The notes beneath the pieces were generated by a model. That model did no database searches. It saw only the letters and a list, made by a program, of their open reading frames with translations, and was not told where the DNA came from. Positions 1-64,000 of a stretch of 64,000 nt of DNA are shown piece by piece. A program made the translations under genes and the position numbers. Within the stretch, counting starts at the first letter, position 1, and each line of letters begins with the position of its first letter. Origin of the DNA: an uncultured Opitutales bacterium (GTDB taxonomy: Bacteria > Verrucomicrobiota > Verrucomicrobiia > Opitutales > UBA953); assembly GCA_934675585.1 (NCBI GenBank), contig CAKUQY010000002.1:41133-105132 (forward strand), given 5' to 3'.

Positions 1-3000
1 GCAGGAACGAGCATTGATGCGCACGCAATCGCGCTCGACAACAGCACCAGCAATTTTACCGTCGCGGGAACGATGAATCTCGAAGATTCTGTTTTTGTCA
101 ATGGCGGCACGCTCAATCTCGCCGCCACAGGAACGCTTGCGCCCTACACAGCTGGACAATTTGGCGCGGACAAAGGCCTCAAATTCCAACAAACTGGCGG
201 CACTGTCAATTTTGCGGGAACGGCAAATTTTAAGCGCGGCTTCAAACAAACGGGCGGCACGTTTAATTTTTCGGGAACGTTAAATTCAGAGAAAGGCATT
301 TACGTTTCGGGAACGGGCTCGTTTGTCATCGCAGCTGCCACTTCGCTCGCCAACGATTTGTTTGTTAGCGGCGCCGACGCTTCGCTCATTATCAACGATG
401 GCGGCAATTTAGATTATTCGGCGGGAACGCTCACGGTTGACGATGGCGCAACGTTGACATTTAATTCGGACAACGTTTCGAGCTCGACCATTACAATCAA
501 TTCTAACGCGCTCATCGTCATCACCAACAAAGCCAAATTCAAACTCAACATCGCGCAAAATGTTGCCGATTTTCAAAATTTTGATTTTGTCGCAGTGAGC
601 GCTTCCTATTTAGCGACCGTTCAATTGGCAAACGAAAATATTTCAATCGTCGGCAACGACGGCAATTACACAGGCAATTTTGACCTCATAAAAGACAACG
701 GCAAATTGATTGTTTCGCTCATTGGGAACATGAAATTGATTTCCGAAGAAGACCAAGACTACGAAGTTTCAAGCAACGGCGCACGTTTTCGTTCAACCTT
801 GAAAAATTACGCGGGAACGCTCACGGGAACGGGAATTTTAGAGTCCAACTTTGACATTTCATTTGCCGCCAACGCGTCTGGTTTTTCGGGCGAAACAAAA
901 ATTTCAAACAGCAATTTCACCATCAAATCTGGCGCGCAACTCGGCACGGGAACATTCACAGTTGGCGCCAACGCAAATTTGATTTTTGACGGCAACCAAA
1001 CTTTCAACAACACCGTCAGCGGCGATGGCTCAATGAAAGTCATTGCGGGAACGCTCAATTTTGGCGGGAACGCCAGCACGCTCGCGGGAACGGCAACTGT
1101 TGACGGCAACAGCGCAAAAATCATCGCGGGAACGGGCTCAACACTCAATAATCTCGCCCTCAAAAACAACGCTTCGGCAGAATTGGCGGGAACGATCAAC
1201 GGCGATTTATCAATCGCGGGCGCAAGCGCAACGCTAAAAACAGGCGCAACGGTTGCGGGAAAATTTATTCTCAACAACGCCACGCTCACAACAGAAAGTG
1301 AATTGACGCTCAACAATAATGCCGAAAATCTTTTTGGCAACAATTCAAAAATCATCGGCAATGTCACTGTCGCCAATGCCAATTTAACCATCAACGAATC
1401 GACCATCGAAGGTAATTTAAAAATCGACAACATAGCGGGAACGGTAAAATTAAACGGTGCAAAAATCATAGGCGATTTTACGGCTACCGCGGGAACAGTT
1501 AATTTGGTCGGCAGCAACAATGTCAGCGGCGAAATTTCAATCAGTAGTGGTGTCACGCTCAACCAAGACACGAACGCAACATTGACCGCGGAAACGATGA
1601 CAATCAACCACGCTAATTACGACCTTGCAGGCAGTGCGAATATCGAAAATCTTGTCATTCAAAACGGCTCTACATTCACACAAGGCGCCGATGGAGCAAT
1701 TCGTAGTTTGCAATTGCTCAACAATTCGACCGCAACGCTCGCGGGAATAGTCGCGGGCGCGGTTTCTGTTGACGCAACTTCAATGCTCACAGCAACCGCA
1801 AACGCGTTCACAAACACCGCCGTCACCAACAATGGTAAACTTTATTTAAAAGCGGGAACGCTCACACAACGCATTTCCGGCACGGGAACGACGACGATTA
1901 CCGAAGACATCACAACCACGGCAAACAACGTCGGCTCGAAATTTACAACCAACGAAAATGTCGCAATCACACTCACTGCGGGAACGCTCGAAAATCAAAT
2001 CACCGGTGCGGGAACAATTATTATCGCAGGCAATGTTGACGGCAACGCAGACAATTTTGATAACAAAATTACAATCAACAACGCCGCCACGCTCACGCTC
2101 AACGCGGGAACGCTCGGCAAAGTAATTTCGGGCGCGGGAACAACAATTATCGCGGGCGAAGTTACAACCAATGCCGACAATTTAGGCACGCAAACAATTG
2201 TCAACCAAGACAAAAAAATTACGCTCAGCGCGGGAACGCTCAATCGCCAAATCAGCGGCGACGGCACAATCGCAATCACGGGCGATGTCACCGCGAGCGC
2301 CAATAATTTAAACGCCAATGTTGAAAACAGTGGCGCGCTCACGCTCACCACGGGAACACTCAACAAGCCAATCGCGGGAACGGGTACAATCGCGCTCGCA
2401 GGCGACATTAAAACAGACGCCAGCAATTTGGGCGCAAGTTTGCAAAATAATCAACGTCTCGTTTTGACAGGCGGCGCGCTCATGAACTCGATTACGGGAA
2501 CGGGAACGACCGAGATTATTGGCAACATCGCCGTTTTTGGGAACAATCCGTTCGGGAACAATCGCATCGTTGTCAACGGCGGCAGAATGAATTTGAACAA
2601 CGGCATCACAATCAACAATACCGTCAAATTATTGCTTTCAGACGAATATCGCATCATCGCCGACAGCGCCGCGCCCGAAGCCGCGTTTGGCGGGAACGGC
2701 AATTTTACAGGAACGCTCTTGATTTCTGCAATCAACAATCGCTACGTTTCGCAATTTGACGATTTAACGCTGCTTTCGTTTGCATTGGCAGAAGCAAATT
2801 CGACACTCGCAACTTCACTCGCGCAAGCCAATATTTTGATCGACGAAACTCTCTGGGCAGATTGGTCAATAATCAATCTCACCAACGGCACACTGACGCT
2901 CGCCTACCGCTACGACACAACGCCATACAGCGCGCCATCGGGCTTGAACGAACTTTACAAACTCGTCGGCGATAAACGCATTTTGGGCTACGTAAAATCA

Positions 3001-3996
3001 ACATTTGACGCACGCTTAGTTGCGCTCTCGCCAATCGGCTACGCCAGCTTGCTCGAAATGCAAAACGGCTGTGCCAATCTCGTCAACGATTTGCTACGGG
3101 AACGCCTCGAACAACGCCGCTACGAAACTGCGAACGCGTGGGACAATTCAATGTCTTGCAAATTTTACGCCAACGCATTCGGACAATCGCGCGATAGCAG
3201 CGGCAACGGCACAAAATCAGCAAATTATGATATCAACCACAAGGGAGTAGTTGCTGGAGTGGACGTGCCACTTTCAAATAGAGCACTTTTTGGATTTGGT
3301 GTCGCAGCTGATATTGCTAACGCACAAGTTAAAAACGGCGAAAAAAATCAAGCCGACACTACGATGCTCACATTCTCAGGAATGCAAATGTTTAACAATA
3401 CTTACATCGGCTTGGGGTTGAGCGCGGGAACGTCTTGGCTCGAAGCCAAACGCACACTCGACAACGAAAACTTCTCAAAGAAAACCAACGGTCTCAACGC
3501 TAATTTGTCAGTTATCGCAGGCGCAGGTTGGATTCTCAACGAACAAGCCGGCATCGATTTTTCGCCATTTGTCGGCGTTGATATCGCCTACACTTACGTC
3601 AAAGGTTTTAGTGAAAACACACCCGCAGATTCCGCACAATCTGCCGCACTCAAAGTCGATTCATTCGATCATTTTTCAGTGCGTGGCAAAATCGGTGCTT
3701 CGCTCAATTGGCGCGCAAGTAAAAACTGGCGTTTAGGCATCGAAGCAACATTCGCTCACGAATTCGTAAAACCTGAATTAGATATCGACGCAGCATTCAA
3801 ACAAAACGCTGCAATCGGCGATCAAAAATTCACTTCAACCGCGTATTTGATGGAAGAAAATAGCTTCCAAATCGGCCCGCGTCTCGACTACACGCTCAAC
3901 CGCAATTGGTCGCTCTCACTCGCTTACACTTACGAAAGCGATTTCAAAGATGTAACCAGCCACAGCGGGAACGTCGGCGCGCGTTGCAGATTCTAA
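1..3996 (+). CDS. Autotransporter, passenger and beta-domain (5' end outside window)
   Basis: The reading frame is open from base 1, so the true start and signal peptide lie upstream; an internal ATG at 73 is not the start. The first ~1,000 residues are low-complexity Ala/Gly/Thr/Asn-rich passenger sequence typical of beta-helical autotransporters. They include six tandem units, with repeat starts at 1852, 1978, 2104, 2230, 2350 and 2470 (42, 42, 42, 40, 40 residues apart). The last ~300 residues look like an outer-membrane autotransporter beta-barrel: alternating aromatic strands and a C-terminal Phe (ends Arg-Cys-Arg-Phe). The tripeptide Ala-Gly-Thr encoded by the iterated motif recurs across the passenger. 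Likely a surface-displayed protein; adhesin is a guess. Confidence 0.9.
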   Translation, partial: AGTSIDAHAIALDNSTSNFTVAGTMNLEDSVFVNGGTLNLAATGTLAPYTAGQFGADKGLKFQQTGGTVNFAGTANFKRGFKQTGGTFNFSGTLNSEKGIYVSGTGSFVIAAATSLANDLFVSGADASLIINDGGNLDYSAGTLTVDDGATLTFNSDNVSSSTITINSNALIVITNKAKFKLNIAQNVADFQNFDFVAVSASYLATVQLANENISIVGNDGNYTGNFDLIKDNGKLIVSLIGNMKLISEEDQDYEVSSNGARFRSTLKNYAGTLTGTGILESNFDISFAANASGFSGETKISNSNFTIKSGAQLGTGTFTVGANANLIFDGNQTFNNTVSGDGSMKVIAGTLNFGGNASTLAGTATVDGNSAKIIAGTGSTLNNLALKNNASAELAGTINGDLSIAGASATLKTGATVAGKFILNNATLTTESELTLNNNAENLFGNNSKIIGNVTVANANLTINESTIEGNLKIDNIAGTVKLNGAKIIGDFTATAGTVNLVGSNNVSGEISISSGVTLNQDTNATLTAETMTINHANYDLAGSANIENLVIQNGSTFTQGADGAIRSLQLLNNSTATLAGIVAGAVSVDATSMLTATANAFTNTAVTNNGKLYLKAGTLTQRISGTGTTTITEDITTTANNVGSKFTTNENVAITLTAGTLENQITGAGTIIIAGNVDGNADNFDNKITINNAATLTLNAGTLGKVISGAGTTIIAGEVTTNADNLGTQTIVNQDKKITLSAGTLNRQISGDGTIAITGDVTASANNLNANVENSGALTLTTGTLNKPIAGTGTIALAGDIKTDASNLGASLQNNQRLVLTGGALMNSITGTGTTEIIGNIAVFGNNPFGNNRIVVNGGRMNLNNGITINNTVKLLLSDEYRIIADSAAPEAAFGGNGNFTGTLLISAINNRYVSQFDDLTLLSFALAEANSTLATSLAQANILIDETLWADWSIINLTNGTLTLAYRYDTTPYSAPSGLNELYKLVGDKRILGYVKSTFDARLVALSPIGYASLLEMQNGCANLVNDLLRERLEQRRYETANAWDNSMSCKFYANAFGQSRDSSGNGTKSANYDINHKGVVAGVDVPLSNRALFGFGVAADIANAQVKNGEKNQADTTMLTFSGMQMFNNTYIGLGLSAGTSWLEAKRTLDNENFSKKTNGLNANLSVIAGAGWILNEQAGIDFSPFVGVDIAYTYVKGFSENTPADSAQSAALKVDSFDHFSVRGKIGASLNWRASKNWRLGIEATFAHEFVKPELDIDAAFKQNAAIGDQKFTSTAYLMEENSFQIGPRLDYTLNRNWSLSLAYTYESDFKDVTSHSGNVGARCRF
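1852..2550 (+). repeat. Tandem ~42-codon repeats in autotransporter passenger
   Basis: Six consecutive units each begin with an (A/T/G)GT/A-L turn and continue with a (I/V)(S/T/A)G-(T/A/D)-GT stretch. Spacing between unit starts is 126, 126, 126, 120 and 120 bases. Five of the six units start on a copy, exact or near-exact, of the iterated motif. Such repeats form coils of a beta-helix and are prone to copy-number change. Confidence 0.85.
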
Positions 3997-4363
3997 TCGC
4001 GCGGGAACGCGGGAATGATGGGAACGGGATAATTTCAAAAGCGCTTCGCGAAAAGCGCGTTCCCGCGAAAAAAGCGCCTGCGGCGAAAAGGTTTTTATGG
4101 GAGGAGCGGCATCTTGTCGCTCCATTTTTGTTATTTTTTCTCGCAAACTCTAAGCGCTGAAAGCGCGACAGAACACGGGAACGGGATTTTTTTCAACGCC
4201 AATTGCGCAAAAGAAACACAAAATTACGCAAATATTTTTTGATGTTGTACGGGAGCGCGTGAAGGCTCAACTCGAATAAGCGCGGCTTTTAACCTGCGGG
4301 AACGTCAAAACCCACGCGCGTGGAACGCGCAACTTTGCCGCGCGGGCTTGTGTTTTTTTAGTT

Positions 4364-4485
4364 CACTCCCTTCGGGACTGATTTTATTTTTGATCTACCC
4401 CCACACGCTCGCGTTCCCGCTCGCTTTTGTGGGGGTTAGCCATCGCGGGAACGCGTTCCCGCAATTTCAGTGCCTTCGGCACAAG
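4364..4485 (+). repeat. Dispersed REP-like element, copy 1
   Basis: Begins with CACTCCCTTCGGGACTGAT, runs through a hairpin with arms CCCCCACA and TGTGGGGG, then the palindrome of two head-to-head iterated motifs, and ends at CAGTGCCTTCGGCAC. The same succession is found in reverse orientation at 63409-63530 and partially at 4690-4860. Not coding. Confidence 0.75.
4445..4462. repeat. Perfect 18-bp palindrome of two head-to-head motifs
   Basis: GCGGGAACGCGTTCCCGC is exactly self-complementary: two copies of the iterated nonamer meeting at their 3' ends. The equivalent place in the inverted copy near 63431-63448 has the same arms with one centre base changed. Confidence 0.85.
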
Positions 4486-4689
4486 CAACGCTCCTATTTC
4501 ACCCTATTGAACCTACGGCACTTCAATTTCCACTTCCCGCCCCCACTCCCGCGCTACCCCAAAAAAACAATTCGCGAAATGTTAAATATCGCTTCGCTCG
4601 GTATGCGTTTTAATTTGCACAATGTTAAATGTCGCTTCGCTCGGTATGCGTTTAAAAAATCTATGCCTCATTCCCACGTTCCCGCGAAG

Positions 4690-4860
4690 TTTTTTTAGTT
4701 CACTCCCTTCGGGACTGATGTTATTTTGTTCTTACCCCCACACGCGAGACGCGCATTCGCGCGACTATGACGATGACAATGACGATGACCGAGTTTGAAA
4801 ATAACTGAAATAAAATTTGCTCGCTTTTGTGGGGGTTAACCGTCGCGGGAACGCGCTTTT
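4690..4860 (+). repeat. Dispersed REP-like element, copy 2 (interrupted)
   Basis: Shares the TTCACTCCCTTCGGGACTGA start and the CCCCCACAC ... TTTTGTGGGGGTTA hairpin arms with copy 1. The loop is expanded by about 70 bases carrying a degenerate GATGAC hexamer repeat. After the right arm it continues into a motif copy. Confidence 0.65.
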
Positions 4861-4982
4861 CGCGAAGCGCTTTTGAAATTTTCTTCGCGGGAATTGGCGT
4901 TTATTCGTAGTTTAAAAACCTTTCCCGTTCCCGCCATTCCCGCGTTCCCGCGAAATTTATCTCTCGTTTTTACTTTAAAACA

Positions 4983-5011
4983 TTGACGCGGCGCGATGAA
5001 TAAAAGATAAT
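4983..5011 (+). promoter_or_regulatory. Sigma-70-type promoter of the prepilin cassette
   Basis: TTGACG (4983-4988), 17-base spacer, GATAAT (5006-5011). Predicted transcription start is near 5018, about 22 bases before the ATG at 5040. Confidence 0.6.
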
Positions 5012-5039
5012 AGAAAGAAACACAAACCCCTTAAAATTT

Positions 5040-5657
5040 ATGAAATTATTTAAGAAAAAATCGGGCTTTACACTCGTTGAAATTTTAGTTGTCATTGCAA
5101 TTATCGGCCTTTTGGCGGGCTTACTCGTTCCCGTCGTTGGCGCAGCAATGGGAAAAGTCAAAAAAACAACTTCCAAATCAATGTTTACTTCGTGGGTAAC
5201 CGCCATCGAAAACTACAAGCAAACTTATAATTACTACCCAATTCTCGTCAAAGGTCAATCAGTTGGGGATGACCAAGAATACAATCTCGGCGACGGCACG
5301 ACATCGCTCAATTTCGTCAAAGCGCTTTCGGGACGCGATCCCGCAACTGGCGAAGTCCTCAGCAAAGAAGACCTCAAAAGTTTTAACCGCAAAGGCACTT
5401 CATTTTATGAATTTTCGCAAGAAGATTTTGAAGACGGCAACACCTCAAACGGACAACTCGTTGACGGTTTTGGCAATCCCAACATTCACATCGTGATGGA
5501 CACCGACGGGAACGGTCGCGTTGTCATTCCTAATCAATACATGCCCGATGACGCAACCGATGCCGAAGAAGATTCTAACGGCATTATGCGCAAAGTCATC
5601 ATCTTCACCTCAAAGAAGGACGGAGACGATTACGAAGATATTTACAGCTGGCGCTAA
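5040..5657 (+). CDS. Type II secretion GspG-like major pseudopilin
   Basis: 205 residues. A short basic leader (KKK) ends at Gly9; cleavage before Phe10 gives a mature protein with the conserved Glu at +5 (Glu14) and a long hydrophobic helix (about 10-35), the hallmark of class III prepilins processed by PilD-type peptidases. The C-terminal part is acidic and resembles the globular domain of GspG, with a D-T-D-G-N-G loop that could bind calcium. First gene of a four-gene cassette on the same strand with gaps of about 40-55 bases. No secretin, ATPase or prepilin peptidase gene is in the window, so the assembly machine must be encoded elsewhere. Confidence 0.85.
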   Translation: MKLFKKKSGFTLVEILVVIAIIGLLAGLLVPVVGAAMGKVKKTTSKSMFTSWVTAIENYKQTYNYYPILVKGQSVGDDQEYNLGDGTTSLNFVKALSGRDPATGEVLSKEDLKSFNRKGTSFYEFSQEDFEDGNTSNGQLVDGFGNPNIHIVMDTDGNGRVVIPNQYMPDDATDAEEDSNGIMRKVIIFTSKKDGDDYEDIYSWR

Positions 5658-5700
5658 AAATAATTGCGCGGGAACGCAAAAAGTTTAAATTTTTCGCAAA

Positions 5701-6453
5701 ATGAAACTTGCAAATCTCAAATCTCAAATTTTGACGCGCTTGCGTTCCCGCAAACGCCGCGCCTTCACGCTCATCGAAATCTTGACTGTTGTCGCGATTA
5801 TCGGCATGGTCGCAGTCGTTATCGTGGGCTTAAAACCTGGCAACCCGCGCGGGCTCGATGACGCTTGCAAAATGGCGGGAATGGAATTTCGTATCGCGCA
5901 AGCCCAAGCTGTGCGCGGCACTAATCCCGACCGCGATCCCGACACCAACAAGCGCTACAACATCCGTTCCGCTGTTTTGATTCTCAAAGACGAAGACGAC
6001 GCAGAAAACCACCTGCGCCGCATCCAAACAATTGTCGGCGGGACCGACGATCAGGAAAAAACCGACATGCGCGACTATTATTGGTACGCGGTCGGCGAGC
6101 CGGTTATGCTGCCGGAAAACATTTATTTTGTCGAGCCCAACGCGACCGACGTTGAAGTGAAATCCACAATCAAACCCATCGAAGGCGACGAGGAAATTAC
6201 GCTCGACCCGTCAACGGAACTCGGCGGAAAAAAATTCGGCTCGGGAGAAAAACGCTGGTACGCTTATTATTTTGATACCAACGGTCAAACTTACATGACA
6301 AAAGCCACGTTTATGATCGCCAAGGGCGCGTTTATGCCCGGCTCCAGCGTTCGTTTTGAAAAAGACACGCCCGCACAAGGATTTGTCATAACGCGCAACG
6401 GCGCAATCATTTACACGCGCGATAGCGATGAAGCAGAAATCGCCGCCAAATAA
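5701..6453 (+). CDS. Prepilin-like protein (GspH-type; Verru_Chthon cassette D-like)
   Basis: 250 residues. Basic leader with a run of Arg/Lys, predicted cleavage Ala21|Phe22, Glu26 at +5, hydrophobic helix about 22-45. Ala instead of Gly at -1 is unusual but tolerated in some pseudopilins, and is shared with the fourth gene of the cassette. The remaining ~200 residues are soluble and not recognised beyond the prepilin N-terminus. The Arg-Ser-Arg of the leader is encoded by one copy of the iterated motif. Verrucomicrobium and Chthoniobacter carry comparable cassettes of prepilin-like proteins; the assignment to protein D of that cassette is from memory and tentative. Confidence 0.75.
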   Translation: MKLANLKSQILTRLRSRKRRAFTLIEILTVVAIIGMVAVVIVGLKPGNPRGLDDACKMAGMEFRIAQAQAVRGTNPDRDPDTNKRYNIRSAVLILKDEDDAENHLRRIQTIVGGTDDQEKTDMRDYYWYAVGEPVMLPENIYFVEPNATDVEVKSTIKPIEGDEEITLDPSTELGGKKFGSGEKRWYAYYFDTNGQTYMTKATFMIAKGAFMPGSSVRFEKDTPAQGFVITRNGAIIYTRDSDEAEIAAK

Positions 6454-6492
6454 TAAAAAAAGCTCCTGCAAAATTTAAATTAAAAAATCAAA

Positions 6493-7218
6493 ATGAATCT
6501 CGCCAATCTCAAAACTCAACTTTCAAACTGCACGCGTTCCCGCAAACGCGGTTTCAGTCTCGTCGAAGTTTTGCTCGCCCTCGCTGTGCTCGGCATGGCG
6601 ATTTTGACTATTTTAGGACTCCTCAACGCGGCGTTTGATACCGTCAGCGGCAACTTGCAAACTTCGCAAGCCCTCACCGTTTACGGCACGATGGATCGCT
6701 CGCTCGCCAACGTCAACGAAATCGTCGATGAAACAGGCCGTCCCGTCGTGACACAATCGGAAATGAACCAGCCAAAATTCGACTACGTTTACGACTGGAT
6801 AAAAGACAAAAATGGCAAATCGTGGGAAAGCGCGGCATTCTTCGTTGTTTTTTCGCGCCGTCTTAACGATGAAGAAGACAAAACGCCTCAAATGGTTACG
6901 CAGGCGATGTATTGCGAATCTTCAAACAAAATGCCAACCAAAGACATTCTGGACAATCTCAATCAAGACGGGAACGCGTTTTTGGTGCGCGTCTTCATTT
7001 CTCCAGAACTTGAAGGACAGAATGTAACGATGGACGCCAACGGCGAAGTCGCAAACAATCAATATTCGGCGGGAACGGCGCTTCCCGCGAGCGCAAAACT
7101 CTACGCCCTGCCTTATCTTCCCGTGACGATCGAAGTTTATCCGTTCGCAATCGGCGCTTCAAAACAGGCAGCCGATCAAATTCCCATTTTCTCGCAAATG
7201 TCGATAATTATGCGATAA
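6493..7218 (+). CDS. Prepilin-like protein (GspI-type; Verru_Chthon cassette B-like)
   Basis: 241 residues. Leader of 20 residues ending Gly20|Phe21, Glu25 at +5, then a hydrophobic helix rich in Leu/Ala (21-48). As in the second gene, the leader begins Met-x-Leu-Ala-Asn-Leu-Lys and carries Arg-Ser-Arg-Lys-Arg encoded partly by the iterated motif, so the two leaders look related by duplication. The C-terminal domain is unassigned. Likely a minor pseudopilin of the tip or shaft. Confidence 0.75.
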   Translation: MNLANLKTQLSNCTRSRKRGFSLVEVLLALAVLGMAILTILGLLNAAFDTVSGNLQTSQALTVYGTMDRSLANVNEIVDETGRPVVTQSEMNQPKFDYVYDWIKDKNGKSWESAAFFVVFSRRLNDEEDKTPQMVTQAMYCESSNKMPTKDILDNLNQDGNAFLVRVFISPELEGQNVTMDANGEVANNQYSAGTALPASAKLYALPYLPVTIEVYPFAIGASKQAADQIPIFSQMSIIMR

Positions 7219-7274
7219 CTTCAAATTATCCGCACTCCCGACGCTCCCGCAATTTTTGAAGACTACAAAAAGCA

Positions 7275-8318
7275 ATGAGATTCTCCGTTTTCAAAACCCG
7301 ACTGCCAAACCGCAAACGCCGCGCTTTCACGCTCGTCGAAATTATGACGGCGACGGCGATCATGCTGATACTGATTATGTTCACGACGCGCATCGCGAGC
7401 GACATGCTGCGCGCCTACAACAACACGATTTCGTCGCTGACCGCCAATGCCGATTCCCGCGCCGTGCTCGACCCAATCGATAATGATTTAAGTTCCCTCT
7501 ATTTCCCCAACGACGGCAAATACTGGTTTGAAGTTCGCTACGACGAAAACAATCAGGGAAATCTGGACGGGAACGAGCTCCCGCGCGTCTATTTCTTCTC
7601 CCAAGCCCGCGATCGCGTCCGCCGCATAATTGACGGGAACACCAAAAAGGAACTGCCGGGAACGGTTACCGCGCTCGCTTATCGCATTGAACAAGCTTCA
7701 CCTTTTGGCGACACCATCAATTCGCCAGAAAATCTCTCGTACATTTTCTACCGCTCGACGCTCAACAGCCAAGACACGCAGAAAATCGCAATGCCCTACG
7801 TTATCGGCAACGAAACGACAAACTCCGAGGAAAAACGCGTTCCAAGCGCGTTTTGGAAATCTGGCGAACAAATCACAGACCCGACAGACGAGCAGAAATA
7901 CGCGGTTAAAACCTGGGCGACAGATTTGCAAAACTACACCTGCGACGGCGTTGTTAATATGACATTTTTCTTTTGGTATGACGACCTCGACGACGGCAAA
8001 CGCAAAATCGCAATGGCGCGCAATTCCGCGCTCGAAGCCCAATTGCGGCAAGCGTTCCCAGACGTTGAAATTAAAGTTTTCTCAAAATCAATCGCAATCT
8101 CCTCTGACAAAATTATGTTCGACGACCGGGCGAACAACAAAACCAATGCAACTTTGCGAGCAATCGATGTTTCAATCACAATGCTCACTCAATCAGGACG
8201 CGACCTCTTGCTCGCCGAACAACGCCAACGCAATAACGGCAAAATCGACGACAAAAAATTCACGCAAATTCTGCGGGAACACGGCGTAACCTACACGCGA
8301 AACATCAAAATCAATTAA
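7275..8318 (+). CDS. Prepilin-like protein (GspJ-type; Verru_Chthon cassette C-like)
   Basis: 347 residues, the largest of the four. Leader cleaved at Ala17|Phe18 with Glu22 at +5 and a hydrophobic helix (18-40). A long soluble domain follows, in length and position like GspJ, which caps pseudopili. It is the last prepilin gene; the glycosyltransferase gene starts 9 bases after its stop, so the two may be co-transcribed. Confidence 0.75.
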   Translation: MRFSVFKTRLPNRKRRAFTLVEIMTATAIMLILIMFTTRIASDMLRAYNNTISSLTANADSRAVLDPIDNDLSSLYFPNDGKYWFEVRYDENNQGNLDGNELPRVYFFSQARDRVRRIIDGNTKKELPGTVTALAYRIEQASPFGDTINSPENLSYIFYRSTLNSQDTQKIAMPYVIGNETTNSEEKRVPSAFWKSGEQITDPTDEQKYAVKTWATDLQNYTCDGVVNMTFFFWYDDLDDGKRKIAMARNSALEAQLRQAFPDVEIKVFSKSIAISSDKIMFDDRANNKTNATLRAIDVSITMLTQSGRDLLLAEQRQRNNGKIDDKKFTQILREHGVTYTRNIKIN

Positions 8319-8327
8319 AATTTTATA

Positions 8328-9017
8328 ATGCAACTCGCAATAATTGTTCCCTGCTTCAATGAGGCAGGGAATATTTTTTCTTTTTACCAAACACTCAACC
8401 GCGTTCCCGTCGAAATTGCCAAAATCATTTTTGTCGATGATGGTTCAAGCGATAATACACGCGAAAAAATCGCACAACTCAACGACCCGCGCGTTCAATG
8501 TTTAGCAATCAGACACTGCGGCAAAGAACGCGCATTATTACACGGAATCAACCACGCGCTCAGCGCGGGAACGCCACTCATCGCAACCATCGACGTTGAC
8601 GGGCAAGACCCAATCGAACTTTTGCCAAAACTCGCCAACGCCATCAAACGCGGCAAATGCGAACTCGCCGCAACACGCCGACGTTCCCGCAAAAACGAAC
8701 CATTTCTCAAACGCGCGCTCGCGGGAACGGCTTATTTTTTAGCACCATTTATTTGCGGAATCTCTCTCGTAAATGGCGCGCGCGACTATTGTGTAATGAC
8801 GCGACAAGTCGCCCAAAAAATCGCAACTCTTTCAAACTCTAAAAATCTTTTCCTCAAAGGACAAATCCAAGCCATGCAATTCAAAACGCGCTGGCTTACG
8901 TTTGATTACCGTTCCCGCAAAAACGGCAAAAGCAAATGGAGTTTTTGGCAACTGCTCATTTACACGCTCCGCGGCGCACTCGTCACACGCCAACAACGGA
9001 AAATTAGCCGCGAATAA
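8328..9017 (+). CDS. Family 2 glycosyltransferase (DPM1/GtrB-like)
   Basis: 229 residues. N-terminal Rossmann-like start with Val-Pro-Cys-Phe-Asn-Glu, Val-Asp-Asp-Gly-Ser-Ser (36-41) and the metal-binding Asp89-Val-Asp91 in an IDVDGQDP segment, as in polyprenyl-phosphate sugar transferases. The pair of C-terminal membrane helices usual in GtrB-like enzymes is absent; the sequence stops soon after the Lys-Trp-Ser-Phe amphipathic segment. Likely transfers a sugar from a nucleotide donor to a lipid carrier, perhaps for glycosylation of a surface structure. Its place right behind the prepilins allows, but does not prove, a role in modifying them. Confidence 0.8.
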   Translation: MQLAIIVPCFNEAGNIFSFYQTLNRVPVEIAKIIFVDDGSSDNTREKIAQLNDPRVQCLAIRHCGKERALLHGINHALSAGTPLIATIDVDGQDPIELLPKLANAIKRGKCELAATRRRSRKNEPFLKRALAGTAYFLAPFICGISLVNGARDYCVMTRQVAQKIATLSNSKNLFLKGQIQAMQFKTRWLTFDYRSRKNGKSKWSFWQLLIYTLRGALVTRQQRKISRE

Positions 9018-9336
9018 AAACGGTTTTTTTATCCACGAATTGCCCGAATTTCACGGATTTTTTATTTGGATTTTATTCGGCGGGAACGGGTTTTGAGCGC
9101 TGAAAGCGCGACTTTTTCAGCCCAAGGCGGAAGCCCTGGGTAATGAAACCCCAAAAGCCACGAGCCCTAAAAGGGCGGCTCTCACCACAAACATAAAATT
9201 CGCGGGAACGCCAGATTTTCTCGCCAAAAGAACAAAGCGCCGAAGCGTCGGCGATTTAAGCCGCCGAGTTTTTTCGGAAATATTAATTAGAACCAAATTT
9301 TTTATCCACGAATAACAGTGATTGCACGAATGATTT
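9018..9336. repeat. Intergenic dispersed repeats
   Basis: No gene seen. Contains a TTTTTTATCCACGAATT block at about 9028, a GCGCTGAAAGCGCGAC hairpin and a 'GCCCAAGGC.GAAGCCCTGGG' palindromic block at 9105-9150 (similar inverted material at 63690-63780), and a third repeat (9201-9274) found again at 11168-11241 and 17027-17093. Confidence 0.65.
9201..9274 (+). repeat. Dispersed repeat B, copy 1
   Basis: Starts on the iterated motif, continues CCAGATTTTCTCGCC, then a hairpin TCGGCG...CCGCCGA and a T-run. Copies 2 and 3 are at 11168-11241 and 17027-17093. The hairpin plus T-run resembles a mobile terminator. Confidence 0.65.
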
Positions 9337-9609
9337 TTACGCGGGAACGACAATCAATTTTTTACCCAACGGACGCAAAAGTTTGGAAATCGTAAGCAAT
9401 GTCGGCGACACATTTCCTCGTTCAATGCGCGTAATCATCGGCTGCTTAATTCCTGTTAGCGATTCAAGTTCTTTTTGAGAAATGCCAAGTTCCCCGCGTG
9501 CTTTCACCAGCTCCGACGCGATCGCCGTCGCAAGATTGACTTCATCAATCTCTTCCGCCGACATTTTTGATTCCAAATATTCAATCGCATTTAAATTTTT
9601 CTTTTTCAT
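9337..9609 (-). CDS. XRE-family HTH protein, antitoxin-like, solitary
   Basis: 90 residues. A helix-turn-helix of the Cro/C1 (XRE) type spans about residues 36-75 (L-G-I-S-Q-K-E-L ... G-I-K-Q-P-M-I-T-R-I-E-R-G), as in HigA-like antitoxins. These are normally paired with a RelE/HigB toxin, but no toxin frame is next to it on either side. The extreme C-terminus Val-Val-Pro-Ala is encoded by an iterated motif that runs into the stop codon. It may be an orphan antitoxin left after toxin loss, or a stand-alone regulator. Confidence 0.8.
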   Translation of the reverse strand: MKKKNLNAIEYLESKMSAEEIDEVNLATAIASELVKARGELGISQKELESLTGIKQPMITRIERGNVSPTLLTISKLLRPLGKKLIVVPA

Positions 9610-10362
9610 TCATAAACCTTTCTTTTGATTTACTTTTATCCGCATGCAAGCTGTCAAAAAAATCTTTCACGGAAGATTTTCCATTTTCTGAAGTATAAAT
9701 TATTACCTCGAACATAATTGAAGTTTATAACTTTTAAGTTATAATTGCAAGCAAAAACAACGTACAATCTCTCGCGGGAACGGATTTTTTATCCACGTAC
9801 CGAGCGAAGCGACACCCTGCCATTGCTCGAATTACACGGATTATTTTTTAACCGCAAAGAAAGCGAAGGAAATAAAGGTTTAGTTTTAACGCAAATGACA
9901 CGGATTTTAAGCAAATTACGCAATTTTTTGTTGGGATTTTATTTTGGCGGGAACGGAAAATTTCAACTAGGGAACTAAGGGAAATTTTTAAGGGAACTAA
10001 GATTTTTGTTGGTTGGCGCGGGAACACGGGAATAACTGATAACTGAAAACTGAAAGCTGAAAACTGCGGGAACGGGAATTTCAACTTTTAAATTTCTTAC
10101 AAGCTCGGTCATAGTCATTGTCATCGTCATCGTCGTTTTTGCGCGGGAACGCGGATAACGGGAAACTACATTTTTCGACTACGAACTGACGCTGATGAAA
10201 ACGAATTTTAAATTTTAACGTTCAATGGTTTCATCTCGCTTCACTCAACATTTAACTTTCTTTTAAGTTGCCACATGGCGCGGCTATTTTCGACTGCCAC
10301 GCCCTTCTCCCAATTTACCGCGCCACGTCATTTAAAACTACCGCTCAGAAATGAAAAGAGAA
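9610..10362. repeat. Repeat-rich intergenic region without a gene
   Basis: Holds one arm of a ~120-base direct repeat (9780-9903), short AACTGAAAACTGAA-type runs near 10030, a degenerate GTCATY hexamer run at about 10108-10135 (reverse complement of the one at 4766-4790), and motif copies. Open frames here translate the repeat and have no family resemblance. Confidence 0.65.
9780..9903 (+). repeat. ~120-bp direct repeat, left copy
   Basis: Shares with 10860-10985 the succession ATTTTTTATC.ACGTACCGAG, CGAAGCGACACC, CCATTGC, then TTTTTTAACCGCAAAGAAAG, GAAGGAAATAAAGG and TTAACGCARATGACACGG with only scattered differences. The two copies flank the two-gene pair at 10407-10800. Confidence 0.8.
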
Positions 10363-10392
10363 TTGAGGGGCAAATCTCAAATATGTTAGAAT
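10363..10392 (+). promoter_or_regulatory. Promoter of the small gene pair
   Basis: TTGAGG (10363-10368), 18-base spacer, TAGAAT (10387-10392); start codon at 10407, about 14 bases after the -10 box. Confidence 0.5.
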
Positions 10393-10406
10393 AACAACAT
10401 AAAAGA

Positions 10407-10625
10407 ATGGCCCCTCCTAAAATCCCGCAAGCAGACATCAACCGACGTTATCCTCGCAGTATCAAAAATCTGTTCATTTTTAAAGAAATTTGCGACGCTT
10501 GCTATTGTTTAGACAATCGAGGAGAAAAACCAACACCAATATTTTCACAACAAATAGGACAAAAAATTCGAATTTTCGATGAAAAAATAATGTCCGAAAT
10601 AAGAAAGGTAATCAACAATGACTAA
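10407..10625 (+). CDS. Small hypothetical protein, first of an overlapping pair
   Basis: 72 residues, not recognised. Basic N-terminal half with two Cys in Cys-Asp-Ala-Cys (about 30-33) and an Ile-rich, charged C-terminus. It contains no copy of the iterated motif, is A/T-rich compared with its neighbours, has a plausible promoter of its own, and overlaps the next gene by 8 bases, all of which favour a real gene. A toxin-antitoxin pair or remnant cargo of a mobile element are possible. Confidence 0.5.
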   Translation: MAPPKIPQADINRRYPRSIKNLFIFKEICDACYCLDNRGEKPTPIFSQQIGQKIRIFDEKIMSEIRKVINND

Positions 10626-10800
10626 CGACGAATTTGACAAACTTGGAAAAGAAATGCTTCATGGTCTCCAAATCGCAATTCAAGAAGACTATCAACGCAA
10701 AGCAAAATTGGGACAAAAAGTTGTCATCGCCGACAAAAACGGCAAGCCCAAATTGTATTCCGCAAGATATTTGTTAAGAAAAAAATCAAACAAATCTTAA
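10618..10800 (+). CDS. Small hypothetical protein, second of an overlapping pair
   Basis: 60 residues. Pattern: charged helix followed by Lys-x-Gly-Gln-x-Val-Val-Ile-Ala-Asp-Lys-Asn-Gly-Lys-Pro, then a basic tail. It looks like short conserved proteins in which a helix is followed by a 'G-x-x-V-V-x-x-x-D-G' strand, but I cannot name a family. Starts inside the end of the upstream gene (8-base overlap), so translation is probably coupled. Confidence 0.5.
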   Translation: MTNDEFDKLGKEMLHGLQIAIQEDYQRKAKLGQKVVIADKNGKPKLYSARYLLRKKSNKS

Positions 10801-10859
10801 CGCAGACTTTTAAACCGCGGGAACGTTTTTTTGAAGTTCACGCAGATTCCGCTGAATAC

Positions 10860-10985
10860 GCAGATTTTTTATCAACGTACCGAGCGAAGCGACACCCCGC
10901 CATTGCACAAATCACACGAATATTTTTTTAACCGCAAAGAAAGCGAAGGAAATAAAGGTTTAGTTTTAACGCAGATGACACGGGA
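10860..10985 (+). repeat. ~120-bp direct repeat, right copy
   Basis: Counterpart of 9780-9903, same orientation, about 1,080 bases apart. Ends just before a motif copy (ACGGGAACGGG) that is absent from the left copy. Confidence 0.8.
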
Positions 10986-11167
10986 ACGGGATTTTTTATC
11001 CACGAATTTCACTAACAACACGAATAAATTTAACGCGGTTTTTTAGATTAAAAACGCGGAGCGTTTGCCATTGATAACCACAGGTAATTTTGAGCAACGC
11101 GAAAAATCACTTGGGGAAAAAATATAGCACTAAAAACCTGAAAGGTTTCCTAATTTGCGGACGGGCT

Positions 11168-11241
11168 CGCGGGAACGCCAGATTTTCTCGCCCGAAGAAC
11201 GAAGATTGCGAAGTTTCGGCGGTTAAGCCGCCGAGTTTTTT
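11168..11241 (+). repeat. Dispersed repeat B, copy 2
   Basis: CGCGGGAACGCCAGATTTTC start, variable middle, hairpin CGGCGG-TTAAG-CCGCCG followed by GAGTTTTTT. This is the best terminator-like copy of the three. Confidence 0.7.
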
Positions 11242-11294
11242 ATTTGAATTTTTTCGCGAAAAGCAAAAACCCTATAGTTTCGGGAACATAAAAT

Positions 11295-12464
11295 TTATTC
11301 GTGAAAACGGGAAGACTTTATGTTTAAGCTTTTTGACAAAAATTGCATTGAAAAATTTCTGAAATTTTTAAGTTTTTCTTCGATACTTTTCCAATTTATC
11401 GGAATACGCATTTGCTCATACATTGTTCCGTTGTTCTCCGAATAAATGCGAGATTCAAGACCTAATTTCTCCAAAATTGATAGAAAACGACAGTTTTCAG
11501 ATTCTGTTTTCCCTTTTTGTAAAATTACTAAAAATTGTTTTCGCATAATAATTGCAAATGCCGTTCCGTGAAATGAATTTGTAATTACACATTCCGATTT
11601 ATCGTATGCATTCAACCATTCCGTCGGAGATGGAGTAAAAACGTATTCTTCTGGAACACAAAGTTCTGTTCCCTGCAACGGAATAACTTTTAATGCTGAA
11701 TTATAATCCTTCGAAAGTTTCAAAGTTTCTTTCCAAGGTAATTCATCAAGAGATTTTACATTCAAAAAATATGCCAAAATCGTTTTTTGCGGGAACGCCA
11801 AATCTTTATTTTCCGCAAAAACGAATTTCATATAATCTTCCTTATCAAGCAACAATGTTGGATCGCAAACGTGGACCGGATTTTTAAAGGGTGTCTTTTT
11901 CACGACGTCGATTCCTTCAGGTTCGCGGACAGAAATTGCATCAAATTTTGGAAGCAATTTTTCCGCGCTTTTATACCATTTGTTTGTCCGTGTTTTCCAA
12001 GCGGTGCTCACTGCGTAAGCAATTCTCAAAGCTTTTTTTGGCGCGAAATCAAGACTTGTCGCAATTGACAAACAGCCCCACATTTGATCACTGCCAACAA
12101 TGTAAACTTCTGCAACTGGAGGATTTTCAAGCAATTCTTTCTCCGTAAAAATATGTTCTGTTCGCGGAAGATTTTTTGACATAAAATCCTCAAAATAACG
12201 CGGATGTTTTTTATTAAATTTTGCAAAAAGTTTTTCTTCCTTTTTTCGCCTAAATTTTTCTGGAATCGCAAAAATATTTTTATTTCGATAAAAAAATGCA
12301 AGAATGCGCCAAATAAATGGCCGCCTGTTCCCAGTATTCCTAATCAAAAAAGTTTCATGCCCTTCTTTTTGAAGATAAGTTTGTAAAGCAAGATTTTGAA
12401 ATAATGAACCGTAGTTATCCCAATATCTTAACCATCCGTCAGCAGAAATAATGCCTATTTTCAT
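11295..12464 (-). CDS. Polysaccharide pyruvyl transferase family protein
   Basis: About 389 residues counted from the ATG at 12464, which overlaps the TGA of the upstream gene (ATGA). An in-frame ATG further upstream (12506) lies inside that gene and is unlikely. Family signs are the N-terminal Lys-Ile-Gly-Ile-Ile, the Val-Gly-Ser-Asp-Gln-Met-Trp motif near one third of the length and Asn-Ser-Phe-His-Gly-Thr-Ala-Phe-Ala late in the protein. Such enzymes (CsaB/WcaK-like) add pyruvate ketals to exopolysaccharide or cell-wall sugars. Last gene of the surface-polysaccharide cluster. Confidence 0.88.
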   Translation of the reverse strand: MKIGIISADGWLRYWDNYGSLFQNLALQTYLQKEGHETFLIRNTGNRRPFIWRILAFFYRNKNIFAIPEKFRRKKEEKLFAKFNKKHPRYFEDFMSKNLPRTEHIFTEKELLENPPVAEVYIVGSDQMWGCLSIATSLDFAPKKALRIAYAVSTAWKTRTNKWYKSAEKLLPKFDAISVREPEGIDVVKKTPFKNPVHVCDPTLLLDKEDYMKFVFAENKDLAFPQKTILAYFLNVKSLDELPWKETLKLSKDYNSALKVIPLQGTELCVPEEYVFTPSPTEWLNAYDKSECVITNSFHGTAFAIIMRKQFLVILQKGKTESENCRFLSILEKLGLESRIYSENNGTMYEQMRIPINWKSIEEKLKNFRNFSMQFLSKSLNIKSSRFHE

Positions 12465-13684
12465 ATTTGTTTTTCCCTTATTTTTTTTATTAAACAGAAA
12501 ATGCAAACTTTGCGAGCCGTGCTAATTAGACAACTCTTTAACCATTGCTTAAAAGACGCTCTCGTTTTTGTTTTGAATAATTTATAAATTTGCGCAACGT
12601 CATTTAAAGAATTCAATTCTTTAAGAAAACGATTATCGTTCATTTTCCAATGTGAAGCGTGCGGACGAATTCCGCCGTTCCCGACAGCGGCTATCTCAAA
12701 CGACGAATTAATATTTATAGAAAGTTTTTGTTTAATTGCGTTAAGAAAAAACCTCCCATTTTCACTCCAAGCAATAACAGCGGAAATTCCTTCTCCGACA
12801 TTAATTTGAGGATCAATTGCTTTAATATTCCAAAAATCACCAAGTGTAATATCTGCGCCACTTAATCCTTCTTTTCCTGGGCACTTGTGACAACTTGGAC
12901 GTGTAATTTGCATTCCTAAAAACGCTTTGCCAAACGGATAATTATAATATTTAGCATCCGCATAAATTTTATCGTCCTGTTCTATGCAAAAATGAGTTTC
13001 AATTTCCGTTCCCGCAACAACGCGTTTGCGAAAAGAAACATTCGTCGTATTTTTAGTTTTAATTTTTTCATTGTCGCAAATTGCCAAGTAATATTTTCTC
13101 CATGCCATTGGCGATGGAACCGCGTGGCAAGCAACTTCGACTGCGAGTAAATTATTAAATTTTTTAACCAAGAAACGCTTCAATCCCGCGATTTGACAGG
13201 GCGTTCCCGTAAAAAGCACTTGTCGTCCCGCGAGTAAAAACTGTTTCGCCTTTACAAAATTATTACCGATTACCGATTGTAAATATTTGCTCCCGCGAAA
13301 TGCCGCAAGCCCGTCAAACGTTTCCGTAAAATCATGGATTACCGCAGTAAAATCTTCATTCCAGCGCGCACCAAAAACAACGCCGCCCTCACTTATAATT
13401 TTTTCCGCAAGTAAAGTAAAAATTCCGCCAGATGTTGATTGCATTCGCAAATTATCATTCGCGCAACGTGCGGCAATTACTTCCGTTTTTTCAGCATTTG
13501 CGGGAACGCGATTAAGCGATGGACAAACTTTTTCGCACAAATGGCAATTAATGCAGTTGTCAGCATTTATACGAGGATAAAGAAAACCTTCTTCATCCTC
13601 TTTCATTACAATACATTGTTTAGGGCATATGCTCATACAGGCGCTACAACCGCAACAATCTTCTTTTCTTTTTAACTCAATCAT
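12461..13684 (-). CDS. Coenzyme F420 hydrogenase/dehydrogenase beta-subunit family, ferredoxin-like N-terminus
   Basis: 407 residues. Two 4Fe-4S ferredoxin motifs at the N-terminus (C-x2-C-x2-C-x3-C-P at about 9-20 and 43-54), followed by FrhB N- and C-terminal-like regions with further Cys (for example C-H-K-C-P). In bacteria such proteins repeatedly sit next to pyruvyl transferases in capsule and exopolysaccharide loci, as here, where the two overlap by four bases; the reaction there is not well established. It likely performs a redox step on a sugar or supports the transferase. F420 itself need not be present. Confidence 0.85.
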   Translation of the reverse strand: MIELKRKEDCCGCSACMSICPKQCIVMKEDEEGFLYPRINADNCINCHLCEKVCPSLNRVPANAEKTEVIAARCANDNLRMQSTSGGIFTLLAEKIISEGGVVFGARWNEDFTAVIHDFTETFDGLAAFRGSKYLQSVIGNNFVKAKQFLLAGRQVLFTGTPCQIAGLKRFLVKKFNNLLAVEVACHAVPSPMAWRKYYLAICDNEKIKTKNTTNVSFRKRVVAGTEIETHFCIEQDDKIYADAKYYNYPFGKAFLGMQITRPSCHKCPGKEGLSGADITLGDFWNIKAIDPQINVGEGISAVIAWSENGRFFLNAIKQKLSININSSFEIAAVGNGGIRPHASHWKMNDNRFLKELNSLNDVAQIYKLFKTKTRASFKQWLKSCLISTARKVCIFCLIKKIREKQI

Positions 13685-13733
13685 TTTGCGTAAAAACTAT
13701 TTGCTTGAAGCAAAAGTTTCCACGCAATTTTTA

Positions 13734-14746
13734 TCAGTGAATCACCAAGATTTCGTCAACAGACTTTCTCGGCGATGTCGCCAATTGAAACTGCTCGGGA
13801 ACGTCGCCACAAGCGATTAAAACGGCTATGCTTTCAGCGGGATGTATCCCCCCCCCCCCCCCCCCAGAGTAAGGACGCGACGCAAAGCCAAATCCGTTGC
13901 GGGAGCGACACTCCAATTTAATAGGCAATGAGCGACTTTGTTTTTGTGAAGAGCATAACAGAGATTCATAATATAAATTCCTGCATTTGTAAACAGATCA
14001 TTGCGTTCCTGAGCCCAACAAAGTCCTCGTTGATCTGCGGTAACAATCAACAATTTATCTGCAAGATGTCCAAAACCTCGATTTCCGTTTTGAAGCGCAA
14101 GACAATCTGCAATTTGTTTTTTATCTCGAATGCAATGTACGCGGACATATTGGCGGTTGCAAGCACTTGGCGCATTGTTCGCGAGCACTACCGCATTTTT
14201 GATCTGCTCGTCAGAAATAGTTCCCGCAAAATGGCGAACAGAATGACGCGATGCGGAAAAGATTTCAAAAGGAGCGTCAAGTTTTGAAAAATAACGTTCC
14301 CGCGTCATTTTAATCTGTTGTGACGGAACTGTTTTATATTTTGACAAAACAGAATTAAGGCTCAATTGTGTTTCTGCGTTTAATGAAAATTTTTCTGTTT
14401 TATGTAACAAATCATATTCTGCTAAAATTTCTACGGCACATTTCCATTGGGCTTCTTCGATTCCAAATTTATTTGCAAAATTTTTACACATCGTTGCAAC
14501 TTTTATAACTTGTGCCTGACCGAATCCCAATCTGCGTTCAGGCATAGTCAATCCTTTTTCAAGAACATGGTAAGCCATCGTCAAATCCGTCAACGCTCCG
14601 AATTTTGTTTTATGCGCTTCTTTTCGGGAAAACTTTAAATAACGGGACCAATCATAGAAGAAAAAAGACAGCGTGCCAAATCCGAGCGCGTTCATTACGC
14701 GTTTGGGAATGTAAGCAATTAACTTATAAATGAACGATTTTTTCAT
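13734..14746 (-). pseudogene. Nitroreductase-family protein, out of frame at an 18-base poly-C tract (likely phase-variable)
   Basis: The upstream frame (14746 to 13826) encodes 300 recognisable residues, with Ser-Arg-His-Ser-Val-Arg-His-Phe (166-173) and Ala-Pro-Ser-Ala-Cys-Asn-Arg-Gln (192-199) typical of FMN-dependent nitroreductases found in polysaccharide clusters. It then reads through G18 as six Gly and stops after six more residues. The missing C-terminus (A-E-S-I-A-V-L-I-A-C-G-D-V-P-E ... to the stop at 13734) is intact in another frame just past the tract. Sixteen or nineteen G would restore a ~337-residue protein. So the gene is OFF in this sequence but can probably be switched by slipped-strand mispairing. 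The start follows the flippase stop by 3 bases. Confidence 0.85.
13848..13865. repeat. Homopolymer C18 (G18 on the coding strand)
   Basis: Eighteen consecutive C on the + strand inside the nitroreductase-like gene. It is the longest homopolymer I noticed in the window and sits exactly at the point where the reading frame breaks. Confidence 0.95.
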
Positions 14747-14749
14747 ATA

Positions 14750-16297
14750 CTAACCTTTTTGTTTGATAAATTTTGAGAAAAACATATTTACAATTGCGTG
14801 GCGTTCCAGGCGGTTAAAGCCCAAGAGCCAAACACAAATAGATGTTGTGACGGTTGAAACAAAACAAACGCTTAAAAACCGTCCCCAACCGTTAATAAAA
14901 TCCGCACTGCAATAAATCCAAAGAATTAACGGAAGAATACTCGAAACGACACTGACAAAAAAGACCCGCGCGCAAACTTCCCACAGATATTTTCGTGCTG
15001 GCAAAGCGACCAGTTTCCTCAAATAAAAAATTCTCCAAATATGAACCCAAAGATTAATTCCCGTTTTGATGACAACGACCCAGACAGGCGAAAATCCAAG
15101 CCACAAAACCAGAATCGCCAATGGCAAATTAAGAAAAATAAAACAGCTAACAATCAATTGATAATTCTTAATTTTTCCGCGCGCCTGAACAGACATCCAA
15201 AGCGGCCCAGACAATGCGTCAATAAGCATAAAAACTAAAAGCCATTGAGCAAATACCGATGTATATTCTGGAACTTCCGTTAACCAAATATTTAAAACAA
15301 AATCCATATTCAGAATAAACGGCAATGCAATAAAAAACATTAAAAAATACGAAAACTTTGATGCCCTAAAAATCAATCGAATAAACTCCTCTTGTTTCCC
15401 TGCCGCGTAAAGTTTTGTCAATTGCGGGCTGAACGCCAACTGAAAATTACCGACAAACTGACCGACTGCGCCTTGAATTTGCGTAGTAATCCCCATCGCG
15501 GCATTTAGAACAACTCCGCAAAAAATATTAAGCACCATATTTATGCCTTGCGAATTGCACATATTCGCTACACCACCGAACAACGACCAGCCAGAAAAAC
15601 CAAACAATTCTTTGAATAAGTTCGCCTCCCAAAACCGATAATATTTTGCAACATAGCCAAACGATTTCTTGCTATACCAAATATATGCAATTTGATTTAA
15701 AATTCCCAGAACGAAAACAAGAAACGCATAATAAACAAGAGCGTCGAACGGAGAAAAAATGAGCATATAGACAATCACGAGTTTTAAAACAGCGTTTGCA
15801 ATGCTCATCAAGGCATAAAAACTCATTTTTTCATATGCGACGATAACCGCGTGATACGGAACAAGCATTATTCCCAAAATCGTTGTAAAAACGGAAAACT
15901 GATAAACCCAATTCGCCGCGCTCATTCGATCCGCGGGAATATTTAATTTAACATTCAAAAACCATAACCCAATTGTTTCCGCTAACAACAAAATGACAAC
16001 AGATATTACTCCGTGAACGCTTAACGCCATTGAAAAAACGCGACTTGTTTGAATAAAATCGTTTTTACCAAGCCAAAAATTCAAAAAACGCTGAGTTGCC
16101 GTCGCCATCGCGGTATTTAAAAAACCAAACAAAACAACAACTCCGCCGACAACATTATAAATACCGAAATTATCAACTCCAAGGACTTCGAGAATTACAC
16201 GTGAAGTATACAAAGAAATTCCCATCGTTACCGCCATACGGCAGTAAAGCATAATCGTATTTTTCGCAATGCGTTTGTTGTTTGCGGAAACGGACAT
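14750..16297 (-). CDS. Polysaccharide flippase (Wzx/MATE-like)
   Basis: About 515 residues from the ATG at 16297 (an ATG five codons earlier at 16312 is possible). Many hydrophobic segments spread along the whole length, about 12-14, with the N-terminal K-R-I-A-K-N-T-I-M-L-Y pattern of O-antigen/capsule exporters. Moves lipid-linked oligosaccharide across the inner membrane. First gene of the cluster that continues with the nitroreductase (3-base gap), the F420H2-dehydrogenase-beta-like protein and the pyruvyl transferase. No copy of the iterated motif lies in this 1.5-kb gene, against one every 120-190 bases in typical neighbours, which suggests recent acquisition. Confidence 0.87.
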   Translation of the reverse strand: MSVSANNKRIAKNTIMLYCRMAVTMGISLYTSRVILEVLGVDNFGIYNVVGGVVVLFGFLNTAMATATQRFLNFWLGKNDFIQTSRVFSMALSVHGVISVVILLLAETIGLWFLNVKLNIPADRMSAANWVYQFSVFTTILGIMLVPYHAVIVAYEKMSFYALMSIANAVLKLVIVYMLIFSPFDALVYYAFLVFVLGILNQIAYIWYSKKSFGYVAKYYRFWEANLFKELFGFSGWSLFGGVANMCNSQGINMVLNIFCGVVLNAAMGITTQIQGAVGQFVGNFQLAFSPQLTKLYAAGKQEEFIRLIFRASKFSYFLMFFIALPFILNMDFVLNIWLTEVPEYTSVFAQWLLVFMLIDALSGPLWMSVQARGKIKNYQLIVSCFIFLNLPLAILVLWLGFSPVWVVVIKTGINLWVHIWRIFYLRKLVALPARKYLWEVCARVFFVSVVSSILPLILWIYCSADFINGWGRFLSVCFVSTVTTSICVWLLGFNRLERHAIVNMFFSKFIKQKG

Positions 16298-16333
16298 TTC
16301 GAAATCTCTCAACCCTACACGTTTTGCCGAAAA

Positions 16334-16873
16334 CTATTTCAACTTCTCCAATTGTTCCCGCACGAACGCGAGGGCGCGGAGAACGCTGTCGATTTTTGCG
16401 AGCGTTTTTTCGGTCGGTTTAAAATGTTCGCCGGGTTTTGCGGGAACGAGTAAATTTTCTGCGGGAACGGCAATTGAGTCGGCTTGTTCCCGCGCTTTCA
16501 AAAGCAAATCCGACGTTCCCGAAATCGCCGGCAAAAACAGCGAATGAATCGCCGAAGCCGCAAGCTCGTGAAGCGATTTTTCAATCGTGTAATGTTCCGC
16601 CGCGCGCAAAGATTTTTTATGAACCGTCAAAACCCCGAACGCGCGCAACGCGTCGATCACGTTCTGCGAAGAGCCGTGCGAAATGCAGAGCGATTTTTCG
16701 AGCATCGATTTCGACATCGGCACGGGCGAAAAATAAATCGCCGCCGCGACTTCGCCGACAACGGGCATCAAGCCGATCAATTTTGCGATTTCCGCGAACG
16801 CCGCCGCGACATTGCGTTCCCACGCGGGAACGTTTCTTGCCATTTTCTTCTTACGGTCAAATTTAGTTTTCAT
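16334..16873 (-). CDS. GbsR/MarR-like winged-helix transcriptional regulator
   Basis: 179 residues. A winged helix-turn-helix lies at about 40-100 (A-A-I-Y-F-S-P-V-P-M-S ... S-S-Q-N-V-I-D-A-L-R-A-F-G-V-L), as in GbsR-type regulators. The C-terminal part is alpha-helical and would dimerise; it carries two motif-encoded Val-Pro-Ala insertions. It lies 36 bases upstream of the flippase gene on the same strand, so it may control the polysaccharide cluster. Confidence 0.72.
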   Translation of the reverse strand: MKTKFDRKKKMARNVPAWERNVAAAFAEIAKLIGLMPVVGEVAAAIYFSPVPMSKSMLEKSLCISHGSSQNVIDALRAFGVLTVHKKSLRAAEHYTIEKSLHELAASAIHSLFLPAISGTSDLLLKAREQADSIAVPAENLLVPAKPGEHFKPTEKTLAKIDSVLRALAFVREQLEKLK

Positions 16874-17225
16874 CTAAAAATTATAATGACCTCAAAAAAA
16901 AAAGTAGCAAGACTATTTTTTGAAAGTTGAGAATTTAAAGTCGAAAGTTGAAAGTTGGCAGGAACGCGGAGTTTTTGAACACAGATGAAAACAGATTTTT
17001 GACAGATTTCACAGATTTTTTTGAGCGACGGGAACGAAAAAAATCTCGCCCGAAAAACCAAGCGCCGAAACAACGGCGGTTAAGTCGCTGGGTTATTTGT
17101 TTGAAAAAATCTCTTAGTTTCCTTAAAAATTTCCCTTAATTAACTTAGTTGAAAATCCGTCCCCGCCGTTCCCGTCATTCGTGAAATTTGGGTAATTCGT
17201 GGATAAAAAACGTTCCCGCGCAATA
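16874..17225. repeat. Intergenic repeats
   Basis: No gene seen. Low-complexity GTTGAAAGTTG and ACAGATTT-type runs, repeat B copy 3 (17027-17093, diverged), and motif copies near 17165 and 17210. Confidence 0.6.
17027..17093 (+). repeat. Dispersed repeat B, copy 3 (diverged)
   Basis: ACGGGAACG start, then ATCTCGCCCGAA, GCGCCGAA and CGGCGGTTAAG as in copies 1 and 2; the right hairpin arm is decayed. Confidence 0.5.
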
Positions 17226-17258
17226 AAAAAAGCCCAAGAGACTTTTCTTGGGCTTTTG
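17226..17258. terminator. Rho-independent terminator of the metal efflux operon
   Basis: Hairpin arms AAGCCCAAGA and TCTTGGGCTT with a short loop, flanked by an A-run on the left and a T-run on the right, so it can work in both directions. It lies just beyond the stop of the cusA-like gene at 17274. Confidence 0.85.
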
Positions 17259-17273
17259 TTATTATATTTTTAT

Positions 17274-20200
17274 TTAAAGTTGAGTCGCTTTTTCGTTTAT
17301 TTTTACGAGCAATTTTGATGCTGCGGGAATAACGAGTAGCGATAAGATTGTTGCGCTAATCAAACCGCCAAATTGCACAATTGCAAGCGGGCCGAGCAAT
17401 TCGCCACCAGGTTGATCAATCGCTAAAATCAGCGGAAGCAATCCCAATTCGGTCGTCAGCGAAGTCATAATAATCGGCACAACGCGTTCCCGCGAACCCA
17501 CGCGAATCGCTTCAAGATGGCTCATGCCCTGCTCGACCAAATCGCGATAACGGCGCAAAAGAATCACTCCCGAACGCACGCCAAAACCAATCACCGTAAC
17601 AAAACCAACGATGGACGCGACCGACAAAATGGGCGCGACATAATCTCCTGAAAAAACAGAAACAACCGTTCCCGGCGACGCAATAAACACTGCGACAATG
17701 CCGCCAATAATGCACAACGGAATATTCACGAGCGTGACGAGCGCGCTGCGCAAACTTCCCAACGCCGCTGTTAACAAAAACACAACCGCAATCAAAATCG
17801 CCGCTCCCAACAAATAAAGCCGTTGAGCCGCAGATTCGCGCGCTTGAATCGTTCCCGCGTATTCGACCGTGCAACCGAACTCGTGCATTGCGGGATCGAG
17901 TTTTTCTCTACACGCTTCAACGAGATCGCCAAGATTGGAATTGGGCGCGGGATTGCACGAAATCATTGCTTTGCGTTGAGTGTTGTCGCGCAAAATGAGA
18001 TTGGTCGCTTCTTCGCGAAAAACCTCGGCAGCTTCGCCCAAACGCACGCTTTTACCGTTCCCGCCCAGCAAAACCAAATCGCGCACATCATCGATGGATG
18101 TTTTTTGTTCGGGCGCAATGCGCATCACAATGTTCAAGCGGTCTTGATTTTTAATCACTTCGCCAATTTTTTGTCCATTAATCGCAGTCGAAACTTGTTC
18201 GGCGGCTTCTGCCATTGTCAAACCAAACGCGGCGAGCATTTCTTGATTGTAGCGAATGCGAATTGTATCGACCATCACTTCACGATTGGCGCGCGCGTCG
18301 GCGACTTCGGGCATTTTTTCAAGAATTTCTTTTGCCTTTTGTGCCGCTTGGCGCAATTGTGGCAATTCTGTGCCATAAATATTGATCGCCATTTCAGAAT
18401 TAGAACCCGAAAGTGCCGCGCTAATGCGGTGAGCGAGCGGGTAGCCAATCATTGTGCTCGTTCCCGGAATCCCAGAAATCGCGTCTTGAATTGCCGCGCG
18501 CAACACTTTTTGATCTTTTTTCAAATCAACGCGCACAAGCAATTCTGACGCGGAAACGGGTTCGGCGTGTTCGTCATTTTCTGCGCGACCTGTGCGTTGA
18601 GCGACGCTCAAAACGCCATCAATTTTTCCCACTTTTTCAGCACAACGGCGCGCGATGCGTTCTGTTTCTTCAAGCGAAGTGCCGGGAACAGCATTCACAA
18701 AAACCGTGTAACAATCTTCATTAAATGGCGGCAAAAAACTTGCGCCAAATGTCGTTGCCAGCCCAAGCGCTGCCACGGTCAATAAAAGCGTTCCCGCGAG
18801 CACACTTTTTGCGTGGCGCAAACAAAAGTCCAAAATCGGCGTGTAATATTTTTTAATTTGTCGCACCGAAAAACTATCATTTTCATCTGCCGCGTTCCCG
18901 CCAGATTTTTTTGCGTTCCCGCGAAACGCCAAACTACAAAGCACGGGAACGATCGTGATTGCAACAATAATCGACATCGCAAACGCGAGCATAAACGAAA
19001 TGCCAAGCGGACGGAAAAATTGTCCTTCCAAACCCGACAAAAATAATACCGGCGTAAACACGAGCAAAATAATGAGCGACGAATAGCCGATTGAGCCGAT
19101 GATTTCGTCTTTGGCGCTCATTAAAACGGCAAATTTTGTTTTGCGTTCCCGCTCAGGCAATGCCGCATTTTCTGAAAGTTTTCGCCAAGCAATTTCAACA
19201 AAAATAATCGCGTTATCGACGACATCGCCCACTGCAACCGCCAAACCGCCAAGCGTCATAATATTAATTGCCAAATCAAACGCCGGGAACAACAACATCG
19301 CAAACAACACCGAAAGCGGCATCGCAGCAAGCGTAATAATTGCCGTGCGCACATTCAACAATGTGAGAAAAATTACTAACATCACAACGATTCCCGCCGT
19401 GAGCAATGTTTCTGCGCCATTTGCAAGTGAAAGCTCAATAAAATCAGACTGGCGATAAGCATCGGTGTGCAAACGCATTCCCGCCGGCAATTGGCTCACA
19501 GAAAATTCTTTCACCGCCGTATCAACCGCGCGCGTTAATTCTTGCGTGTTCGCGCCAGGAACTTTTTGAACAGAAAGCACAATCGCATCTCCGCCCAAAA
19601 AACCAGCGTTCCCGCGACGAGGCGCGCCATCAATTTTAACCTCTGCAAGATCTTCAATTTTTACCGTTCCCGAAATATGCGCGGGAACGAGCGCGCGGCG
19701 CAATTGCTCCAACGTTTCCACGCGCGAATCTTGACGCAACGGCAATTCCGTTCCCGCGACATCTTCAAGATAACCCGCAGGAGCCGACGAACCCGCCGCT
19801 GTTGCCGCCGTTTTTAAATCATCAAGCGAAATTTTTGCCTGACGCAAACGCGCGGGATCGTAAATAATTTGATATTCAGGCAAGCGTCCGCCAAGCACCG
19901 TTACTTGCCCCACGCCTGGAATCGCCAACAAGCGATTGCGCAAACGATATTCTGCGAGCTGGCGCATTTCGAGCAATTGTTGTTGCTTTGATTTTTCGGA
20001 AAGTTTTGCCGTTTCTGCGTCGGGCGTCAATGCAATCAACATAATTTCACCCGTTACCGAAACGATAGGCGCGAGCTCGGTTTCAACGCCTTCTGGAAAC
20101 GAAGAACGCACGCTCGCCAAACGCTCGGTTACAATTTGACGCGCCAAATAAATATCAGTGTCCCAATCAAAATCAACCCAAACAAATGACAAACCCGCGC

Positions 20201-20459
20201 CCGAAGATGAACGCACCGATTTAACGCCAGCCGTACCATTCATCGCCGATTCAACAGGAATCGTCACGTAGCGCTCAACTTCTTCAGCCGACAAACCGCC
20301 CGCCTCTGTTTGAATCGTCACGCGCGGAACTTTTAATTCTGGGAACACATCAATCGGCGTATTTTTTACGACAAACAAACTTGCAAAAACGAGCAACGCC
20401 GCCAAAAGCAACACCGTCCAACGCTTGCGCAAACAAAATGAAATTAAAGTATTCATCAA
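17274..20459 (-). CDS. Heavy-metal RND efflux pump, inner-membrane subunit (CusA/CzcA-like)
   Basis: 1,061 residues, full length for the HME-RND family. N-terminal helix, two large periplasmic loops and a repeated set of membrane helices. The proton-relay segment A-V-G-D-V-V-D-N-A-I-I-F-V-E in transmembrane helix 4 matches the D...D...E pattern of CzcA-type pumps. Takes up metal ions from the periplasm or from the adaptor and drives them through the outer-membrane channel using the proton gradient. Last gene of the order regulator - outer-membrane factor - adaptor - pump, with gaps of 17 to 36 bases. Rich in iterated motifs, which here mostly fall in loops. Confidence 0.93.
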   Translation of the reverse strand: MMNTLISFCLRKRWTVLLLAALLVFASLFVVKNTPIDVFPELKVPRVTIQTEAGGLSAEEVERYVTIPVESAMNGTAGVKSVRSSSGAGLSFVWVDFDWDTDIYLARQIVTERLASVRSSFPEGVETELAPIVSVTGEIMLIALTPDAETAKLSEKSKQQQLLEMRQLAEYRLRNRLLAIPGVGQVTVLGGRLPEYQIIYDPARLRQAKISLDDLKTAATAAGSSAPAGYLEDVAGTELPLRQDSRVETLEQLRRALVPAHISGTVKIEDLAEVKIDGAPRRGNAGFLGGDAIVLSVQKVPGANTQELTRAVDTAVKEFSVSQLPAGMRLHTDAYRQSDFIELSLANGAETLLTAGIVVMLVIFLTLLNVRTAIITLAAMPLSVLFAMLLFPAFDLAINIMTLGGLAVAVGDVVDNAIIFVEIAWRKLSENAALPERERKTKFAVLMSAKDEIIGSIGYSSLIILLVFTPVLFLSGLEGQFFRPLGISFMLAFAMSIIVAITIVPVLCSLAFRGNAKKSGGNAADENDSFSVRQIKKYYTPILDFCLRHAKSVLAGTLLLTVAALGLATTFGASFLPPFNEDCYTVFVNAVPGTSLEETERIARRCAEKVGKIDGVLSVAQRTGRAENDEHAEPVSASELLVRVDLKKDQKVLRAAIQDAISGIPGTSTMIGYPLAHRISAALSGSNSEMAINIYGTELPQLRQAAQKAKEILEKMPEVADARANREVMVDTIRIRYNQEMLAAFGLTMAEAAEQVSTAINGQKIGEVIKNQDRLNIVMRIAPEQKTSIDDVRDLVLLGGNGKSVRLGEAAEVFREEATNLILRDNTQRKAMISCNPAPNSNLGDLVEACREKLDPAMHEFGCTVEYAGTIQARESAAQRLYLLGAAILIAVVFLLTAALGSLRSALVTLVNIPLCIIGGIVAVFIASPGTVVSVFSGDYVAPILSVASIVGFVTVIGFGVRSGVILLRRYRDLVEQGMSHLEAIRVGSRERVVPIIMTSLTTELGLLPLILAIDQPGGELLGPLAIVQFGGLISATILSLLVIPAASKLLVKINEKATQL

Positions 20460-20476
20460 ATTTTCTCCATTTTATT

Positions 20477-21739
20477 TTAGTGTTCGCCCTCGTGAAATTT
20501 TCCGTCCGCGTGAAAATGTCCTGCAGTTTTTTTTGCGGGAGCGTTCCCGTTAACTGGCAAAACATATTTCAATTCGTAGCCGCCTTTAACGACAATTTTT
20601 TCGCCAAGATGAATGCCTGCAATTGGCGTTTTGCCACGACGCGACGGGAGTGCTGTAACTTTGCGCGCAAAAAATGTGTTTTTATCGTGTTCATCACAAA
20701 CAAAAACAATATCATCTACACCAACTTTGATAACCGCGCTCGCGGGAACGAGCACAAATTTTTCGTCGTGTCCATCATGCGCGGGAACTTGTTTTTTAGC
20801 CGTTTGCAAATATGCCACTTGCCCCGCATAAACGCCCGCGGGAATGCTCTTTGGCGTAAAATAAATTGTGCGCGCTTGAGTTGTTTCATCAATTTGTGCC
20901 GCAATGCGCAATGTGCCTTCGAGCAAATGTGTTTGCTCGCCAACTTGCACCGCCAAACGCGCATCTACATTTGAAAAATCATCGTTCCCGAAAGCAACGC
21001 CTTTAAATTCTGGCGCGGAAAATTTTGCCAAAGTCAACGCGCTCGTGCCACGTTCTGCCCAAGCGCCTTCGTTTAAATCGAGCGTTTGCACCACGCTTTC
21101 AGTTTGCGCGGGAACAATCAATTCGCCATCTTTAAAAGTCGCTCCCGCAGTCGCTTGATTCCAAAGCGCGCGGGAACGCTCGGTCGCGATTTCCAACGAT
21201 TCGATTTCTGCGGTTTTAAAATTGAGTTCCCCCGCGAGATCGCTATTTTTTAAGCCAATTTCCTCAATACGTTTTAAGCGTTCTGCAAGCGTGGCGAGTT
21301 CCGCTCGGGAACGTTTAAGCGACGCTTCGGCGTCTTTAATATCGCTTTTCAATGCGATTAAATCGGGCGACGCAAGCGAATAAAGTGGCGTTCCCGCGAC
21401 AACTTTTTCGCCAACGTGTACAAAAAATTTCACACGTCCATTCGCTGGCAACGATGCGTTGCGCACAGCATTTGGCGGGAGCGTCATTTGGCCGTAATAA
21501 ATTTTTTCGGCGGCTTGGTGAATTTGTGAAATCGTTTCAAATTGCATCACGATTGATTCGCGCGCGCGGTCTGAAATTTTCACGGGAACGCCCGCGTGCT
21601 CGCTCTCGGAGTGCTCGGAGGGTTCAGTATAATCTGTGCAATTCGCGTGTTCGTCATGCGCGTGTTCATCGTGAGTTTCAGCATTTGCGAATGCTGTAAA
21701 TGCAGCAATTAATGTAGCGAATAAAATATTTTTTTTCAT
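20477..21739 (-). CDS. RND periplasmic adaptor (CusB/CzcB-like), His-rich
   Basis: 420 residues with an N-terminal signal peptide ending near A-N-A. Mature N-terminus and C-terminus are both rich in His and acidic residues (HDEHAHDEHANC at the start, GHFHADGKFHEGEH at the end), as expected for metal capture. In between are lipoyl/barrel and alpha-hairpin regions of membrane-fusion proteins. Bridges the pump and the outer-membrane channel and hands metal to the pump. The exact metal cannot be read from the sequence; the copper-type regulator upstream points to Cu(I)/Ag(I), but Ni or Zn are not excluded. Confidence 0.9.
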   Translation of the reverse strand: MKKNILFATLIAAFTAFANAETHDEHAHDEHANCTDYTEPSEHSESEHAGVPVKISDRARESIVMQFETISQIHQAAEKIYYGQMTLPPNAVRNASLPANGRVKFFVHVGEKVVAGTPLYSLASPDLIALKSDIKDAEASLKRSRAELATLAERLKRIEEIGLKNSDLAGELNFKTAEIESLEIATERSRALWNQATAGATFKDGELIVPAQTESVVQTLDLNEGAWAERGTSALTLAKFSAPEFKGVAFGNDDFSNVDARLAVQVGEQTHLLEGTLRIAAQIDETTQARTIYFTPKSIPAGVYAGQVAYLQTAKKQVPAHDGHDEKFVLVPASAVIKVGVDDIVFVCDEHDKNTFFARKVTALPSRRGKTPIAGIHLGEKIVVKGGYELKYVLPVNGNAPAKKTAGHFHADGKFHEGEH

Positions 21740-21769
21740 AGCTTTAATGTGTTAAAATTTTAATACGAT

Positions 21770-23080
21770 TTATTTTTCGGGAACGCATTTTTGTTTCATT
21801 GCGTTTACTTGAATGCGTGTTTTGTGAAATTCTGCGAGCGAATCAAAATACGCGAGCGATGCTTCAAAACTTTGTTGTGCAGCTTCTGACAAAACCGCGG
21901 GCGACAATTCGCCAATATCAATAGCGCGATAAATTTTTTCTAAACGTTCGTGCAAATTTTTGGCGCGTTGTTGTTGCTTGCGACAATAAGATTCGTTAGC
22001 GATTTGAGCGCGTTCTAAACGACGCAAATTATAAAATTGTTCCTGCCAAAGCGTCAGCGTTTCGATGCGCAAAACTTCACGCGTTCCCGTGGCTTCGGCA
22101 ATCCCGCGACGATTGCGATTCCACAACGGCAACGAAAAACCAACGCCCAAGGTGAACGAATCTTCAAATTCATCGTTCCCGTCGATCTCATAACTTGGGC
22201 TGAGCGAAAGTTCTGGATACTGCTTACGAATTTCAGTTTTTAATGCAATTTCGCTCGCGTTGTAGGTCGCAAGCGCCGCGCGCATTTTTGGCTGTTCTGC
22301 GAGTTCTTCAGCGCTTGGCGAAATAATACACGCGGGAATTTCCTCAGGAAAATTTGTGTCCAATTTAATTTCAGCCGACGCGTTGGGCTTTAAACCCAAC
22401 TTGCGCATAATGTCGGCGTGAAGTTCGACAAGTCGCAAATACAACGCTTGGCGTTCCCGCTCGGTCGCATTTTCACGGTCTTCGGCGGCTTGCATTTCAT
22501 CTTGTGTGATTTCGCCCGCCTCTGCCAATTGTTCAAGACGATCATTTTCCAAAATCGTTTTTTGCAAATACGCGTCTGTAAAATCTAATTTCTTTTTGGT
22601 CGCCGAATAATCAACCCAAAGCATTGCAAGCTCGCTGCGAAAATCAAGTTCTGCCTGCGCAAGCTGCCAATAATCTGCTTCTGAATAAAATGCCGCGATT
22701 TCTTTTTCCAAACCAGGCAAACCTGTAATCGGGAGCGTCAAACTCAAACCTGGAGAATACGCCCATGGTTGCGCGCTCGTTGATAAAGTGCGTTTGACAG
22801 ACATTGAAAAATCGGGATCTTGCCAAAGTCCCGACATTGCTTCAACCGCTTTTGATTGCGCGAGTTTTGCGCGGGAACGATTGAGTTCTGGGCTAAAAAC
22901 GAGTCCGACAATTTGCGCATCTGCAAGCGTCAAAATGGTGTGTTCCCGCGTCGCTTCGTTCGTTGCGGTTTCCCAATTTGTTGTTTCTGTTTTTAAATCG
23001 ATTGGGCGCGATTCAAATGTCGTACATGCCGAAAATGCAAGTGCCGACAAACTTAAAAATGGAATGTATTTTTTTCGCAT
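21770..23080 (-). CDS. Outer-membrane factor of the metal efflux system (CusC/CzcC-like lipoprotein)
   Basis: 436 residues. Signal peptide with lipobox F-S-A-C (Cys at about 19), so it is a lipoprotein. The rest is the alpha-helical/coiled-coil repeat of the TolC family, with two related halves. It forms the exit duct through the outer membrane. Second gene of the operon, 36 bases after the regulator stop. Confidence 0.9.
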   Translation of the reverse strand: MRKKYIPFLSLSALAFSACTTFESRPIDLKTETTNWETATNEATREHTILTLADAQIVGLVFSPELNRSRAKLAQSKAVEAMSGLWQDPDFSMSVKRTLSTSAQPWAYSPGLSLTLPITGLPGLEKEIAAFYSEADYWQLAQAELDFRSELAMLWVDYSATKKKLDFTDAYLQKTILENDRLEQLAEAGEITQDEMQAAEDRENATERERQALYLRLVELHADIMRKLGLKPNASAEIKLDTNFPEEIPACIISPSAEELAEQPKMRAALATYNASEIALKTEIRKQYPELSLSPSYEIDGNDEFEDSFTLGVGFSLPLWNRNRRGIAEATGTREVLRIETLTLWQEQFYNLRRLERAQIANESYCRKQQQRAKNLHERLEKIYRAIDIGELSPAVLSEAAQQSFEASLAYFDSLAEFHKTRIQVNAMKQKCVPEK

Positions 23081-23116
23081 TTAAAAAATGGTAAAAAGTT
23101 TTTCGGGAACGAGAAA

Positions 23117-23413
23117 TTAAAGCGTTTTTTTCAAAAGATCGGTGAGTTCATCGAGTGCGCGAGTGTCTTTTTGTTCGAGCGATTCGCGAATACAACCTTT
23201 CAAATGATCATTCAAAATTTCGGTCCAAACGCCGCGCAAAGCTCCCGAAACCGACGAAACTAAACTTAAAATTTCAACACATTCGCGATCATTTTCGACC
23301 ATTTCTTGCAGCGCGCGCGTTTGCCCTTCAATGCGACGCAACCGCGTCACGAGTTTTTTCTTCATTTCTGGGGTGTGGCAATGAATGTGCCCTAATGATT
23401 TTTTATTTTTCAT
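23117..23413 (-). CDS. CsoR-family metal-sensing repressor
   Basis: 98 residues from the ATG at 23413; an upstream in-frame start (23449) would lie inside the promoter. All-helical CsoR/RcnR fold. Counting from this start, Cys45, His70 and Cys74 have exactly the 25- and 4-residue spacing of the Cu(I)-binding Cys-His-Cys triad of CsoR (Cys36, His61, Cys65 in the M. tuberculosis protein). The N-terminal H-I-H-C-H resembles the extra ligands of nickel sensors of the InrS kind, so Ni is an alternative. Represses its own operon through the site overlapping its promoter; metal binding would release it. Confidence 0.9.
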   Translation of the reverse strand: MKNKKSLGHIHCHTPEMKKKLVTRLRRIEGQTRALQEMVENDRECVEILSLVSSVSGALRGVWTEILNDHLKGCIRESLEQKDTRALDELTDLLKKTL

Positions 23414-23420
23414 AAAAATA

Positions 23421-23449
23421 AGCATAGGGGCTATGCCTATATTTGTCAA
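23421..23449 (-). promoter_or_regulatory. Promoter of the metal efflux operon, predicted leaderless start
   Basis: Read on the minus strand: TTGACA, 17-base spacer, TATGCT, then seven bases and the ATG at 23413. With the usual 6-8 bases from -10 to start, transcription would begin at or next to the A of the ATG. Confidence 0.75.
23422..23436. promoter_or_regulatory. CsoR-type operator
   Basis: GCATAG-GGG-CTATGC, a perfect 6-base inverted repeat around a G-tract, as known for CsoR/RcnR-family sites. It covers the -10 box and the end of the spacer, so bound repressor would block RNA polymerase. Confidence 0.75.
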
Positions 23450-23546
23450 ATTATTTTTTGCGCGGGAACGCGTAGCGGGAACACAAAAACATCGCAGGAA
23501 CGCGTTTAAAATCTGCGTTCCCGCGACGAAAATAAAAGTTTAAATT

Positions 23547-24170
23547 TTATTGTTTGCTACGGCGCTTTTTCCAAATAAAGAAAATAATTGAGACAAAAAC
23601 AACACCTGCGATTGCCCAACCAATGGGCTTGCTGTAATGTTCAACCATTGGCACGAGTTGATCGTAAGGAACAACGCTGTGCAACGCGTAACCAATTATC
23701 GCCAAAACGATATTCCACGCTCCCGCGCCCAAAGTTGTGTAAACCAAAAACTTACCGACAGGCATTTTCGCGAGCCCCGCGGGAATCGAAATAAATTGAC
23801 GCACGACGGGAACGAGACGACCTGTCATCGTAGCGACTGCGCCGTATTTTATGAAAAATTTTTCAGAGCGTACGATTTTTTCTTCGTCGATCAAACAAAG
23901 TTTTCCCCAGCGCGAATTGGCAAATTTATAAACTATGCCACGCCCAAAGCAACGCGCAAAATAATAGTTAAATAACGCACCGATGTCTGCGCCAATTGTT
24001 GCAACAATGACGACCAAAAAAATATTTAATTCGCCCGCGGCTGCTTTGTAAGCACCTGGTGGCACGACGACTTCGGACGGGAACGGAATAAATGAACTTT
24101 CAATCGCCATAGAAATCGCGACAGTCCAATAATTAATGTGTCCCAAAAGCCAAGTGATGAGATCCGACAT
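23547..24170 (-). CDS. DedA-family membrane protein
   Basis: 207 residues. Contains the family pattern E-S-S-F-I-P-F-P-S-E at about 24-33, then G-A-D-I-G-A and the G-R-L-V-P-V-V-R-Q-F-I-S-I-P-A-G segment typical of DedA/SNARE-associated proteins. Four to five hydrophobic segments and a basic C-terminus. These proteins help recycle undecaprenyl phosphate or other lipids and support membrane homeostasis. Lies 7 bases after the thioredoxin reductase gene on the same strand, so likely co-transcribed. Confidence 0.9.
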   Translation of the reverse strand: MSDLITWLLGHINYWTVAISMAIESSFIPFPSEVVVPPGAYKAAAGELNIFLVVIVATIGADIGALFNYYFARCFGRGIVYKFANSRWGKLCLIDEEKIVRSEKFFIKYGAVATMTGRLVPVVRQFISIPAGLAKMPVGKFLVYTTLGAGAWNIVLAIIGYALHSVVPYDQLVPMVEHYSKPIGWAIAGVVFVSIIFFIWKKRRSKQ

Positions 24171-24177
24171 TTTTTGA

Positions 24178-25110
24178 TTAATTTACAGATTCAAGAAAAC
24201 GTTGGGCTTCAATTGCGGCGCGCGCACCCATGCCTGCTGCGGTGATTGCTTGGCGATAATGGTGGTCTGCGCAATCGCCCGCGACAAAAACCCCGGGAAC
24301 GTTAGTGCGAACGCCAGAATTATCGCTCGAAATCAGCAAACCATCAGGTTCCATCGGCAATGCGCCTTGCAAAAATTTTGTATCGGGTTCGTGACCAATT
24401 GCGATAAAAATTCCCGAAACCGCGAGTGTTTGCTCTTGTTCTGAAAATTTATCTTTAACGATGATTGCGTTAACCTTGCCGTTTTCGTCGCCCGTAATGC
24501 GTTGAACGAGCGCATTAAACACGGGAACGATTTTTGGGTTTTCGGCAACGCGCGTCGCCATCACGTCTGACGCGCGCAATTTATCTCGACGATGAATCAA
24601 ATAAACTTTTGAAGCAAAACGCGTCAAAAAGTTCGCCTCTTCCGCGGCAGTGTCGCCACCGCCAATAACAGCGATTTCTTTATCGCGATAAAACGCTCCA
24701 TCACAAGTCGCACAAGTCGAAACGCCGTTCCCGCCAAAAAAATCTTTCTCGCCGGGAACGCCTAAAAATCGCGAAACCGCGCCTGTTGCAATGATGACCG
24801 CTTTGGCTTCAAGCGTTTTACCCGAAACCAAGTTTAATTTTTTTGTCGTTCCCGCAAAATCAACCGATGCCACAGAATCAAATTCAAAGCGCGCGCCAAA
24901 TTTTTCGGCTTGTTGGTGCATCGAATAAGTCAATGTGAAGCCATCAACACCTTCGGGGAAACCTGGAAAATTTTCGACTGTCGATGTCGTCGTGAGTTGA
25001 CCGCCGGGAACGCTTCCTTCAAGCACCAACGGAGAAAGTCCTGCGCGCGCCGCATAAATCGCCGCCGTTGCACCTGCGCAACCACTACCAACAATTACAA
25101 TATTTTCCAT
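24178..25110 (-). CDS. trxB: Thioredoxin reductase
   Basis: About 310 residues starting at the ATG 25110 (a TTG directly before it is also in frame). FAD-binding G-S-G-C-A-G at the N-terminus, NADPH-binding G-G-G-D-T-A-A-E-E-A, and the redox-active Cys-Ala-Thr-Cys-Asp. C-terminal G-V-F-V-A-G-D-C-A-D is the second FAD motif. Reduces thioredoxin with NADPH in the cytoplasm. Length and motif order are standard. Confidence 0.95.
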   Translation of the reverse strand: MENIVIVGSGCAGATAAIYAARAGLSPLVLEGSVPGGQLTTTSTVENFPGFPEGVDGFTLTYSMHQQAEKFGARFEFDSVASVDFAGTTKKLNLVSGKTLEAKAVIIATGAVSRFLGVPGEKDFFGGNGVSTCATCDGAFYRDKEIAVIGGGDTAAEEANFLTRFASKVYLIHRRDKLRASDVMATRVAENPKIVPVFNALVQRITGDENGKVNAIIVKDKFSEQEQTLAVSGIFIAIGHEPDTKFLQGALPMEPDGLLISSDNSGVRTNVPGVFVAGDCADHHYRQAITAAGMGARAAIEAQRFLESVN

Positions 25111-25126
25111 CAAAACAATCCGTTAA

Positions 25127-25471
25127 TTATTTAACTTTTTTGAGCGCAATTTTGATAATAATTGCGAGCACAATGCCCCAAATAATTGAGGTTGCCACCA
25201 TGCAAAGCCAAAATGAAATTGGCCATTCTGGATTTTCGCCACCTTTTGCGAATGCGCCAATCGTCGCCAAAGTGCCTTCTGCTGAGCCCCAGCCATACCA
25301 GCCCATTTTATTAGCAAACCAAATGCCTGGCTGACCAATTACTTTGAGCAAAGAAGTTACAACGCCAGTGTAATGCAATACAACCAACGCAAAGTGAACA
25401 ATCGCAATTCCAAGAGCCGAGAATATCGTTTTCATATGAGTAACAATAAATAAAAATAATGACATTTTCAT
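25127..25471 (-). CDS. Small membrane protein of unknown function
   Basis: 114 residues from the ATG at 25471, or 102 from the ATG at 25435; the choice is open. Two hydrophobic segments, one near the N-terminus and one near the C-terminus, separated by an aromatic, Gly-rich loop (Trp-Tyr-Gly-Trp-Gly). No family recognised. Lies 16 bases before trxB on the same strand, so it may head the operon that continues with trxB and the dedA-like gene. Confidence 0.65.
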   Translation of the reverse strand: MKMSLFLFIVTHMKTIFSALGIAIVHFALVVLHYTGVVTSLLKVIGQPGIWFANKMGWYGWGSAEGTLATIGAFAKGGENPEWPISFWLCMVATSIIWGIVLAIIIKIALKKVK

Positions 25472-25483
25472 CACTGACTATTG

Positions 25484-25512
25484 ATTATAATTCGTTCCCG
25501 TGAACTCGTAAA
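25484..25512 (-). promoter_or_regulatory. Possible promoter for the small membrane protein, trxB and dedA genes
   Basis: Minus strand: TTTACG, 17-base spacer containing an iterated motif (CACGGGAACG), then TATAAT. The -10 box is 12 bases before the ATG at 25471. Confidence 0.5.
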
Positions 25513-25564
25513 TAACAAAAAAATCTCAATCCTCACAAATGAGCAATTAAGATTTTTAAAAATT

Positions 25565-25638
25565 TGGTGCGGCTAGTCAGACTCGAACTGACCTTACCAC
25601 TTTGGAAGAGTGGAGTCCTACCACTGAACGATAGCCGC
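25565..25638 (-). tRNA. tRNA-Gly(UCC)
   Basis: Cloverleaf on the minus strand: acceptor GCGGCTA paired with TAGCCGC, anticodon loop CTTCCAA between stem CCACT/AGTGG, T-arm with GTTCGAG, and encoded CCA. The anticodon TCC reads GGA. Confidence 0.95.
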
Positions 25639-25647
25639 AATAAAAAG

Positions 25648-25724
25648 TGGTGGGAGTAGCAGAAGTCGAATCTGCGACCTTTTGCGTGTCATGCAAACGC
25701 TCTAACCAACTGAGCTATACCCCC
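25648..25724 (-). tRNA. tRNA-Val(GAC)
   Basis: Minus-strand cloverleaf: acceptor GGGGGTA/TACTCCC, anticodon stem TTTGC/GCAAA with loop ATGACAC (anticodon GAC), T-arm with ATTCGAC, encoded CCA. Lies 9 bases upstream of tRNA-Gly and probably forms one transcript with it. Confidence 0.93.
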
Positions 25725-25740
25725 GTCAAAGGTAAAATCA

Positions 25741-25769
25741 ATTTTACGCTTATTTTTACAAAAAAGCAA
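25741..25769 (-). promoter_or_regulatory. Promoter of tRNA-Val and tRNA-Gly
   Basis: Minus strand: TTGCTT, 17-base spacer, TAAAAT, 16 bases before the tRNA-Val 5' end. The -10 surroundings GCGTAAAAT resemble those of the tRNA-Leu promoter at 60929. Confidence 0.7.
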
Positions 25770-25827
25770 GCACAAATTTTAATTTAGCGGCGATAAAGGT
25801 TATTTTATCTTTCGCCGAACAAATCAT

Positions 25828-26877
25828 TTAATCAACGGACGGGAATGTAATCAAAACGCCTAATTTAGATTTAATATCCTTAGAAACTTCTTTTTGAAAA
25901 TTATCCCAAGAACGCCCATCGAGAAAAATATCAATAGACGCTTCGCCCGCTTGCATCGCTTTGATGTAAGCTTTCAAACGCGCCGCATTTCGCTTGCCAT
26001 CACAATGACAAAAATAATAAAAAAGCGCGAGCGCCATGCCGTAGCTAAATTGTACGCGCTCGGGGTGCATAAAATCTGCCTGCGATTGCGTCATAAATGT
26101 TTTCAAATCGATGGGAGCTTTATAAACTTTTTGTCCGCCCAAACGCAATTTTACTTGATTAGAAATTGATTTACGGTTATTTCTAAAATTAATACGTCCG
26201 TTAGTATAAGGCGACGATGCGACATAATCGGCATAACCCTCTTGATACCAAATGGGCATTTGCGGCATCCACGCACCGATCGACATATGGTGAGTAATTT
26301 CGTGCACCAAAGTATGCGCGTTTACTTCTCGTCCGCTTTTTGTATATTTTTTTCCTGCTTTTTCGAGTCCAAGCGACGAGAACGGCACGTGAGTTTTCCC
26401 TGTGCTCAAATCTCCGCTCCCGCGAAAATAACCTGCCGAGTTTGCGGGAGCGCCACTTTTTTGATAACTTTCGCGATCGAGATAAAATTGAGCTTGGAAT
26501 TTTCCTTTTTCTTTGACTTGATAATGATTGCAAGGCGCATTTAAAGGCAATGCGAGATTGGCAACGTAAGTTCCCTCAAAAATCCAAGCGATTTTGCGAA
26601 TCGAACTAATCGCGATAGGTGCTGGCGAATGAAATTGGAAATGTTGCGTTTCGTAAATCCATTCATCGGGACCGTCTTTAATTGTTTTTGCGGGCAATTT
26701 TTCGGCAAGTCGCGTTTCGCCCGGCCAAGCCGCTGCAAAATTTTCACCTGGCAAATTTTCGATGACATCTTCAAAGACATCATCCACATCATCATTAACA
26801 CTTTTTTTCGGCGCGGCGGTCGCAAAAGCGGTCCACGCGAAAAAAAGTGTTAACAAAAACGCAAAACGAAAATTCAC
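25828..26877 (-). CDS. Secreted zinc metallopeptidase (peptidase MA-like, HExxH)
   Basis: 349 residues from a GTG at 26877 (a TTG three codons earlier is also possible). Signal peptide ending at about A-T-A-A. An acidic stretch (D-D-V-D-D-V) follows. The zinc site is His-Glu-Ile-Thr-His (192-196) with the third ligand Glu in W-Y-Q-E-G-Y-A-D-Y (213), the gluzincin pattern seen in DUF1570-type proteins of the PVC group. Probably acts in the periplasm or outside. It starts directly at the stop of the fucosidase gene, so the two are likely one transcript. Confidence 0.8.
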   Translation of the reverse strand: MNFRFAFLLTLFFAWTAFATAAPKKSVNDDVDDVFEDVIENLPGENFAAAWPGETRLAEKLPAKTIKDGPDEWIYETQHFQFHSPAPIAISSIRKIAWIFEGTYVANLALPLNAPCNHYQVKEKGKFQAQFYLDRESYQKSGAPANSAGYFRGSGDLSTGKTHVPFSSLGLEKAGKKYTKSGREVNAHTLVHEITHHMSIGAWMPQMPIWYQEGYADYVASSPYTNGRINFRNNRKSISNQVKLRLGGQKVYKAPIDLKTFMTQSQADFMHPERVQFSYGMALALFYYFCHCDGKRNAARLKAYIKAMQAGEASIDIFLDGRSWDNFQKEVSKDIKSKLGVLITFPSVD

Positions 26878-26886
26878 AAACAACAA

Positions 26887-28899
26887 TTATTCTATAACCG
26901 CGATTTCTGCAACGGTAACGCCTTTACCGCCAATCGCGCGCGTTCCCGTAAAACGGAAATAGCGGGCTTTTGTTTGCGGGAACGAGACTGTTTGCTCGAT
27001 AGGATTTGCGCGCAAGTTGCCAAATTCGCCACTTGCCACTTGTTTCCAAGTTTTGCCATCGGTTGACAATTCAAATTTGTAGCGATCGGTCAACGCGACT
27101 TGTTGACCATCTTGGCGTGGCAAATAGCAAAACGCTTTCAAATTGCGCATTTCGCCCATGTCAACGACAAAGCTTTGAGGAGCCGTTCCCGCCGTCCACA
27201 TCGATTGTGCGTTCCCGTCAATTGCCGCTTTTGCGTTGTCGGGATTTGCTCGCCATTTTGCTTTTGAGATGCCCGCAGTCATTTGCGTTCCCGCCGCGGC
27301 TTTTTTCAGCTCAAGTCCCGCGGGCAATGCCAACAATGAGAGTTCAGAAATACAAGGGCAAGCGTCGGCTCCAGTGATGCGCAAACGCACGCGATTAGTC
27401 GTCACTTTTTCTGGCAAAACGAGCATTGTTTGGTTGCCAATGGTCGATCCCGCGACAGCTTGTTGCCAAGCGCCATTTTTGTAAACATCGAGTGCCCAAG
27501 AGGTAACGCGTTGTCCCAAACGGATTTCTTCACGCACGCGCACGACATCAAATTTGACATTGCCTTTCAAGGTCAATTCCACTTCGCCTGTCGTTTTTTT
27601 GTCGTCGGTTGACCAGAAAGTGTCGAGATTTCCGTCAACGAGATTATCTGCGCCGAACAATTTTTCATTATTTTTGCGAATATTTGAAACTTTTGTAGGT
27701 TTTGCGCCCAAGGCGAAATCTTTTTTGTAAAGTTCATCGCGCAATTTTTTGAATCCCAACAATGAATCGATGTCTTTTGGGTGAAGTTGTCCCGATTTGT
27801 CGGGAGCCAAATTCAAAATCAAATTCGCGCCGCGACCCACGCAATCAAACCAAACTTGCATCAATTCTGCAGGTGATTTTGGATTACCACATTTGAACCA
27901 ACCATGGCGGGCAATTGGCGTATCACCTTCTGCGGGAACCCAACGATCACCACTGTGAACACCGTGCGCGGAAACCACAAAACGGCAGTTTTCCTTGCAA
28001 CTTTCAGGATGCTTCGCGGGCGATTTTTCTGGATTTTGTGTTCCCACTGTGCACCAGTGCGGATAGCCAACGTGACCACCTTCTGAGCCGCCCCAACGCG
28101 CGTCGCCGTAATGAGACGCGCCCCAAACGATGCAATTCGGCTGCATTTTGCGGATATTTTTTACGATTTGTTCAAAATTGTAATATTTATCTGCGCCGCC
28201 AGGAGTATTGCGATGTTCTTTTGCGCCGCCGTAATAGCCGTCGCCGCCGTTCGCGCCGTCAAACCAAATTTCAAAAATGTCGCCGTAATTTGTCAACAAT
28301 TCTTCAATTTGTGCGTAGTAAGCTTTGATGTAGCCATCGCGACCATATTCTGGGTGATTGCGATCCCACGGACTGAGATAGGTTCCAAATTTAATGCCTT
28401 GTCGTTTACAAGCTTCTGAAAATTCTTTCACCACATCACCCTTACCTTTTTTCCAAGGCGATTTTTTAATGCTATGCTCGGTGGTTTTTGTTGGCCACGA
28501 ACACCAACCATCGTGGTGTTTTGCGGTGTAAATCATCCCCTTCATGCCGCCTTCTTTAAATGTTTTAACGATCTCGTTGGCATCAAATTTTGTTGGGTTA
28601 AAAAGTGATTCGCTTTCATCGCCGTAGCCCCATTCACGTCCTGTATAAGTATTGAGACCAAAGTGCGTAAATGCGTAATATTCCATGCGTTGCCATTGCA
28701 CTTGTGGCTCTGTCGGTGTTGCGCCGTAAGGTTTTGGCGCCATCGGGCTAAACGCTGGCAGATTTTTAGCACCGACGATCATACCTTTGACTTCGGGCAC
28801 TTTGCTGGCGGGAACACCCGAAACGTCCTTCGCGGCGAATCCGCTATTCATCGCCAAAGATAACAATGTTGAAACGAGAAGGGGTTTTACAATTTTCAT
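26887..28899 (-). CDS. Secreted alpha-L-fucosidase (GH29) with C-terminal F5/8-type domains
   Basis: About 670 residues from the ATG at 28899, which is followed directly by a signal peptide (cleavage near G-F-A-A); the ATG at 28935 would put 12 residues before it. GH29 core at about 55-400: His-His-Asp-Gly-Trp-Cys-Ser-Trp (128-135) and the catalytic nucleophile Asp214 in Ile-Trp-Phe-Asp-Gly. The second half carries two discoidin/CBM32-like beta-sandwich regions (about 420-540 and 560-670) that usually bind sugars. Removes alpha-L-fucose from host or dietary glycans, which fits a gut or mucin habitat. Confidence 0.9.
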   Translation of the reverse strand: MKIVKPLLVSTLLSLAMNSGFAAKDVSGVPASKVPEVKGMIVGAKNLPAFSPMAPKPYGATPTEPQVQWQRMEYYAFTHFGLNTYTGREWGYGDESESLFNPTKFDANEIVKTFKEGGMKGMIYTAKHHDGWCSWPTKTTEHSIKKSPWKKGKGDVVKEFSEACKRQGIKFGTYLSPWDRNHPEYGRDGYIKAYYAQIEELLTNYGDIFEIWFDGANGGDGYYGGAKEHRNTPGGADKYYNFEQIVKNIRKMQPNCIVWGASHYGDARWGGSEGGHVGYPHWCTVGTQNPEKSPAKHPESCKENCRFVVSAHGVHSGDRWVPAEGDTPIARHGWFKCGNPKSPAELMQVWFDCVGRGANLILNLAPDKSGQLHPKDIDSLLGFKKLRDELYKKDFALGAKPTKVSNIRKNNEKLFGADNLVDGNLDTFWSTDDKKTTGEVELTLKGNVKFDVVRVREEIRLGQRVTSWALDVYKNGAWQQAVAGSTIGNQTMLVLPEKVTTNRVRLRITGADACPCISELSLLALPAGLELKKAAAGTQMTAGISKAKWRANPDNAKAAIDGNAQSMWTAGTAPQSFVVDMGEMRNLKAFCYLPRQDGQQVALTDRYKFELSTDGKTWKQVASGEFGNLRANPIEQTVSFPQTKARYFRFTGTRAIGGKGVTVAEIAVIE

Positions 28900-28941
28900 G
28901 CCTACCATTCTAAACGCAAAAACCCGTTTCCGCAATAGTTT

Positions 28942-29034
28942 TTAGCTAAACAAAATAAAAATAAAAACGGCAATCGCGAACGTTCCCGCAACGGCCGTGA
29001 GCGTAGCGCGTTCTGTTTGCGAAAGTTTAAACAT
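28942..29034 (-). CDS. Possible 30-residue membrane peptide overlapping the polyprenyl synthase stop
   Basis: ATG at 29034 lies inside the end of the polyprenyl synthase gene (8-base overlap) and the frame runs 30 codons to TAA. Charged N-terminus (Lys-Leu-Ser-Gln-Thr-Glu-Arg) then one hydrophobic helix of about 18 residues, including a motif-encoded Ala-Gly-Thr. The overlap is typical of coupled genes, but length alone cannot prove it is expressed. Confidence 0.35.
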   Translation of the reverse strand: MFKLSQTERATLTAVAGTFAIAVFIFILFS

Positions 29035-30058
29035 GTTTTTCAAAAAACTTATCCACTTGAGTTTTGACAAATTGTGCCAATAAAATCAAATGGCGCGTTC
29101 CCAAATCATTTTGTTTGCCCAAATCAACCGCTGCAATCGCATCTGCAATCGATTCGTTGAAATATTTGCGGGAACGCTCAAAAACATTTTCCGCGCGCAT
29201 CGCGGCAACCACTTCGTCGATCGACATTGCTTTTGCCGTAATGCGTGCAAAAATTTCCGCGCGCTCAGGCGCTAATTTATTTTCGAGCCAAAAAATAAGC
29301 GGGAGCGTGTATTTGCCGCTTGCGAGATCGGTTCCCAGCGTTTTGCCGATTTCTTTTTCGGTTCCTAAAAAATCCACCAAATCATCAAAAATTTGATACG
29401 CGCGCCCGAGCAAAGTACCATATTTTGCGCAAGCTTGGGCACGTTCCAAACCCGTTCCCGCGAGCGATGCACCGAGAAATGCCGAAACTTCAAAAAGTTC
29501 GCCCGTTTTCATTTGGATAATTTTAAAATAGTCTTCGAGTTTTAAATCGGCGTTCCCGCGCTCTGTTGTTTGCCACACTTCGCCATCGCAAATTTCGCGC
29601 ACGGCCTTTGCGGTAGCGCGGCAAAGCTCGACGCTATTGTATTGCGTCATCAAAATTGTTGCATGAGCCAGAATAACGTCGCCCAAAAGCACCGATGTGT
29701 GCGAGCCATATTTTGCAAAAAGCGTAGGCGAACCGTGGCGCAATTGCGCGTTGTCGAGAATATCATCGTGCACCAAGGTCGAAAGATGAATCAATTCGAC
29801 AATCGCCGCCGCGCGCACCAAATCGGGGTTCACCTGCTCTAAATCGTTCCCGCAAAAAAATACGAGCGCCGGACGCAAGCGTTTGCCACGATGCGTAAAT
29901 GTGTAGCGCACCAACGATTGAGTCGCTTTAGAAAATTGCGCAATTTGCGCCTCTAAAAATTCATCAAGCGCCGCCAAATATTTTTCGATAGGCGCGAAAA
30001 CGCCGCTCGCATTCAGCGATGTATTCAACGAAGGTTCTGATTTTTTTTCTTGTTGCAC
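29027..30058 (-). CDS. Polyprenyl diphosphate synthase (IspB-like)
   Basis: 343 residues. Both aspartate-rich motifs are present: D-D-I-L-D in L-V-H-D-D-I-L-D-N-A-Q-L-R-H-G (first) and D-D-L-V-D-F (second), plus the G-K-R-L-R-P substrate site near the N-terminus. Chain-elongating trans-prenyltransferase making long polyprenyl diphosphates for quinone side chains. Chain length cannot be read reliably from sequence alone. Confidence 0.92.
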   Translation of the reverse strand: MQQEKKSEPSLNTSLNASGVFAPIEKYLAALDEFLEAQIAQFSKATQSLVRYTFTHRGKRLRPALVFFCGNDLEQVNPDLVRAAAIVELIHLSTLVHDDILDNAQLRHGSPTLFAKYGSHTSVLLGDVILAHATILMTQYNSVELCRATAKAVREICDGEVWQTTERGNADLKLEDYFKIIQMKTGELFEVSAFLGASLAGTGLERAQACAKYGTLLGRAYQIFDDLVDFLGTEKEIGKTLGTDLASGKYTLPLIFWLENKLAPERAEIFARITAKAMSIDEVVAAMRAENVFERSRKYFNESIADAIAAVDLGKQNDLGTRHLILLAQFVKTQVDKFFEKHV

Positions 30059-30076
30059 GATGTTATTATTTTAAAA

Positions 30077-30418
30077 CTATTTTTTCTTGGGCAAAAGCAT
30101 TTTTAATGGCATCAAACGCATGCTGTCCGGAATCGAAAATTTATTGCCCGTTTTTTCGCCAATCAATTCAAAAATGCCTTGCAACCATGGACGCGACGCG
30201 CTCGCGCTTTCAAAATAAATATTCATGTTCCCGCCTTCAACGCGATAAGCAATATTATTGATGCTCAATTCGACGGGAACGCCCTCTTCGCCTTTGAGTT
30301 CGAGCGTCAAAATCAAATTGCCACCCGAAAAACTAAATTTTGTAAGATTGCCCACTTTTTCGCCAATCATATTATTGACCGCAGGCATAATTTGTTTACC
30401 AATATCAAAACCAAACAT
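30077..30418 (-). CDS. Conserved-looking hypothetical protein
   Basis: 113 residues, no family recognised. No signal peptide or membrane helix. A beta-rich central part (about 28-75) and a basic C-terminus (P-K-K-K). Lies between the OstA-like and polyprenyl synthase genes on the same strand with gaps of 36 and 18 bases, so it is likely part of the same operon. Confidence 0.7.
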   Translation of the reverse strand: MFGFDIGKQIMPAVNNMIGEKVGNLTKFSFSGGNLILTLELKGEEGVPVELSINNIAYRVEGGNMNIYFESASASRPWLQGIFELIGEKTGNKFSIPDSMRLMPLKMLLPKKK

Positions 30419-30454
30419 CGTATTTTTGTGTTAATTGTTAATGTGAATGTAAAA

Positions 30455-32824
30455 TTATTTTTTTTGCGCGGGAACGGAAAAATTAAAATTGCTCTCGCCT
30501 GAAATGGTGATTTTTGGACGTGAAACTTGCATTGTTTTTTTGCCGTGTCCCACTTTTTCTTCGGCGACGGCATAAGTTGTCAATTCGCGCGTTTTTGTAT
30601 CAAAAACAAAACGATCCTCGCCTGGCGTTACCGCGATTCCTTGCTCGTCAATCATTTTTGCTTTTCCCGAAAGCACCGCCAAATTTTGTTGCGGGAACAA
30701 TTCCAGCAAATTGCCCAACGCTAACGAAGTGCCGTGCTCTAAATTCACGTTCCCGCGTCCCACAACGCGTTCGAGCACCATTTGATTTTTGGGCGCTTGC
30801 GGCAAGCAAAGCCCTTCAAGCGTGTTGCATTTTCCGCACGCATCTTCTGTCATCAAACGCACATTGTTGCGCAGCCAAAAACGCACGCGCGATTCACCGA
30901 GCAACACTTCCAAATGGTCGCCTTCGATGTAATTTTTAAAATCTTGATTTTCATCTGCCATAAAAAATCGCGGACGTGTCGTTTGCGGTTTTGCGGGATC
31001 GGGCTCGACCAAAACACGCACAGGTCGCGCGCCGTCAGCGCCTTCGTCGCTTTCAATCCATTCGGCAACTTTCACATTATTTTCGACAATCGCCGAATTG
31101 CCAGTCATACGACCGCTTGCGTTTTCGAGCATCATATTGCCCAAAATATCAATGCGTTGAATTTGTGGCGCGCGATTGGCGGGAACGCGATTTTGGACAG
31201 TCGCTTTTTTATCAAGCGCAAAAACCACGACGCGATCAGCGTTTGCGCTCAATTCTGGGTCAACAATTTTAATCGTTCCCGTAATGTCAAAAACTACCAA
31301 ATCACCATTGCGCGTTACTTCCAACTTGTTGCCTGTCGCGAGCATTTTTGGAGCGTTTTTGGAGGCTTGTTTATCGCGCAAATCTTTCATCGCGGGCAAT
31401 GTTGCCGTCACGCGTTTTATCGTTCCCGCGGGATCGCTTTCAACCAAAATGCGTTCGTCTTCGTAAAAAATTTCAGCCGAATTGCCACGCAAAGTTGCGT
31501 TTTCTTTGTGCGATTGAATTGTTGGTGTTCCCGTCAGCAATACGCGTTTTTGTTGCGGGAACAATTCTGCTTGCTCGCAACTTAATGTTTGCGCCACGTT
31601 AAACATTTTGACGTTCCCGCGAACGACGAGCGATTTTACCGCCGACAAATCATTATTTTTAACTTCGCTCGTTTCTGCGATTTCGCCTTCGATTTGATTA
31701 TCGCGCGTTGTTTTTGCGCAAAGCCAATCGGCGCTCATATTCCAATCGCCATCGCGCAATTTCACGTTCCCGTCAAGCGTCAAAATATTTTCATCCGTTT
31801 TTAAATCGATGATCAATTTTGTTCCCGTCAAAATCGCGCGTTGCAACGGGTTTACGGGAACGCCTTTTTGTTGCTTCATCGCCAAGCTTGGCATTTCAAT
31901 CTCTACGCCCGCCGTTCCCGCCGCGCCGTCCAATTCAAAATGTTTTGTTTTAATATTGCCGTTCCCGCGATCGCCGCGCACGACGACTTTGCTTTGCGTG
32001 TCTTCAAATTGAGCGTTCCCGCGCACAAAAACTAAATCTTTGCTCGGCACAAATTCGACTTCATCGCCCGCCGCGATTTGATCGCGATTGCGCAAAATCG
32101 CGTTGCCTTTGCCGCAAATGCTCGAAATCGCCGAAAGCCCTTTGAGCCCTTTGCCTTGCGTTCCCAAATCTGCGCTATCTGCTTTGCCGATTGGCAGCGC
32201 GATTTCTAACGCGTCGGCATTCATAAAAACATCGCCGTAAAGCACGGTAACCGCTCCCGCAAAACGCATCAGCGTTCCCACGTCGTCGTTGATAATCGTC
32301 AAAGTTTTTGCGGTAACGACAATTTTTTCGGGCTCGGTTTTTGCCGTTTTTTCGGGAACTCTTTCGTCGGTTTCGTCTTGTCGCAAAATAGTTACAATGA
32401 CATCGTTTTTGACTTCGACGCGATTAGCGTTTTCGCCGTTTTGCCATTGCCAGCCCTTGCCTTGCACGCTAAAAATTTCGCTATTTACAAAAATTTTTGC
32501 GTCGCTTGTCGCAGATTTTTCTTTGGGGAAAAATTGCGCAGTCTCACTGTGCATTTCGATATTTTTTTGTGCTTCAGAAAAAAATGCCAAACGCAAATCG
32601 CGCACATTCCAAACGCCGTTTTTTGTTGGGTTTTTGACGTTTTTAGATTCTGGCGTCAATTCTGCCGACTTTGCCGAAATCGTCCATTGCAACAAATCGT
32701 TATTTGCATAGCCCGAAAGTTGCAATCCCGCCAAATCTTGCACCGAAACATCCGTCGCGGCAGTCACACTCAACGGCGTTCCCGCAGCAATTAACAAAAA
32801 ACCGATTGTCCAAAAATGTTTCAT
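30455..32824 (-). CDS. Large periplasmic OstA/LptA-like (LptC-LptA) protein
   Basis: 789 residues from the ATG at 32824, which has a Shine-Dalgarno-like GAGGAAAA upstream. Signal peptide (I-A-A-G-T-P-L-S-V-T-A) contains a motif-encoded Ala-Gly-Thr. The N-terminal ~130 residues resemble LptC-type domains (A-F-F-S-E-A-Q-K). The remainder shows repeated beta-jellyroll strands of the OstA/LptA kind, with recurring 'A-x-x-L-x-I' and 'L-x-G-N/T-x-x-I' patterns. Such proteins bridge LPS from inner to outer membrane; here the length suggests several fused jellyroll units. Exact domain borders are uncertain. Confidence 0.7.
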   Translation of the reverse strand: MKHFWTIGFLLIAAGTPLSVTAATDVSVQDLAGLQLSGYANNDLLQWTISAKSAELTPESKNVKNPTKNGVWNVRDLRLAFFSEAQKNIEMHSETAQFFPKEKSATSDAKIFVNSEIFSVQGKGWQWQNGENANRVEVKNDVIVTILRQDETDERVPEKTAKTEPEKIVVTAKTLTIINDDVGTLMRFAGAVTVLYGDVFMNADALEIALPIGKADSADLGTQGKGLKGLSAISSICGKGNAILRNRDQIAAGDEVEFVPSKDLVFVRGNAQFEDTQSKVVVRGDRGNGNIKTKHFELDGAAGTAGVEIEMPSLAMKQQKGVPVNPLQRAILTGTKLIIDLKTDENILTLDGNVKLRDGDWNMSADWLCAKTTRDNQIEGEIAETSEVKNNDLSAVKSLVVRGNVKMFNVAQTLSCEQAELFPQQKRVLLTGTPTIQSHKENATLRGNSAEIFYEDERILVESDPAGTIKRVTATLPAMKDLRDKQASKNAPKMLATGNKLEVTRNGDLVVFDITGTIKIVDPELSANADRVVVFALDKKATVQNRVPANRAPQIQRIDILGNMMLENASGRMTGNSAIVENNVKVAEWIESDEGADGARPVRVLVEPDPAKPQTTRPRFFMADENQDFKNYIEGDHLEVLLGESRVRFWLRNNVRLMTEDACGKCNTLEGLCLPQAPKNQMVLERVVGRGNVNLEHGTSLALGNLLELFPQQNLAVLSGKAKMIDEQGIAVTPGEDRFVFDTKTRELTTYAVAEEKVGHGKKTMQVSRPKITISGESNFNFSVPAQKK

Positions 32825-32840
32825 AAAATTTTCCTCAATT

Positions 32841-33482
32841 TTAAAACCACGAAACCACGTGACCTTGCGCAAGTTTAATCAAAAACACCGCTAAATTTTT
32901 CGCCAAGTGAGCCGCGATCGGCACCAAAATCGAATGCGTCGGGTTAAATTTAAAAAAGCGAACAAAATAAAACCAAAGCGAACCCACAAAAATAAACGAC
33001 GTCGTAAAAACCGCTTTCACCGTCCAATGAAATTGCGTTCCCGCAAACGCGCGCTCAACAAGCGACAATTCGTCCGCGTTTGGCGGATTTTCATAGCTCC
33101 AAAAATACGGATGCAACAGCGCAAAAATTAACGAAAATCCAAAAATCGAGAGCCATTTCATCGCGTTCCCGCGACTTTCTACCACCAAATAACCACGAAA
33201 AACAAATTCTTCAACAATCGCTCCCGAAACAAACGCCAACAACATCAACGCGCTCACGTCGCTTTGCTCGTCGGCGATGCCTAATTGGATTTCGCCTGCC
33301 GTTTCAAGTGCCAACAAAAAAAGCGTTCCCGCAATCGCGATCGAATAAGCCAGCCACGATTTGCAAGGCGTTGCTCCTGGCTGACCATCGGGCGTTCTCG
33401 CCTTAATGTCGCGCCACCAAATGCTCGCCAACCACAAAGTCAGCACAAAATAAAAAATATTGCCAAATGGATCACTCATCAT
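32841..33482 (-). CDS. CPBP-family intramembrane metalloprotease
   Basis: 213 residues from the ATG at 33482. Several hydrophobic segments with the family residues Glu-Glu-Phe-Val-Phe-Arg-Gly-Tyr, Phe-Ala-Leu-Leu-His and Ala-Ala-His-Leu-Ala-Lys-Asn in order, matching EExxxR, FxxxH and HxxxN/B motifs. Type II CAAX protease / bacteriocin-processing-like enzyme; substrate unknown. Ends 16 bases before the start of the OstA-like gene. Confidence 0.87.
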   Translation of the reverse strand: MMSDPFGNIFYFVLTLWLASIWWRDIKARTPDGQPGATPCKSWLAYSIAIAGTLFLLALETAGEIQLGIADEQSDVSALMLLAFVSGAIVEEFVFRGYLVVESRGNAMKWLSIFGFSLIFALLHPYFWSYENPPNADELSLVERAFAGTQFHWTVKAVFTTSFIFVGSLWFYFVRFFKFNPTHSILVPIAAHLAKNLAVFLIKLAQGHVVSWF

Positions 33483-33494
33483 CGCCAAAAAATT

Positions 33495-33971
33495 TTAAGG
33501 TTTAGCCAAACGCTTTTCGCCCGCAAGTTGAATCTTTGTAAAACCCGCCGCCTTCGCCGCATCAACAATCTCAAACAAACCTTGCATCGTTACCGCGCGA
33601 TCAATTTTTACAAGCAATGTGCCACGATCCACGGGAACGCCTGTCGTTGCTGGCGGGAGCGCGTCTTTTACCGTGCGAAAAATTTGCCCCTCAAACAAAA
33701 ACTGATGATCATTGCGCATCGTAAAAACACCATTCACGGGAACGCCCGGCAACGCCGCCTCACTCGTCGGCAAAACATAACTGTCCGCACCGCTCCCGTC
33801 TTCTGACAATTCAAGCGTCAAACCTGGCGCAAAAATATAAGTCGAATTCATCGTGTAAAGCATCGCCGCCACCAAAATCACGCTCAACAACGAAAGTGTA
33901 TCAACCAAATGTGCACTCGGCTTTTTTAAGCGAGCACGCAAATTTAATGGACTCAACAACGACGGCTTCAT
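33495..33971 (-). CDS. ExbD/TolR-like biopolymer transport protein
   Basis: 158 residues from the ATG at 33971. Short cytoplasmic N-terminus, one hydrophobic helix at about 25-45, and a periplasmic domain ending V-K-I-D-R-A-V-T-M-Q-G-L-F-E-I-V-D-A-A-K, the C-terminal ExbD pattern. The usual conserved Asp at the start of the helix is present as L-V-D-T-L. No ExbB/TolQ or TonB partner is next to it. Confidence 0.75.
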   Translation of the reverse strand: MKPSLLSPLNLRARLKKPSAHLVDTLSLLSVILVAAMLYTMNSTYIFAPGLTLELSEDGSGADSYVLPTSEAALPGVPVNGVFTMRNDHQFLFEGQIFRTVKDALPPATTGVPVDRGTLLVKIDRAVTMQGLFEIVDAAKAAGFTKIQLAGEKRLAKP

Positions 33972-34177
33972 TACTATAATCATAAATCATTAAACACGTT
34001 CCCGCGAATAAAAAATCCGCCCAAGCGCGCGGGAATAACTGATAACTAAAAGCGCGACTCTCGCCACAAACACCAATCCCCACGGGAACACTGTTTTAGT
34101 GTTTTGCGCGGGAACGCGGTTTTTCTTCGTTTCCTTTGATTCCTTCGCGGTTAAATTTTTCGTTCCCGCCGCTAGCG

Positions 34178-36307
34178 CTATTCCCAATTTTGAATAAGCG
34201 TTTTGAGTGTTTTGAGGTCGAATCGCACGAATGCTTGGTGCGGGAGCGCGGAGAGAAATTTTTTGCCGTAAGGTTTTGTAATGACGCGCGAATCAGTGAT
34301 AATCAATCTGCCGCGGTCGTCGGCTTTGCGAATGAGGCGCCCAAGCCCTTGACGAAACTGCAAAATCGCTTCGGGAACAGACATGTCGCGGAAGGGGTTT
34401 CCGCCGTTAATTTTTATCCATTCGCTGCGTGCTTCGACGATCGGGTCGCGGGGATTCGCAAACGGAAGTCTGGGAATAATCACCTGCGAAAGCGGGCTTC
34501 CGGGAACGTCAACGCCCGTCCAAAAACTTTGATTGCCGATCAAAACCGCGTTCCCGTAAGCCACAAAATTTTCGAGCATCGCCTTGCGCGTCATTTTTTC
34601 GCCTTGAATAAAAATTTCACGATTGGGCAACAATTTTCGCAGTTCGAAGCCCAATTTGTTGGCAAAATCGAAACTGGTAACGAGAATGAGCGTGCCACCG
34701 TTTGGAAGTGTGCGAATTGCGTGAGCGGCAACGAGCGAATTGTAAGCGATGTTTGCGGAATCGTCGGATTTTTCGACGTTCCCGCGGCTTTCTTCGGGAG
34801 CGTCCTCCGCGACAAAAATCTGCATATTGTGCAAATAATCAAAAGGCGACGACTCCACTTTGTCGCGTACCATTTCGCCTTCAAACAAATCCGCGCCGCA
34901 GCGTTTGCGAAAGCGTTTCATTGAATGGTCGGCGGAATCGGCGAGCGTCGCGCTCGACAGTACCGCGCTCGTCCCGCGCGTAAAAAGCACTTCGGCGAGC
35001 GATTTGGCAACATCGATAGGCGCTCCCGCGACGCGTACCGAACGCTGAGTTTTGCCCGTAACTTCCGCCCAATAAACAAAACCGGGTTCCCGCCGCAACT
35101 CGATGCAGTCGCGCAAATCATTGCGAATTGAAAGCAGGCGATCAACGAAATCGCTGATTTCATCTTTGACGGCTTCTTTGGTTGCCAAATCGGCGACTTG
35201 GCGCAATGTTTTTTCGAGGCGCGCGAGCGGGACTTCACAAATATTTTCGCTCCAATTTTTTTCGCGTAGTCGCACGATTTGTTTTTTGCCTAAAATGCGA
35301 AAACGCAGCTCGCTAAAAAAAGTATCGACCGCGTCTTTCGCGTCCGCAATCAACGAACGCTGCATGCAAATGTCGCTCGGCTTTTTACCCTCCTGATTTG
35401 CCAAAACACCACCACGTTTGTAGGCGCGATCAATGTGCGTGAGCAATTTCAAAACTGAGGTCGAAACAACTTCGTTCCCGAAATAATTCGTCGCCACATC
35501 GGGAACGCGATGGGCTTCGTCAAGCACAACAAAATCGTTGGCATAAAGAATGCCTTTGGCGTCGTCGTTTTGAGTTTCGTTCCCGCCAACGTTGCGCCCT
35601 GGTGTGATTCCCGCGTCGATGTAAGAAAAAAGCAAACTGTGATTAACAACGACGATGTCCGCCTTTTCGAGCGCGGTTTGGGCGCGGCGGCGGGAACAGG
35701 TTTTCGGCGTGCAGTGTTTGCGGGAACACGCGCGCGAATCGCCGTTGACGAGTTCCCAAGTTTCGTCACTCACGGCTTGTGGCAAATGCTCGCGAATCCC
35801 GCTGCAATTTTCCTGCGCCCACCAGTTTTTGATAATCTGCAATTCGCGCGCCGTTTCGGAGCCGTCGCTCCCGTCGAAAAGTCCCTCATGGCGTTTCAAC
35901 GCTTCGGCGAGCCGCGTTCCGCAAAGATAATTCCCTTTGCCAATCATTAAAACAGTGTTGAAATTTGCAAAAATGTTGAGCTCGGGAACGCGACTGAAAA
36001 GCATTCGGCAAATCGGCAAATCGTTGCGGATAATTTGCTCTTGCAACGGAATCGTGTGCGTTGAAACGACAAATTTTTTATGTTCGAGTTGCGCGTAAAT
36101 CAGCCCGGGAACAAGATACGCCAGACTTTTCCCGACGCCCGTTCCCGCCTCAAAAAGCAACGAATCGCCGTTGAGTAGCGCGTGCGCGACTTCGAGCGCC
36201 ATGCTCGCCTGTTGCGGGCGACATTCCATTCCCAAATATTTTTGCAACCAACCGTTCACGGCAAATGCTTTTGTCGTGTAAACAATCAGTTGTTCTTGCT
36301 CGCTCAT
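34178..36307 (-). CDS. ATP-dependent helicase of the DinG/XPD family
   Basis: 709 residues. Walker A Gly-Thr-Gly-Val-Gly-Lys-Ser at 55-61, DEAH box in V-L-D-E-A-H-R-V, and a Cys cluster (Cys-Gly-Thr near 128, then C-S-R-K-H-C and C near 180-190) in the place of the 4Fe-4S domain of XPD/DinG. C-terminal helicase motif Q-G-L-G-R-L-I-R. Unwinds 5'-tailed DNA and R-loops. Same strand as the upstream autotransporter gene, 24 bases after its stop. Confidence 0.9.
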   Translation of the reverse strand: MSEQEQLIVYTTKAFAVNGWLQKYLGMECRPQQASMALEVAHALLNGDSLLFEAGTGVGKSLAYLVPGLIYAQLEHKKFVVSTHTIPLQEQIIRNDLPICRMLFSRVPELNIFANFNTVLMIGKGNYLCGTRLAEALKRHEGLFDGSDGSETARELQIIKNWWAQENCSGIREHLPQAVSDETWELVNGDSRACSRKHCTPKTCSRRRAQTALEKADIVVVNHSLLFSYIDAGITPGRNVGGNETQNDDAKGILYANDFVVLDEAHRVPDVATNYFGNEVVSTSVLKLLTHIDRAYKRGGVLANQEGKKPSDICMQRSLIADAKDAVDTFFSELRFRILGKKQIVRLREKNWSENICEVPLARLEKTLRQVADLATKEAVKDEISDFVDRLLSIRNDLRDCIELRREPGFVYWAEVTGKTQRSVRVAGAPIDVAKSLAEVLFTRGTSAVLSSATLADSADHSMKRFRKRCGADLFEGEMVRDKVESSPFDYLHNMQIFVAEDAPEESRGNVEKSDDSANIAYNSLVAAHAIRTLPNGGTLILVTSFDFANKLGFELRKLLPNREIFIQGEKMTRKAMLENFVAYGNAVLIGNQSFWTGVDVPGSPLSQVIIPRLPFANPRDPIVEARSEWIKINGGNPFRDMSVPEAILQFRQGLGRLIRKADDRGRLIITDSRVITKPYGKKFLSALPHQAFVRFDLKTLKTLIQNWE

Positions 36308-36331
36308 TTTTGGGAAAATGCGCGGGAACGC

Positions 36332-39091
36332 TTAAAATGAAATGCGCGCGCCCGCGTTCAATTTTAATTCGTTTGCATCGCTGCGTTGCGTTCCCGACAC
36401 GCCGCCAAAAATTGAAAAACGTTCGTTAATTGCGTAATCTGCCATCGCGTTTAATTGCAAGCCAAAACTTTTGTGTTCGCGCCCTTGCAAATTAATTTGC
36501 GATTGCGTATCAATGTCGTAAGCGTTTTGGTTGTATTGTTTGCTGCCAAAATCGTAGAGCATTTTTCCGCTGATAGTAATTTGCAACGCATCAATGGGCA
36601 ACCACGCATAAGTTAAGCCCGCCGAAGCGCGTGCTGTCCAAGCGTGGTCTGCGTCAACATTGAGCGTTCCCGCGCCGTGTTCTTCAATCGCGTCGCTGTG
36701 CGCGTAAATGGTAGTGAGCCCAAAATTTGTGCGAAAAAGCGAAGTTGCGCTCGGCATAAAACCAAGTCCAAAATCCATCAACGCTCCCGCCTGCCAAGAA
36801 TCAAAATCGGCATTCGCGTTCCCGCGCGTTGATTCCGTTGAGCTTTTCCCGCCCAAAATTGCGAAAGTTGCGTCCGTTCCCGTGCGGTCGTCGTAGCGCA
36901 AAAATGCCATTGTTTGATAAAAATCGCTGTCGAGTTCGTGCTCGATCGACGTTCCCGCCGTTTTCATTTTTTGTTTTGAATAGCCCAAAGCCAAGCCCAC
37001 GCTCCAATTATTTCCCAAGAAAATATCGGTGCCGAGCAGCGTTCCCGCCGTGGTCAAATCGTATTCGGGATTGTTGCCGGCAGCTTTGCGCGTCGAGCTC
37101 AAAGACGTTCCCGCGAGCCACGCATTTGAAAGCGCTTTTTCGGCGACTTTTGCGTAATCGCCAGGATTTTCTTCGCTGACGGAAACAATTTCGGGCTTGT
37201 TTTCGGTGCGATCAAATTGACGTTCCCGCTCCAAAAATCCGCGCATATATTTTGAAGTTTTGCGCGTTTTGCCAAACAAGGGTTTGCGCACATTCTTGGA
37301 ATCGAATTGAGCCAAAACATTTTCTGCAAAATTAAACGTTTGCAAACTTTGTTCCCGCAAAAAATCGGGAAAAAGCGTAGTTCCAACATCACGTCCATTC
37401 AGCCCCAAAAATGTCCACTTGCCATCGCGCCAAACAAGACGACCCGCGAGCGGAATTCCCGAAGTCGTCCAAAGCGAAGTGTTTGCGAATGAATTTTCGT
37501 CTAAATTATCCAGCGCTTCAAAAACCGTTCCCACCGACATTTGCGAAACGTCAATCAACAAACGGCTTCTCTCGACAAATTCGACCGTTCCCGCGAGCGA
37601 CGCGCCAGCGTTGATTTGAAGCGTTCCCGTGTTTTTCAAACCGTTGACAAAATTTGTTGCGCCGTTGATGATGAGCGTTCCCGCGTTTTCAAAAACGCCG
37701 CCCGCGGTTGTAATTATTTGCACGTTGGCTGCGAGTGTGAGCGTTCCCGTGGCCGTATTTATCCACGTTTCCTTGATTTGAATCGCGTTGCTTGCGAGCG
37801 AAACTTTGCCGCTGGATGTTACTTTCCCTTCGATATTTGCAATTGAAATCGTTCCCGCCGCGGCAGTCAAATTGCCTTTGAGCGTTCCCGCGCCTGCGAG
37901 CTCTGACGAAATTTTTGCAGATTTAATATTTGCTTCTAAAGTGGAATTTTCGGCGATTGTCAAAACTGCGCCCGAGCCCAATTCAACTTCGTCGGTAATT
38001 TTCAAAGTTTCTCTCGGCGAATCAATGAGCGCGGTTCCCGTTCCCGCGACAGTCAATTTTTTAATTGTCGTTCCCGCAGAAAATTTAAGCGTTCCCGCGA
38101 GCGAAATTTCTTTGATTTCGGAACTTGTATCGAGCGTCAATTTTGTGTTTTTTTCGACAATTAAAGTTTGACCGCTCACGTCAATATTCCCGCCCAAAAC
38201 AAAACCTACACCCTCTTTCTGCGCCAAAAACGTAATTTTTTGTTGGTTGGCTTCGCCGTCGCCAACGAGTTTTCCTGCGCCGTTAATCGTGAGCGTTCCT
38301 TTTTCAACGACGATCACATTGGTGTAGTTGTTTTGCGAGTTTTTAATTTTTAAAGTTTTGTCGGCATCGACTGTCAATTTTACGCCATCGATTTTACCCA
38401 AAATTAATCCCGCATCGAGATTGTTTTGCAACGTTGAATTGCCTTCAATGTTAATCGTATTGGCGATTAATTTTTCTCCAGCGAGCGCGCCGCCCGCAAG
38501 CGTGATTGCAACTTTTGAAAAATTGGTTTCTTTGGCGAAAGTCGTCGTTCCCGCAGAAAATTTAAGCGTTCCCGTCTCGAGTTCAAGCGCGGTTTCGGCG
38601 GTGCCAAGCGTGGCGTTCCCGCGAAATTCGACAAGCGATTTTTCGTTCCCGAGCGACAGCGATTTTATCGTTCCCGAAAAACTCTCGCCAAAAACTAATT
38701 TTGCATCATTCGCGAGCGAAAAATTGAAATTGCCCGTTGCGTTTGCAATCGAATTTTCTGTTCCCGAAAAATTAATCGTCGCCGTCGAATTTTCGCCCGA
38801 AAGCGCGAGCGTTCCCGTCAAATTGGCATTATTTAATGTAAGCGTTGTGCCGTTGGCGACAGTTAAATTGCCCGACAAATTGAGCGTTCCCGTATTGACA
38901 AGCGTTCCCGCCGTGATTGAAACATTGTGGGAAATTATCACATCGCCCGTCAATTTCAGCGTTCCCGCGAGGATTTTAATGTCTTCGCTTGAATTAAAAT
39001 CATCTCGCGTCGTATTTTCAGAAATCTCTTCCGCCGTCGCGGCGAGCGTTCCCGCGGCAATTAAAAACAAAGCTGTAATCGTTTTATACAT
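36332..39091 (-). CDS. Autotransporter, complete
   Basis: 919 residues. Signal peptide of about 20 residues ending A-A-T-A, with Ala-Gly-Thr from an iterated motif. Passenger of about 550 residues rich in Thr/Asn/Gly with repeated 'A-G-T-L-K-F/L' turns, nearly all encoded by motif copies in the coding orientation. C-terminal beta-barrel of about 280 residues ending Arg-Ile-Ser-Phe. Related in style to the autotransporter at 1-3996 but not a duplicate. Confidence 0.9.
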   Translation of the reverse strand: MYKTITALFLIAAGTLAATAEEISENTTRDDFNSSEDIKILAGTLKLTGDVIISHNVSITAGTLVNTGTLNLSGNLTVANGTTLTLNNANLTGTLALSGENSTATINFSGTENSIANATGNFNFSLANDAKLVFGESFSGTIKSLSLGNEKSLVEFRGNATLGTAETALELETGTLKFSAGTTTFAKETNFSKVAITLAGGALAGEKLIANTINIEGNSTLQNNLDAGLILGKIDGVKLTVDADKTLKIKNSQNNYTNVIVVEKGTLTINGAGKLVGDGEANQQKITFLAQKEGVGFVLGGNIDVSGQTLIVEKNTKLTLDTSSEIKEISLAGTLKFSAGTTIKKLTVAGTGTALIDSPRETLKITDEVELGSGAVLTIAENSTLEANIKSAKISSELAGAGTLKGNLTAAAGTISIANIEGKVTSSGKVSLASNAIQIKETWINTATGTLTLAANVQIITTAGGVFENAGTLIINGATNFVNGLKNTGTLQINAGASLAGTVEFVERSRLLIDVSQMSVGTVFEALDNLDENSFANTSLWTTSGIPLAGRLVWRDGKWTFLGLNGRDVGTTLFPDFLREQSLQTFNFAENVLAQFDSKNVRKPLFGKTRKTSKYMRGFLERERQFDRTENKPEIVSVSEENPGDYAKVAEKALSNAWLAGTSLSSTRKAAGNNPEYDLTTAGTLLGTDIFLGNNWSVGLALGYSKQKMKTAGTSIEHELDSDFYQTMAFLRYDDRTGTDATFAILGGKSSTESTRGNANADFDSWQAGALMDFGLGFMPSATSLFRTNFGLTTIYAHSDAIEEHGAGTLNVDADHAWTARASAGLTYAWLPIDALQITISGKMLYDFGSKQYNQNAYDIDTQSQINLQGREHKSFGLQLNAMADYAINERFSIFGGVSGTQRSDANELKLNAGARISF

Positions 39092-39153
39092 TATCTAATC
39101 ATTCTATATTTTTCTCGAATTAGGCGCGAGCAAATATAACGCGTTCCCGATAA

Positions 39154-39192
39154 AAAAGCGTTCCCGCGAAGCATTTTCACGGGAACGCTTTT
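39154..39192. terminator. Terminator made of two inverted iterated motifs (downstream of sdhB)
   Basis: Perfect 13-base arms AAAAGCGTTCCCG (39154-39166) and CGGGAACGCTTTT (39180-39192) around a 13-base loop. Read on the minus strand it ends in T-runs, 18 bases after the sdhB stop. A second single motif lies just beyond at 39141. Confidence 0.85.
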
Positions 39193-39209
39193 ATTTTTTG
39201 CGCTAGTGC

Positions 39210-40001
39210 TTATTTTTTCTTTTTACCGCAAGATTTGAACAACTTTTTGACCGACGCGATTGCGTAGTCGCGGTTCATCTTTGCGATAAAATCGAGCGTT
39301 TGGCCTTTTGGGCAGACGGCTTGGCATTCGCCCAAGTTTGAGCAATTGCCGAATCCCGCAGCGTCCATCGCAGCCACCATTGCGAGCACGCGGCGATCCT
39401 TTTCAGGTTTGCCTTGTGGCAAGGTGTTGAGTTGTGCAACTTTTGACGAAACGAAAAGCATCGCCGAAGCATTTTTACAAGCCGCAACGCAAGCGCCACA
39501 ACCGATACATTCTGCTGCGTCCATCGCGAGGTCGGCGGTTTCTTTTGCGATTGGAATGATGTTTGCGTCGATTGCCGAACCCGTGCGCACAGAAACGAAG
39601 CCGCCTGCTTGAATGATTTTGTCAAACGCGGTGCGGTCAACGATCAAGTCTTTGATCACTGGGAACGGTTTCGCGCGCCATGGCTCAATCGTGATAGTTT
39701 CGCCATCACGGAAATTGCGCATGTGCAATTGACAAGTTGTGACGCCTGGCAACGGGCCGTGCGGCATGCCGTTGATCGTCATCGAGCACATACCGCAAAT
39801 GCCTTCGCGGCAGTCGTGATCGAACGCGATCGGTTCTTTGCCTTGCGCAACGAGATCTTCGTTGAGAATGTCGAGCATTTCAAGGAACGACGAACCTGTC
39901 GAAACGTTTGAAACTTTGTAGGTTTCAAAATGACCTTTTACGTCGGCCTTTGATTGACGCCAAACTTTGAGTGTGAGTGAAAGTGTTTTTTCTTCAGACA
40001 T
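39210..40001 (-). CDS. sdhB: Succinate dehydrogenase / fumarate reductase iron-sulfur subunit
   Basis: 263 residues. [2Fe-2S] ligands in C-R-E-G-I-C-G-M-C, [4Fe-4S] in [11 protein letters not shown] and [3Fe-4S] in [12 protein letters not shown], all intact. The length and motif variants match the class-B enzymes of Bacteroidetes and related bacteria. Passes electrons between the flavoprotein and the di-heme membrane subunit. Last of sdhCAB. Confidence 0.95.
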
Positions 40002-40028
40002 ATTATTAAACGGTTTGAAGGTTTTTTC

Positions 40029-42032
40029 TTATTTGTAAGAACGTGTTGCGAGGTGAACATTTTCGTACACGAGTGGTTCTTGAACGCGGACTGGTTCTTT
40101 GTCGTCGCCAACAAATTCCCAAACGCCCACGTGGTGGAACTTTTCGTCAACGCGTTGCGCTTCACCTTCTTCTGTTGCGTATTCCGAACGGAAGTGGCCG
40201 CCACAAGATTCATCGCGTTCCCGCGCGTCGAGGCAAAGCAATTCTGCGAATTCGAGGAAGTCTGCCACGCGTGCTGCGCGTTCGAGTTCAACGTTCAACG
40301 AATCTGCCGTGCCAACCACTTTAACGTGTTTCCAGAATTCATCACGAAGCACTTTGATTTCAGCAATCGCTTCTGTGAGGCCTTCTTTGGTACGTGCCAT
40401 ACCGCATTTTTCCCAAATAATATGACCGAGTTTTTGGTGGAAGTAACGTGGCGATTTGTCGCCATTTACAGCCATCAATTTTGCAACGCGTTCTTTCACA
40501 GCAGCTTCTGCCGCTGCATATTCAGGATGTTCTTCTTTCTTTGGAGCACCTTTGAGACCGCATTTTGCCAAGTAATTTGGCACCGATGCCGGCAACACAA
40601 AATAGCCGTCCGAAAGACCTTGCATCAACGCCGACGCGCCAAGACGGTTCGCGCCGTGGTCAGAGAAGTTTGCTTCGCCGCCGACGAAGAGTCCTGGAAT
40701 TGTTGACATCAAATCATAGTCAACCCAAAGACCGCCCATCGTGTAGTGCGACGCTGGATAAATCTGCATTGGATTTTTGTATGGATTCACGCCTGTGATA
40801 TTTTCATACATATCAAACAAGTTTCCGTAACGGTCGCGAATCACGTCTTCGCCCAAACGGTTGATTGCATCACGGAAGTCGAGGAACACGCCACGACCCG
40901 TCGTTGCAACACCGCGTTCGTCGTCGCAAGCTTCTTTTGCTGCGCGCGAAGAAATATCACGTGGAGCCAAATTACCGAATGAAGGATATTTGCGCTCGAG
41001 ATAATAATCGCGATCTTCTTCTGCAACGTCGTTTGGATTCAATTTGCCTTCACGAATTGCCTTTGCTTGTTCGCGCGTTTTAGGAACCCAAACGCGTCCG
41101 TCATTACGAAGCGATTCTGACATCAAAGTGAGTTTTGATTGTTGATCGCCGTGAACAGGAATACAAGTTGGGTGAATTTGCGTGTAGCAAGGATTTGCAA
41201 AACCTGCGCCGTGTTTGAACGCGCGGAATGCCGCCGTCACGTTGCAACCTTGAGCATTGGTTGAAAGATAAAATACGTTCCCGTAGCCGCCTGTGCAAAG
41301 CACGACGCAGTCTGCGTTCCACGATTTAATTTCGCCAGTAACCATATTGCGCGAAACGATGCCTTTTGCCTCGCCGTTGACGATCACGAGGTCCATCATT
41401 TCATGGCGATTATACATTTTTACGGTGCCGAGACCAATTTGTTTTGAAAGCGCTGAATATGCACCGAGCAACAATTGTTGTCCCGTTTGACCGCGTGCGT
41501 AAAATGTACGCGAAACTTGAGCGCCACCGAACGAACGGTTCGCCAAGGTTCCTCCGTATTCGCGAGCGAATGGAACGCCCTGAGCGACGCATTGGTCGAT
41601 AATTGCGTTGGAAACTTCAGCCAAGCGGTAAACGTTGCCTTCGCGAGCACGGAAGTCGCCGCCTTTGATTGTATCATAGAACAAACGATAAATGGAGTCG
41701 CCGTCGTTTTGATAGCATTTTGCAGCATTGATACCGCCTTGCGCCGCGATCGAGTGCGCGCGACGCGGGCTGTCTTGATAACAGAAGCAGCTAACATTGA
41801 AGCCCATTTCGCCAAGCGAAGCTGCACAAGCGCCACCTGCGAGACCCGAACCCACAACGATAACGTGGAATTTACGACGGTTCGCGGGATTGACAAGCTT
41901 GTATTCAAACTTACGTTTGCTCCACTTATTTGCGAGCGGACCTTCTGGAATCATTGAAATCGATTTTGCAAAATCATTTGCATCTTTAACCGATTTCCAC
42001 TTTTCTGAGAAAGAAATTTCAGGATTTGACAT
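40029..42032 (-). CDS. sdhA: Succinate dehydrogenase / fumarate reductase flavoprotein subunit
   Basis: 667 residues. FAD-binding G-S-G-L-A-G-G at the N-terminus, the His that links FAD in [10 protein letters not shown], and the active-site S-H-Y-T-M-G-G-L and D-H-G-A-N-R-L-G-A segments. Oxidises succinate to fumarate, or the reverse under anaerobic conditions. Lies between sdhC and sdhB with gaps of about 25 bases. Motif copies are rare here, in keeping with strong constraint. Confidence 0.96.
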
Positions 42033-42055
42033 AATCTTAAATGCTTTCTATCAAA

Positions 42056-42949
42056 TTATTTTTGGTTTACAGGTGTTGCGGGAACGCATTCAACTGCGGG
42101 AACGCATTCAACTGCGGGAACGCAAGTTGCACAGCAATCTTTATGAACCGTTGGGAACAAACCTGTATCAACATATTGGTCAAGTTGAATTGCCGCGGGA
42201 ACGGCGAGCAAGCCGCCACAAACGACAACCGCATAAACGATTGCAACGCCACGGAGAATTGGGCGAACCGTTTCATTGCGCCAACCGATTGATTGGAACA
42301 TCGAATGCGCGCCATGTGAAAGGTGTGAGAGCAATGCAATCATCGCGATGACATAGCCAGCCGCAATCCATGGATTCGCAAAACCTGCGTAAACCATTCC
42401 GTAAACGTCAAAGACTTTGTAGGTGATTTCGCCGCCCGTTGCCGCGCCGTGTGTACCAAGATAACCAAAAATGCCATGACCACCAAAAGCCGTAATCGTC
42501 GCAGCATCTTTAAATTGCGCCAAACAATCTGCGCCCATTTCTTTCAAAATGGTAAAATGGACAATATGACCAATCACAAACGCCAAAACAATGATGCCCG
42601 AAAGAATCATTGCGCGCGCCGACCAAGCGGCATAACGCGTTGCATTTGTCAAATAGCCCTCTGGACCGCGAGCGCTCAAATTGTCAAGTTTCAACTTGAT
42701 CGCAATACCAAAGTGCACAACAAAGCAAAGCAAAATAAACGCACGGAAACCCCAAAGGCAAACCGCGGGCAAGCTATGCAACAAGTGCGCATAAGTGTTA
42801 ATATGTGATGGGTCTTGGAACATCTGAAGGTTGCCAATTACGTGCACCAACAGAAACAAGACGAGTACAAGGCCCGTCGCAGCCATCAGGTATTTTTTTA
42901 CCAATGAAGGCACGCGAAAGCCACAGCAGCAACAGCATTTATCGCTCAT
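42056..42949 (-). CDS. sdhC: Succinate dehydrogenase cytochrome b subunit (class B)
   Basis: 297 residues with five hydrophobic helices and conserved His residues for two hemes, as in single-subunit cytochrome b of class-B enzymes. The soluble C-terminal tail is odd: C-V-P-A-V-E repeated, then C-V-P-A-T-P, encoded by three tandem copies of an 18-base unit containing the iterated motif. First gene of sdhCAB. Confidence 0.92.
   Translation of the reverse strand: MSDKCCCCCGFRVPSLVKKYLMAATGLVLVLFLLVHVIGNLQMFQDPSHINTYAHLLHSLPAVCLWGFRAFILLCFVVHFGIAIKLKLDNLSARGPEGYLTNATRYAAWSARAMILSGIIVLAFVIGHIVHFTILKEMGADCLAQFKDAATITAFGGHGIFGYLGTHGAATGGEITYKVFDVYGMVYAGFANPWIAAGYVIAMIALLSHLSHGAHSMFQSIGWRNETVRPILRGVAIVYAVVVCGGLLAVPAAIQLDQYVDTGLFPTVHKDCCATCVPAVECVPAVECVPATPVNQK
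42078..42131 (+). repeat. Three tandem 18-bp units carrying the iterated motif in the sdhC tail
   Basis: GCGGGAACGCATTCAACT at 42078-42095, again at 42096-42113, and a partial third unit from 42114. It adds Val-Glu-Cys-Val-Pro-Ala steps to the C-terminus of SdhC. Confidence 0.9.
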
Positions 42950-43095
42950 AATATGTGTTTATGTTTTGTTAGAGATTTAAAGGTTGTTCAAATATTCTAT
43001 GCAAACGCGCGCGGGAACGCAATTATAAAAACAGAAAACTAACAGTAGAAAACGAAAAACTAACAATTAAAAACTGAAAACGGCGCGGGAACGCA

Positions 43096-43866
43096 TTAAA
43101 GCAAAAATCCAAAATAAATTAAAAACAACACCACCAAAACCCAAACAATCGGATTCACCTTTTTTGCCTCATTATTTGCAACCATTCCAACCACGTAAAC
43201 AATAAAACCCATCGCGATTCCATTTGAAATTGAATAGCCAAGCACCGTTACAATAATCGTAATAAAAATACTACCCGCATAAACCAAATTATCCCAACGA
43301 ATACCTTTCAATTGTTGCACCATTAAAATGCCAATCGCAATAAGCGCGGGAGCAGTTACGGCTTCAGTAATGCAAGAAAGTAACGGACTAAAAAACAGCG
43401 CCAGCAAAAAAAGCGTTCCCGTGACACACGCCGTCAGCCCTGTTCTCCCGCCAACTTTTATGCCCGAAGTTGATTCCATAAAAGATGTTACTGTTGACGT
43501 TCCCATCATTGCGCCAATCACGGTTCCCACCGCATCGGACAAAAGCGCTTTGTTTAAATTTTCTAATTCGCCATTTTTCTGGGGAAGTCCAGAATTTGCC
43601 GCCACTGCGACCAACATCCCTGCCGTATCAAAAAAATCGACAAACAACAATGAAAAAATCGCGAACCAGCATTGCGGATGCGAAATCATCTCGTGAAATC
43701 CTGTAAAAACCGTTCCCGCCAAACTAAAATCTAAATCGACAGAAACAATCGAATTGGCAACGCTGGCATACCTTTCGCGCCTAAAAATCCCCAGACGATC
43801 CCGACAATTGCAAGTTTTAATTGCGACGGGATCGCGTTTATATACGCGTTCCCGCCAATTCGACAA
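43096..43866 (-). pseudogene. NCS2 (AzgA/PbuG-type) purine permease remnant, truncated and frameshifted
   Basis: The C-terminal ~230 residues are a clear NCS2 permease: F-V-D-F-F-D-T-A-G, D-A-V-G-T-V-I-G-A, G-T-S-T-V-T-S-F-M-E-S, G-G-R-T-G-L-T-A. Intact members have about 430 residues. Upstream, the expected sequence is found in another frame (A-I-P-S-Q-L-K-L-A-I followed by G-I-V-W-G-F-L-G-A-K-G-M-P-A-L-P), joining the main frame near position 43765, with an internal stretch missing and nothing corresponding to the first ~150 residues before the DUF481 gene begins. So there is a 5' truncation, an internal deletion and a frameshift. Confidence 0.8.
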
Positions 43867-43887
43867 TCATTCTCGTTCCCGCGATTT

Positions 43888-44967
43888 TTATTTCCAGCGA
43901 AAAATCAGAGACGAATGATAATGCGTGTCCAGTTTTCTCGGATATTCCCGCGTCGAATCGTAATAATTGCGAATGCCAAGCCGAAAATGCATATTCTGAA
44001 AATCGGGAATTTCTGCCTGATAATAAGTTTCGTGGCTGACGACATAATGTCCCTGATAATCGTCAAACGCTGGCGAATAAGTTATTTCCGTGACAAGTTT
44101 GCTTTGCGACCATTTGTATTCGTGAGAAACACCGACATCAAGACCGCCGATGCTGGTGTTGTCGTATTTTCGACCCGCGTCCCAAGTGCCCATATAATCG
44201 TGCAAATCGTCGTAGCGGTAAGACAAACCCAAGCGTACGCTAAGATTGTGCTTGTCTTTCTTAATAATATTCCAACCGAAACCTGCCGCAGAATAATTGC
44301 TGAAACGCTTGTTCAGCGTGCGGTCGTAGCCGTTTTCCGTGAGCACGTACCAAAGAAAAGGATCGTAAAAATCATCGCGCCATTCGACTCCCGCCAAAAA
44401 TTTATCGTTTGACTTCGTCCAATCGCCGCCATAACTTCTCGCTTTCCCGTAAAGATAATTCGAATAAAGTTTCAGCGTTTTTTTATCGTTTTTGGTGACC
44501 ATTTTAAAATGGAATCCGCCGTTGAGCGCTTCCGTGTTTCCCTGCTGACCGTTAACGCTGATGCCGAATTCAATTTCTGTTTTAAAGCGTTTGCGCTCCG
44601 CCGCTTCGAGCAACAATTTCAGCGCGTCTTTCGTCCGCACTTCCCGAATATTTTCTACCAAAATCTCGTTTCCGGCAACAATTATAAAACCATCGTCTGC
44701 GGAAGCTTCGAGATTGCCGACAAATTTGTCTCCATTTTTTAAAATAATTTCGCAAGCGTGTTCAACGACGATCGTCGCGACTTCGCGCTGTTTAATTCGC
44801 AATTCGCTCTGCTGGGTGATGTCGGTCGCCAAACGCACATAATCGCCATCGATCGAATTGACGTTCCCGCGCAAGACGGAACCGTTTTTCATCCAAACAT
44901 CATCGGCGTGCAATGCGAGCGTTCCCGCCAATGCAAAAAAAACAAAAATAACGGGAACGCCATGCAT
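43888..44967 (-). CDS. Outer-membrane protein with DUF481 (YdiY-like)
   Basis: 359 residues. Signal peptide with motif-encoded Ala-Gly-Thr. A small N-terminal domain (about 22-130) rich in 'K-N-G-x-x-x-x-G-x-V' turns, then a C-terminal ~230-residue beta-barrel like DUF481, with aromatic alternating strands and C-terminal Phe-Arg-Trp-Lys. Starts 3 bases after the outer-membrane factor of the drug efflux system, so it is probably its co-transcribed partner. Function unknown. Confidence 0.8.
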   Translation of the reverse strand: MHGVPVIFVFFALAGTLALHADDVWMKNGSVLRGNVNSIDGDYVRLATDITQQSELRIKQREVATIVVEHACEIILKNGDKFVGNLEASADDGFIIVAGNEILVENIREVRTKDALKLLLEAAERKRFKTEIEFGISVNGQQGNTEALNGGFHFKMVTKNDKKTLKLYSNYLYGKARSYGGDWTKSNDKFLAGVEWRDDFYDPFLWYVLTENGYDRTLNKRFSNYSAAGFGWNIIKKDKHNLSVRLGLSYRYDDLHDYMGTWDAGRKYDNTSIGGLDVGVSHEYKWSQSKLVTEITYSPAFDDYQGHYVVSHETYYQAEIPDFQNMHFRLGIRNYYDSTREYPRKLDTHYHSSLIFRWK

Positions 44968-44970
44968 TGA

Positions 44971-46515
44971 TTATTCAAAATCTTCGAGAGATTCTTCTGC
45001 CATAATTTCGCAAGCTGTGGGAACAAGATTTTGTTCGTCGTTTGCCTTAATAATTACCATTTTTTGAGTAGGCGTTTGAGCTTTGATTTCATCGTTTTGT
45101 CCAATTGTTTCAGAAGCCCAGCCGCCGCCCAACGCACTGTAGAAACGAATTCTATTCGCAAGACGCTCGTAGCGAGTCGAAAGCACCGACTGCTGCGCGC
45201 CAAAATAATCCTGCTGCGCCAAAATCACGTCGAGCGAAGAAGCGTTCCCGCAATCATAATTGTCGCGCACGATTTCGTAGCGGCGCTTTTCCGCGCCGAG
45301 ATAAGCGTCCTGCGCAACAACGCGCTGTTCAATCGTGTTCGCCACCGCAAATTCGTCGGAAACTTCCTTGAACGCTGTTTGAATTGCTTTTTCATAATTT
45401 GCAATTTCAACTTCGCGTTCGAGTTTGGCAACGTCGAGTTCCGCGGCAAGACGACCGCCGTTAAAAATAGGCACATTCACCGAAGGCGAAATCGCCCAAC
45501 TGCGCGCGTTTCGATGAAGCAATTCGTTGTGATCGCCCGCAGCCCAGCCAGCTGAAGCCGTCAAAGTAACCGACGGGAAAAACGCCGCGCGCGCCGCACC
45601 AATGTTCGCATTCGCCGATTTAAGAGCGTGCTCCGCAGCCAAAATGTCCGGACGCGCCGTCAGCAATTCCGACGGCAAACCCGCGGGCAATTCCGCAACA
45701 AACCCGTCGCTCATCAAACTTTTTGCGGGAACGAGATTTTTCGGCAATTCCGCGCCAACCAGCAACTGCAAAGCATTGTAGGCCTGCTCTTTTGCGGTTT
45801 TGAGCTGTTCGACAGAATCGACCGTCTGATGATACTGCGCGTCCGCCATCGAGAAATCGAGTTCCGAAACTAACCCCGCGTTGCGATTTTGAAGCACTGT
45901 CGAGCGGTAATCCCGCGCGAGCTCCAACATTTTTTCGGCAACCGCCAACTGTTCGCACGCAAGCGAATAAGAATAATACTGCAAAGCGATCGATGACGAA
46001 ACCGTGATGCGAACCGTCCGCTCGACTTCGCCGATCTGCAAGTAATCTTCCCAAGCCGCGTCGGTCAGCGATTTTATGCGCCCCCAAACGTCAAGTTCAT
46101 ATGAAACCAAACCGACCGCCTGAGAACTGTTCGCGTGAATCGTTTCGCCCGTCATCGAAATCGTTTCGGGTGTGCGGGAACGCGTCCACGACGCGCTGCC
46201 GTCCACCGACGGGAAAAACAGCGAACGATTGATGCGATAAGCGGCTTCAAGCTTTTCGATGTTGAGCACCGCCACACGCAAATCGCGATTGTTTTCAAGG
46301 CCGAGTTGCAACAGCTGTTTCAACTGCTCGTCCTTGTAAAAATTTTTCCAGCCCAAAAACGCCGCGTGCTTCGTATCGAGTTTTTCCTGCGTTCCCGCGC
46401 CGTTAAACTGCGTCGCGGGAACGGGATTTTCGGGACGTTTGTAATCGGGAGCCATGCTCCAACAACCGCCCAAAGCTAACACCGTCAAAGAAAGTAAAAC
46501 TGGTGAATATTTCAT
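44971..46515 (-). CDS. RND efflux outer-membrane lipoprotein (NodT/OprM family)
   Basis: 514 residues. Signal peptide with lipobox L-G-G-C, then A-P-D-Y-K-R-P typical of NodT/OprM N-termini. Two repeats of coiled-coil hairpins and barrel strands follow. Exit duct for the tripartite pump encoded just upstream. The unusual C-terminal extension after G-G-G-W is acidic. Confidence 0.92.
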   Translation of the reverse strand: MKYSPVLLSLTVLALGGCWSMAPDYKRPENPVPATQFNGAGTQEKLDTKHAAFLGWKNFYKDEQLKQLLQLGLENNRDLRVAVLNIEKLEAAYRINRSLFFPSVDGSASWTRSRTPETISMTGETIHANSSQAVGLVSYELDVWGRIKSLTDAAWEDYLQIGEVERTVRITVSSSIALQYYSYSLACEQLAVAEKMLELARDYRSTVLQNRNAGLVSELDFSMADAQYHQTVDSVEQLKTAKEQAYNALQLLVGAELPKNLVPAKSLMSDGFVAELPAGLPSELLTARPDILAAEHALKSANANIGAARAAFFPSVTLTASAGWAAGDHNELLHRNARSWAISPSVNVPIFNGGRLAAELDVAKLEREVEIANYEKAIQTAFKEVSDEFAVANTIEQRVVAQDAYLGAEKRRYEIVRDNYDCGNASSLDVILAQQDYFGAQQSVLSTRYERLANRIRFYSALGGGWASETIGQNDEIKAQTPTQKMVIIKANDEQNLVPTACEIMAEESLEDFE

Positions 46516-46538
46516 AAATCAAAATCTCAATTTAATTG

Positions 46539-49500
46539 TTAAAACGCATTTTCGTTAAAGTTATTATGCGTCGTACCTTTAACCTCGCCACTAACAGCGT
46601 TTGGCTTGCGATTAAGCTTGTCTTTGAAGATTTTTCTCACTACCACAAAGAAGCAGGGAATCAAGAAAACACCCAAAATGGTCGCCGAAAGCATACCGCC
46701 GATCACGCCCACGCCAATGGAATTCTGTGCGGCAGACGACGCACCGCTTGCCGTTGCGAGCGGAACAACGCCCAAAATAAACGCGAGCGAAGTCATCAAA
46801 ATCGGACGAAGACGCAAACGCACTGCCTCAACGGTCGCGTCATAAAGCGTTCTGCCGTGCGCCTGCAAATCTTTCGCAAACTCGATAATCAAAATCGAAT
46901 TCTTCGCAGACAAACCGATGATGACGAGAAAACCGACCTTAAAGTAAACGTCGTTGTAAAGCCCCGCCCACATTGTCGCCAAAACGGAACCCAACACGCC
47001 CACGGGAACGATAAGCATCACCGCGAACGGAATCGACCAGCTTTCGTAGAGAGCCGCCAAACAGAGGAACACGACGATAAACGACAACGCGTAAAGCGCC
47101 GGTGCCTGCTGTCCAGATTCGATTTCCTGCAAGGATTGTCCGACCCATTCGTAGCCGAAGCCACTGAAGCCGTTTTCTGGCAATTCTTCGCGAATAATTT
47201 TGTCAATTTCGTTCATACAATCGCCCGTTGAACGACCAGGTTTCGGCACGCCGACAATGTTAATCGAAGAACGTCCGTTATATTTTTGAAGCGCGGGAGA
47301 ACCAAAACTCCATTCAAATTTTACGAGCTCCGCGAGCGGAACCATCGTGCCGGAAATCGTGCGCACATAACTTTGCTTGACAGATTCGACGCTATCGCGG
47401 TCCTTCCCGCCAAGTTGCACGTAAACACGTTGCACACGCGTTCCCTGCACGAAGTTGTTAACATAAGACGACGCCATCGCCACTCCGATCGCGCTGTTGA
47501 GCGATGCCGCAGGAACGCCGAGCGCTTCCGCCTTTTCGCGGTCGATCGTCATCAAAAACTGCGCCTGGTCCTCAATGCCCTGACGTCGCACTTGAGTCAT
47601 CGCAGAATCTGCGCTGTTCGCGCGAGAAAGAATGAATTTCAGCGCTTCTTCCATGCGATCGTGACCGCTGCCGCCAAGATCTTGAAACTGCAATTCAAAA
47701 CCTTCCGCGTTGCCCAATTCCGGAATCGGCGGAAGATTGAAACTGACGACGCTTCCCTTGCCGTAAGTCCCAAAGTTGCTGATCACGCGTCCAGCGACAG
47801 AACCTGCGTCCTGTCCCTCTTCCTGACGTTCTTTCCAGTCTTTCAATTTGATAAATGACAAACCGACATTCGTCGCCTGACCGTTAAAGGAAAATCCCTG
47901 AACCGACATTGTGGAAATTACTTCGTTCTGCGTTGCCGCGAACGAGTCAAAATCCTTGATAACAGAAAGCGTGCGTTCCTGCGAAGCCATCGGCGGCAAC
48001 GTAATCATACCGATAGTTGAGCCCTGGTCTTCCGTCGGCAAAAACGCCGTCGGCAAATTGAAATAGCAATAAAGGGCTCCCGCTGTAATCGCCAAGAACG
48101 ATCCCGCGCCGAACCAAACGTGCCGAATCAAACGCGCGACAATCGCGGCGTAGCCGTTCGTCGTCTTTTCAAAAGCGGTGTTAAACCAACGCGCCCAGCG
48201 ACTTTCCTTGCTTTCGTGTTTCGGACGGAGCATCGACGCGCAGAGCGCCGGTGTCAGCGTGAACGCCAAGAAAAGCGAGAAAAACATCGACGCAATCAGC
48301 GTCAGTGAAAACTGGCGGTAAATCACGCCAACCGATCCCGCGAAAAACGCCATCGGAATAAACACCGCCGTCAAAACCGTGGTAATACCGATAAGCGCTC
48401 CCGAAATCTGATCCATCGCCTTACGCGTCGCTTCGCGTGGCTTCAAGCCCTCCGCGTGCATAATTCGTTCGACGTTTTCAATCACGACAATCGCGTCGTC
48501 AACCAAAATACCGATCGCCAAAACCATGCCAAACATCGTAAGCACGTTGATACTGAAACCCATCACATAAAGTGCCAAAGTGGTTCCCAGCAACGCGATC
48601 GGCACGACGATCGTCGGAATAAACGTTGCGCGAACGTTTTGCAAAAACAGATAAATAACGATAAACACGAGAACAATCGCCTCGATGAGAGTTTTGATCA
48701 CCTCGTAAATGGACGCGCTCACGAAAACGGTCGTATCGTAAGGAATTTCCATCCGCACGCCAATCGGAAAATACGGTTCCTGCGTCTTAAGATAATTCGT
48801 AACGGTTTCGATAGTTTTCAACGCGTTCGCTCCCGTCGCCAATTTAATCGCAAACCCCGAAGCAATGTGTCCGTTGTAGCGCGCGACAATTTCGTTTTCC
48901 TGCTGGCCGATTTCAACTTCCGCCACATCGCCTAAGTAAACGCGCGAGCCGTCTTCTGAAACTTTCAAAAGAATTTTCTTAAATTCTTCAGGCGTATTCA
49001 GCGTTCCCGGCCCTTGAATTGAAACCGTAATCATCGTTCCCGCTGGTGCTGGGTCTGCGTTAAAAGAACCCACGGCAACCTGCGTATTCTGCGCGGAAAC
49101 CGCGGAAACAACGTCCGGTCCTGTCAGCCCGTAGGAATTCAATTTATCCGCGTCAAGCCAAATACGCATCGCATTTTCCGAACCGAAAAACTGCACTTCG
49201 CCCACGCCGTCAAGACGGCGCACTGGGTCGAGCAATTGAGCCGCCACGAAGTTATTAATTTCCGCTTGACTCATCGCGTCGTTTTCGTCGTAAAACGCAA
49301 ACACCGCGACCATATTTTTGGAAGACTTGCGAACCGTCACGCCCATCTGCTGAACGACTTGCGGCAACAGCGGCTGCGCGATGGAAATCTTGTTCTGAAC
49401 CTGCACCTGCGCGATGTCTGGATCTGTTCCCGGTCTGAAATAAATTTCAATCTGTGCAACACCCTTCGAAAGCGAAGTCGAATTCATGTAAAGCAAATTG

Positions 49501-49718
49501 TCCACACCGCTGATCTGCTGTTCGATCACCGTCGTTACGGTTTTTTCAACCGTTTCAGACGAAGCGCCCGGATAAGTTGCCGTGACAGAAATCGACGGCG
49601 GCGCGATTGTTGGATACTGCGAAACCGGCAGTTGCATCAGTGAAAGTCCGCCCAACAAAATAATCAGGAGCGAAAGCACCCATGCGAAAACCGGACGGTC
49701 AATAAAAAAACGTGCCAT
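46539..49718 (-). CDS. RND multidrug efflux pump, inner-membrane subunit (AcrB/MexB-like, HAE1)
   Basis: 1,059 residues. Family starts with M-A-R-F-F-I-D-R-P-V-F-A-W-V. Two halves each with a large periplasmic domain and six helices; proton-relay Asp pair in G-I-L-V-D-D-A-I-V-V-I-E-N. Pumps hydrophobic drugs, bile salts or detergents, consistent with life in a gut. Middle gene of an adaptor-pump-outer-membrane-factor operon. Iterated motifs are rarer than in the metal pump (about six in 3.2 kb). Confidence 0.95.
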   Translation of the reverse strand: MARFFIDRPVFAWVLSLLIILLGGLSLMQLPVSQYPTIAPPSISVTATYPGASSETVEKTVTTVIEQQISGVDNLLYMNSTSLSKGVAQIEIYFRPGTDPDIAQVQVQNKISIAQPLLPQVVQQMGVTVRKSSKNMVAVFAFYDENDAMSQAEINNFVAAQLLDPVRRLDGVGEVQFFGSENAMRIWLDADKLNSYGLTGPDVVSAVSAQNTQVAVGSFNADPAPAGTMITVSIQGPGTLNTPEEFKKILLKVSEDGSRVYLGDVAEVEIGQQENEIVARYNGHIASGFAIKLATGANALKTIETVTNYLKTQEPYFPIGVRMEIPYDTTVFVSASIYEVIKTLIEAIVLVFIVIYLFLQNVRATFIPTIVVPIALLGTTLALYVMGFSINVLTMFGMVLAIGILVDDAIVVIENVERIMHAEGLKPREATRKAMDQISGALIGITTVLTAVFIPMAFFAGSVGVIYRQFSLTLIASMFFSLFLAFTLTPALCASMLRPKHESKESRWARWFNTAFEKTTNGYAAIVARLIRHVWFGAGSFLAITAGALYCYFNLPTAFLPTEDQGSTIGMITLPPMASQERTLSVIKDFDSFAATQNEVISTMSVQGFSFNGQATNVGLSFIKLKDWKERQEEGQDAGSVAGRVISNFGTYGKGSVVSFNLPPIPELGNAEGFELQFQDLGGSGHDRMEEALKFILSRANSADSAMTQVRRQGIEDQAQFLMTIDREKAEALGVPAASLNSAIGVAMASSYVNNFVQGTRVQRVYVQLGGKDRDSVESVKQSYVRTISGTMVPLAELVKFEWSFGSPALQKYNGRSSINIVGVPKPGRSTGDCMNEIDKIIREELPENGFSGFGYEWVGQSLQEIESGQQAPALYALSFIVVFLCLAALYESWSIPFAVMLIVPVGVLGSVLATMWAGLYNDVYFKVGFLVIIGLSAKNSILIIEFAKDLQAHGRTLYDATVEAVRLRLRPILMTSLAFILGVVPLATASGASSAAQNSIGVGVIGGMLSATILGVFLIPCFFVVVRKIFKDKLNRKPNAVSGEVKGTTHNNFNENAF

Positions 49719-49771
49719 AATCTTCTGTTGTTCTCTCTGTTCTTAAATTCCCTAAAAACGCCCGAAGGCTT

Positions 49772-50980
49772 TTATTTCGTTTTGTCAGACTGCGTTCCCG
49801 CCGCTTCGTAAGGTTTCGGGATCACCGTAACTGGTCCGCGACGCAACATCATGCCAATCTGAATCAAACCGTCCGTGACAAGCCGATCGCCAGGCTTCAA
49901 CCCGCTTTTGATCAAAAATTGGTTCCCGACCATTTCTTCAACGAAAACCTGACGCGGCGTCACTGTATTTATTTCGTCCAAAACAAACGCAGTTGCTTTA
50001 CCTGCCGCGCCCATAATCAGCGCTTCTTGCGGCACGAGAATCGCCTGCTTGTTCACGCCCTGACAAATGCGAGCGCGCGCGAACATTCCCGGCAAAAGAA
50101 TGTTTTCTGGATTTTCAAATTCCGCGCGCAGCTTGTACATTCCCGTCGTTTTGTCGATGGTAACTTCCGAAAACTTCAACTTGCCCTTGTGCGAATAAAT
50201 CGTGCCGTCTTCAAGCAAAAGTTCCACCTGAACCGTGCTTTCGTCCATTTTTTCAACGCGGCCTTCCTTAATCGCACGACGCAACGCCAGCTGTTCTGTC
50301 GCCGACTGCGAAAAATCGAAATTAATCGGATCCATTTGTTGAATCACCGCCAGCGGACTTGTCATCGTCGGCCCCACCAGCGCGCCTTCCGTAACCTGAG
50401 CCGCGCCGATAATTCCAGAAATTGGCGCGACGACCTCGGTGTATTCGAGATTAATATTAATCGTACGCAACGCCGCTTCCGCCTGCAAAACTCCAGCTTT
50501 GGCGCTGTCAACCGCGATGCGGGCATCGTCGTAATCCTGTTGCGAAACGCCGCCTTTGGCGATTACTTTTTGGAAACGGTTAAACACGATTTCCGCGCTT
50601 TCAAGCTTAATTTTCGCCGCAGCGAGAGTCGCTTCGGCGGCGGCTTTGTCCGCCTGCAATTCCGCGGGATCGATCAAGAAAAGCGATTGACCTTTTTCCA
50701 CTTTGCCGCCTTCTTCAAAACGGCGTTCGAGCAAAATGCCGGGAACGCGTGCTCGCACGTCTGCGGAACGCACCGCGTCCACTCGCCCAGGCAAATTCTG
50801 CACCATTGCGCGTTCCGAAAAGCGCACTTCAAGCACCTGTGCCGGGAACTGCTGCTTCGTTTCAGCCGCTGCGGAATTCTCCGCCGCAGAATTTTCCGTT
50901 TTCGACTTGTCGCAACCGACAACCGCAAAAGCCATCAAAGCACAAGCACCAATAAGGAATGTTTTTTTAATCATATTCAT
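49772..50980 (-). CDS. RND periplasmic adaptor lipoprotein (AcrA/MexA-like)
   Basis: 402 residues. Lipobox V-V-G-C at the end of a signal peptide. Lipoyl, alpha-hairpin and beta-barrel regions of the membrane-fusion family, ending with a G-D-R-L-V-T-D-G-L segment. The start may be the ATG at 50980 or two codons later. Links the AcrB-like pump to the outer-membrane factor. Confidence 0.92.
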   Translation of the reverse strand: MNMIKKTFLIGACALMAFAVVGCDKSKTENSAAENSAAAETKQQFPAQVLEVRFSERAMVQNLPGRVDAVRSADVRARVPGILLERRFEEGGKVEKGQSLFLIDPAELQADKAAAEATLAAAKIKLESAEIVFNRFQKVIAKGGVSQQDYDDARIAVDSAKAGVLQAEAALRTININLEYTEVVAPISGIIGAAQVTEGALVGPTMTSPLAVIQQMDPINFDFSQSATEQLALRRAIKEGRVEKMDESTVQVELLLEDGTIYSHKGKLKFSEVTIDKTTGMYKLRAEFENPENILLPGMFARARICQGVNKQAILVPQEALIMGAAGKATAFVLDEINTVTPRQVFVEEMVGNQFLIKSGLKPGDRLVTDGLIQIGMMLRRGPVTVIPKPYEAAGTQSDKTK

Positions 50981-50995
50981 ATTTTTTATTTTTAA

Positions 50996-51634
50996 TTAAA
51001 TTGTTTTTGAAGCTGAAAATCCGTTAAGAAAATAATTCATAATCATTTCTTTGTAAGTTTCGTTGGGAATATTTTTCGGGAACGCATCCCTCGCGTGACT
51101 CAAAATCCGCACAAAACCATGCAACGTCGCATCGAGCAACATCAAGCGCATTTTAAGCTCGATTTCATTCAACTCTGGCAACACCTTTGACAACGCTGCG
51201 ATAAATTTTTTCGTTTGTTTAGCGCCCATCGCGTAAATTTCATCAACATTTTCGCCACTGCCCGACTCAACATAAGAAAAAAGCGCCAACAACAAACGAT
51301 TTGACGTATTCGCCATTTCAAACAAACGTGGCGCCGCATACGCAAATAAAACATCCGCAACCGAGGCGTTCCCGTCAGCCGAGCGTTCCCGCGCCTCTGT
51401 GAGCAACTCGTCTTGACGCGCTATCACACGCTCAATGCGCTCAACAATAATCGCACGATGCAACGCACTTTTTGACGAAAAATAATAATAAACGTTCGAA
51501 ACCTGCATGCCCGCAACCTCGGCAACTTTGCGTTGCGTCGTCGCCTCCACACCTATTTCTTCAAATAGATGTTCCGCTGTCTTAATGATCCGATTTCTCG
51601 TCTCTAAAGATTTCGCCGTTTCGCGCTTTTTCAT
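50996..51634 (-). CDS. TetR-family repressor of the efflux operon
   Basis: 212 residues. N-terminal helix-turn-helix (about 12-60): I-I-K-T-A-E-H-L-F ... V-S-N-V-Y-Y-Y-F-S-S-K-S-A-L. The C-terminal ligand-binding helical domain is unassigned. It is the first gene of the operon, 15 bases before the adaptor, and a palindromic site overlaps its promoter, so it very likely represses itself and the pump until a substrate binds. Confidence 0.9.
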   Translation of the reverse strand: MKKRETAKSLETRNRIIKTAEHLFEEIGVEATTQRKVAEVAGMQVSNVYYYFSSKSALHRAIIVERIERVIARQDELLTEARERSADGNASVADVLFAYAAPRLFEMANTSNRLLLALFSYVESGSGENVDEIYAMGAKQTKKFIAALSKVLPELNEIELKMRLMLLDATLHGFVRILSHARDAFPKNIPNETYKEMIMNYFLNGFSASKTI

Positions 51635-51648
51635 AAACTACGGGAACA

Positions 51649-51677
51649 ATTTTAGAACATTTGTTCAAAAAAAGCAA
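51649..51677 (-). promoter_or_regulatory. Promoter of the TetR-controlled efflux operon
   Basis: Minus strand: TTGCTT, 17-base spacer, TAAAAT; predicted transcription start is about 8 bases before the ATG at 51634. The short leader holds a partial iterated motif. Confidence 0.6.
51655..51666. promoter_or_regulatory. Putative TetR operator
   Basis: GAACATTTGTTC, arms GAACA/TGTTC around two bases and flanked by TTTT/AAAA, lies within the spacer between -35 and -10. Confidence 0.6.
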
Positions 51678-51691
51678 CAACAATTTAAAGC

Positions 51692-51710
51692 CAGACTAAT
51701 CCCAATTTTT
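51692..51710 (+). repeat. 19-bp inverted repeat, left end
   Basis: CAGACTAATCCCAATTTTT; its exact reverse complement lies at 52283-52301. Confidence 0.75.
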
Positions 51711-51839
51711 TTGAGAGAATTTTTGAGTTGGAATATTACAGATGGCTTAAATGCTTGGCTGTAGAATGAAAAAATATTTTTTTTGAGAGGAAAATTAAGC
51801 CAAAGACTTTTTTTTGAAGAAATTTTGGCGGGAACAAAA

Positions 51840-51864
51840 AAATTGGGATAACTTATCCCAATTT
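51840..51864. repeat. 12-bp-arm perfect palindrome
   Basis: Arms AAATTGGGATAA and TTATCCCAATTT around a single C. The arm resembles the AATTGGGATTA of the flanking 19-base inverted repeats, which ties the three sites together. Confidence 0.75.
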
Positions 51865-52282
51865 CGCGGGAACACCGCACAAATACTGAACTTCCCAAAG
51901 GTTAATTCGGGAAGCCAAGAGTAGAATTTTTTTTGCGGGCTAAAATAAATGTAGAAAAAACAAAAGAAAGAAAATTCCACGAGTGCAATCGCTATTTTTT
52001 AACGCGAATTTCGCGGATTTTTCGCTGATTTCGCGGAGATCTCAAAAGAAATTAAGAGAACCTACTCGCTTCGCTCGTTAAAGAAATTAAGATTTTTACT
52101 TATTTTCTCTTTCAGCTCCTCTTATTTTCTCTTTTTGTTCATTCCGTGCTCTTCGCGTTTTCTCCGCGCATTCCGCGTTTTTTTAGGCAACAATTGCCTT
52201 CCCGCCGCTCCCGAAAACCGCCCGAAGTCGACCGCAGAAACTTATTTTTGCCTTTTATCCCCCATAAATACTAAGCCCCAAC

Positions 52283-52301
52283 AAAAATTGGGATTAGACT
52301 G
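52283..52301 (-). repeat. 19-bp inverted repeat, right end
   Basis: AAAAATTGGGATTAGACTG on the + strand, exact reverse complement of 51692-51710. Confidence 0.75.
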
Positions 52302-52516
52302 AAATTAAGACAACATTTTTATTTTTGCCGTGCCGATTTTTCAGCCAACCTGAATGAGAGCCAGATTATTATCACTGACCCAACAAAGCACGCTCCCTCA
52401 AAAATCACTTAAATAGAATTTTATATTATTTTTAATTGTTAAAATTTGTTTTCTGTTGCGTTTTTTTTTTCGAAAGTTCAAAATGAAACCTTAACCAATT
52501 TTCAAACGAACTTTTT

Positions 52517-54241
52517 ATGAAAAAAATCTTTTCTCAATTAAATATTTTCAACTTTTTTACAATCTTTGCAATTGCAACAATTATTCTTACAACACTCGTT
52601 TATTGCCTTCCCGAAAACGCGCGTGACACTTCTTTCGACTTGGAAAAAATTTCCCGTTGGATAAAATTATTTTTATCAATCGGTTGGATGACTTTATTTT
52701 TAATTTGGCTTTCATGGTTAAATTTCTGGTTGAGAACAGTGGCTCTTGCTCTCATTTTAATTCCAAACATTTTCTTTTTTTACATCGCATGGACTTTTAA
52801 GCTACCTTATTCATATATGCTTTTGGTTGACATTTTGGAAACAAATCCTCAGGAAGCATTTTCATTCATTAATATTTCCGCGATCGCGGGAACGCTTCTG
52901 GCGGGAACGCTCATTGTCGGAATATCAATTCTTCTCGGCAAATTAAAAATAACAATTCCCATGGGAAACAAAACAAAATTATCGCTCATTTTCGGCGTTC
53001 CCGCGTTCTCCGTTCTTTTAAAATATACGCCGCTTGTCGCAATTATGGTTCTTCCGTCCCAAATATTGAAAATCAAAAACGATGCGATGGTTTACTATCA
53101 AAACGACCGCACAATTTTAAGCGAGCTGATAAAAATTGACGAAAACATAAACACGAAAAACGTTCCAACTGTTTCCGAAAACGCACCGACCGTTTTTTTG
53201 CATTTGGGCGAATCGGTTCGCGCCGACCACGCGCCGATGAACGGATATTCCCGAAACACGTTCCCGCGCGTTTTTGAAAAATACAAATCAGGTGAAGTCG
53301 TTTCGTTTCCCAACTGCACATCATTTTCGACATCAACGCGACTTTCTTCAATTGCAATTTTAACCCCGCAAAGTTCGAGCGATCAAATTATAAAATTCGG
53401 CACTTTTATTCCCTATTTAAATGCCGCAAAAATAAAGACACTCGGTTTCTTTTCATCAATGCCCAACGGTGGCAGATACTACGATTCAGCACTTTTATGC
53501 ATTACAAAAATGCTTCAAGAAAAACATTTTTCGCCCAAGACTTCGGACGACTTAATGCCGCTCGTGCATAAAATGCTCTCCGAAAAAAGCGATACTGAGA
53601 AAAATTTTTATTTTTATTACGGAGAAGGCGCCCATGTTCCCGCGACACTTTATAATTACGAAAAATACAATGTCTTTACGCCCGTTCCCGCAAAAAATGA
53701 AGGCTACGTTGAAGACGAGCGCCGAATAAACGCTTACGACAATTGCTGCGTTGCAACCGATGATTTTTGCGGGAACGCGATTGATGCGCTCGCTGATAAA
53801 AATGCAATTTACATTTACGTTGCAGACCACGGAGATATGCTCGGTGAAGACGAATATTGGGCGCGCAACAGCGAATGCGCACTGCGTCCCGAATGTCGCC
53901 GCGTTTTATTTTTCATTTGGTGTTCCGAAAAATTTCGCAAAAAACATCCCCAAAAATGGAACGCGCTTTGCGGGAACGCAAAAAATCTTCCCTGCGTTTC
54001 CCATGACTATATTTATCACACGATTCTTGAAGCAACCGGAGTCCATACTCCGCAATATCAGCCAGAACTTGATTTGTTTTCCGAAAATGCAAAAGCGTTC
54101 CCGCTGGAAATTCCAAAATTTTTCAACGGATTGAAAATCTCAAATAAAGAATTAATTTGGGCGGGAAGGCCTGCCGATAAAAAATTCTCAGAAAAACGTT
54201 TGGAAGAACGGCAAAAACGCTTAAACGAAAAAAACAAATAA
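52517..54241 (+). CDS. Phosphoethanolamine transferase (EptA-like, sulfatase fold)
   Basis: 574 residues. About five N-terminal hydrophobic helices (to ~200) and a periplasmic alkaline-phosphatase-like domain: G-E-S-V-R-A-D-H-A-P-M-N-G-Y-S-R-N-T-F-P near 237-256, the nucleophile region S-T-S-T-R-L-S-S, and the metal site D-H-G-D-M-L-G-E. Adds phosphoethanolamine to lipid A or surface glycans, which often gives resistance to cationic peptides. Followed by an acyltransferase gene 15 bases later, likely co-transcribed. Confidence 0.88.
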   Translation: MKKIFSQLNIFNFFTIFAIATIILTTLVYCLPENARDTSFDLEKISRWIKLFLSIGWMTLFLIWLSWLNFWLRTVALALILIPNIFFFYIAWTFKLPYSYMLLVDILETNPQEAFSFINISAIAGTLLAGTLIVGISILLGKLKITIPMGNKTKLSLIFGVPAFSVLLKYTPLVAIMVLPSQILKIKNDAMVYYQNDRTILSELIKIDENINTKNVPTVSENAPTVFLHLGESVRADHAPMNGYSRNTFPRVFEKYKSGEVVSFPNCTSFSTSTRLSSIAILTPQSSSDQIIKFGTFIPYLNAAKIKTLGFFSSMPNGGRYYDSALLCITKMLQEKHFSPKTSDDLMPLVHKMLSEKSDTEKNFYFYYGEGAHVPATLYNYEKYNVFTPVPAKNEGYVEDERRINAYDNCCVATDDFCGNAIDALADKNAIYIYVADHGDMLGEDEYWARNSECALRPECRRVLFFIWCSEKFRKKHPQKWNALCGNAKNLPCVSHDYIYHTILEATGVHTPQYQPELDLFSENAKAFPLEIPKFFNGLKISNKELIWAGRPADKKFSEKRLEERQKRLNEKNK

Positions 54242-54256
54242 AACCCAGAAATATTT

Positions 54257-55336
54257 ATGAAAAATCTATTTTCGCTTTCCCTAAATGAATGTTCAGCAAT
54301 TCGCGGAATTGCTATCATAATGATTTTTGTTCACAACTATTGTCATTGGATTTTTTCCGCGAAAGAAAACGAATATCAATTCTCGCGGGAACGCGTAAAT
54401 GTTTTGAATGACGCATTGTCAAATTTTAATTGGGATTTCCCCGCACAAATATTTTCATTTTTCGGACATTACGGCGTTCCCATATTTTTATTCTTATCGG
54501 CTTATGGTCTGGTAAAAAAATACGAAATTACCCCCCCCCACGAAAATATAAAATTTGAATTATTTAAAAATTCAATATCTTTTCTTAAAACTCATTACCT
54601 AAAACTTGTCGCTTTAATGCTTTTAGGTTATACGGCGTTTTTTGGAGCGCACGGACTTATCAACGGCGAAACGGAACTAAAAATTCCCCGAACAATCGCC
54701 AACTTTTTAATGGTCGCCAATTTAAATCCAAAAACGATTCACATCGGTCCGTTTTGGTATTTCGCTCTAATGATGCAACTTTATATTATTTATCGCATCA
54801 TTTTGTTTCCCGTTCGATCCAAAAAATATTGCAAAATCGGTCTTCCTATCGCAATTTCAATATTCTGCTGTTTGCTTCACTTTGTTGCAGGCGAAGAAAC
54901 ATTCGCAATGAGATTTATAAGATTTAACGCATTCGGAGGAATTTTACCGTTCTCGTTAGGGCTAATTTTTGCAAGACTCGATCGCCCGCAAAATAAAATT
55001 CCCGCAAAAAAATCAAAATGGATAATGCCAATTATTTTTACGGGAGCAACCGCGCTTGTCTATCCAATGAGTCTTGAATTTATTTCATGGATAATTTTAC
55101 CCGCAATCGTTTGCGTTTGGTCAATCGCGTTCATAAAATGCGTTCCCGAAAAAACAATCAGTCTGCTCGCCTGGATTGGAGGAATAAGTTCTTTTATTTT
55201 TGTTTTTCATCCGACAACGCGCGCCTTTTGTATGATAATTTCAAATCACGGCTTAACTTATACTGGCATTTTCATTTACATTGCCAGCACGATTTTAGTT
55301 GCAGCAACTTGGCGATTTATTGCAAAAAATCTCTAA
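54257..55336 (+). CDS. Membrane acyltransferase (acyltransferase 3 family), with C9 tract
   Basis: 359 residues and about ten hydrophobic segments. The N-terminal E-C-S-A-I-R-G-I-A-I-I-M-I-F-V-H is the family R-G-x-A...H start. Probably O-acetylates a surface polysaccharide or lipid. Nine consecutive C (54531-54539) encode Thr-Pro-Pro-His and are in frame here; gain or loss of one base would stop the protein after about one third. Confidence 0.85.
   Translation: MKNLFSLSLNECSAIRGIAIIMIFVHNYCHWIFSAKENEYQFSRERVNVLNDALSNFNWDFPAQIFSFFGHYGVPIFLFLSAYGLVKKYEITPPHENIKFELFKNSISFLKTHYLKLVALMLLGYTAFFGAHGLINGETELKIPRTIANFLMVANLNPKTIHIGPFWYFALMMQLYIIYRIILFPVRSKKYCKIGLPIAISIFCCLLHFVAGEETFAMRFIRFNAFGGILPFSLGLIFARLDRPQNKIPAKKSKWIMPIIFTGATALVYPMSLEFISWIILPAIVCVWSIAFIKCVPEKTISLLAWIGGISSFIFVFHPTTRAFCMIISNHGLTYTGIFIYIASTILVAATWRFIAKNL
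54531..54539. repeat. Homopolymer C9 in the acyltransferase gene
   Basis: Nine C in a row within codons 92-95. The reading frame is open (ON) in this sequence. Confidence 0.9.
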
Positions 55337-55367
55337 ACACCGCCCTCGTTCCCGCAAGCCCGAAATT

Positions 55368-55396
55368 TTGATTTTTAAATCCCGATTGGATATAAT
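55368..55396 (+). promoter_or_regulatory. Promoter of the thioesterase gene, predicted leaderless start
   Basis: TTGATT (55368-55373), 17-base spacer, TATAAT (55391-55396), then seven bases and the ATG at 55404. Same geometry as the CsoR-gene promoter. It also argues against the in-frame ATG at 55395, which lies in the -10 box. Confidence 0.7.
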
Positions 55397-55403
55397 GCTT
55401 TTT

Positions 55404-55802
55404 ATGATTAGCACTCAAATAAAAGTCGTCGTGCGATTTGCCGAAACCGACGCGATGGGCGTCGTTTATCACGCTAATTATTTGCCGTGGTTTGAAATCG
55501 CACGCACCGCGCTCATCGCCCAAATTGGTCTGCCCTACACGCAACTTCACGCGCAAGGATTTAATCTTCCCGTACTCGAAGCCAATGTCAAATATCGACT
55601 TCCCGCAAAATACGATGACGAGCTCATCGTTACCGCAACCATCAAAGAAATGCCACAATTGCGCATCTACATTGATTACACGATTCATCGCGGGAACGAA
55701 CTTTTGACCACGGGAACGACCACACACGTTTTTATGAATAACGACGGTCACGCCATGCGCCCGCCCGAATTTGTTTTAGAAACTTTCAAAAAATACTTTT
55801 AA
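55404..55802 (+). CDS. Acyl-CoA thioesterase (YbgC/FcbJ, 4HBT family)
   Basis: 132 residues from the ATG at 55404. Hot-dog fold with the family signature R-F-A-E-T-D-A-M-G-V-V-Y-H-A-N-Y-L-P-W-F-E-I-A-R, including the catalytic Asp. Hydrolyses acyl-CoA or acyl-ACP; in many bacteria it is linked with the Tol-Pal system, but no tol genes are nearby. Start chosen from the promoter position. Confidence 0.9.
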   Translation: MISTQIKVVVRFAETDAMGVVYHANYLPWFEIARTALIAQIGLPYTQLHAQGFNLPVLEANVKYRLPAKYDDELIVTATIKEMPQLRIYIDYTIHRGNELLTTGTTTHVFMNNDGHAMRPPEFVLETFKKYF

Positions 55803-55844
55803 TAATTGACAATTGAGAATTGACAATTTTTTAGGGGAATTATT

Positions 55845-56414
55845 ATGCTCACAAAATTCGAGTTGCGAAAAACCTTGCGCGCGCAACGTCGCTCGCTCGT
55901 TCCCGCCGACGCGCAAAATCAAGCAAAAATTTTGCTAAAACACTTACTCGATTGGCAATTTTTTAAGCGCGCCACTTGCATCGCAACTTATGTTTCTTTT
56001 GCGGACGAGCTCGAAACGCACACGCTCATCAACACAATTTTAAAACTTGGCAAAACGCTTTGCGTGCCACGCGTTAATGGAAATAATTTAGAACTCTGCC
56101 AAATTCGCGTTCCCGCCGAAGAGCTCGTTCTCGGCACATTCAACATTCTCGAACCCTCAAAAAATTGTCCCGAAATTGCGCCCGCGTTCCCGCAACTCCA
56201 CGTCGTTCCCGCGCTTGCCTTTGACGCGAACGGCAATCGCTTGGGCTACGGACGCGGCTTTTACGACCGTTTGCTTAAAAAAATCGCGCCCGATGCAATC
56301 ACGCTCGGCATCGGCTATGATTTTCAATTGCAAAAAAGCATTCCCGCCGAAATTCACGACAAGCGTTTAAATTTTATCGCAACGCCAACGCGTGGCATTA
56401 TTGCTTGCGATTAA
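55845..56414 (+). CDS. fau: 5-formyltetrahydrofolate cyclo-ligase
   Basis: 189 residues. N-terminal K-F-E-L-R-K-T-L-R-A-Q-R-R-S-L and the C-terminal signature N-R-L-G-Y-G-R-G-F-Y-D-R-L-L-K define the MTHFS/YgfA family. Uses ATP to make 5,10-methenyl-THF from 5-formyl-THF. A good Shine-Dalgarno AGGGG lies 8-9 bases before the ATG. Several motif-encoded Val-Pro-Ala inserts lie between conserved blocks. Confidence 0.92.
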   Translation: MLTKFELRKTLRAQRRSLVPADAQNQAKILLKHLLDWQFFKRATCIATYVSFADELETHTLINTILKLGKTLCVPRVNGNNLELCQIRVPAEELVLGTFNILEPSKNCPEIAPAFPQLHVVPALAFDANGNRLGYGRGFYDRLLKKIAPDAITLGIGYDFQLQKSIPAEIHDKRLNFIATPTRGIIACD

Positions 56415-56445
56415 TTTTGCGACGCCGACGCGTTCCCGCAGAGTC

Positions 56446-56488
56446 AAAAAAAAATCGTTCCCGCAAAATTCACGGGAACGATCTTTTT
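56446..56488. terminator. Bidirectional terminator made of two inverted iterated motifs
   Basis: Arms ATCGTTCCCG (56454-56463) and CGGGAACGAT (56473-56482) with a 9-base loop, an A-run on the left and a T-run on the right. It lies between the convergent genes fau and kbl and can serve both. Confidence 0.87.
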
Positions 56489-56504
56489 ACTTTTCGCGAG
56501 CGCG

Positions 56505-57710
56505 TTATTGAATGCCTTCGGCTGCGAGTTCGTTCTTAACTTCAATGAACGCCGCGAGTGCTTTTTCCAAATCGGCGCGCGTGTGGCCAGCGGTGATTTG
56601 CGTGCGAATGCGCGCTTTGCCTTTTGGCACAACTGGATAGAAAAATCCCGTCGCGTAAATGCCTTTCGCGAGCAAACGACGCGAATATTCCTGAGCCAAA
56701 CGCGCGTCGCCGAGCATCACCGGCGTGACAGGGTGCGTTCCCGGCACGACATTAAAGCCCGCTTTCGTCAAACCTTCGCGCCAGAATTTCGTGTTTTCCT
56801 GAATGCGTTGAACGAATGAGGGATCTTTTTCGAGCAACTCAAGCGCTTTGAGCGCGCCGCCGACAATTGCGGGAGCGATTGAATTTGAGAAAAGATAAGG
56901 ACGCGACTGTTGGCGAAGCAATTCGATAATTTCTTTTTTGCCCGAAGTAAAACCTCCAGAACCGCCAGAAATGCCCTTGCCGAGCGTTCCCGTGATGATG
57001 TCCACGCGGTCCATCACGCCGCAATATTCGTGCGTGCCGCGACCTGTCGCGCCCAAGCAGCCAGTCGAATGGCATTCGTCAAAACCGACAAGCGCGTCGT
57101 ATTTGTCAGCCAAATCGCAAATACCTTTGAGGTCTGCAATCACGCCGTCCATCGAGAACGAGCCGTCCGTGAAAATCATAATATTTTTCGCTCCCGCCGC
57201 GCGCGCTTCTTTGAGCTTGGCTTCGAGATCTTCCATGTTATTGTTTTTGTAGCGATAACGCGTTGCTTTGCAAAGACGCACGCCGTCGATGATGGAAGCG
57301 TGATTCAATTCGTCTGAAATAATTGCGTCGCCTTCTTTCAAAAGACATTCAAACAAACCGCCGTTCGCATCAAAGCACGCACCGTAAAGAATCGTATCTT
57401 CTGTTTTAAGAAATTTTGAAATCGCTGCTTCAAGTTGTTTGTGAATCGTTTGTGTGCCACAAATAAAACGCACCGACGCGCAGCCAAAACCATATTTATC
57501 AAGTGCTTCATGAGCCGCTTTAATCACGTCTGGATTGTTTGCCAAACCAAGATAATTGTTCGCGCACATATTGATAACTTCGCGACCATCTTCAAGCGTA
57601 ATATGAGCCGCTTGTGGAGAAGCAATCACGCGTTCATCTTTGTACAAACCCGATTCGCGGATTTCCGCCAAACGCGCTTGCGCCGTTTTGAGATATTCTT
57701 TGTATGCCAT
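56505..57710 (-). CDS. kbl: Glycine C-acetyltransferase (2-amino-3-ketobutyrate CoA ligase)
   Basis: 401 residues. PLP-dependent alpha-oxoamine synthase: [19 protein letters not shown] and the PLP lysine in [14 protein letters not shown]. Very close in pattern to bacterial Kbl. Cleaves 2-amino-3-oxobutanoate with CoA to glycine and acetyl-CoA in threonine breakdown. The usual partner threonine dehydrogenase is not in the window. Contains only a few motif copies. Confidence 0.93.
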
Positions 57711-57840
57711 AGTAATTTTATTTTACTCCCGTTTAGCAACGGCGCGCAAGTATAGACTATCGAAATTATAAAAATCGCGTTCCCGCAAAAAACAAAAAAA
57801 TTCCCAAACGCGCCATTGCAACATTGGGAATTTTAAAAAT

Positions 57841-57915
57841 TGGCAGCGGGTACGGGAGTCGAACCCGTCTTTGCGAATTGAGAATCCGTCGTCCTAACCG
57901 ATAGACGAACCCGCC
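57841..57915 (-). tRNA. tRNA-Glu(CUC)
   Basis: Minus-strand cloverleaf: acceptor GGCGGGT/ACCCGCT, D-arm GTCT...GGAC, anticodon loop TTCTCAA (anticodon CTC), T-arm with GTTCGAC, encoded CCA. The anticodon stem has one A-C mismatch at its outer end. Confidence 0.92.
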
Positions 57916-57974
57916 AAAATCAAAGTAAATAAGATTAAACCACATTCACAAATCGAAATCAAGAAAATTCCCCC

Positions 57975-58003
57975 TTGACTTAAAAACGATTTTGCGATAA
58001 AAT
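57975..58003 (+). promoter_or_regulatory. Promoter of tRNA-Met
   Basis: TTGACT (57975-57980), 17-base spacer, TAAAAT (57998-58003), 17 bases before the tRNA. Confidence 0.75.
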
Positions 58004-58019
58004 TGATTCTACATTTAAC

Positions 58020-58094
58020 GCCAGAGTAGCTCAGCGGTAGAGCGCGGGACTCATAAGCCTAAGGTCGGTGGTTCAAATCCACCCTTTGGCACCA
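58020..58094 (+). tRNA. tRNA-Met(CAU)
   Basis: Acceptor GCCAGAG/CTTTGGC, D-arm GCTC...GAGC, anticodon loop CTCATAA, T-arm GGTGG/CCACC with GTTCAAA, encoded CCA. The anticodon stem pairs only in its middle three positions. CAU could also be the modified Ile tRNA; the sequence alone does not settle this. Confidence 0.9.
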
Positions 58095-58100
58095 ATTTAA

Positions 58101-58137
58101 AAACCTGTTTGCAATTTGCAGACAGGTTTAATTTTTT
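58101..58137 (+). terminator. Terminator after tRNA-Met
   Basis: Arms AAACCTGTTTGC and GCAGACAGGTTT (one G-T pair) with a short loop, followed by six T. Its presence argues against an ATG at 58116 as the start of the next gene. Confidence 0.8.
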
Positions 58138-58217
58138 CGCGGGAACGGCAATATCGCATCAAACGCGCGCGCGATAAATCATTGCAAAAATCACGCAAAA
58201 CGGACAAAATTGTATGC

Positions 58218-59006
58218 GTGAGATTGTTTTTTCTTTTAGTTTGGACTTTGATTGCGGTCGCCTGTGGCATGTCGCTAAAAAGTTGGCTGAGTACTTACGG
58301 GCGTTCCCGTGAAGAAAGTGCAATCATGCAAGAAAAAGACGATAAAGACTACAAGCGCGGGATCGATTTTGTCAACGAAGGCCGCTACGAACAAGCCATC
58401 AATAGCTTTGAAAAAGTCATCGAAAAAAATCCAAACGCCATCGAAAGCCATCTGCAATTAGGAACGCTCAAAAAGCAAGAAAACCGTCCATTCGAAGCCG
58501 TTTACCATTTGCAACAATATTTGCGCCGCGCCAATCTTAAAAATACGCGCATCATTGAAGATTTAATTAAAGGGGCTCAACAAGACTACTTGCGCACAAT
58601 TCCAGGGCGTCCGTTTGACACCTACAAGCTTTCTGACACCGTCGAAAAAAAATACGACAGCATTCGCCACGAAAACGATAATTTAAAGCGCCAACTCGCG
58701 ATTTCGGAAGCGCGCATCAAAGAATTAGAAAGCTACGCTGCGCGCCCAACGCGCCAGCCGCCAACGCAATCGGTTGCCGTCGTCAAAAAGAAAAAGCCTG
58801 TTGTCGTCGAACAGCCCAAACCCACGCCCGAACCTGATCCCGTCAAAAATTACACGGTGCAATCTGGCGATACGCTCGGAAAAATTAGTCGCAAATTTTA
58901 CGGAACTTCTGCGCGCTGGCAAGAAATTTTTAACTACAACCAAGATGTGCTTTCCGATCCCGCAAAATTAAAGCCGGGAATGGAAATCAAGATCCCGCCA
59001 AAATAG
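58218..59006 (+). CDS. TPR and LysM domain protein
   Basis: 262 residues from a GTG at 58218; the ATG at 58116 is inside the tRNA terminator. N-terminal membrane helix, one or two TPR units (Y-K-R-G-I-D-F-V-N-E-G-R-Y-E-Q-A-I-N ...), a coiled-coil stretch, a Pro/Lys linker and a C-terminal LysM domain (Y-T-V-Q-S-G-D-T-L-G-K-I-S-R-K-F-Y-G). LysM binds peptidoglycan, so this is a membrane-anchored periplasmic wall-binding protein. Specific role unknown. Confidence 0.85.
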   Translation: MRLFFLLVWTLIAVACGMSLKSWLSTYGRSREESAIMQEKDDKDYKRGIDFVNEGRYEQAINSFEKVIEKNPNAIESHLQLGTLKKQENRPFEAVYHLQQYLRRANLKNTRIIEDLIKGAQQDYLRTIPGRPFDTYKLSDTVEKKYDSIRHENDNLKRQLAISEARIKELESYAARPTRQPPTQSVAVVKKKKPVVVEQPKPTPEPDPVKNYTVQSGDTLGKISRKFYGTSARWQEIFNYNQDVLSDPAKLKPGMEIKIPPK

Positions 59007-59018
59007 ATTTTCAAACCA

Positions 59019-60116
59019 ATGAAAATCAATCAAATACGCGTGCAAAACTTTCGCAACATTGCTTTCGCAACGCTTGCGTTTTCTAAATTGAAAGTTTTTT
59101 TATTCGGCGAAAATGGTCAAGGCAAAACCAATTTGCTCGAAGCCGCATCGCTTTTGACCGCCCTGCGCTCATTTCGCACGCGGGAACAAAAATTGCTCAT
59201 CAAAAAAAATGAAAAAATCGCGCAAATCGCCGTCGAAATCGAACACGAACAAAAACTTTGCAAACAAATTATTTTAACCCTCAAAAACGATGGTTCAAAA
59301 ATCGTCGAGCTCGACAACGGAAACATCATTTCTCAAATCGGCGATTTTGTTGGACGCTTTCCCGTCGTTGTTTTTTCTTCAGAAGACATCAAATTATTGC
59401 GTGGCTCGCCCACCTTGCGGCGCCGCTGGTTCAACATGACAATTTCCGCGGTTAACCCCAATTATCTCAACCAAATTCAACGCTACAAACGCACGCTCGA
59501 ATCGCGCAACGCTATTTTAAAAAACACCGCAACCGACGCGACAAATGCGCAACTTGACGCGTTTGACGAAATTTTAGCAACGCTCGCCATCGACATTCGC
59601 CAAACTTGCGAAAACGCCGTCCAAGAAATCGCAACATTTTTTAACGACTTTTCAAAACGCATTTTAAAAATTGACGTTCCCGCAACGCTCATTTACAAAC
59701 CGAACGTTCCCACAGAAAACTGCCAAGACAGAAACGAATACCTCGCGCTACTCAAACGCATGCGCCACATCGATTTTATTCTCCACGCAACCCAAAAAGG
59801 TCCACACCGCGACGATTTTGACTTTTTGCTCGACGGGAACGCCGCCGCAGACTACGCATCCGAAGGCCAACAGCGCGCCATCACGCTCGCGCTCGGACTT
59901 TCTCAGTTGGCCTATTTTCGCAAACACACCAATATCGCTCCAGTCATTTTGGCGGACGATGTCTTGGGAGAACTCGATCCCGCGCGACGTGAAAATTTTT
60001 GGAACGAAATTGGCAGCGATTTGCAAATTATCGCCACGGGAACAGAAAAACCCAACAACAATGACAACAGCTGGAATATTTTTCACGTCATCGAAGGCAA
60101 TTACCAAACATTATAA
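59019..60116 (+). CDS. recF: DNA replication and repair protein RecF
   Basis: 365 residues. Walker A G-E-N-G-Q-G-K-T at 30-37, ABC-type signature (Y-A-S-E-G-Q-Q-R) and Walker B (V-I-L-A-D-D-V-L-G-E-L-D) in order. Loads RecA at gaps. No dnaA/dnaN beside it, so this is not a typical origin region. Motif copies fall between conserved blocks. Confidence 0.95.
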   Translation: MKINQIRVQNFRNIAFATLAFSKLKVFLFGENGQGKTNLLEAASLLTALRSFRTREQKLLIKKNEKIAQIAVEIEHEQKLCKQIILTLKNDGSKIVELDNGNIISQIGDFVGRFPVVVFSSEDIKLLRGSPTLRRRWFNMTISAVNPNYLNQIQRYKRTLESRNAILKNTATDATNAQLDAFDEILATLAIDIRQTCENAVQEIATFFNDFSKRILKIDVPATLIYKPNVPTENCQDRNEYLALLKRMRHIDFILHATQKGPHRDDFDFLLDGNAAADYASEGQQRAITLALGLSQLAYFRKHTNIAPVILADDVLGELDPARRENFWNEIGSDLQIIATGTEKPNNNDNSWNIFHVIEGNYQTL

Positions 60117-60120
60117 ATTT

Positions 60121-60345
60121 ATGGAAAAATTATTCTCAATCATCACACTCTGTGCAATTGCGGGAACGCTCGCTGGGTGCTCACTTTACACGCCCGAAAA
60201 AACCTACACCTATTGGCGCTACAACGCGACAACGCAAATGTACGCTCCCGTACGCAGCGAATATCCAATCGACGAAATCGCACTCAAAGAAGAAGGGCTC
60301 GTCAGCAAACTCCCTGAAAACGCTAAAACAACCGAACCACAATAA
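60121..60345 (+). CDS. Small lipoprotein
   Basis: 74 residues. Signal peptide with lipobox L-A-G-C (Cys at about 20), preceded by a motif-encoded Ala-Gly-Thr. The rest is Tyr-rich and charged, unassigned. Starts 4 bases after recF and its stop overlaps the start of the next gene (TAATG), so it is part of that operon. Confidence 0.75.
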   Translation: MEKLFSIITLCAIAGTLAGCSLYTPEKTYTYWRYNATTQMYAPVRSEYPIDEIALKEEGLVSKLPENAKTTEPQ

Positions 60346-60920
60346 TGAAAAAAGTTTTAACAATCTTAACCAACGGCGTCGAAGAAACTGAAGCCATCGC
60401 GCCCATCGACTTGCTACAACGCGCGGGAACGCAAAATACAATCGTCGCCCTCGCCGTTCCCGCGGGAACGCAAACCATTACTGGACGCTCAAATATCACG
60501 CTCACCGTTGACACAAGCTTGGAAGATTTGCTCAAAACGACAAACATCGAAAACCTGGCAGAACAATTCGACGCACTTTTTATTCCTGGCGGCCCCAGCA
60601 CTTGGAAACTTTTAGACGACGGGAACGCCTCTAAAATCGCCCAAGCGTTCAACGCTAAAAACAAACTCATCGCCGCCATTTGCGCTGCCCCGCTCATTCT
60701 CAAAGACGCTGGGCTAATTCAAAAAGAAACGCAAATCTCCGCCCATTCATGCACCTGGCAAGAAATCCCCCAAGCACAATTTTCTGCGCCATTCCAAATC
60801 GATAAAAATTTGCTCACCTCGCGAGGCGCGGGAACGGCGGTCGCGTTCGGCATCGAATTTGTCCGCGCACTTTACGGGAACGCCACCGCGCAAAAAATCG
60901 CAAGCGACATTATGATGTAA
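60345..60920 (+). CDS. DJ-1/PfpI-family protein (YajL-like)
   Basis: 191 residues. N-terminal L-T-N-G-V-E-E-T-E-A and the nucleophile Cys in I-C-A-A-P-L, as in DJ-1/ThiJ proteins. Proposed roles include glyoxalase III, deglycase and chaperone activity; they are disputed. Three motif-encoded Ala-Gly-Thr/Val-Pro-Ala inserts lie outside the active site. Last gene before the tRNA-Leu promoter. Confidence 0.87.
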   Translation: MKKVLTILTNGVEETEAIAPIDLLQRAGTQNTIVALAVPAGTQTITGRSNITLTVDTSLEDLLKTTNIENLAEQFDALFIPGGPSTWKLLDDGNASKIAQAFNAKNKLIAAICAAPLILKDAGLIQKETQISAHSCTWQEIPQAQFSAPFQIDKNLLTSRGAGTAVAFGIEFVRALYGNATAQKIASDIMM

Positions 60921-60928
60921 AAAATTGC

Positions 60929-60957
60929 TTGCATTTGTTCCCACAAAAGCGTAAAAT
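60929..60957 (+). promoter_or_regulatory. Promoter of tRNA-Leu
   Basis: TTGCAT (60929-60934), 17-base spacer, TAAAAT (60952-60957), 23 bases before the tRNA. Confidence 0.7.
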
Positions 60958-60980
60958 GTATCTTACAAGCGTTTACACTT

Positions 60981-61065
60981 GCCCAGATGGCGAAATTGGC
61001 AGACGCGTCAGACTCAAAATCTGATACCGCGAGGTGTGTGGGTTCGACCCCCACTCTGGGTACCA
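60981..61065 (+). tRNA. tRNA-Leu(CAA)
   Basis: Class II tRNA with a long variable arm. Acceptor GCCCAGA/TCTGGGT, anticodon stem CAGA/TCTG with loop CTCAAAA (anticodon CAA), variable arm TACCGCGAGGTGT, T-arm with GTTCGAC, encoded CCA. Confidence 0.93.
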
Positions 61066-61070
61066 ATTCA

Positions 61071-61117
61071 AAAACGGCTGAATTAGCATCAAAGCTTTTC
61101 AGCCGTTTTTATTTTTT
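61071..61117 (+). terminator. Terminator after tRNA-Leu
   Basis: Arms AAAACGGCTGAA and TTCAGCCGTTTT with a 15-base loop, followed by further T-runs. Confidence 0.85.
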
Positions 61118-61190
61118 ACAAAAACCGAGTTCCCGCAAAAAAATCTTCGCGGGAACGCAAATCTTAACAAAAGCGCGGGAACGAGAGGAG

Positions 61191-63263
61191 TTACTCAATA
61201 ACTTCTAAGCCAATAGATTTTAAATACTCAAAAGTCTCATCGTAAAATTTCGGCAATCGAGTGTGATCTTTTTCGGTTCCCTCTGGAACGCAAATGATCA
61301 TTCCTTGACGCGCCCGGGTCAACAAAACACGATAAGCATTTAATTGGTACAATTGATTAATTTCTTGGCGATTTTTCACCCATTGATTGCAGCCAAATCT
61401 AAAAAATTCCCAACCATTTGGGGTGTAGCGCAAATCTCCATCCCACGTCAAGCACGCCCAATCAAGCTCCAGGCCTTGAACATCAAATTCCGTCGCCACA
61501 TCTTCAAGAAACATCGACGATCTTAAGTCTTTTTTATCATCGAGGAACCAATGCACCACATCGCATTCCCGCTTCACATCAATTGCGAGCGGACGCAATC
61601 GTTCAGCTTTCGACGAAACAATAATTCCATATCTTTCGCTGCCGCGTGCCTGTTTTTGCAACCAAGCTTTCGCCGTTTCAATATTACGCGTTAGCACAAT
61701 CGGATAGTTATTTTTTATTTCGTCATAAATACGTATCGCTTCGTTTGTATTTAAGTTTAAAAGATGATGAACAAATAACGATAATTTTTCTGCCCGAAAA
61801 GATCTCATAGAAACATTCAAATGCAATTCGGGCGCATAAGTTACATTTTCATTTTGCGATAAAATTTCAGAAACATTTCCTTCGGCATATTCCTTGTCTG
61901 TCAAATGGTCTGAAATATAAACTTTCCAATCAGGAAACATTTTGTTGCAGGCATTTATCCACTCTGCAATACCAGCTTCGCCACTGTGAATTTCTTGACC
62001 GCCACCAACCAAACAAACAATAACGGCCCAGTCTTTTCGCAAGTTTAAAGACCAAATAAGAAACTCGGCTTCCGACAGTGGAAAATTGGGAACTTTTCGC
62101 TTGTTGCCATAACTGCCTCCACGCGAAAGCCAATCCGCAAGTTTTCTCAAATTCCACGAACGTTGCGCCTCATCGAAAATTGCAATGTGTTCAATTTCTC
62201 CAAATCCTGCGTCTTCGCTTGCGAGCGTCGTCGTTTCGTCGATTTCTAAACAACCGTCTTTTATTGGAGTTTTTATTTTCCCCAACATTTGATCGCGGTA
62301 GTTGTAAATTTCTTGAACAAATCGCTTAACTTGTCTTCGAGCATCTGTTATTTTTCCGCCATCACGTTCTTTTTTATCGCGAGCAAGCGCTTCTGTTAAA
62401 ACTTTTACAAGCGGCCCATTTCCAGAGAGATAAACAGCGAGACTTTCTTTTTCGTCATCGTTTCTTATTTTTTTAGATTGTTCAATCGCGACATTTAAGC
62501 CCACCAGTGTTTTACCAGCCCCGGGAACGCCTGTTACAAAACAAATACTCTTTTCTTTATTGTCATGACTTTTTCGAATAACCTCCAAAATAAAATCCGT
62601 TGTTGTTTTCAAAGCCTGGCCAGACGCTTCTTTTCGGGTAATTGATTCAACAGAATGATTCATGTACAACGAGGCGGCGGCTTCAATGATAGTTGGCGTT
62701 GGTTCATAACGACTAATACACCATCTTTCAATGTCTAAAACTTTTCGATCACCATTACTCTCTCTTGCAATTACCGCCCGAATTGTCGCGCCTAAACTTT
62801 CTGCATTTGAAAGAATTGGATTATAAATTTGATCGTGATACACAGACATTTTTAAAACATCGCTACAGTCCGAAGCATTTGTCGCGACAAGAATCGGTAC
62901 AATCGGGAACGCGTAACTTTCTTTATGAAAATTTTTCAAATCCAACGCATAATCCATTACTTGATCAACATCTTGAGAAAAATAAGCACTTGCTCCAACC
63001 TTGAACTCAACACAAAAAATTATATTTTCAAGCAACAACAAAACATCCACACGTTTGTTTAATCGCGGGATCGTATATTCAAAAATGATTTCAGCGCGAC
63101 AATTTTTCCATTCTTGAAGCAGTTCTTTTAACAATAAAATCTCGTCCTCCCAAGCGCCCATTTGCATCGGATCGTTCCCGCCATTACGCGCAAGGCTGCC
63201 AAGAATCGAATCACAATCATCATTAAGAAAATTTAAAACAGAGTTTCGATAATACCAGTTCAT
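61191..63263 (-). CDS. DUF2075 / Schlafen-type nuclease-helicase
   Basis: 690 residues. An N-terminal part fits a PD-(D/E)xK nuclease (D73 in R-V-D-V-L-L and E86-F-K88 in C-V-E-F-K-V-G). Walker A G-V-P-G-A-G-K-T at 245-252, Walker B-like D-E-A-Q-R (364-368), and superfamily 1 helicase motifs to the C-terminus (Y-R-V-L-L-T-R-A-R near the end). Such proteins occur alone or in phage-defence islands. Here it stands alone with few iterated motifs (about four in 2.1 kb), which fits recent transfer. A defence role is an inference. Confidence 0.82.
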   Translation of the reverse strand: MNWYYRNSVLNFLNDDCDSILGSLARNGGNDPMQMGAWEDEILLLKELLQEWKNCRAEIIFEYTIPRLNKRVDVLLLLENIIFCVEFKVGASAYFSQDVDQVMDYALDLKNFHKESYAFPIVPILVATNASDCSDVLKMSVYHDQIYNPILSNAESLGATIRAVIARESNGDRKVLDIERWCISRYEPTPTIIEAAASLYMNHSVESITRKEASGQALKTTTDFILEVIRKSHDNKEKSICFVTGVPGAGKTLVGLNVAIEQSKKIRNDDEKESLAVYLSGNGPLVKVLTEALARDKKERDGGKITDARRQVKRFVQEIYNYRDQMLGKIKTPIKDGCLEIDETTTLASEDAGFGEIEHIAIFDEAQRSWNLRKLADWLSRGGSYGNKRKVPNFPLSEAEFLIWSLNLRKDWAVIVCLVGGGQEIHSGEAGIAEWINACNKMFPDWKVYISDHLTDKEYAEGNVSEILSQNENVTYAPELHLNVSMRSFRAEKLSLFVHHLLNLNTNEAIRIYDEIKNNYPIVLTRNIETAKAWLQKQARGSERYGIIVSSKAERLRPLAIDVKRECDVVHWFLDDKKDLRSSMFLEDVATEFDVQGLELDWACLTWDGDLRYTPNGWEFFRFGCNQWVKNRQEINQLYQLNAYRVLLTRARQGMIICVPEGTEKDHTRLPKFYDETFEYLKSIGLEVIE

Positions 63264-63314
63264 TTCAAATATTTTTCATTTAGAGGGGTTAGCAATATTA
63301 TAGCTTTTTTCCGC

Positions 63315-63350
63315 CGTTCCCGCACGTGAAATTTGCGGGAACGTTTTTTT
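63315..63350 (+). terminator. Hairpin of two inverted iterated motifs with T-run
   Basis: Arms CGTTCCCGCA (63315-63324) and TGCGGGAACG (63334-63343) with a 9-base loop and seven T. Terminator-like on the + strand, although no + strand gene runs into it within the window. Confidence 0.65.
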
Positions 63351-63408
63351 GAGAAACAATTTTCTCACGTTCCCGCGGGTGAGTTGGGAAACCTTTCAAC
63401 TTTCCTTA

Positions 63409-63530
63409 AAGTGCCGAAGGCACTGAAATTGCGGGAACACGTTCCCGCAATGGCTAACCCCCACAAAAGCTCGCGGGAACGCGAGCGTGTGGGGGTAAAA
63501 CAAAACAAAAATCAGTCCCGAAGGGAGTGA
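63409..63530 (-). repeat. Dispersed REP-like element, copy 3 (inverted)
   Basis: Reverse complement of the order seen at 4364-4485: GTGCCGAAGGCACTGAAATT, palindrome of two motifs, GGCTAACCCCCACAAAAGC, GCGTGTGGGGGTA, then ATCAGTCCCGAAGGGAGTGA. Nearly 59 kb from the other copies. Confidence 0.8.
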
Positions 63531-64000
63531 ATAAAAAAAACTGCCATTCCCACGCTCAACTCGCAGCAAACTTAAAAAATTCGTCTCCTTGAAGTGTTAA
63601 ATGTCGCTTCGCTCGGTACGCGTTTATTTCGCGTAAATTCGTAGTTGAAAAAAATCTGCGTTCCCGCGAGATTGGCGTTTGTAGCGAGAGTCGCCCTTAC
63701 AGGGCTGGCTTTTATTTTTTGGTTATCCAGGGCTTGCGCCCTGGGCTGAAATAAGTCGCGCCGTTGGCGCTTGGAGTTTGCGGGGCGAAAAAATAAAATT
63801 GGATACGCGAAACGCGCATCCTCCCATAAAATCTGCGTAATCGGCGAGATCTGCGTGAGAAAAATTTTCATATTCCCGCCTCGCAGCGAACTTAAAAAGT
63901 CCGCCTCTTTGAAAAACCTTTTCGCCGTAGTTAATTGTGATAAAAGCAAGCATAAAAGTTAATTATTTGTTTTTGAATATAATTTTTTAACAGTTGCGTT

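Follow-up and report, generated by a model that had tools for sequence, protein, structure and literature searches.

A dense DNA word confined to one lineage of gut Opitutales as a candidate DNA uptake sequence

DNA uptake words have been described from two distant bacterial families, the Neisseriaceae and the Pasteurellaceae. These words are the described systems with which we compare a nonamer, GCGGGAACG (core CGGGAACG), that is abundant in the window, i.e. the whole 64,000-nucleotide stretch of Opitutales DNA that was analyzed. The DUS of the Neisseriaceae (PMC3630211, PMC1626085), whose receptor is ComP, resembles the nonamer in being short and exact, in its thousands of copies on both strands, in its higher intergenic density, in its terminator-linked inverted pairs, and in being shared among relatives. 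However, the two words differ in sequence and belong to different phyla. The USS of the Pasteurellaceae is similarly a 9-mer with a non-coding preference, opposite pairs and no orientation bias, and occurs about once per kb (PMC1626085). Its core, given as 5'-GCGG-3' in PMC12616744, also begins GCGGGAACG, probably by chance, but the USS has AT-rich 3' flanking segments, whereas GCGGGAACG lacks these and exhibits only weak flanks (C after the core). For known uptake words, one orientation is commoner within reading frames (PMC2346458), a pattern that GCGGGAACG shares. No counterpart was found for the PVC group in the open-licence full-text literature, in agreement with an earlier note, made from the window alone, whose author knew of none.

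Within the window, GCGGGAACG has 172 matches, compared with 1.07 in dinucleotide shuffles and 8.2 under a third-order Markov background fitted to the window itself, while the 7-mer GGGAACG occurs 267 times, compared with 8.56 and 34, respectively. The 7-mer lies on both strands (122 + and 145 -) and all six reading frames are used by the word. The core is best taken to be the 8-mer CGGGAACG, preceded preferentially by G or A and followed, less strongly, by C, and it is not a palindrome, its reverse complement being CGTTCCCG. The earlier note was right to describe GGGAACG/CGTTCCC as not self-complementary, as present in both orientations and all frames, and as far above chance (about eight expected), but its count of 33 in the first 4 kb was too high: there are 25 copies of the 7-mer, all on the + strand and within the open frame 1-3996. 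One property reported for DUS and USS is an excess of perfect over single-mismatch copies. For CGGGAACG the respective numbers are 255 and 173 in the window, 1249 and 1307 in genome G003, and 253 and 349 in G005, a mixed picture in which only the window shows the excess.

Table 1. Features of the 64-kb window
Feature	Position	Strand	Remarks
GCGGGAACG	1..64000	75 on +, 97 on -	172 copies
Core CGGGAACG	1..64000		255 copies
Autotransporter gene, cut by window start	1..3996	+	18 nonamers, all +
Three word copies in 51 bases, last two back to back	4412..4462	-, +, -	between autotransporter and pilin genes
Type IV pilin B1	5040..5657	+	PF07963; 90% identity to G020
Type IV pilin B2	5701..6453	+	PF07963; 79% identity to G020
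Type IV pilin B3	6493..7218	+	PF07963; 72% identity to G020
Type IV pilin B4	7275..8318	+	PF07963; 76% identity to G020
Second autotransporter gene	36332..39091	-	18 nonamers, all -
Intergenic divergent inverted pair	63315..63350	+	CGTTCCCGC, 11-base loop, GCGGGAACG, then TTTTTTT

Whole-genome counts, which come from relatives of the window's organism, bear out the claim that the word saturates the chromosome. Six genomes (G001, G002, G003, G005, G019 and G020, the dense genomes) each contain 3,060-4,396 copies, or 1.8-2.7 per kb compared with about one per kb for the DUS, whereas a reversed control pattern yields 44-60 copies. A local or assembly effect, or counts near the Markov expectation, which the earlier note had named as grounds for abandoning its view, can thus be set aside, since relatives bear the word across their whole genomes. 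A survey of 79 genomes of the family identified these six, two sparse genomes (G004 and G006), and 71 near background. Carriers accordingly comprise 8/79 family genomes. A sample of 387 genomes of the phylum contained four carriers, each belonging to the Spyradosoma lineage. The word is confined to a single animal-gut Opitutales lineage around Candidatus Spyradosoma. Among viral contigs, 80 of at least 120 stretches with two close copies included none longer than 2 kb above 8.3 nonamers per 10 kb, a result with little bearing on the phages of these hosts.

Most copies of the word are genic, in all frames, with many in autotransporter genes. Its density is nonetheless greater between genes than within them (5.47 vs 2.34, 2.83 vs 1.58, and 2.17 vs 1.76 per kb), and a coding artefact was set aside for this reason. 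When the leading strand is assigned from GC skew, a modest overall excess is found on it (97 vs 75 copies in the window; for G003, 233 vs 155 in one contig and 207 vs 154 in another), but this disappears among intergenic copies (70/135, p 0.73), as would be expected if the excess follows a coding-frame preference. Gene-end bias, which is known for the Pasteurellaceae words, is weak here, with 141 of 1160 copies in the first tenth of genes and 128 in the last. The spacing of copies is clumped beyond random (CV 1.16-1.26 in three segments), unlike that of DUS and USS, which PMC1626085 reports as somewhat more regular than random. This difference is counted against an uptake function, although islands and autotransporter clusters may inflate the CV.

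Copies less than 40 bases apart are preferentially divergent (27 vs 10 convergent), whereas pairs further apart are not (165 vs 184; p 0.003). Among the 12 divergent pairs listed between genes, 10 precede a T tract. A run of Ts also follows the pair near the end of the window (Table 1), which is predicted to be an intrinsic terminator made of two word copies. Two pairs arranged in the same way in G003 gave folding z values of -6.5 and -6.9. Inverted word pairs look like terminator hairpins, and a terminator function is predicted for them.

Exact word positions, a comparison the earlier note had proposed, are conserved among the dense genomes only. Relative to G003, 64/82 positions are kept in G001 (0.46 for GC-matched 9-mers), 19/32 in G002 (0.27), 11/25 in G005 (0.22) and 15/24 in G019 (0.21), i.e. 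retention 1.7-3 times better than that of the matched 9-mers. No such advantage exists in the sparse genomes (2/47 vs 0.15 in G004, 2/21 vs 0.14 in G006). Density also increases with GC (r 0.42, 0.21 and 0.81). Among stretches chosen after their low counts had been noticed, a prophage-like one carries 1.42 cores per kb vs 3.07 in the remaining contig at similar GC, and an O-antigen cluster of low GC carries 0.47 vs 3.03. For the latter, a rough estimate is that low GC alone predicts about 0.4 of the normal density, compared with 0.15 seen. Such thinning, seen in a prophage and in some of the polysaccharide clusters, is an uptake-like feature; the window's own polysaccharide genes (8328-16312), however, contain 17 nonamers in 8 kb, barely under average. 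Counted against an uptake function are the prophage's retention of half the usual density, rather than zero, and the absence of any core copy from a ribonucleotide reductase gene.

Based upon these features, we consider it probable that GCGGGAACG acts in the Spyradosoma lineage as a DNA uptake sequence, a self-label by which cells would favor kindred DNA in natural transformation. Firstly, a type IV pilus would display a sequence-specific DNA-binding pilin, possibly the candidate termed D below, and this pilin would capture double-stranded DNA bearing the word. Secondly, PilT retraction and ComEC would import the captured DNA. Recombination would then both spread and repair copies, such that the word would accumulate wherever proteins tolerate it. 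Of the two parallels offered in the earlier note, uptake sequences have fared well (intergenic excess without intergenic polarity, inverted pairs, thinning, position conservation, pilus genes), whereas HIP1 has not (no palindrome, no shared PF01555 orthogroup).

Competence genes, which the same note had proposed to look for, are present in the eight carriers, which, as with the DUS, encode a type IV pilus and ComEC: ComEC, PilT, DprA and type IV pilins were found in 8/8 and a secretin in 7/8. The window itself contains four adjacent pilin genes. This machinery fails to discriminate carriers, as it is also found in word-free relatives (across the family ComEC in 73/79 and PilT over the cut-off in 75/79; DprA in 16/16 tested). 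An orphan pilin, D, is full length in 8/8 carriers and 0/71 other family genomes. It is short (mature form about 130 aa), and its assignment to the type IV pilins comes only from an N-terminal motif and the fold predicted for it. Its distribution and predicted fold make it a candidate sequence-specific receptor, a distribution confounded with kinship because the carriers form one clade. No homologue of ComP was recognized, and a GspH/FimT-type minor pilin (PF12019) was set aside as the receptor, as it had no match in the eight carriers at E 0.01. The head domain of D is acidic (pI 5.0-5.9 in seven copies), unlike ComP of the Neisseriaceae, which is basic, and this is counted against an uptake function. 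One basic stretch of D is not conserved in the dense genome G020.

Several other explanations could account for parts of this pattern. It is unlikely that a DNA methyltransferase, or some other site maintenance or repair, keeps the word without any DNA uptake, as in HIP1 of cyanobacteria (GCGATCGC). The extreme density and genome-wide spread are shared with HIP1, and a PF01555 methyltransferase is encoded in 8/8 carriers vs 2/8 other genomes tested. However, HIP1 is a palindrome with internal sequences read by two orphan methyltransferases (PMC4390886), whereas the word is no palindrome and no shared PF01555 enzyme was found. In a comparison of the PF01555 class only, the sole member in G001 (401 aa) and the sole member in G019 (277 aa) share 29% identity over 103 residues, so that no PF01555 orthogroup spans the six dense genomes, with the caveat that MAGs may be incomplete. 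Nor does site maintenance by itself account for close pairs being more often divergent than convergent.

A binding site for an abundant chromosome-organizing protein or global regulator unique to the lineage would fit the higher intergenic density, the clade-limited distribution and the conserved positions, but it seems quite improbable for a word with thousands of mostly genic copies in all frames, many of them in autotransporter genes. More doubtful still is a drive, mutational or by gene conversion, through which the word spreads without any function for the cell: turnover between species and the marked enrichment of a single exact core are compatible with this, but loss in one sub-lineage requires a switchable machine, and we know of no process that makes one asymmetric 8-mer. 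There is only a slim chance that RecBCD/AddAB or FtsK reads the word, as a recombination hotspot of the Chi type or a polar guide resembling KOPS, since the word, though short, G-rich and over-represented like these sites and in modest excess on the leading strand overall, lacks between genes the polarity with replication that characterizes Chi and KOPS, far exceeds Chi in density, and would require a different site in word-free members of the same family.

Returning to the probable uptake sequence, its history is likely to be one of independent origin within the Verrucomicrobiota and partial loss in one sub-lineage. It is a favored, but not proven, scenario that the sparse G004 and G006 lost the drive and that their word is now eroding. 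A tree of six pilins favors such a loss (support 90/94), and forcing all dense rows into one clade gave p 0.069 in an AU test. In a four-pilin tree the three groups are unsettled, with the dense genomes together in 22% of bootstraps, and the rpoB tree leaves G020 unplaced (56/32). Only tentatively would we go further and view the word as a third, independently evolved system of self-recognition in bacterial sex, situated in gut Verrucomicrobiota, denser than the words of Neisseria and Haemophilus, read by the lineage-specific orphan pilin D, and decaying in one sub-lineage.

If true, the Verrucomicrobiota case would show that uptake words arise repeatedly, and it would allow the reasons for their existence, whether the drive of a biased receptor or selection for self DNA, to be tested independently. 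With dense and sparse sister groups in one lineage, both gain and loss become datable. The word would moreover serve as a marker of natural transformation among uncultured gut bacteria, and would help to pick out genes acquired recently.

The nonamer GCGGGAACG occurs 172 times in the window, against 1.07 copies in shuffled sequence; it ranks first among 9-mers by Markov z-score, and by ratio a poly-C run alone stands above it. The earlier note had placed GGGAACG far above chance, which holds (267 copies against 8.56 in shuffles), while the 33 copies it counted in the first 4 kb must be corrected to 25, all on the plus strand. The core, CGGGAACG, is preceded in the window by G (0.67) or A (0.20) and followed by C (0.51). 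A purine before and a C after the core are seen again in the relatives G002, G003 and G005, and in a fourth, G020 (44 copies), the next base is C (0.41) or G (0.39). A T three bases 5' of the core (0.51) is marked in the window only. Besides GCGGGAACG, k-mers such as ACCCCCACA are prominent in the window, and adjoining word copies is a repeated element whose inverted ends centre on ACCCCCACA and TGTGGGGGTTA. In this Opitutales sequence two Acido-Lenti-1 RNA matches also exceed the Rfam gathering score.

Among 79 genomes of the family, six are dense in the word (3060-4396 copies, controls 44-60) and two are sparse, so that the enrichment proposed from the window extends to related genomes. The remaining 71 have at most 172 copies (control 141), most of them fewer than their own control. 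Among 387 genomes drawn from the phylum, RCGGGAACG is dense only in G003, G005, G019 and G020 (4552-5397 copies), the next below having 461 in 4.0 Mb. The SdhA of the window matches animal-gut Opitutales MAGs, including Candidatus Spyradosoma merdigallinarum, with 86-92% identity in the best six hits. Its four adjacent pilins (B1-B4) share 72-90% identity with their G020 counterparts and group with them at 100/100. Sparse G006 (L006, L093-L096) has another repeat family around GGGTTGGTGGTGG, with GGGTTGGTG present 40 times in 67 kb.

Copies of GCGGGAACG (forward plus reverse; control, reversed pattern) and G003 words found exact in each genome (blastn alignments at E 1e-20 spanning 200 columns or more; control, GC-matched 9-mers)
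Genome	Class	Copies	Control	G003 words exact	Control	p
G005	dense	4396	44	11/25	0.22	0.014
G003	dense	3907	48			
G002	dense	3514	60	19/32	0.27	2e-4
G020	dense	3488	48			
G019	dense	3353	52	15/24	0.21	1e-5
G001	dense	3060	46	64/82	0.46	5e-9
G004	sparse	743	62	2/47	0.15	
G006	sparse	336	37	2/21	0.14	

Exact positions are kept above GC-matched 9-mers among the dense genomes, also from G005 to G003 (11/30, control 0.13), and not in G004 or G006, which indicates that the word is maintained in the former and not in the latter. Some comparisons are small: every pair that involves the window or G020 rests on 2-6 copies, 2/4 words of G004 and 2/3 of G006 are exact in G003, and between G004 and G006 none is kept in either direction (0/3 and 0/2). 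Single-mismatch copies stand at 1.51 (G004) and 1.68 (G006) times expectation, against 1.24-1.37 in the window, G003 and G005; since G007, as a small control, stands at 1.32, this excess is only a hint that the words of G004 and G006 are eroding.

With genes taken as the longest non-overlapping frames, the word is denser between genes than within them in the window and two long G003 contigs (5.47 vs 2.34, 2.83 vs 1.58 and 2.17 vs 1.76 per kb, respectively). Inside genes all six frames are occupied, most often the one reading Ala-Gly-Thr, followed in the G003 contigs by Val-Pro on the opposite strand. A modest overall leading-strand excess fits this coding-frame preference, as it is gone intergenically (70/135). 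Spacing is clumped (CV 1.16-1.26), unlike that of the uptake words of Neisseriaceae (DUS) and Pasteurellaceae (USS), described as slightly regular in PMC1626085. Inverted pairs less than 40 bases apart are mostly divergent (27 vs 10 convergent; wider pairs 165 vs 184; p 0.003), and by eye a T tract follows 10 of 12 listed intergenic divergent pairs. Of three pairs folded, two divergent ones from G003 gave z -6.5 and -6.9 and a convergent window pair -4.6. PMC3630211 links paired DUS in Neisseria to terminators. Among long genes, those for autotransporters rank with the richest in the word, and one lies near the B1-B4 genes in both the window and G003.

Coordinates of features in the window and in G003 contig C3
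Feature	Sequence	Position	Strand	Word content
Autotransporter gene	window	1-3996		18 nonamers
Autotransporter gene	window	36332-39091		18 nonamers
Autotransporter gene	C3	140745-146858		38 cores
Pilins B1-B4	window	5040-8318		
Polysaccharide genes	window	8328-16312		17 nonamers
Repeated element	window	4395-4440, 4733-4840, ~63440-63475		
Acido-Lenti-1 RNA	window	63726-63771	+	
Acido-Lenti-1 RNA	window	9096-9140	-	

By analogy with known systems, GCGGGAACG is rather probably a DNA uptake label: consensus strength aside, its pattern shares the reported properties of uptake sequences, regular spacing excepted. The comparison draws on PMC3630211, PMC1626085, PMC12616744, PMC4390886 and PMC2346458. 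In open-licence full texts, Verrucomicrobi- and Opitut-related literature on uptake sequences yielded nothing but a single review, which deals with metagenomic gene transfer, and among the matches listed for GCGGGAACG on both strands no title suggests a genomic motif study. Competence genes, which the earlier note had named, are present: ComEC (PF03772) in all eight carriers (73/79 family genomes) and a secretin of PilQ-like length in seven, with no match in G005, whose contigs are short. PilT exceeds the cut-off in 75/79 genomes, including every carrier, and DprA was found in 16/16 tested. Each dense genome has exactly seven PF07963 pilins, B1-B4 adjacent and A, C and D single. Five dense genomes (G001, G002, G003, G019, G020) have one secretin match each; in the sparse genomes G004 and G006 a second secretin shares its contig with four extra pilin-like genes, which may together encode a type II secretion system.

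Pilin D, short and set apart from the others, is modelled as a type IV pilin (AlphaFold pLDDT 87). Its profile finds full-length copies scoring 184-260 bits in every one of the eight carriers; across the remaining 71 genomes the top match is 47 bits (residues 6-65), and one of 33 bits reaches residue 102. A total of 24 relatives were found among 5.8 billion proteins, the sole source-named one from an Opitutales MAG. The head domain of D is acidic; ComP is basic. D is a candidate receptor only, because of this acidic head and because kinship among the carriers confounds its distribution.

The main rival to an uptake label is a word kept by a DNA methyltransferase, for which the strongest argument is a PF01555 methyltransferase in 8/8 carriers against 2/8 others; however, the sole PF01555 proteins of G001 and G019 are 29% identical, over 103 residues only. 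Readings as a recombination or segregation word (Chi, KOPS) or a HIP1-like repeat are each contradicted by a tested feature; Chi is polar with replication and far less dense than GCGGGAACG.

Low word density may mark foreign DNA. In stretches chosen after low counts were seen, a low-GC glycosyltransferase/O-antigen ligase cluster of G003 has 0.47 cores per kb (3.03 in the remaining contig), a Wzy polymerase and glycosyltransferase stretch 1.07 (3.09), and a prophage-like stretch (terminase, head-tail adaptor, tail genes) of near-contig GC 1.42 (3.07), thinned and not empty. Density rises with GC (r 0.42, 0.21 and 0.81 in three segments), and low GC alone would predict an estimated 0.4 or so of normal density for the ligase cluster, against 0.15 observed. 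Speaking against foreignness as the cause are the window polysaccharide genes (GC ~0.39), scarcely under average over 8 kb, and a G003 ribonucleotide reductase gene with no core copies.

In the rpoB tree all eight carriers fall into a single clade (99/100), apart from the four other members of the family included, with G004 and G006 as sisters (96/96). G020 is unplaced there, its rpoB (L340) having a very long branch (0.61), from either fast evolution or a foreign contig, yet its pilins are close to those of the window. A six-pilin tree nests G004 and G006 among the dense genomes, with G020 and the window (90/94), and forcing the dense rows together costs 8.8 log-likelihood units (AU p 0.069); a four-pilin tree gives no resolution of their placement relative to the dense groups. 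A late gain of the word would be a less favoured alternative. On the pilin and rpoB trees, the favoured history is that this clade would have gained the word once and lost it once.
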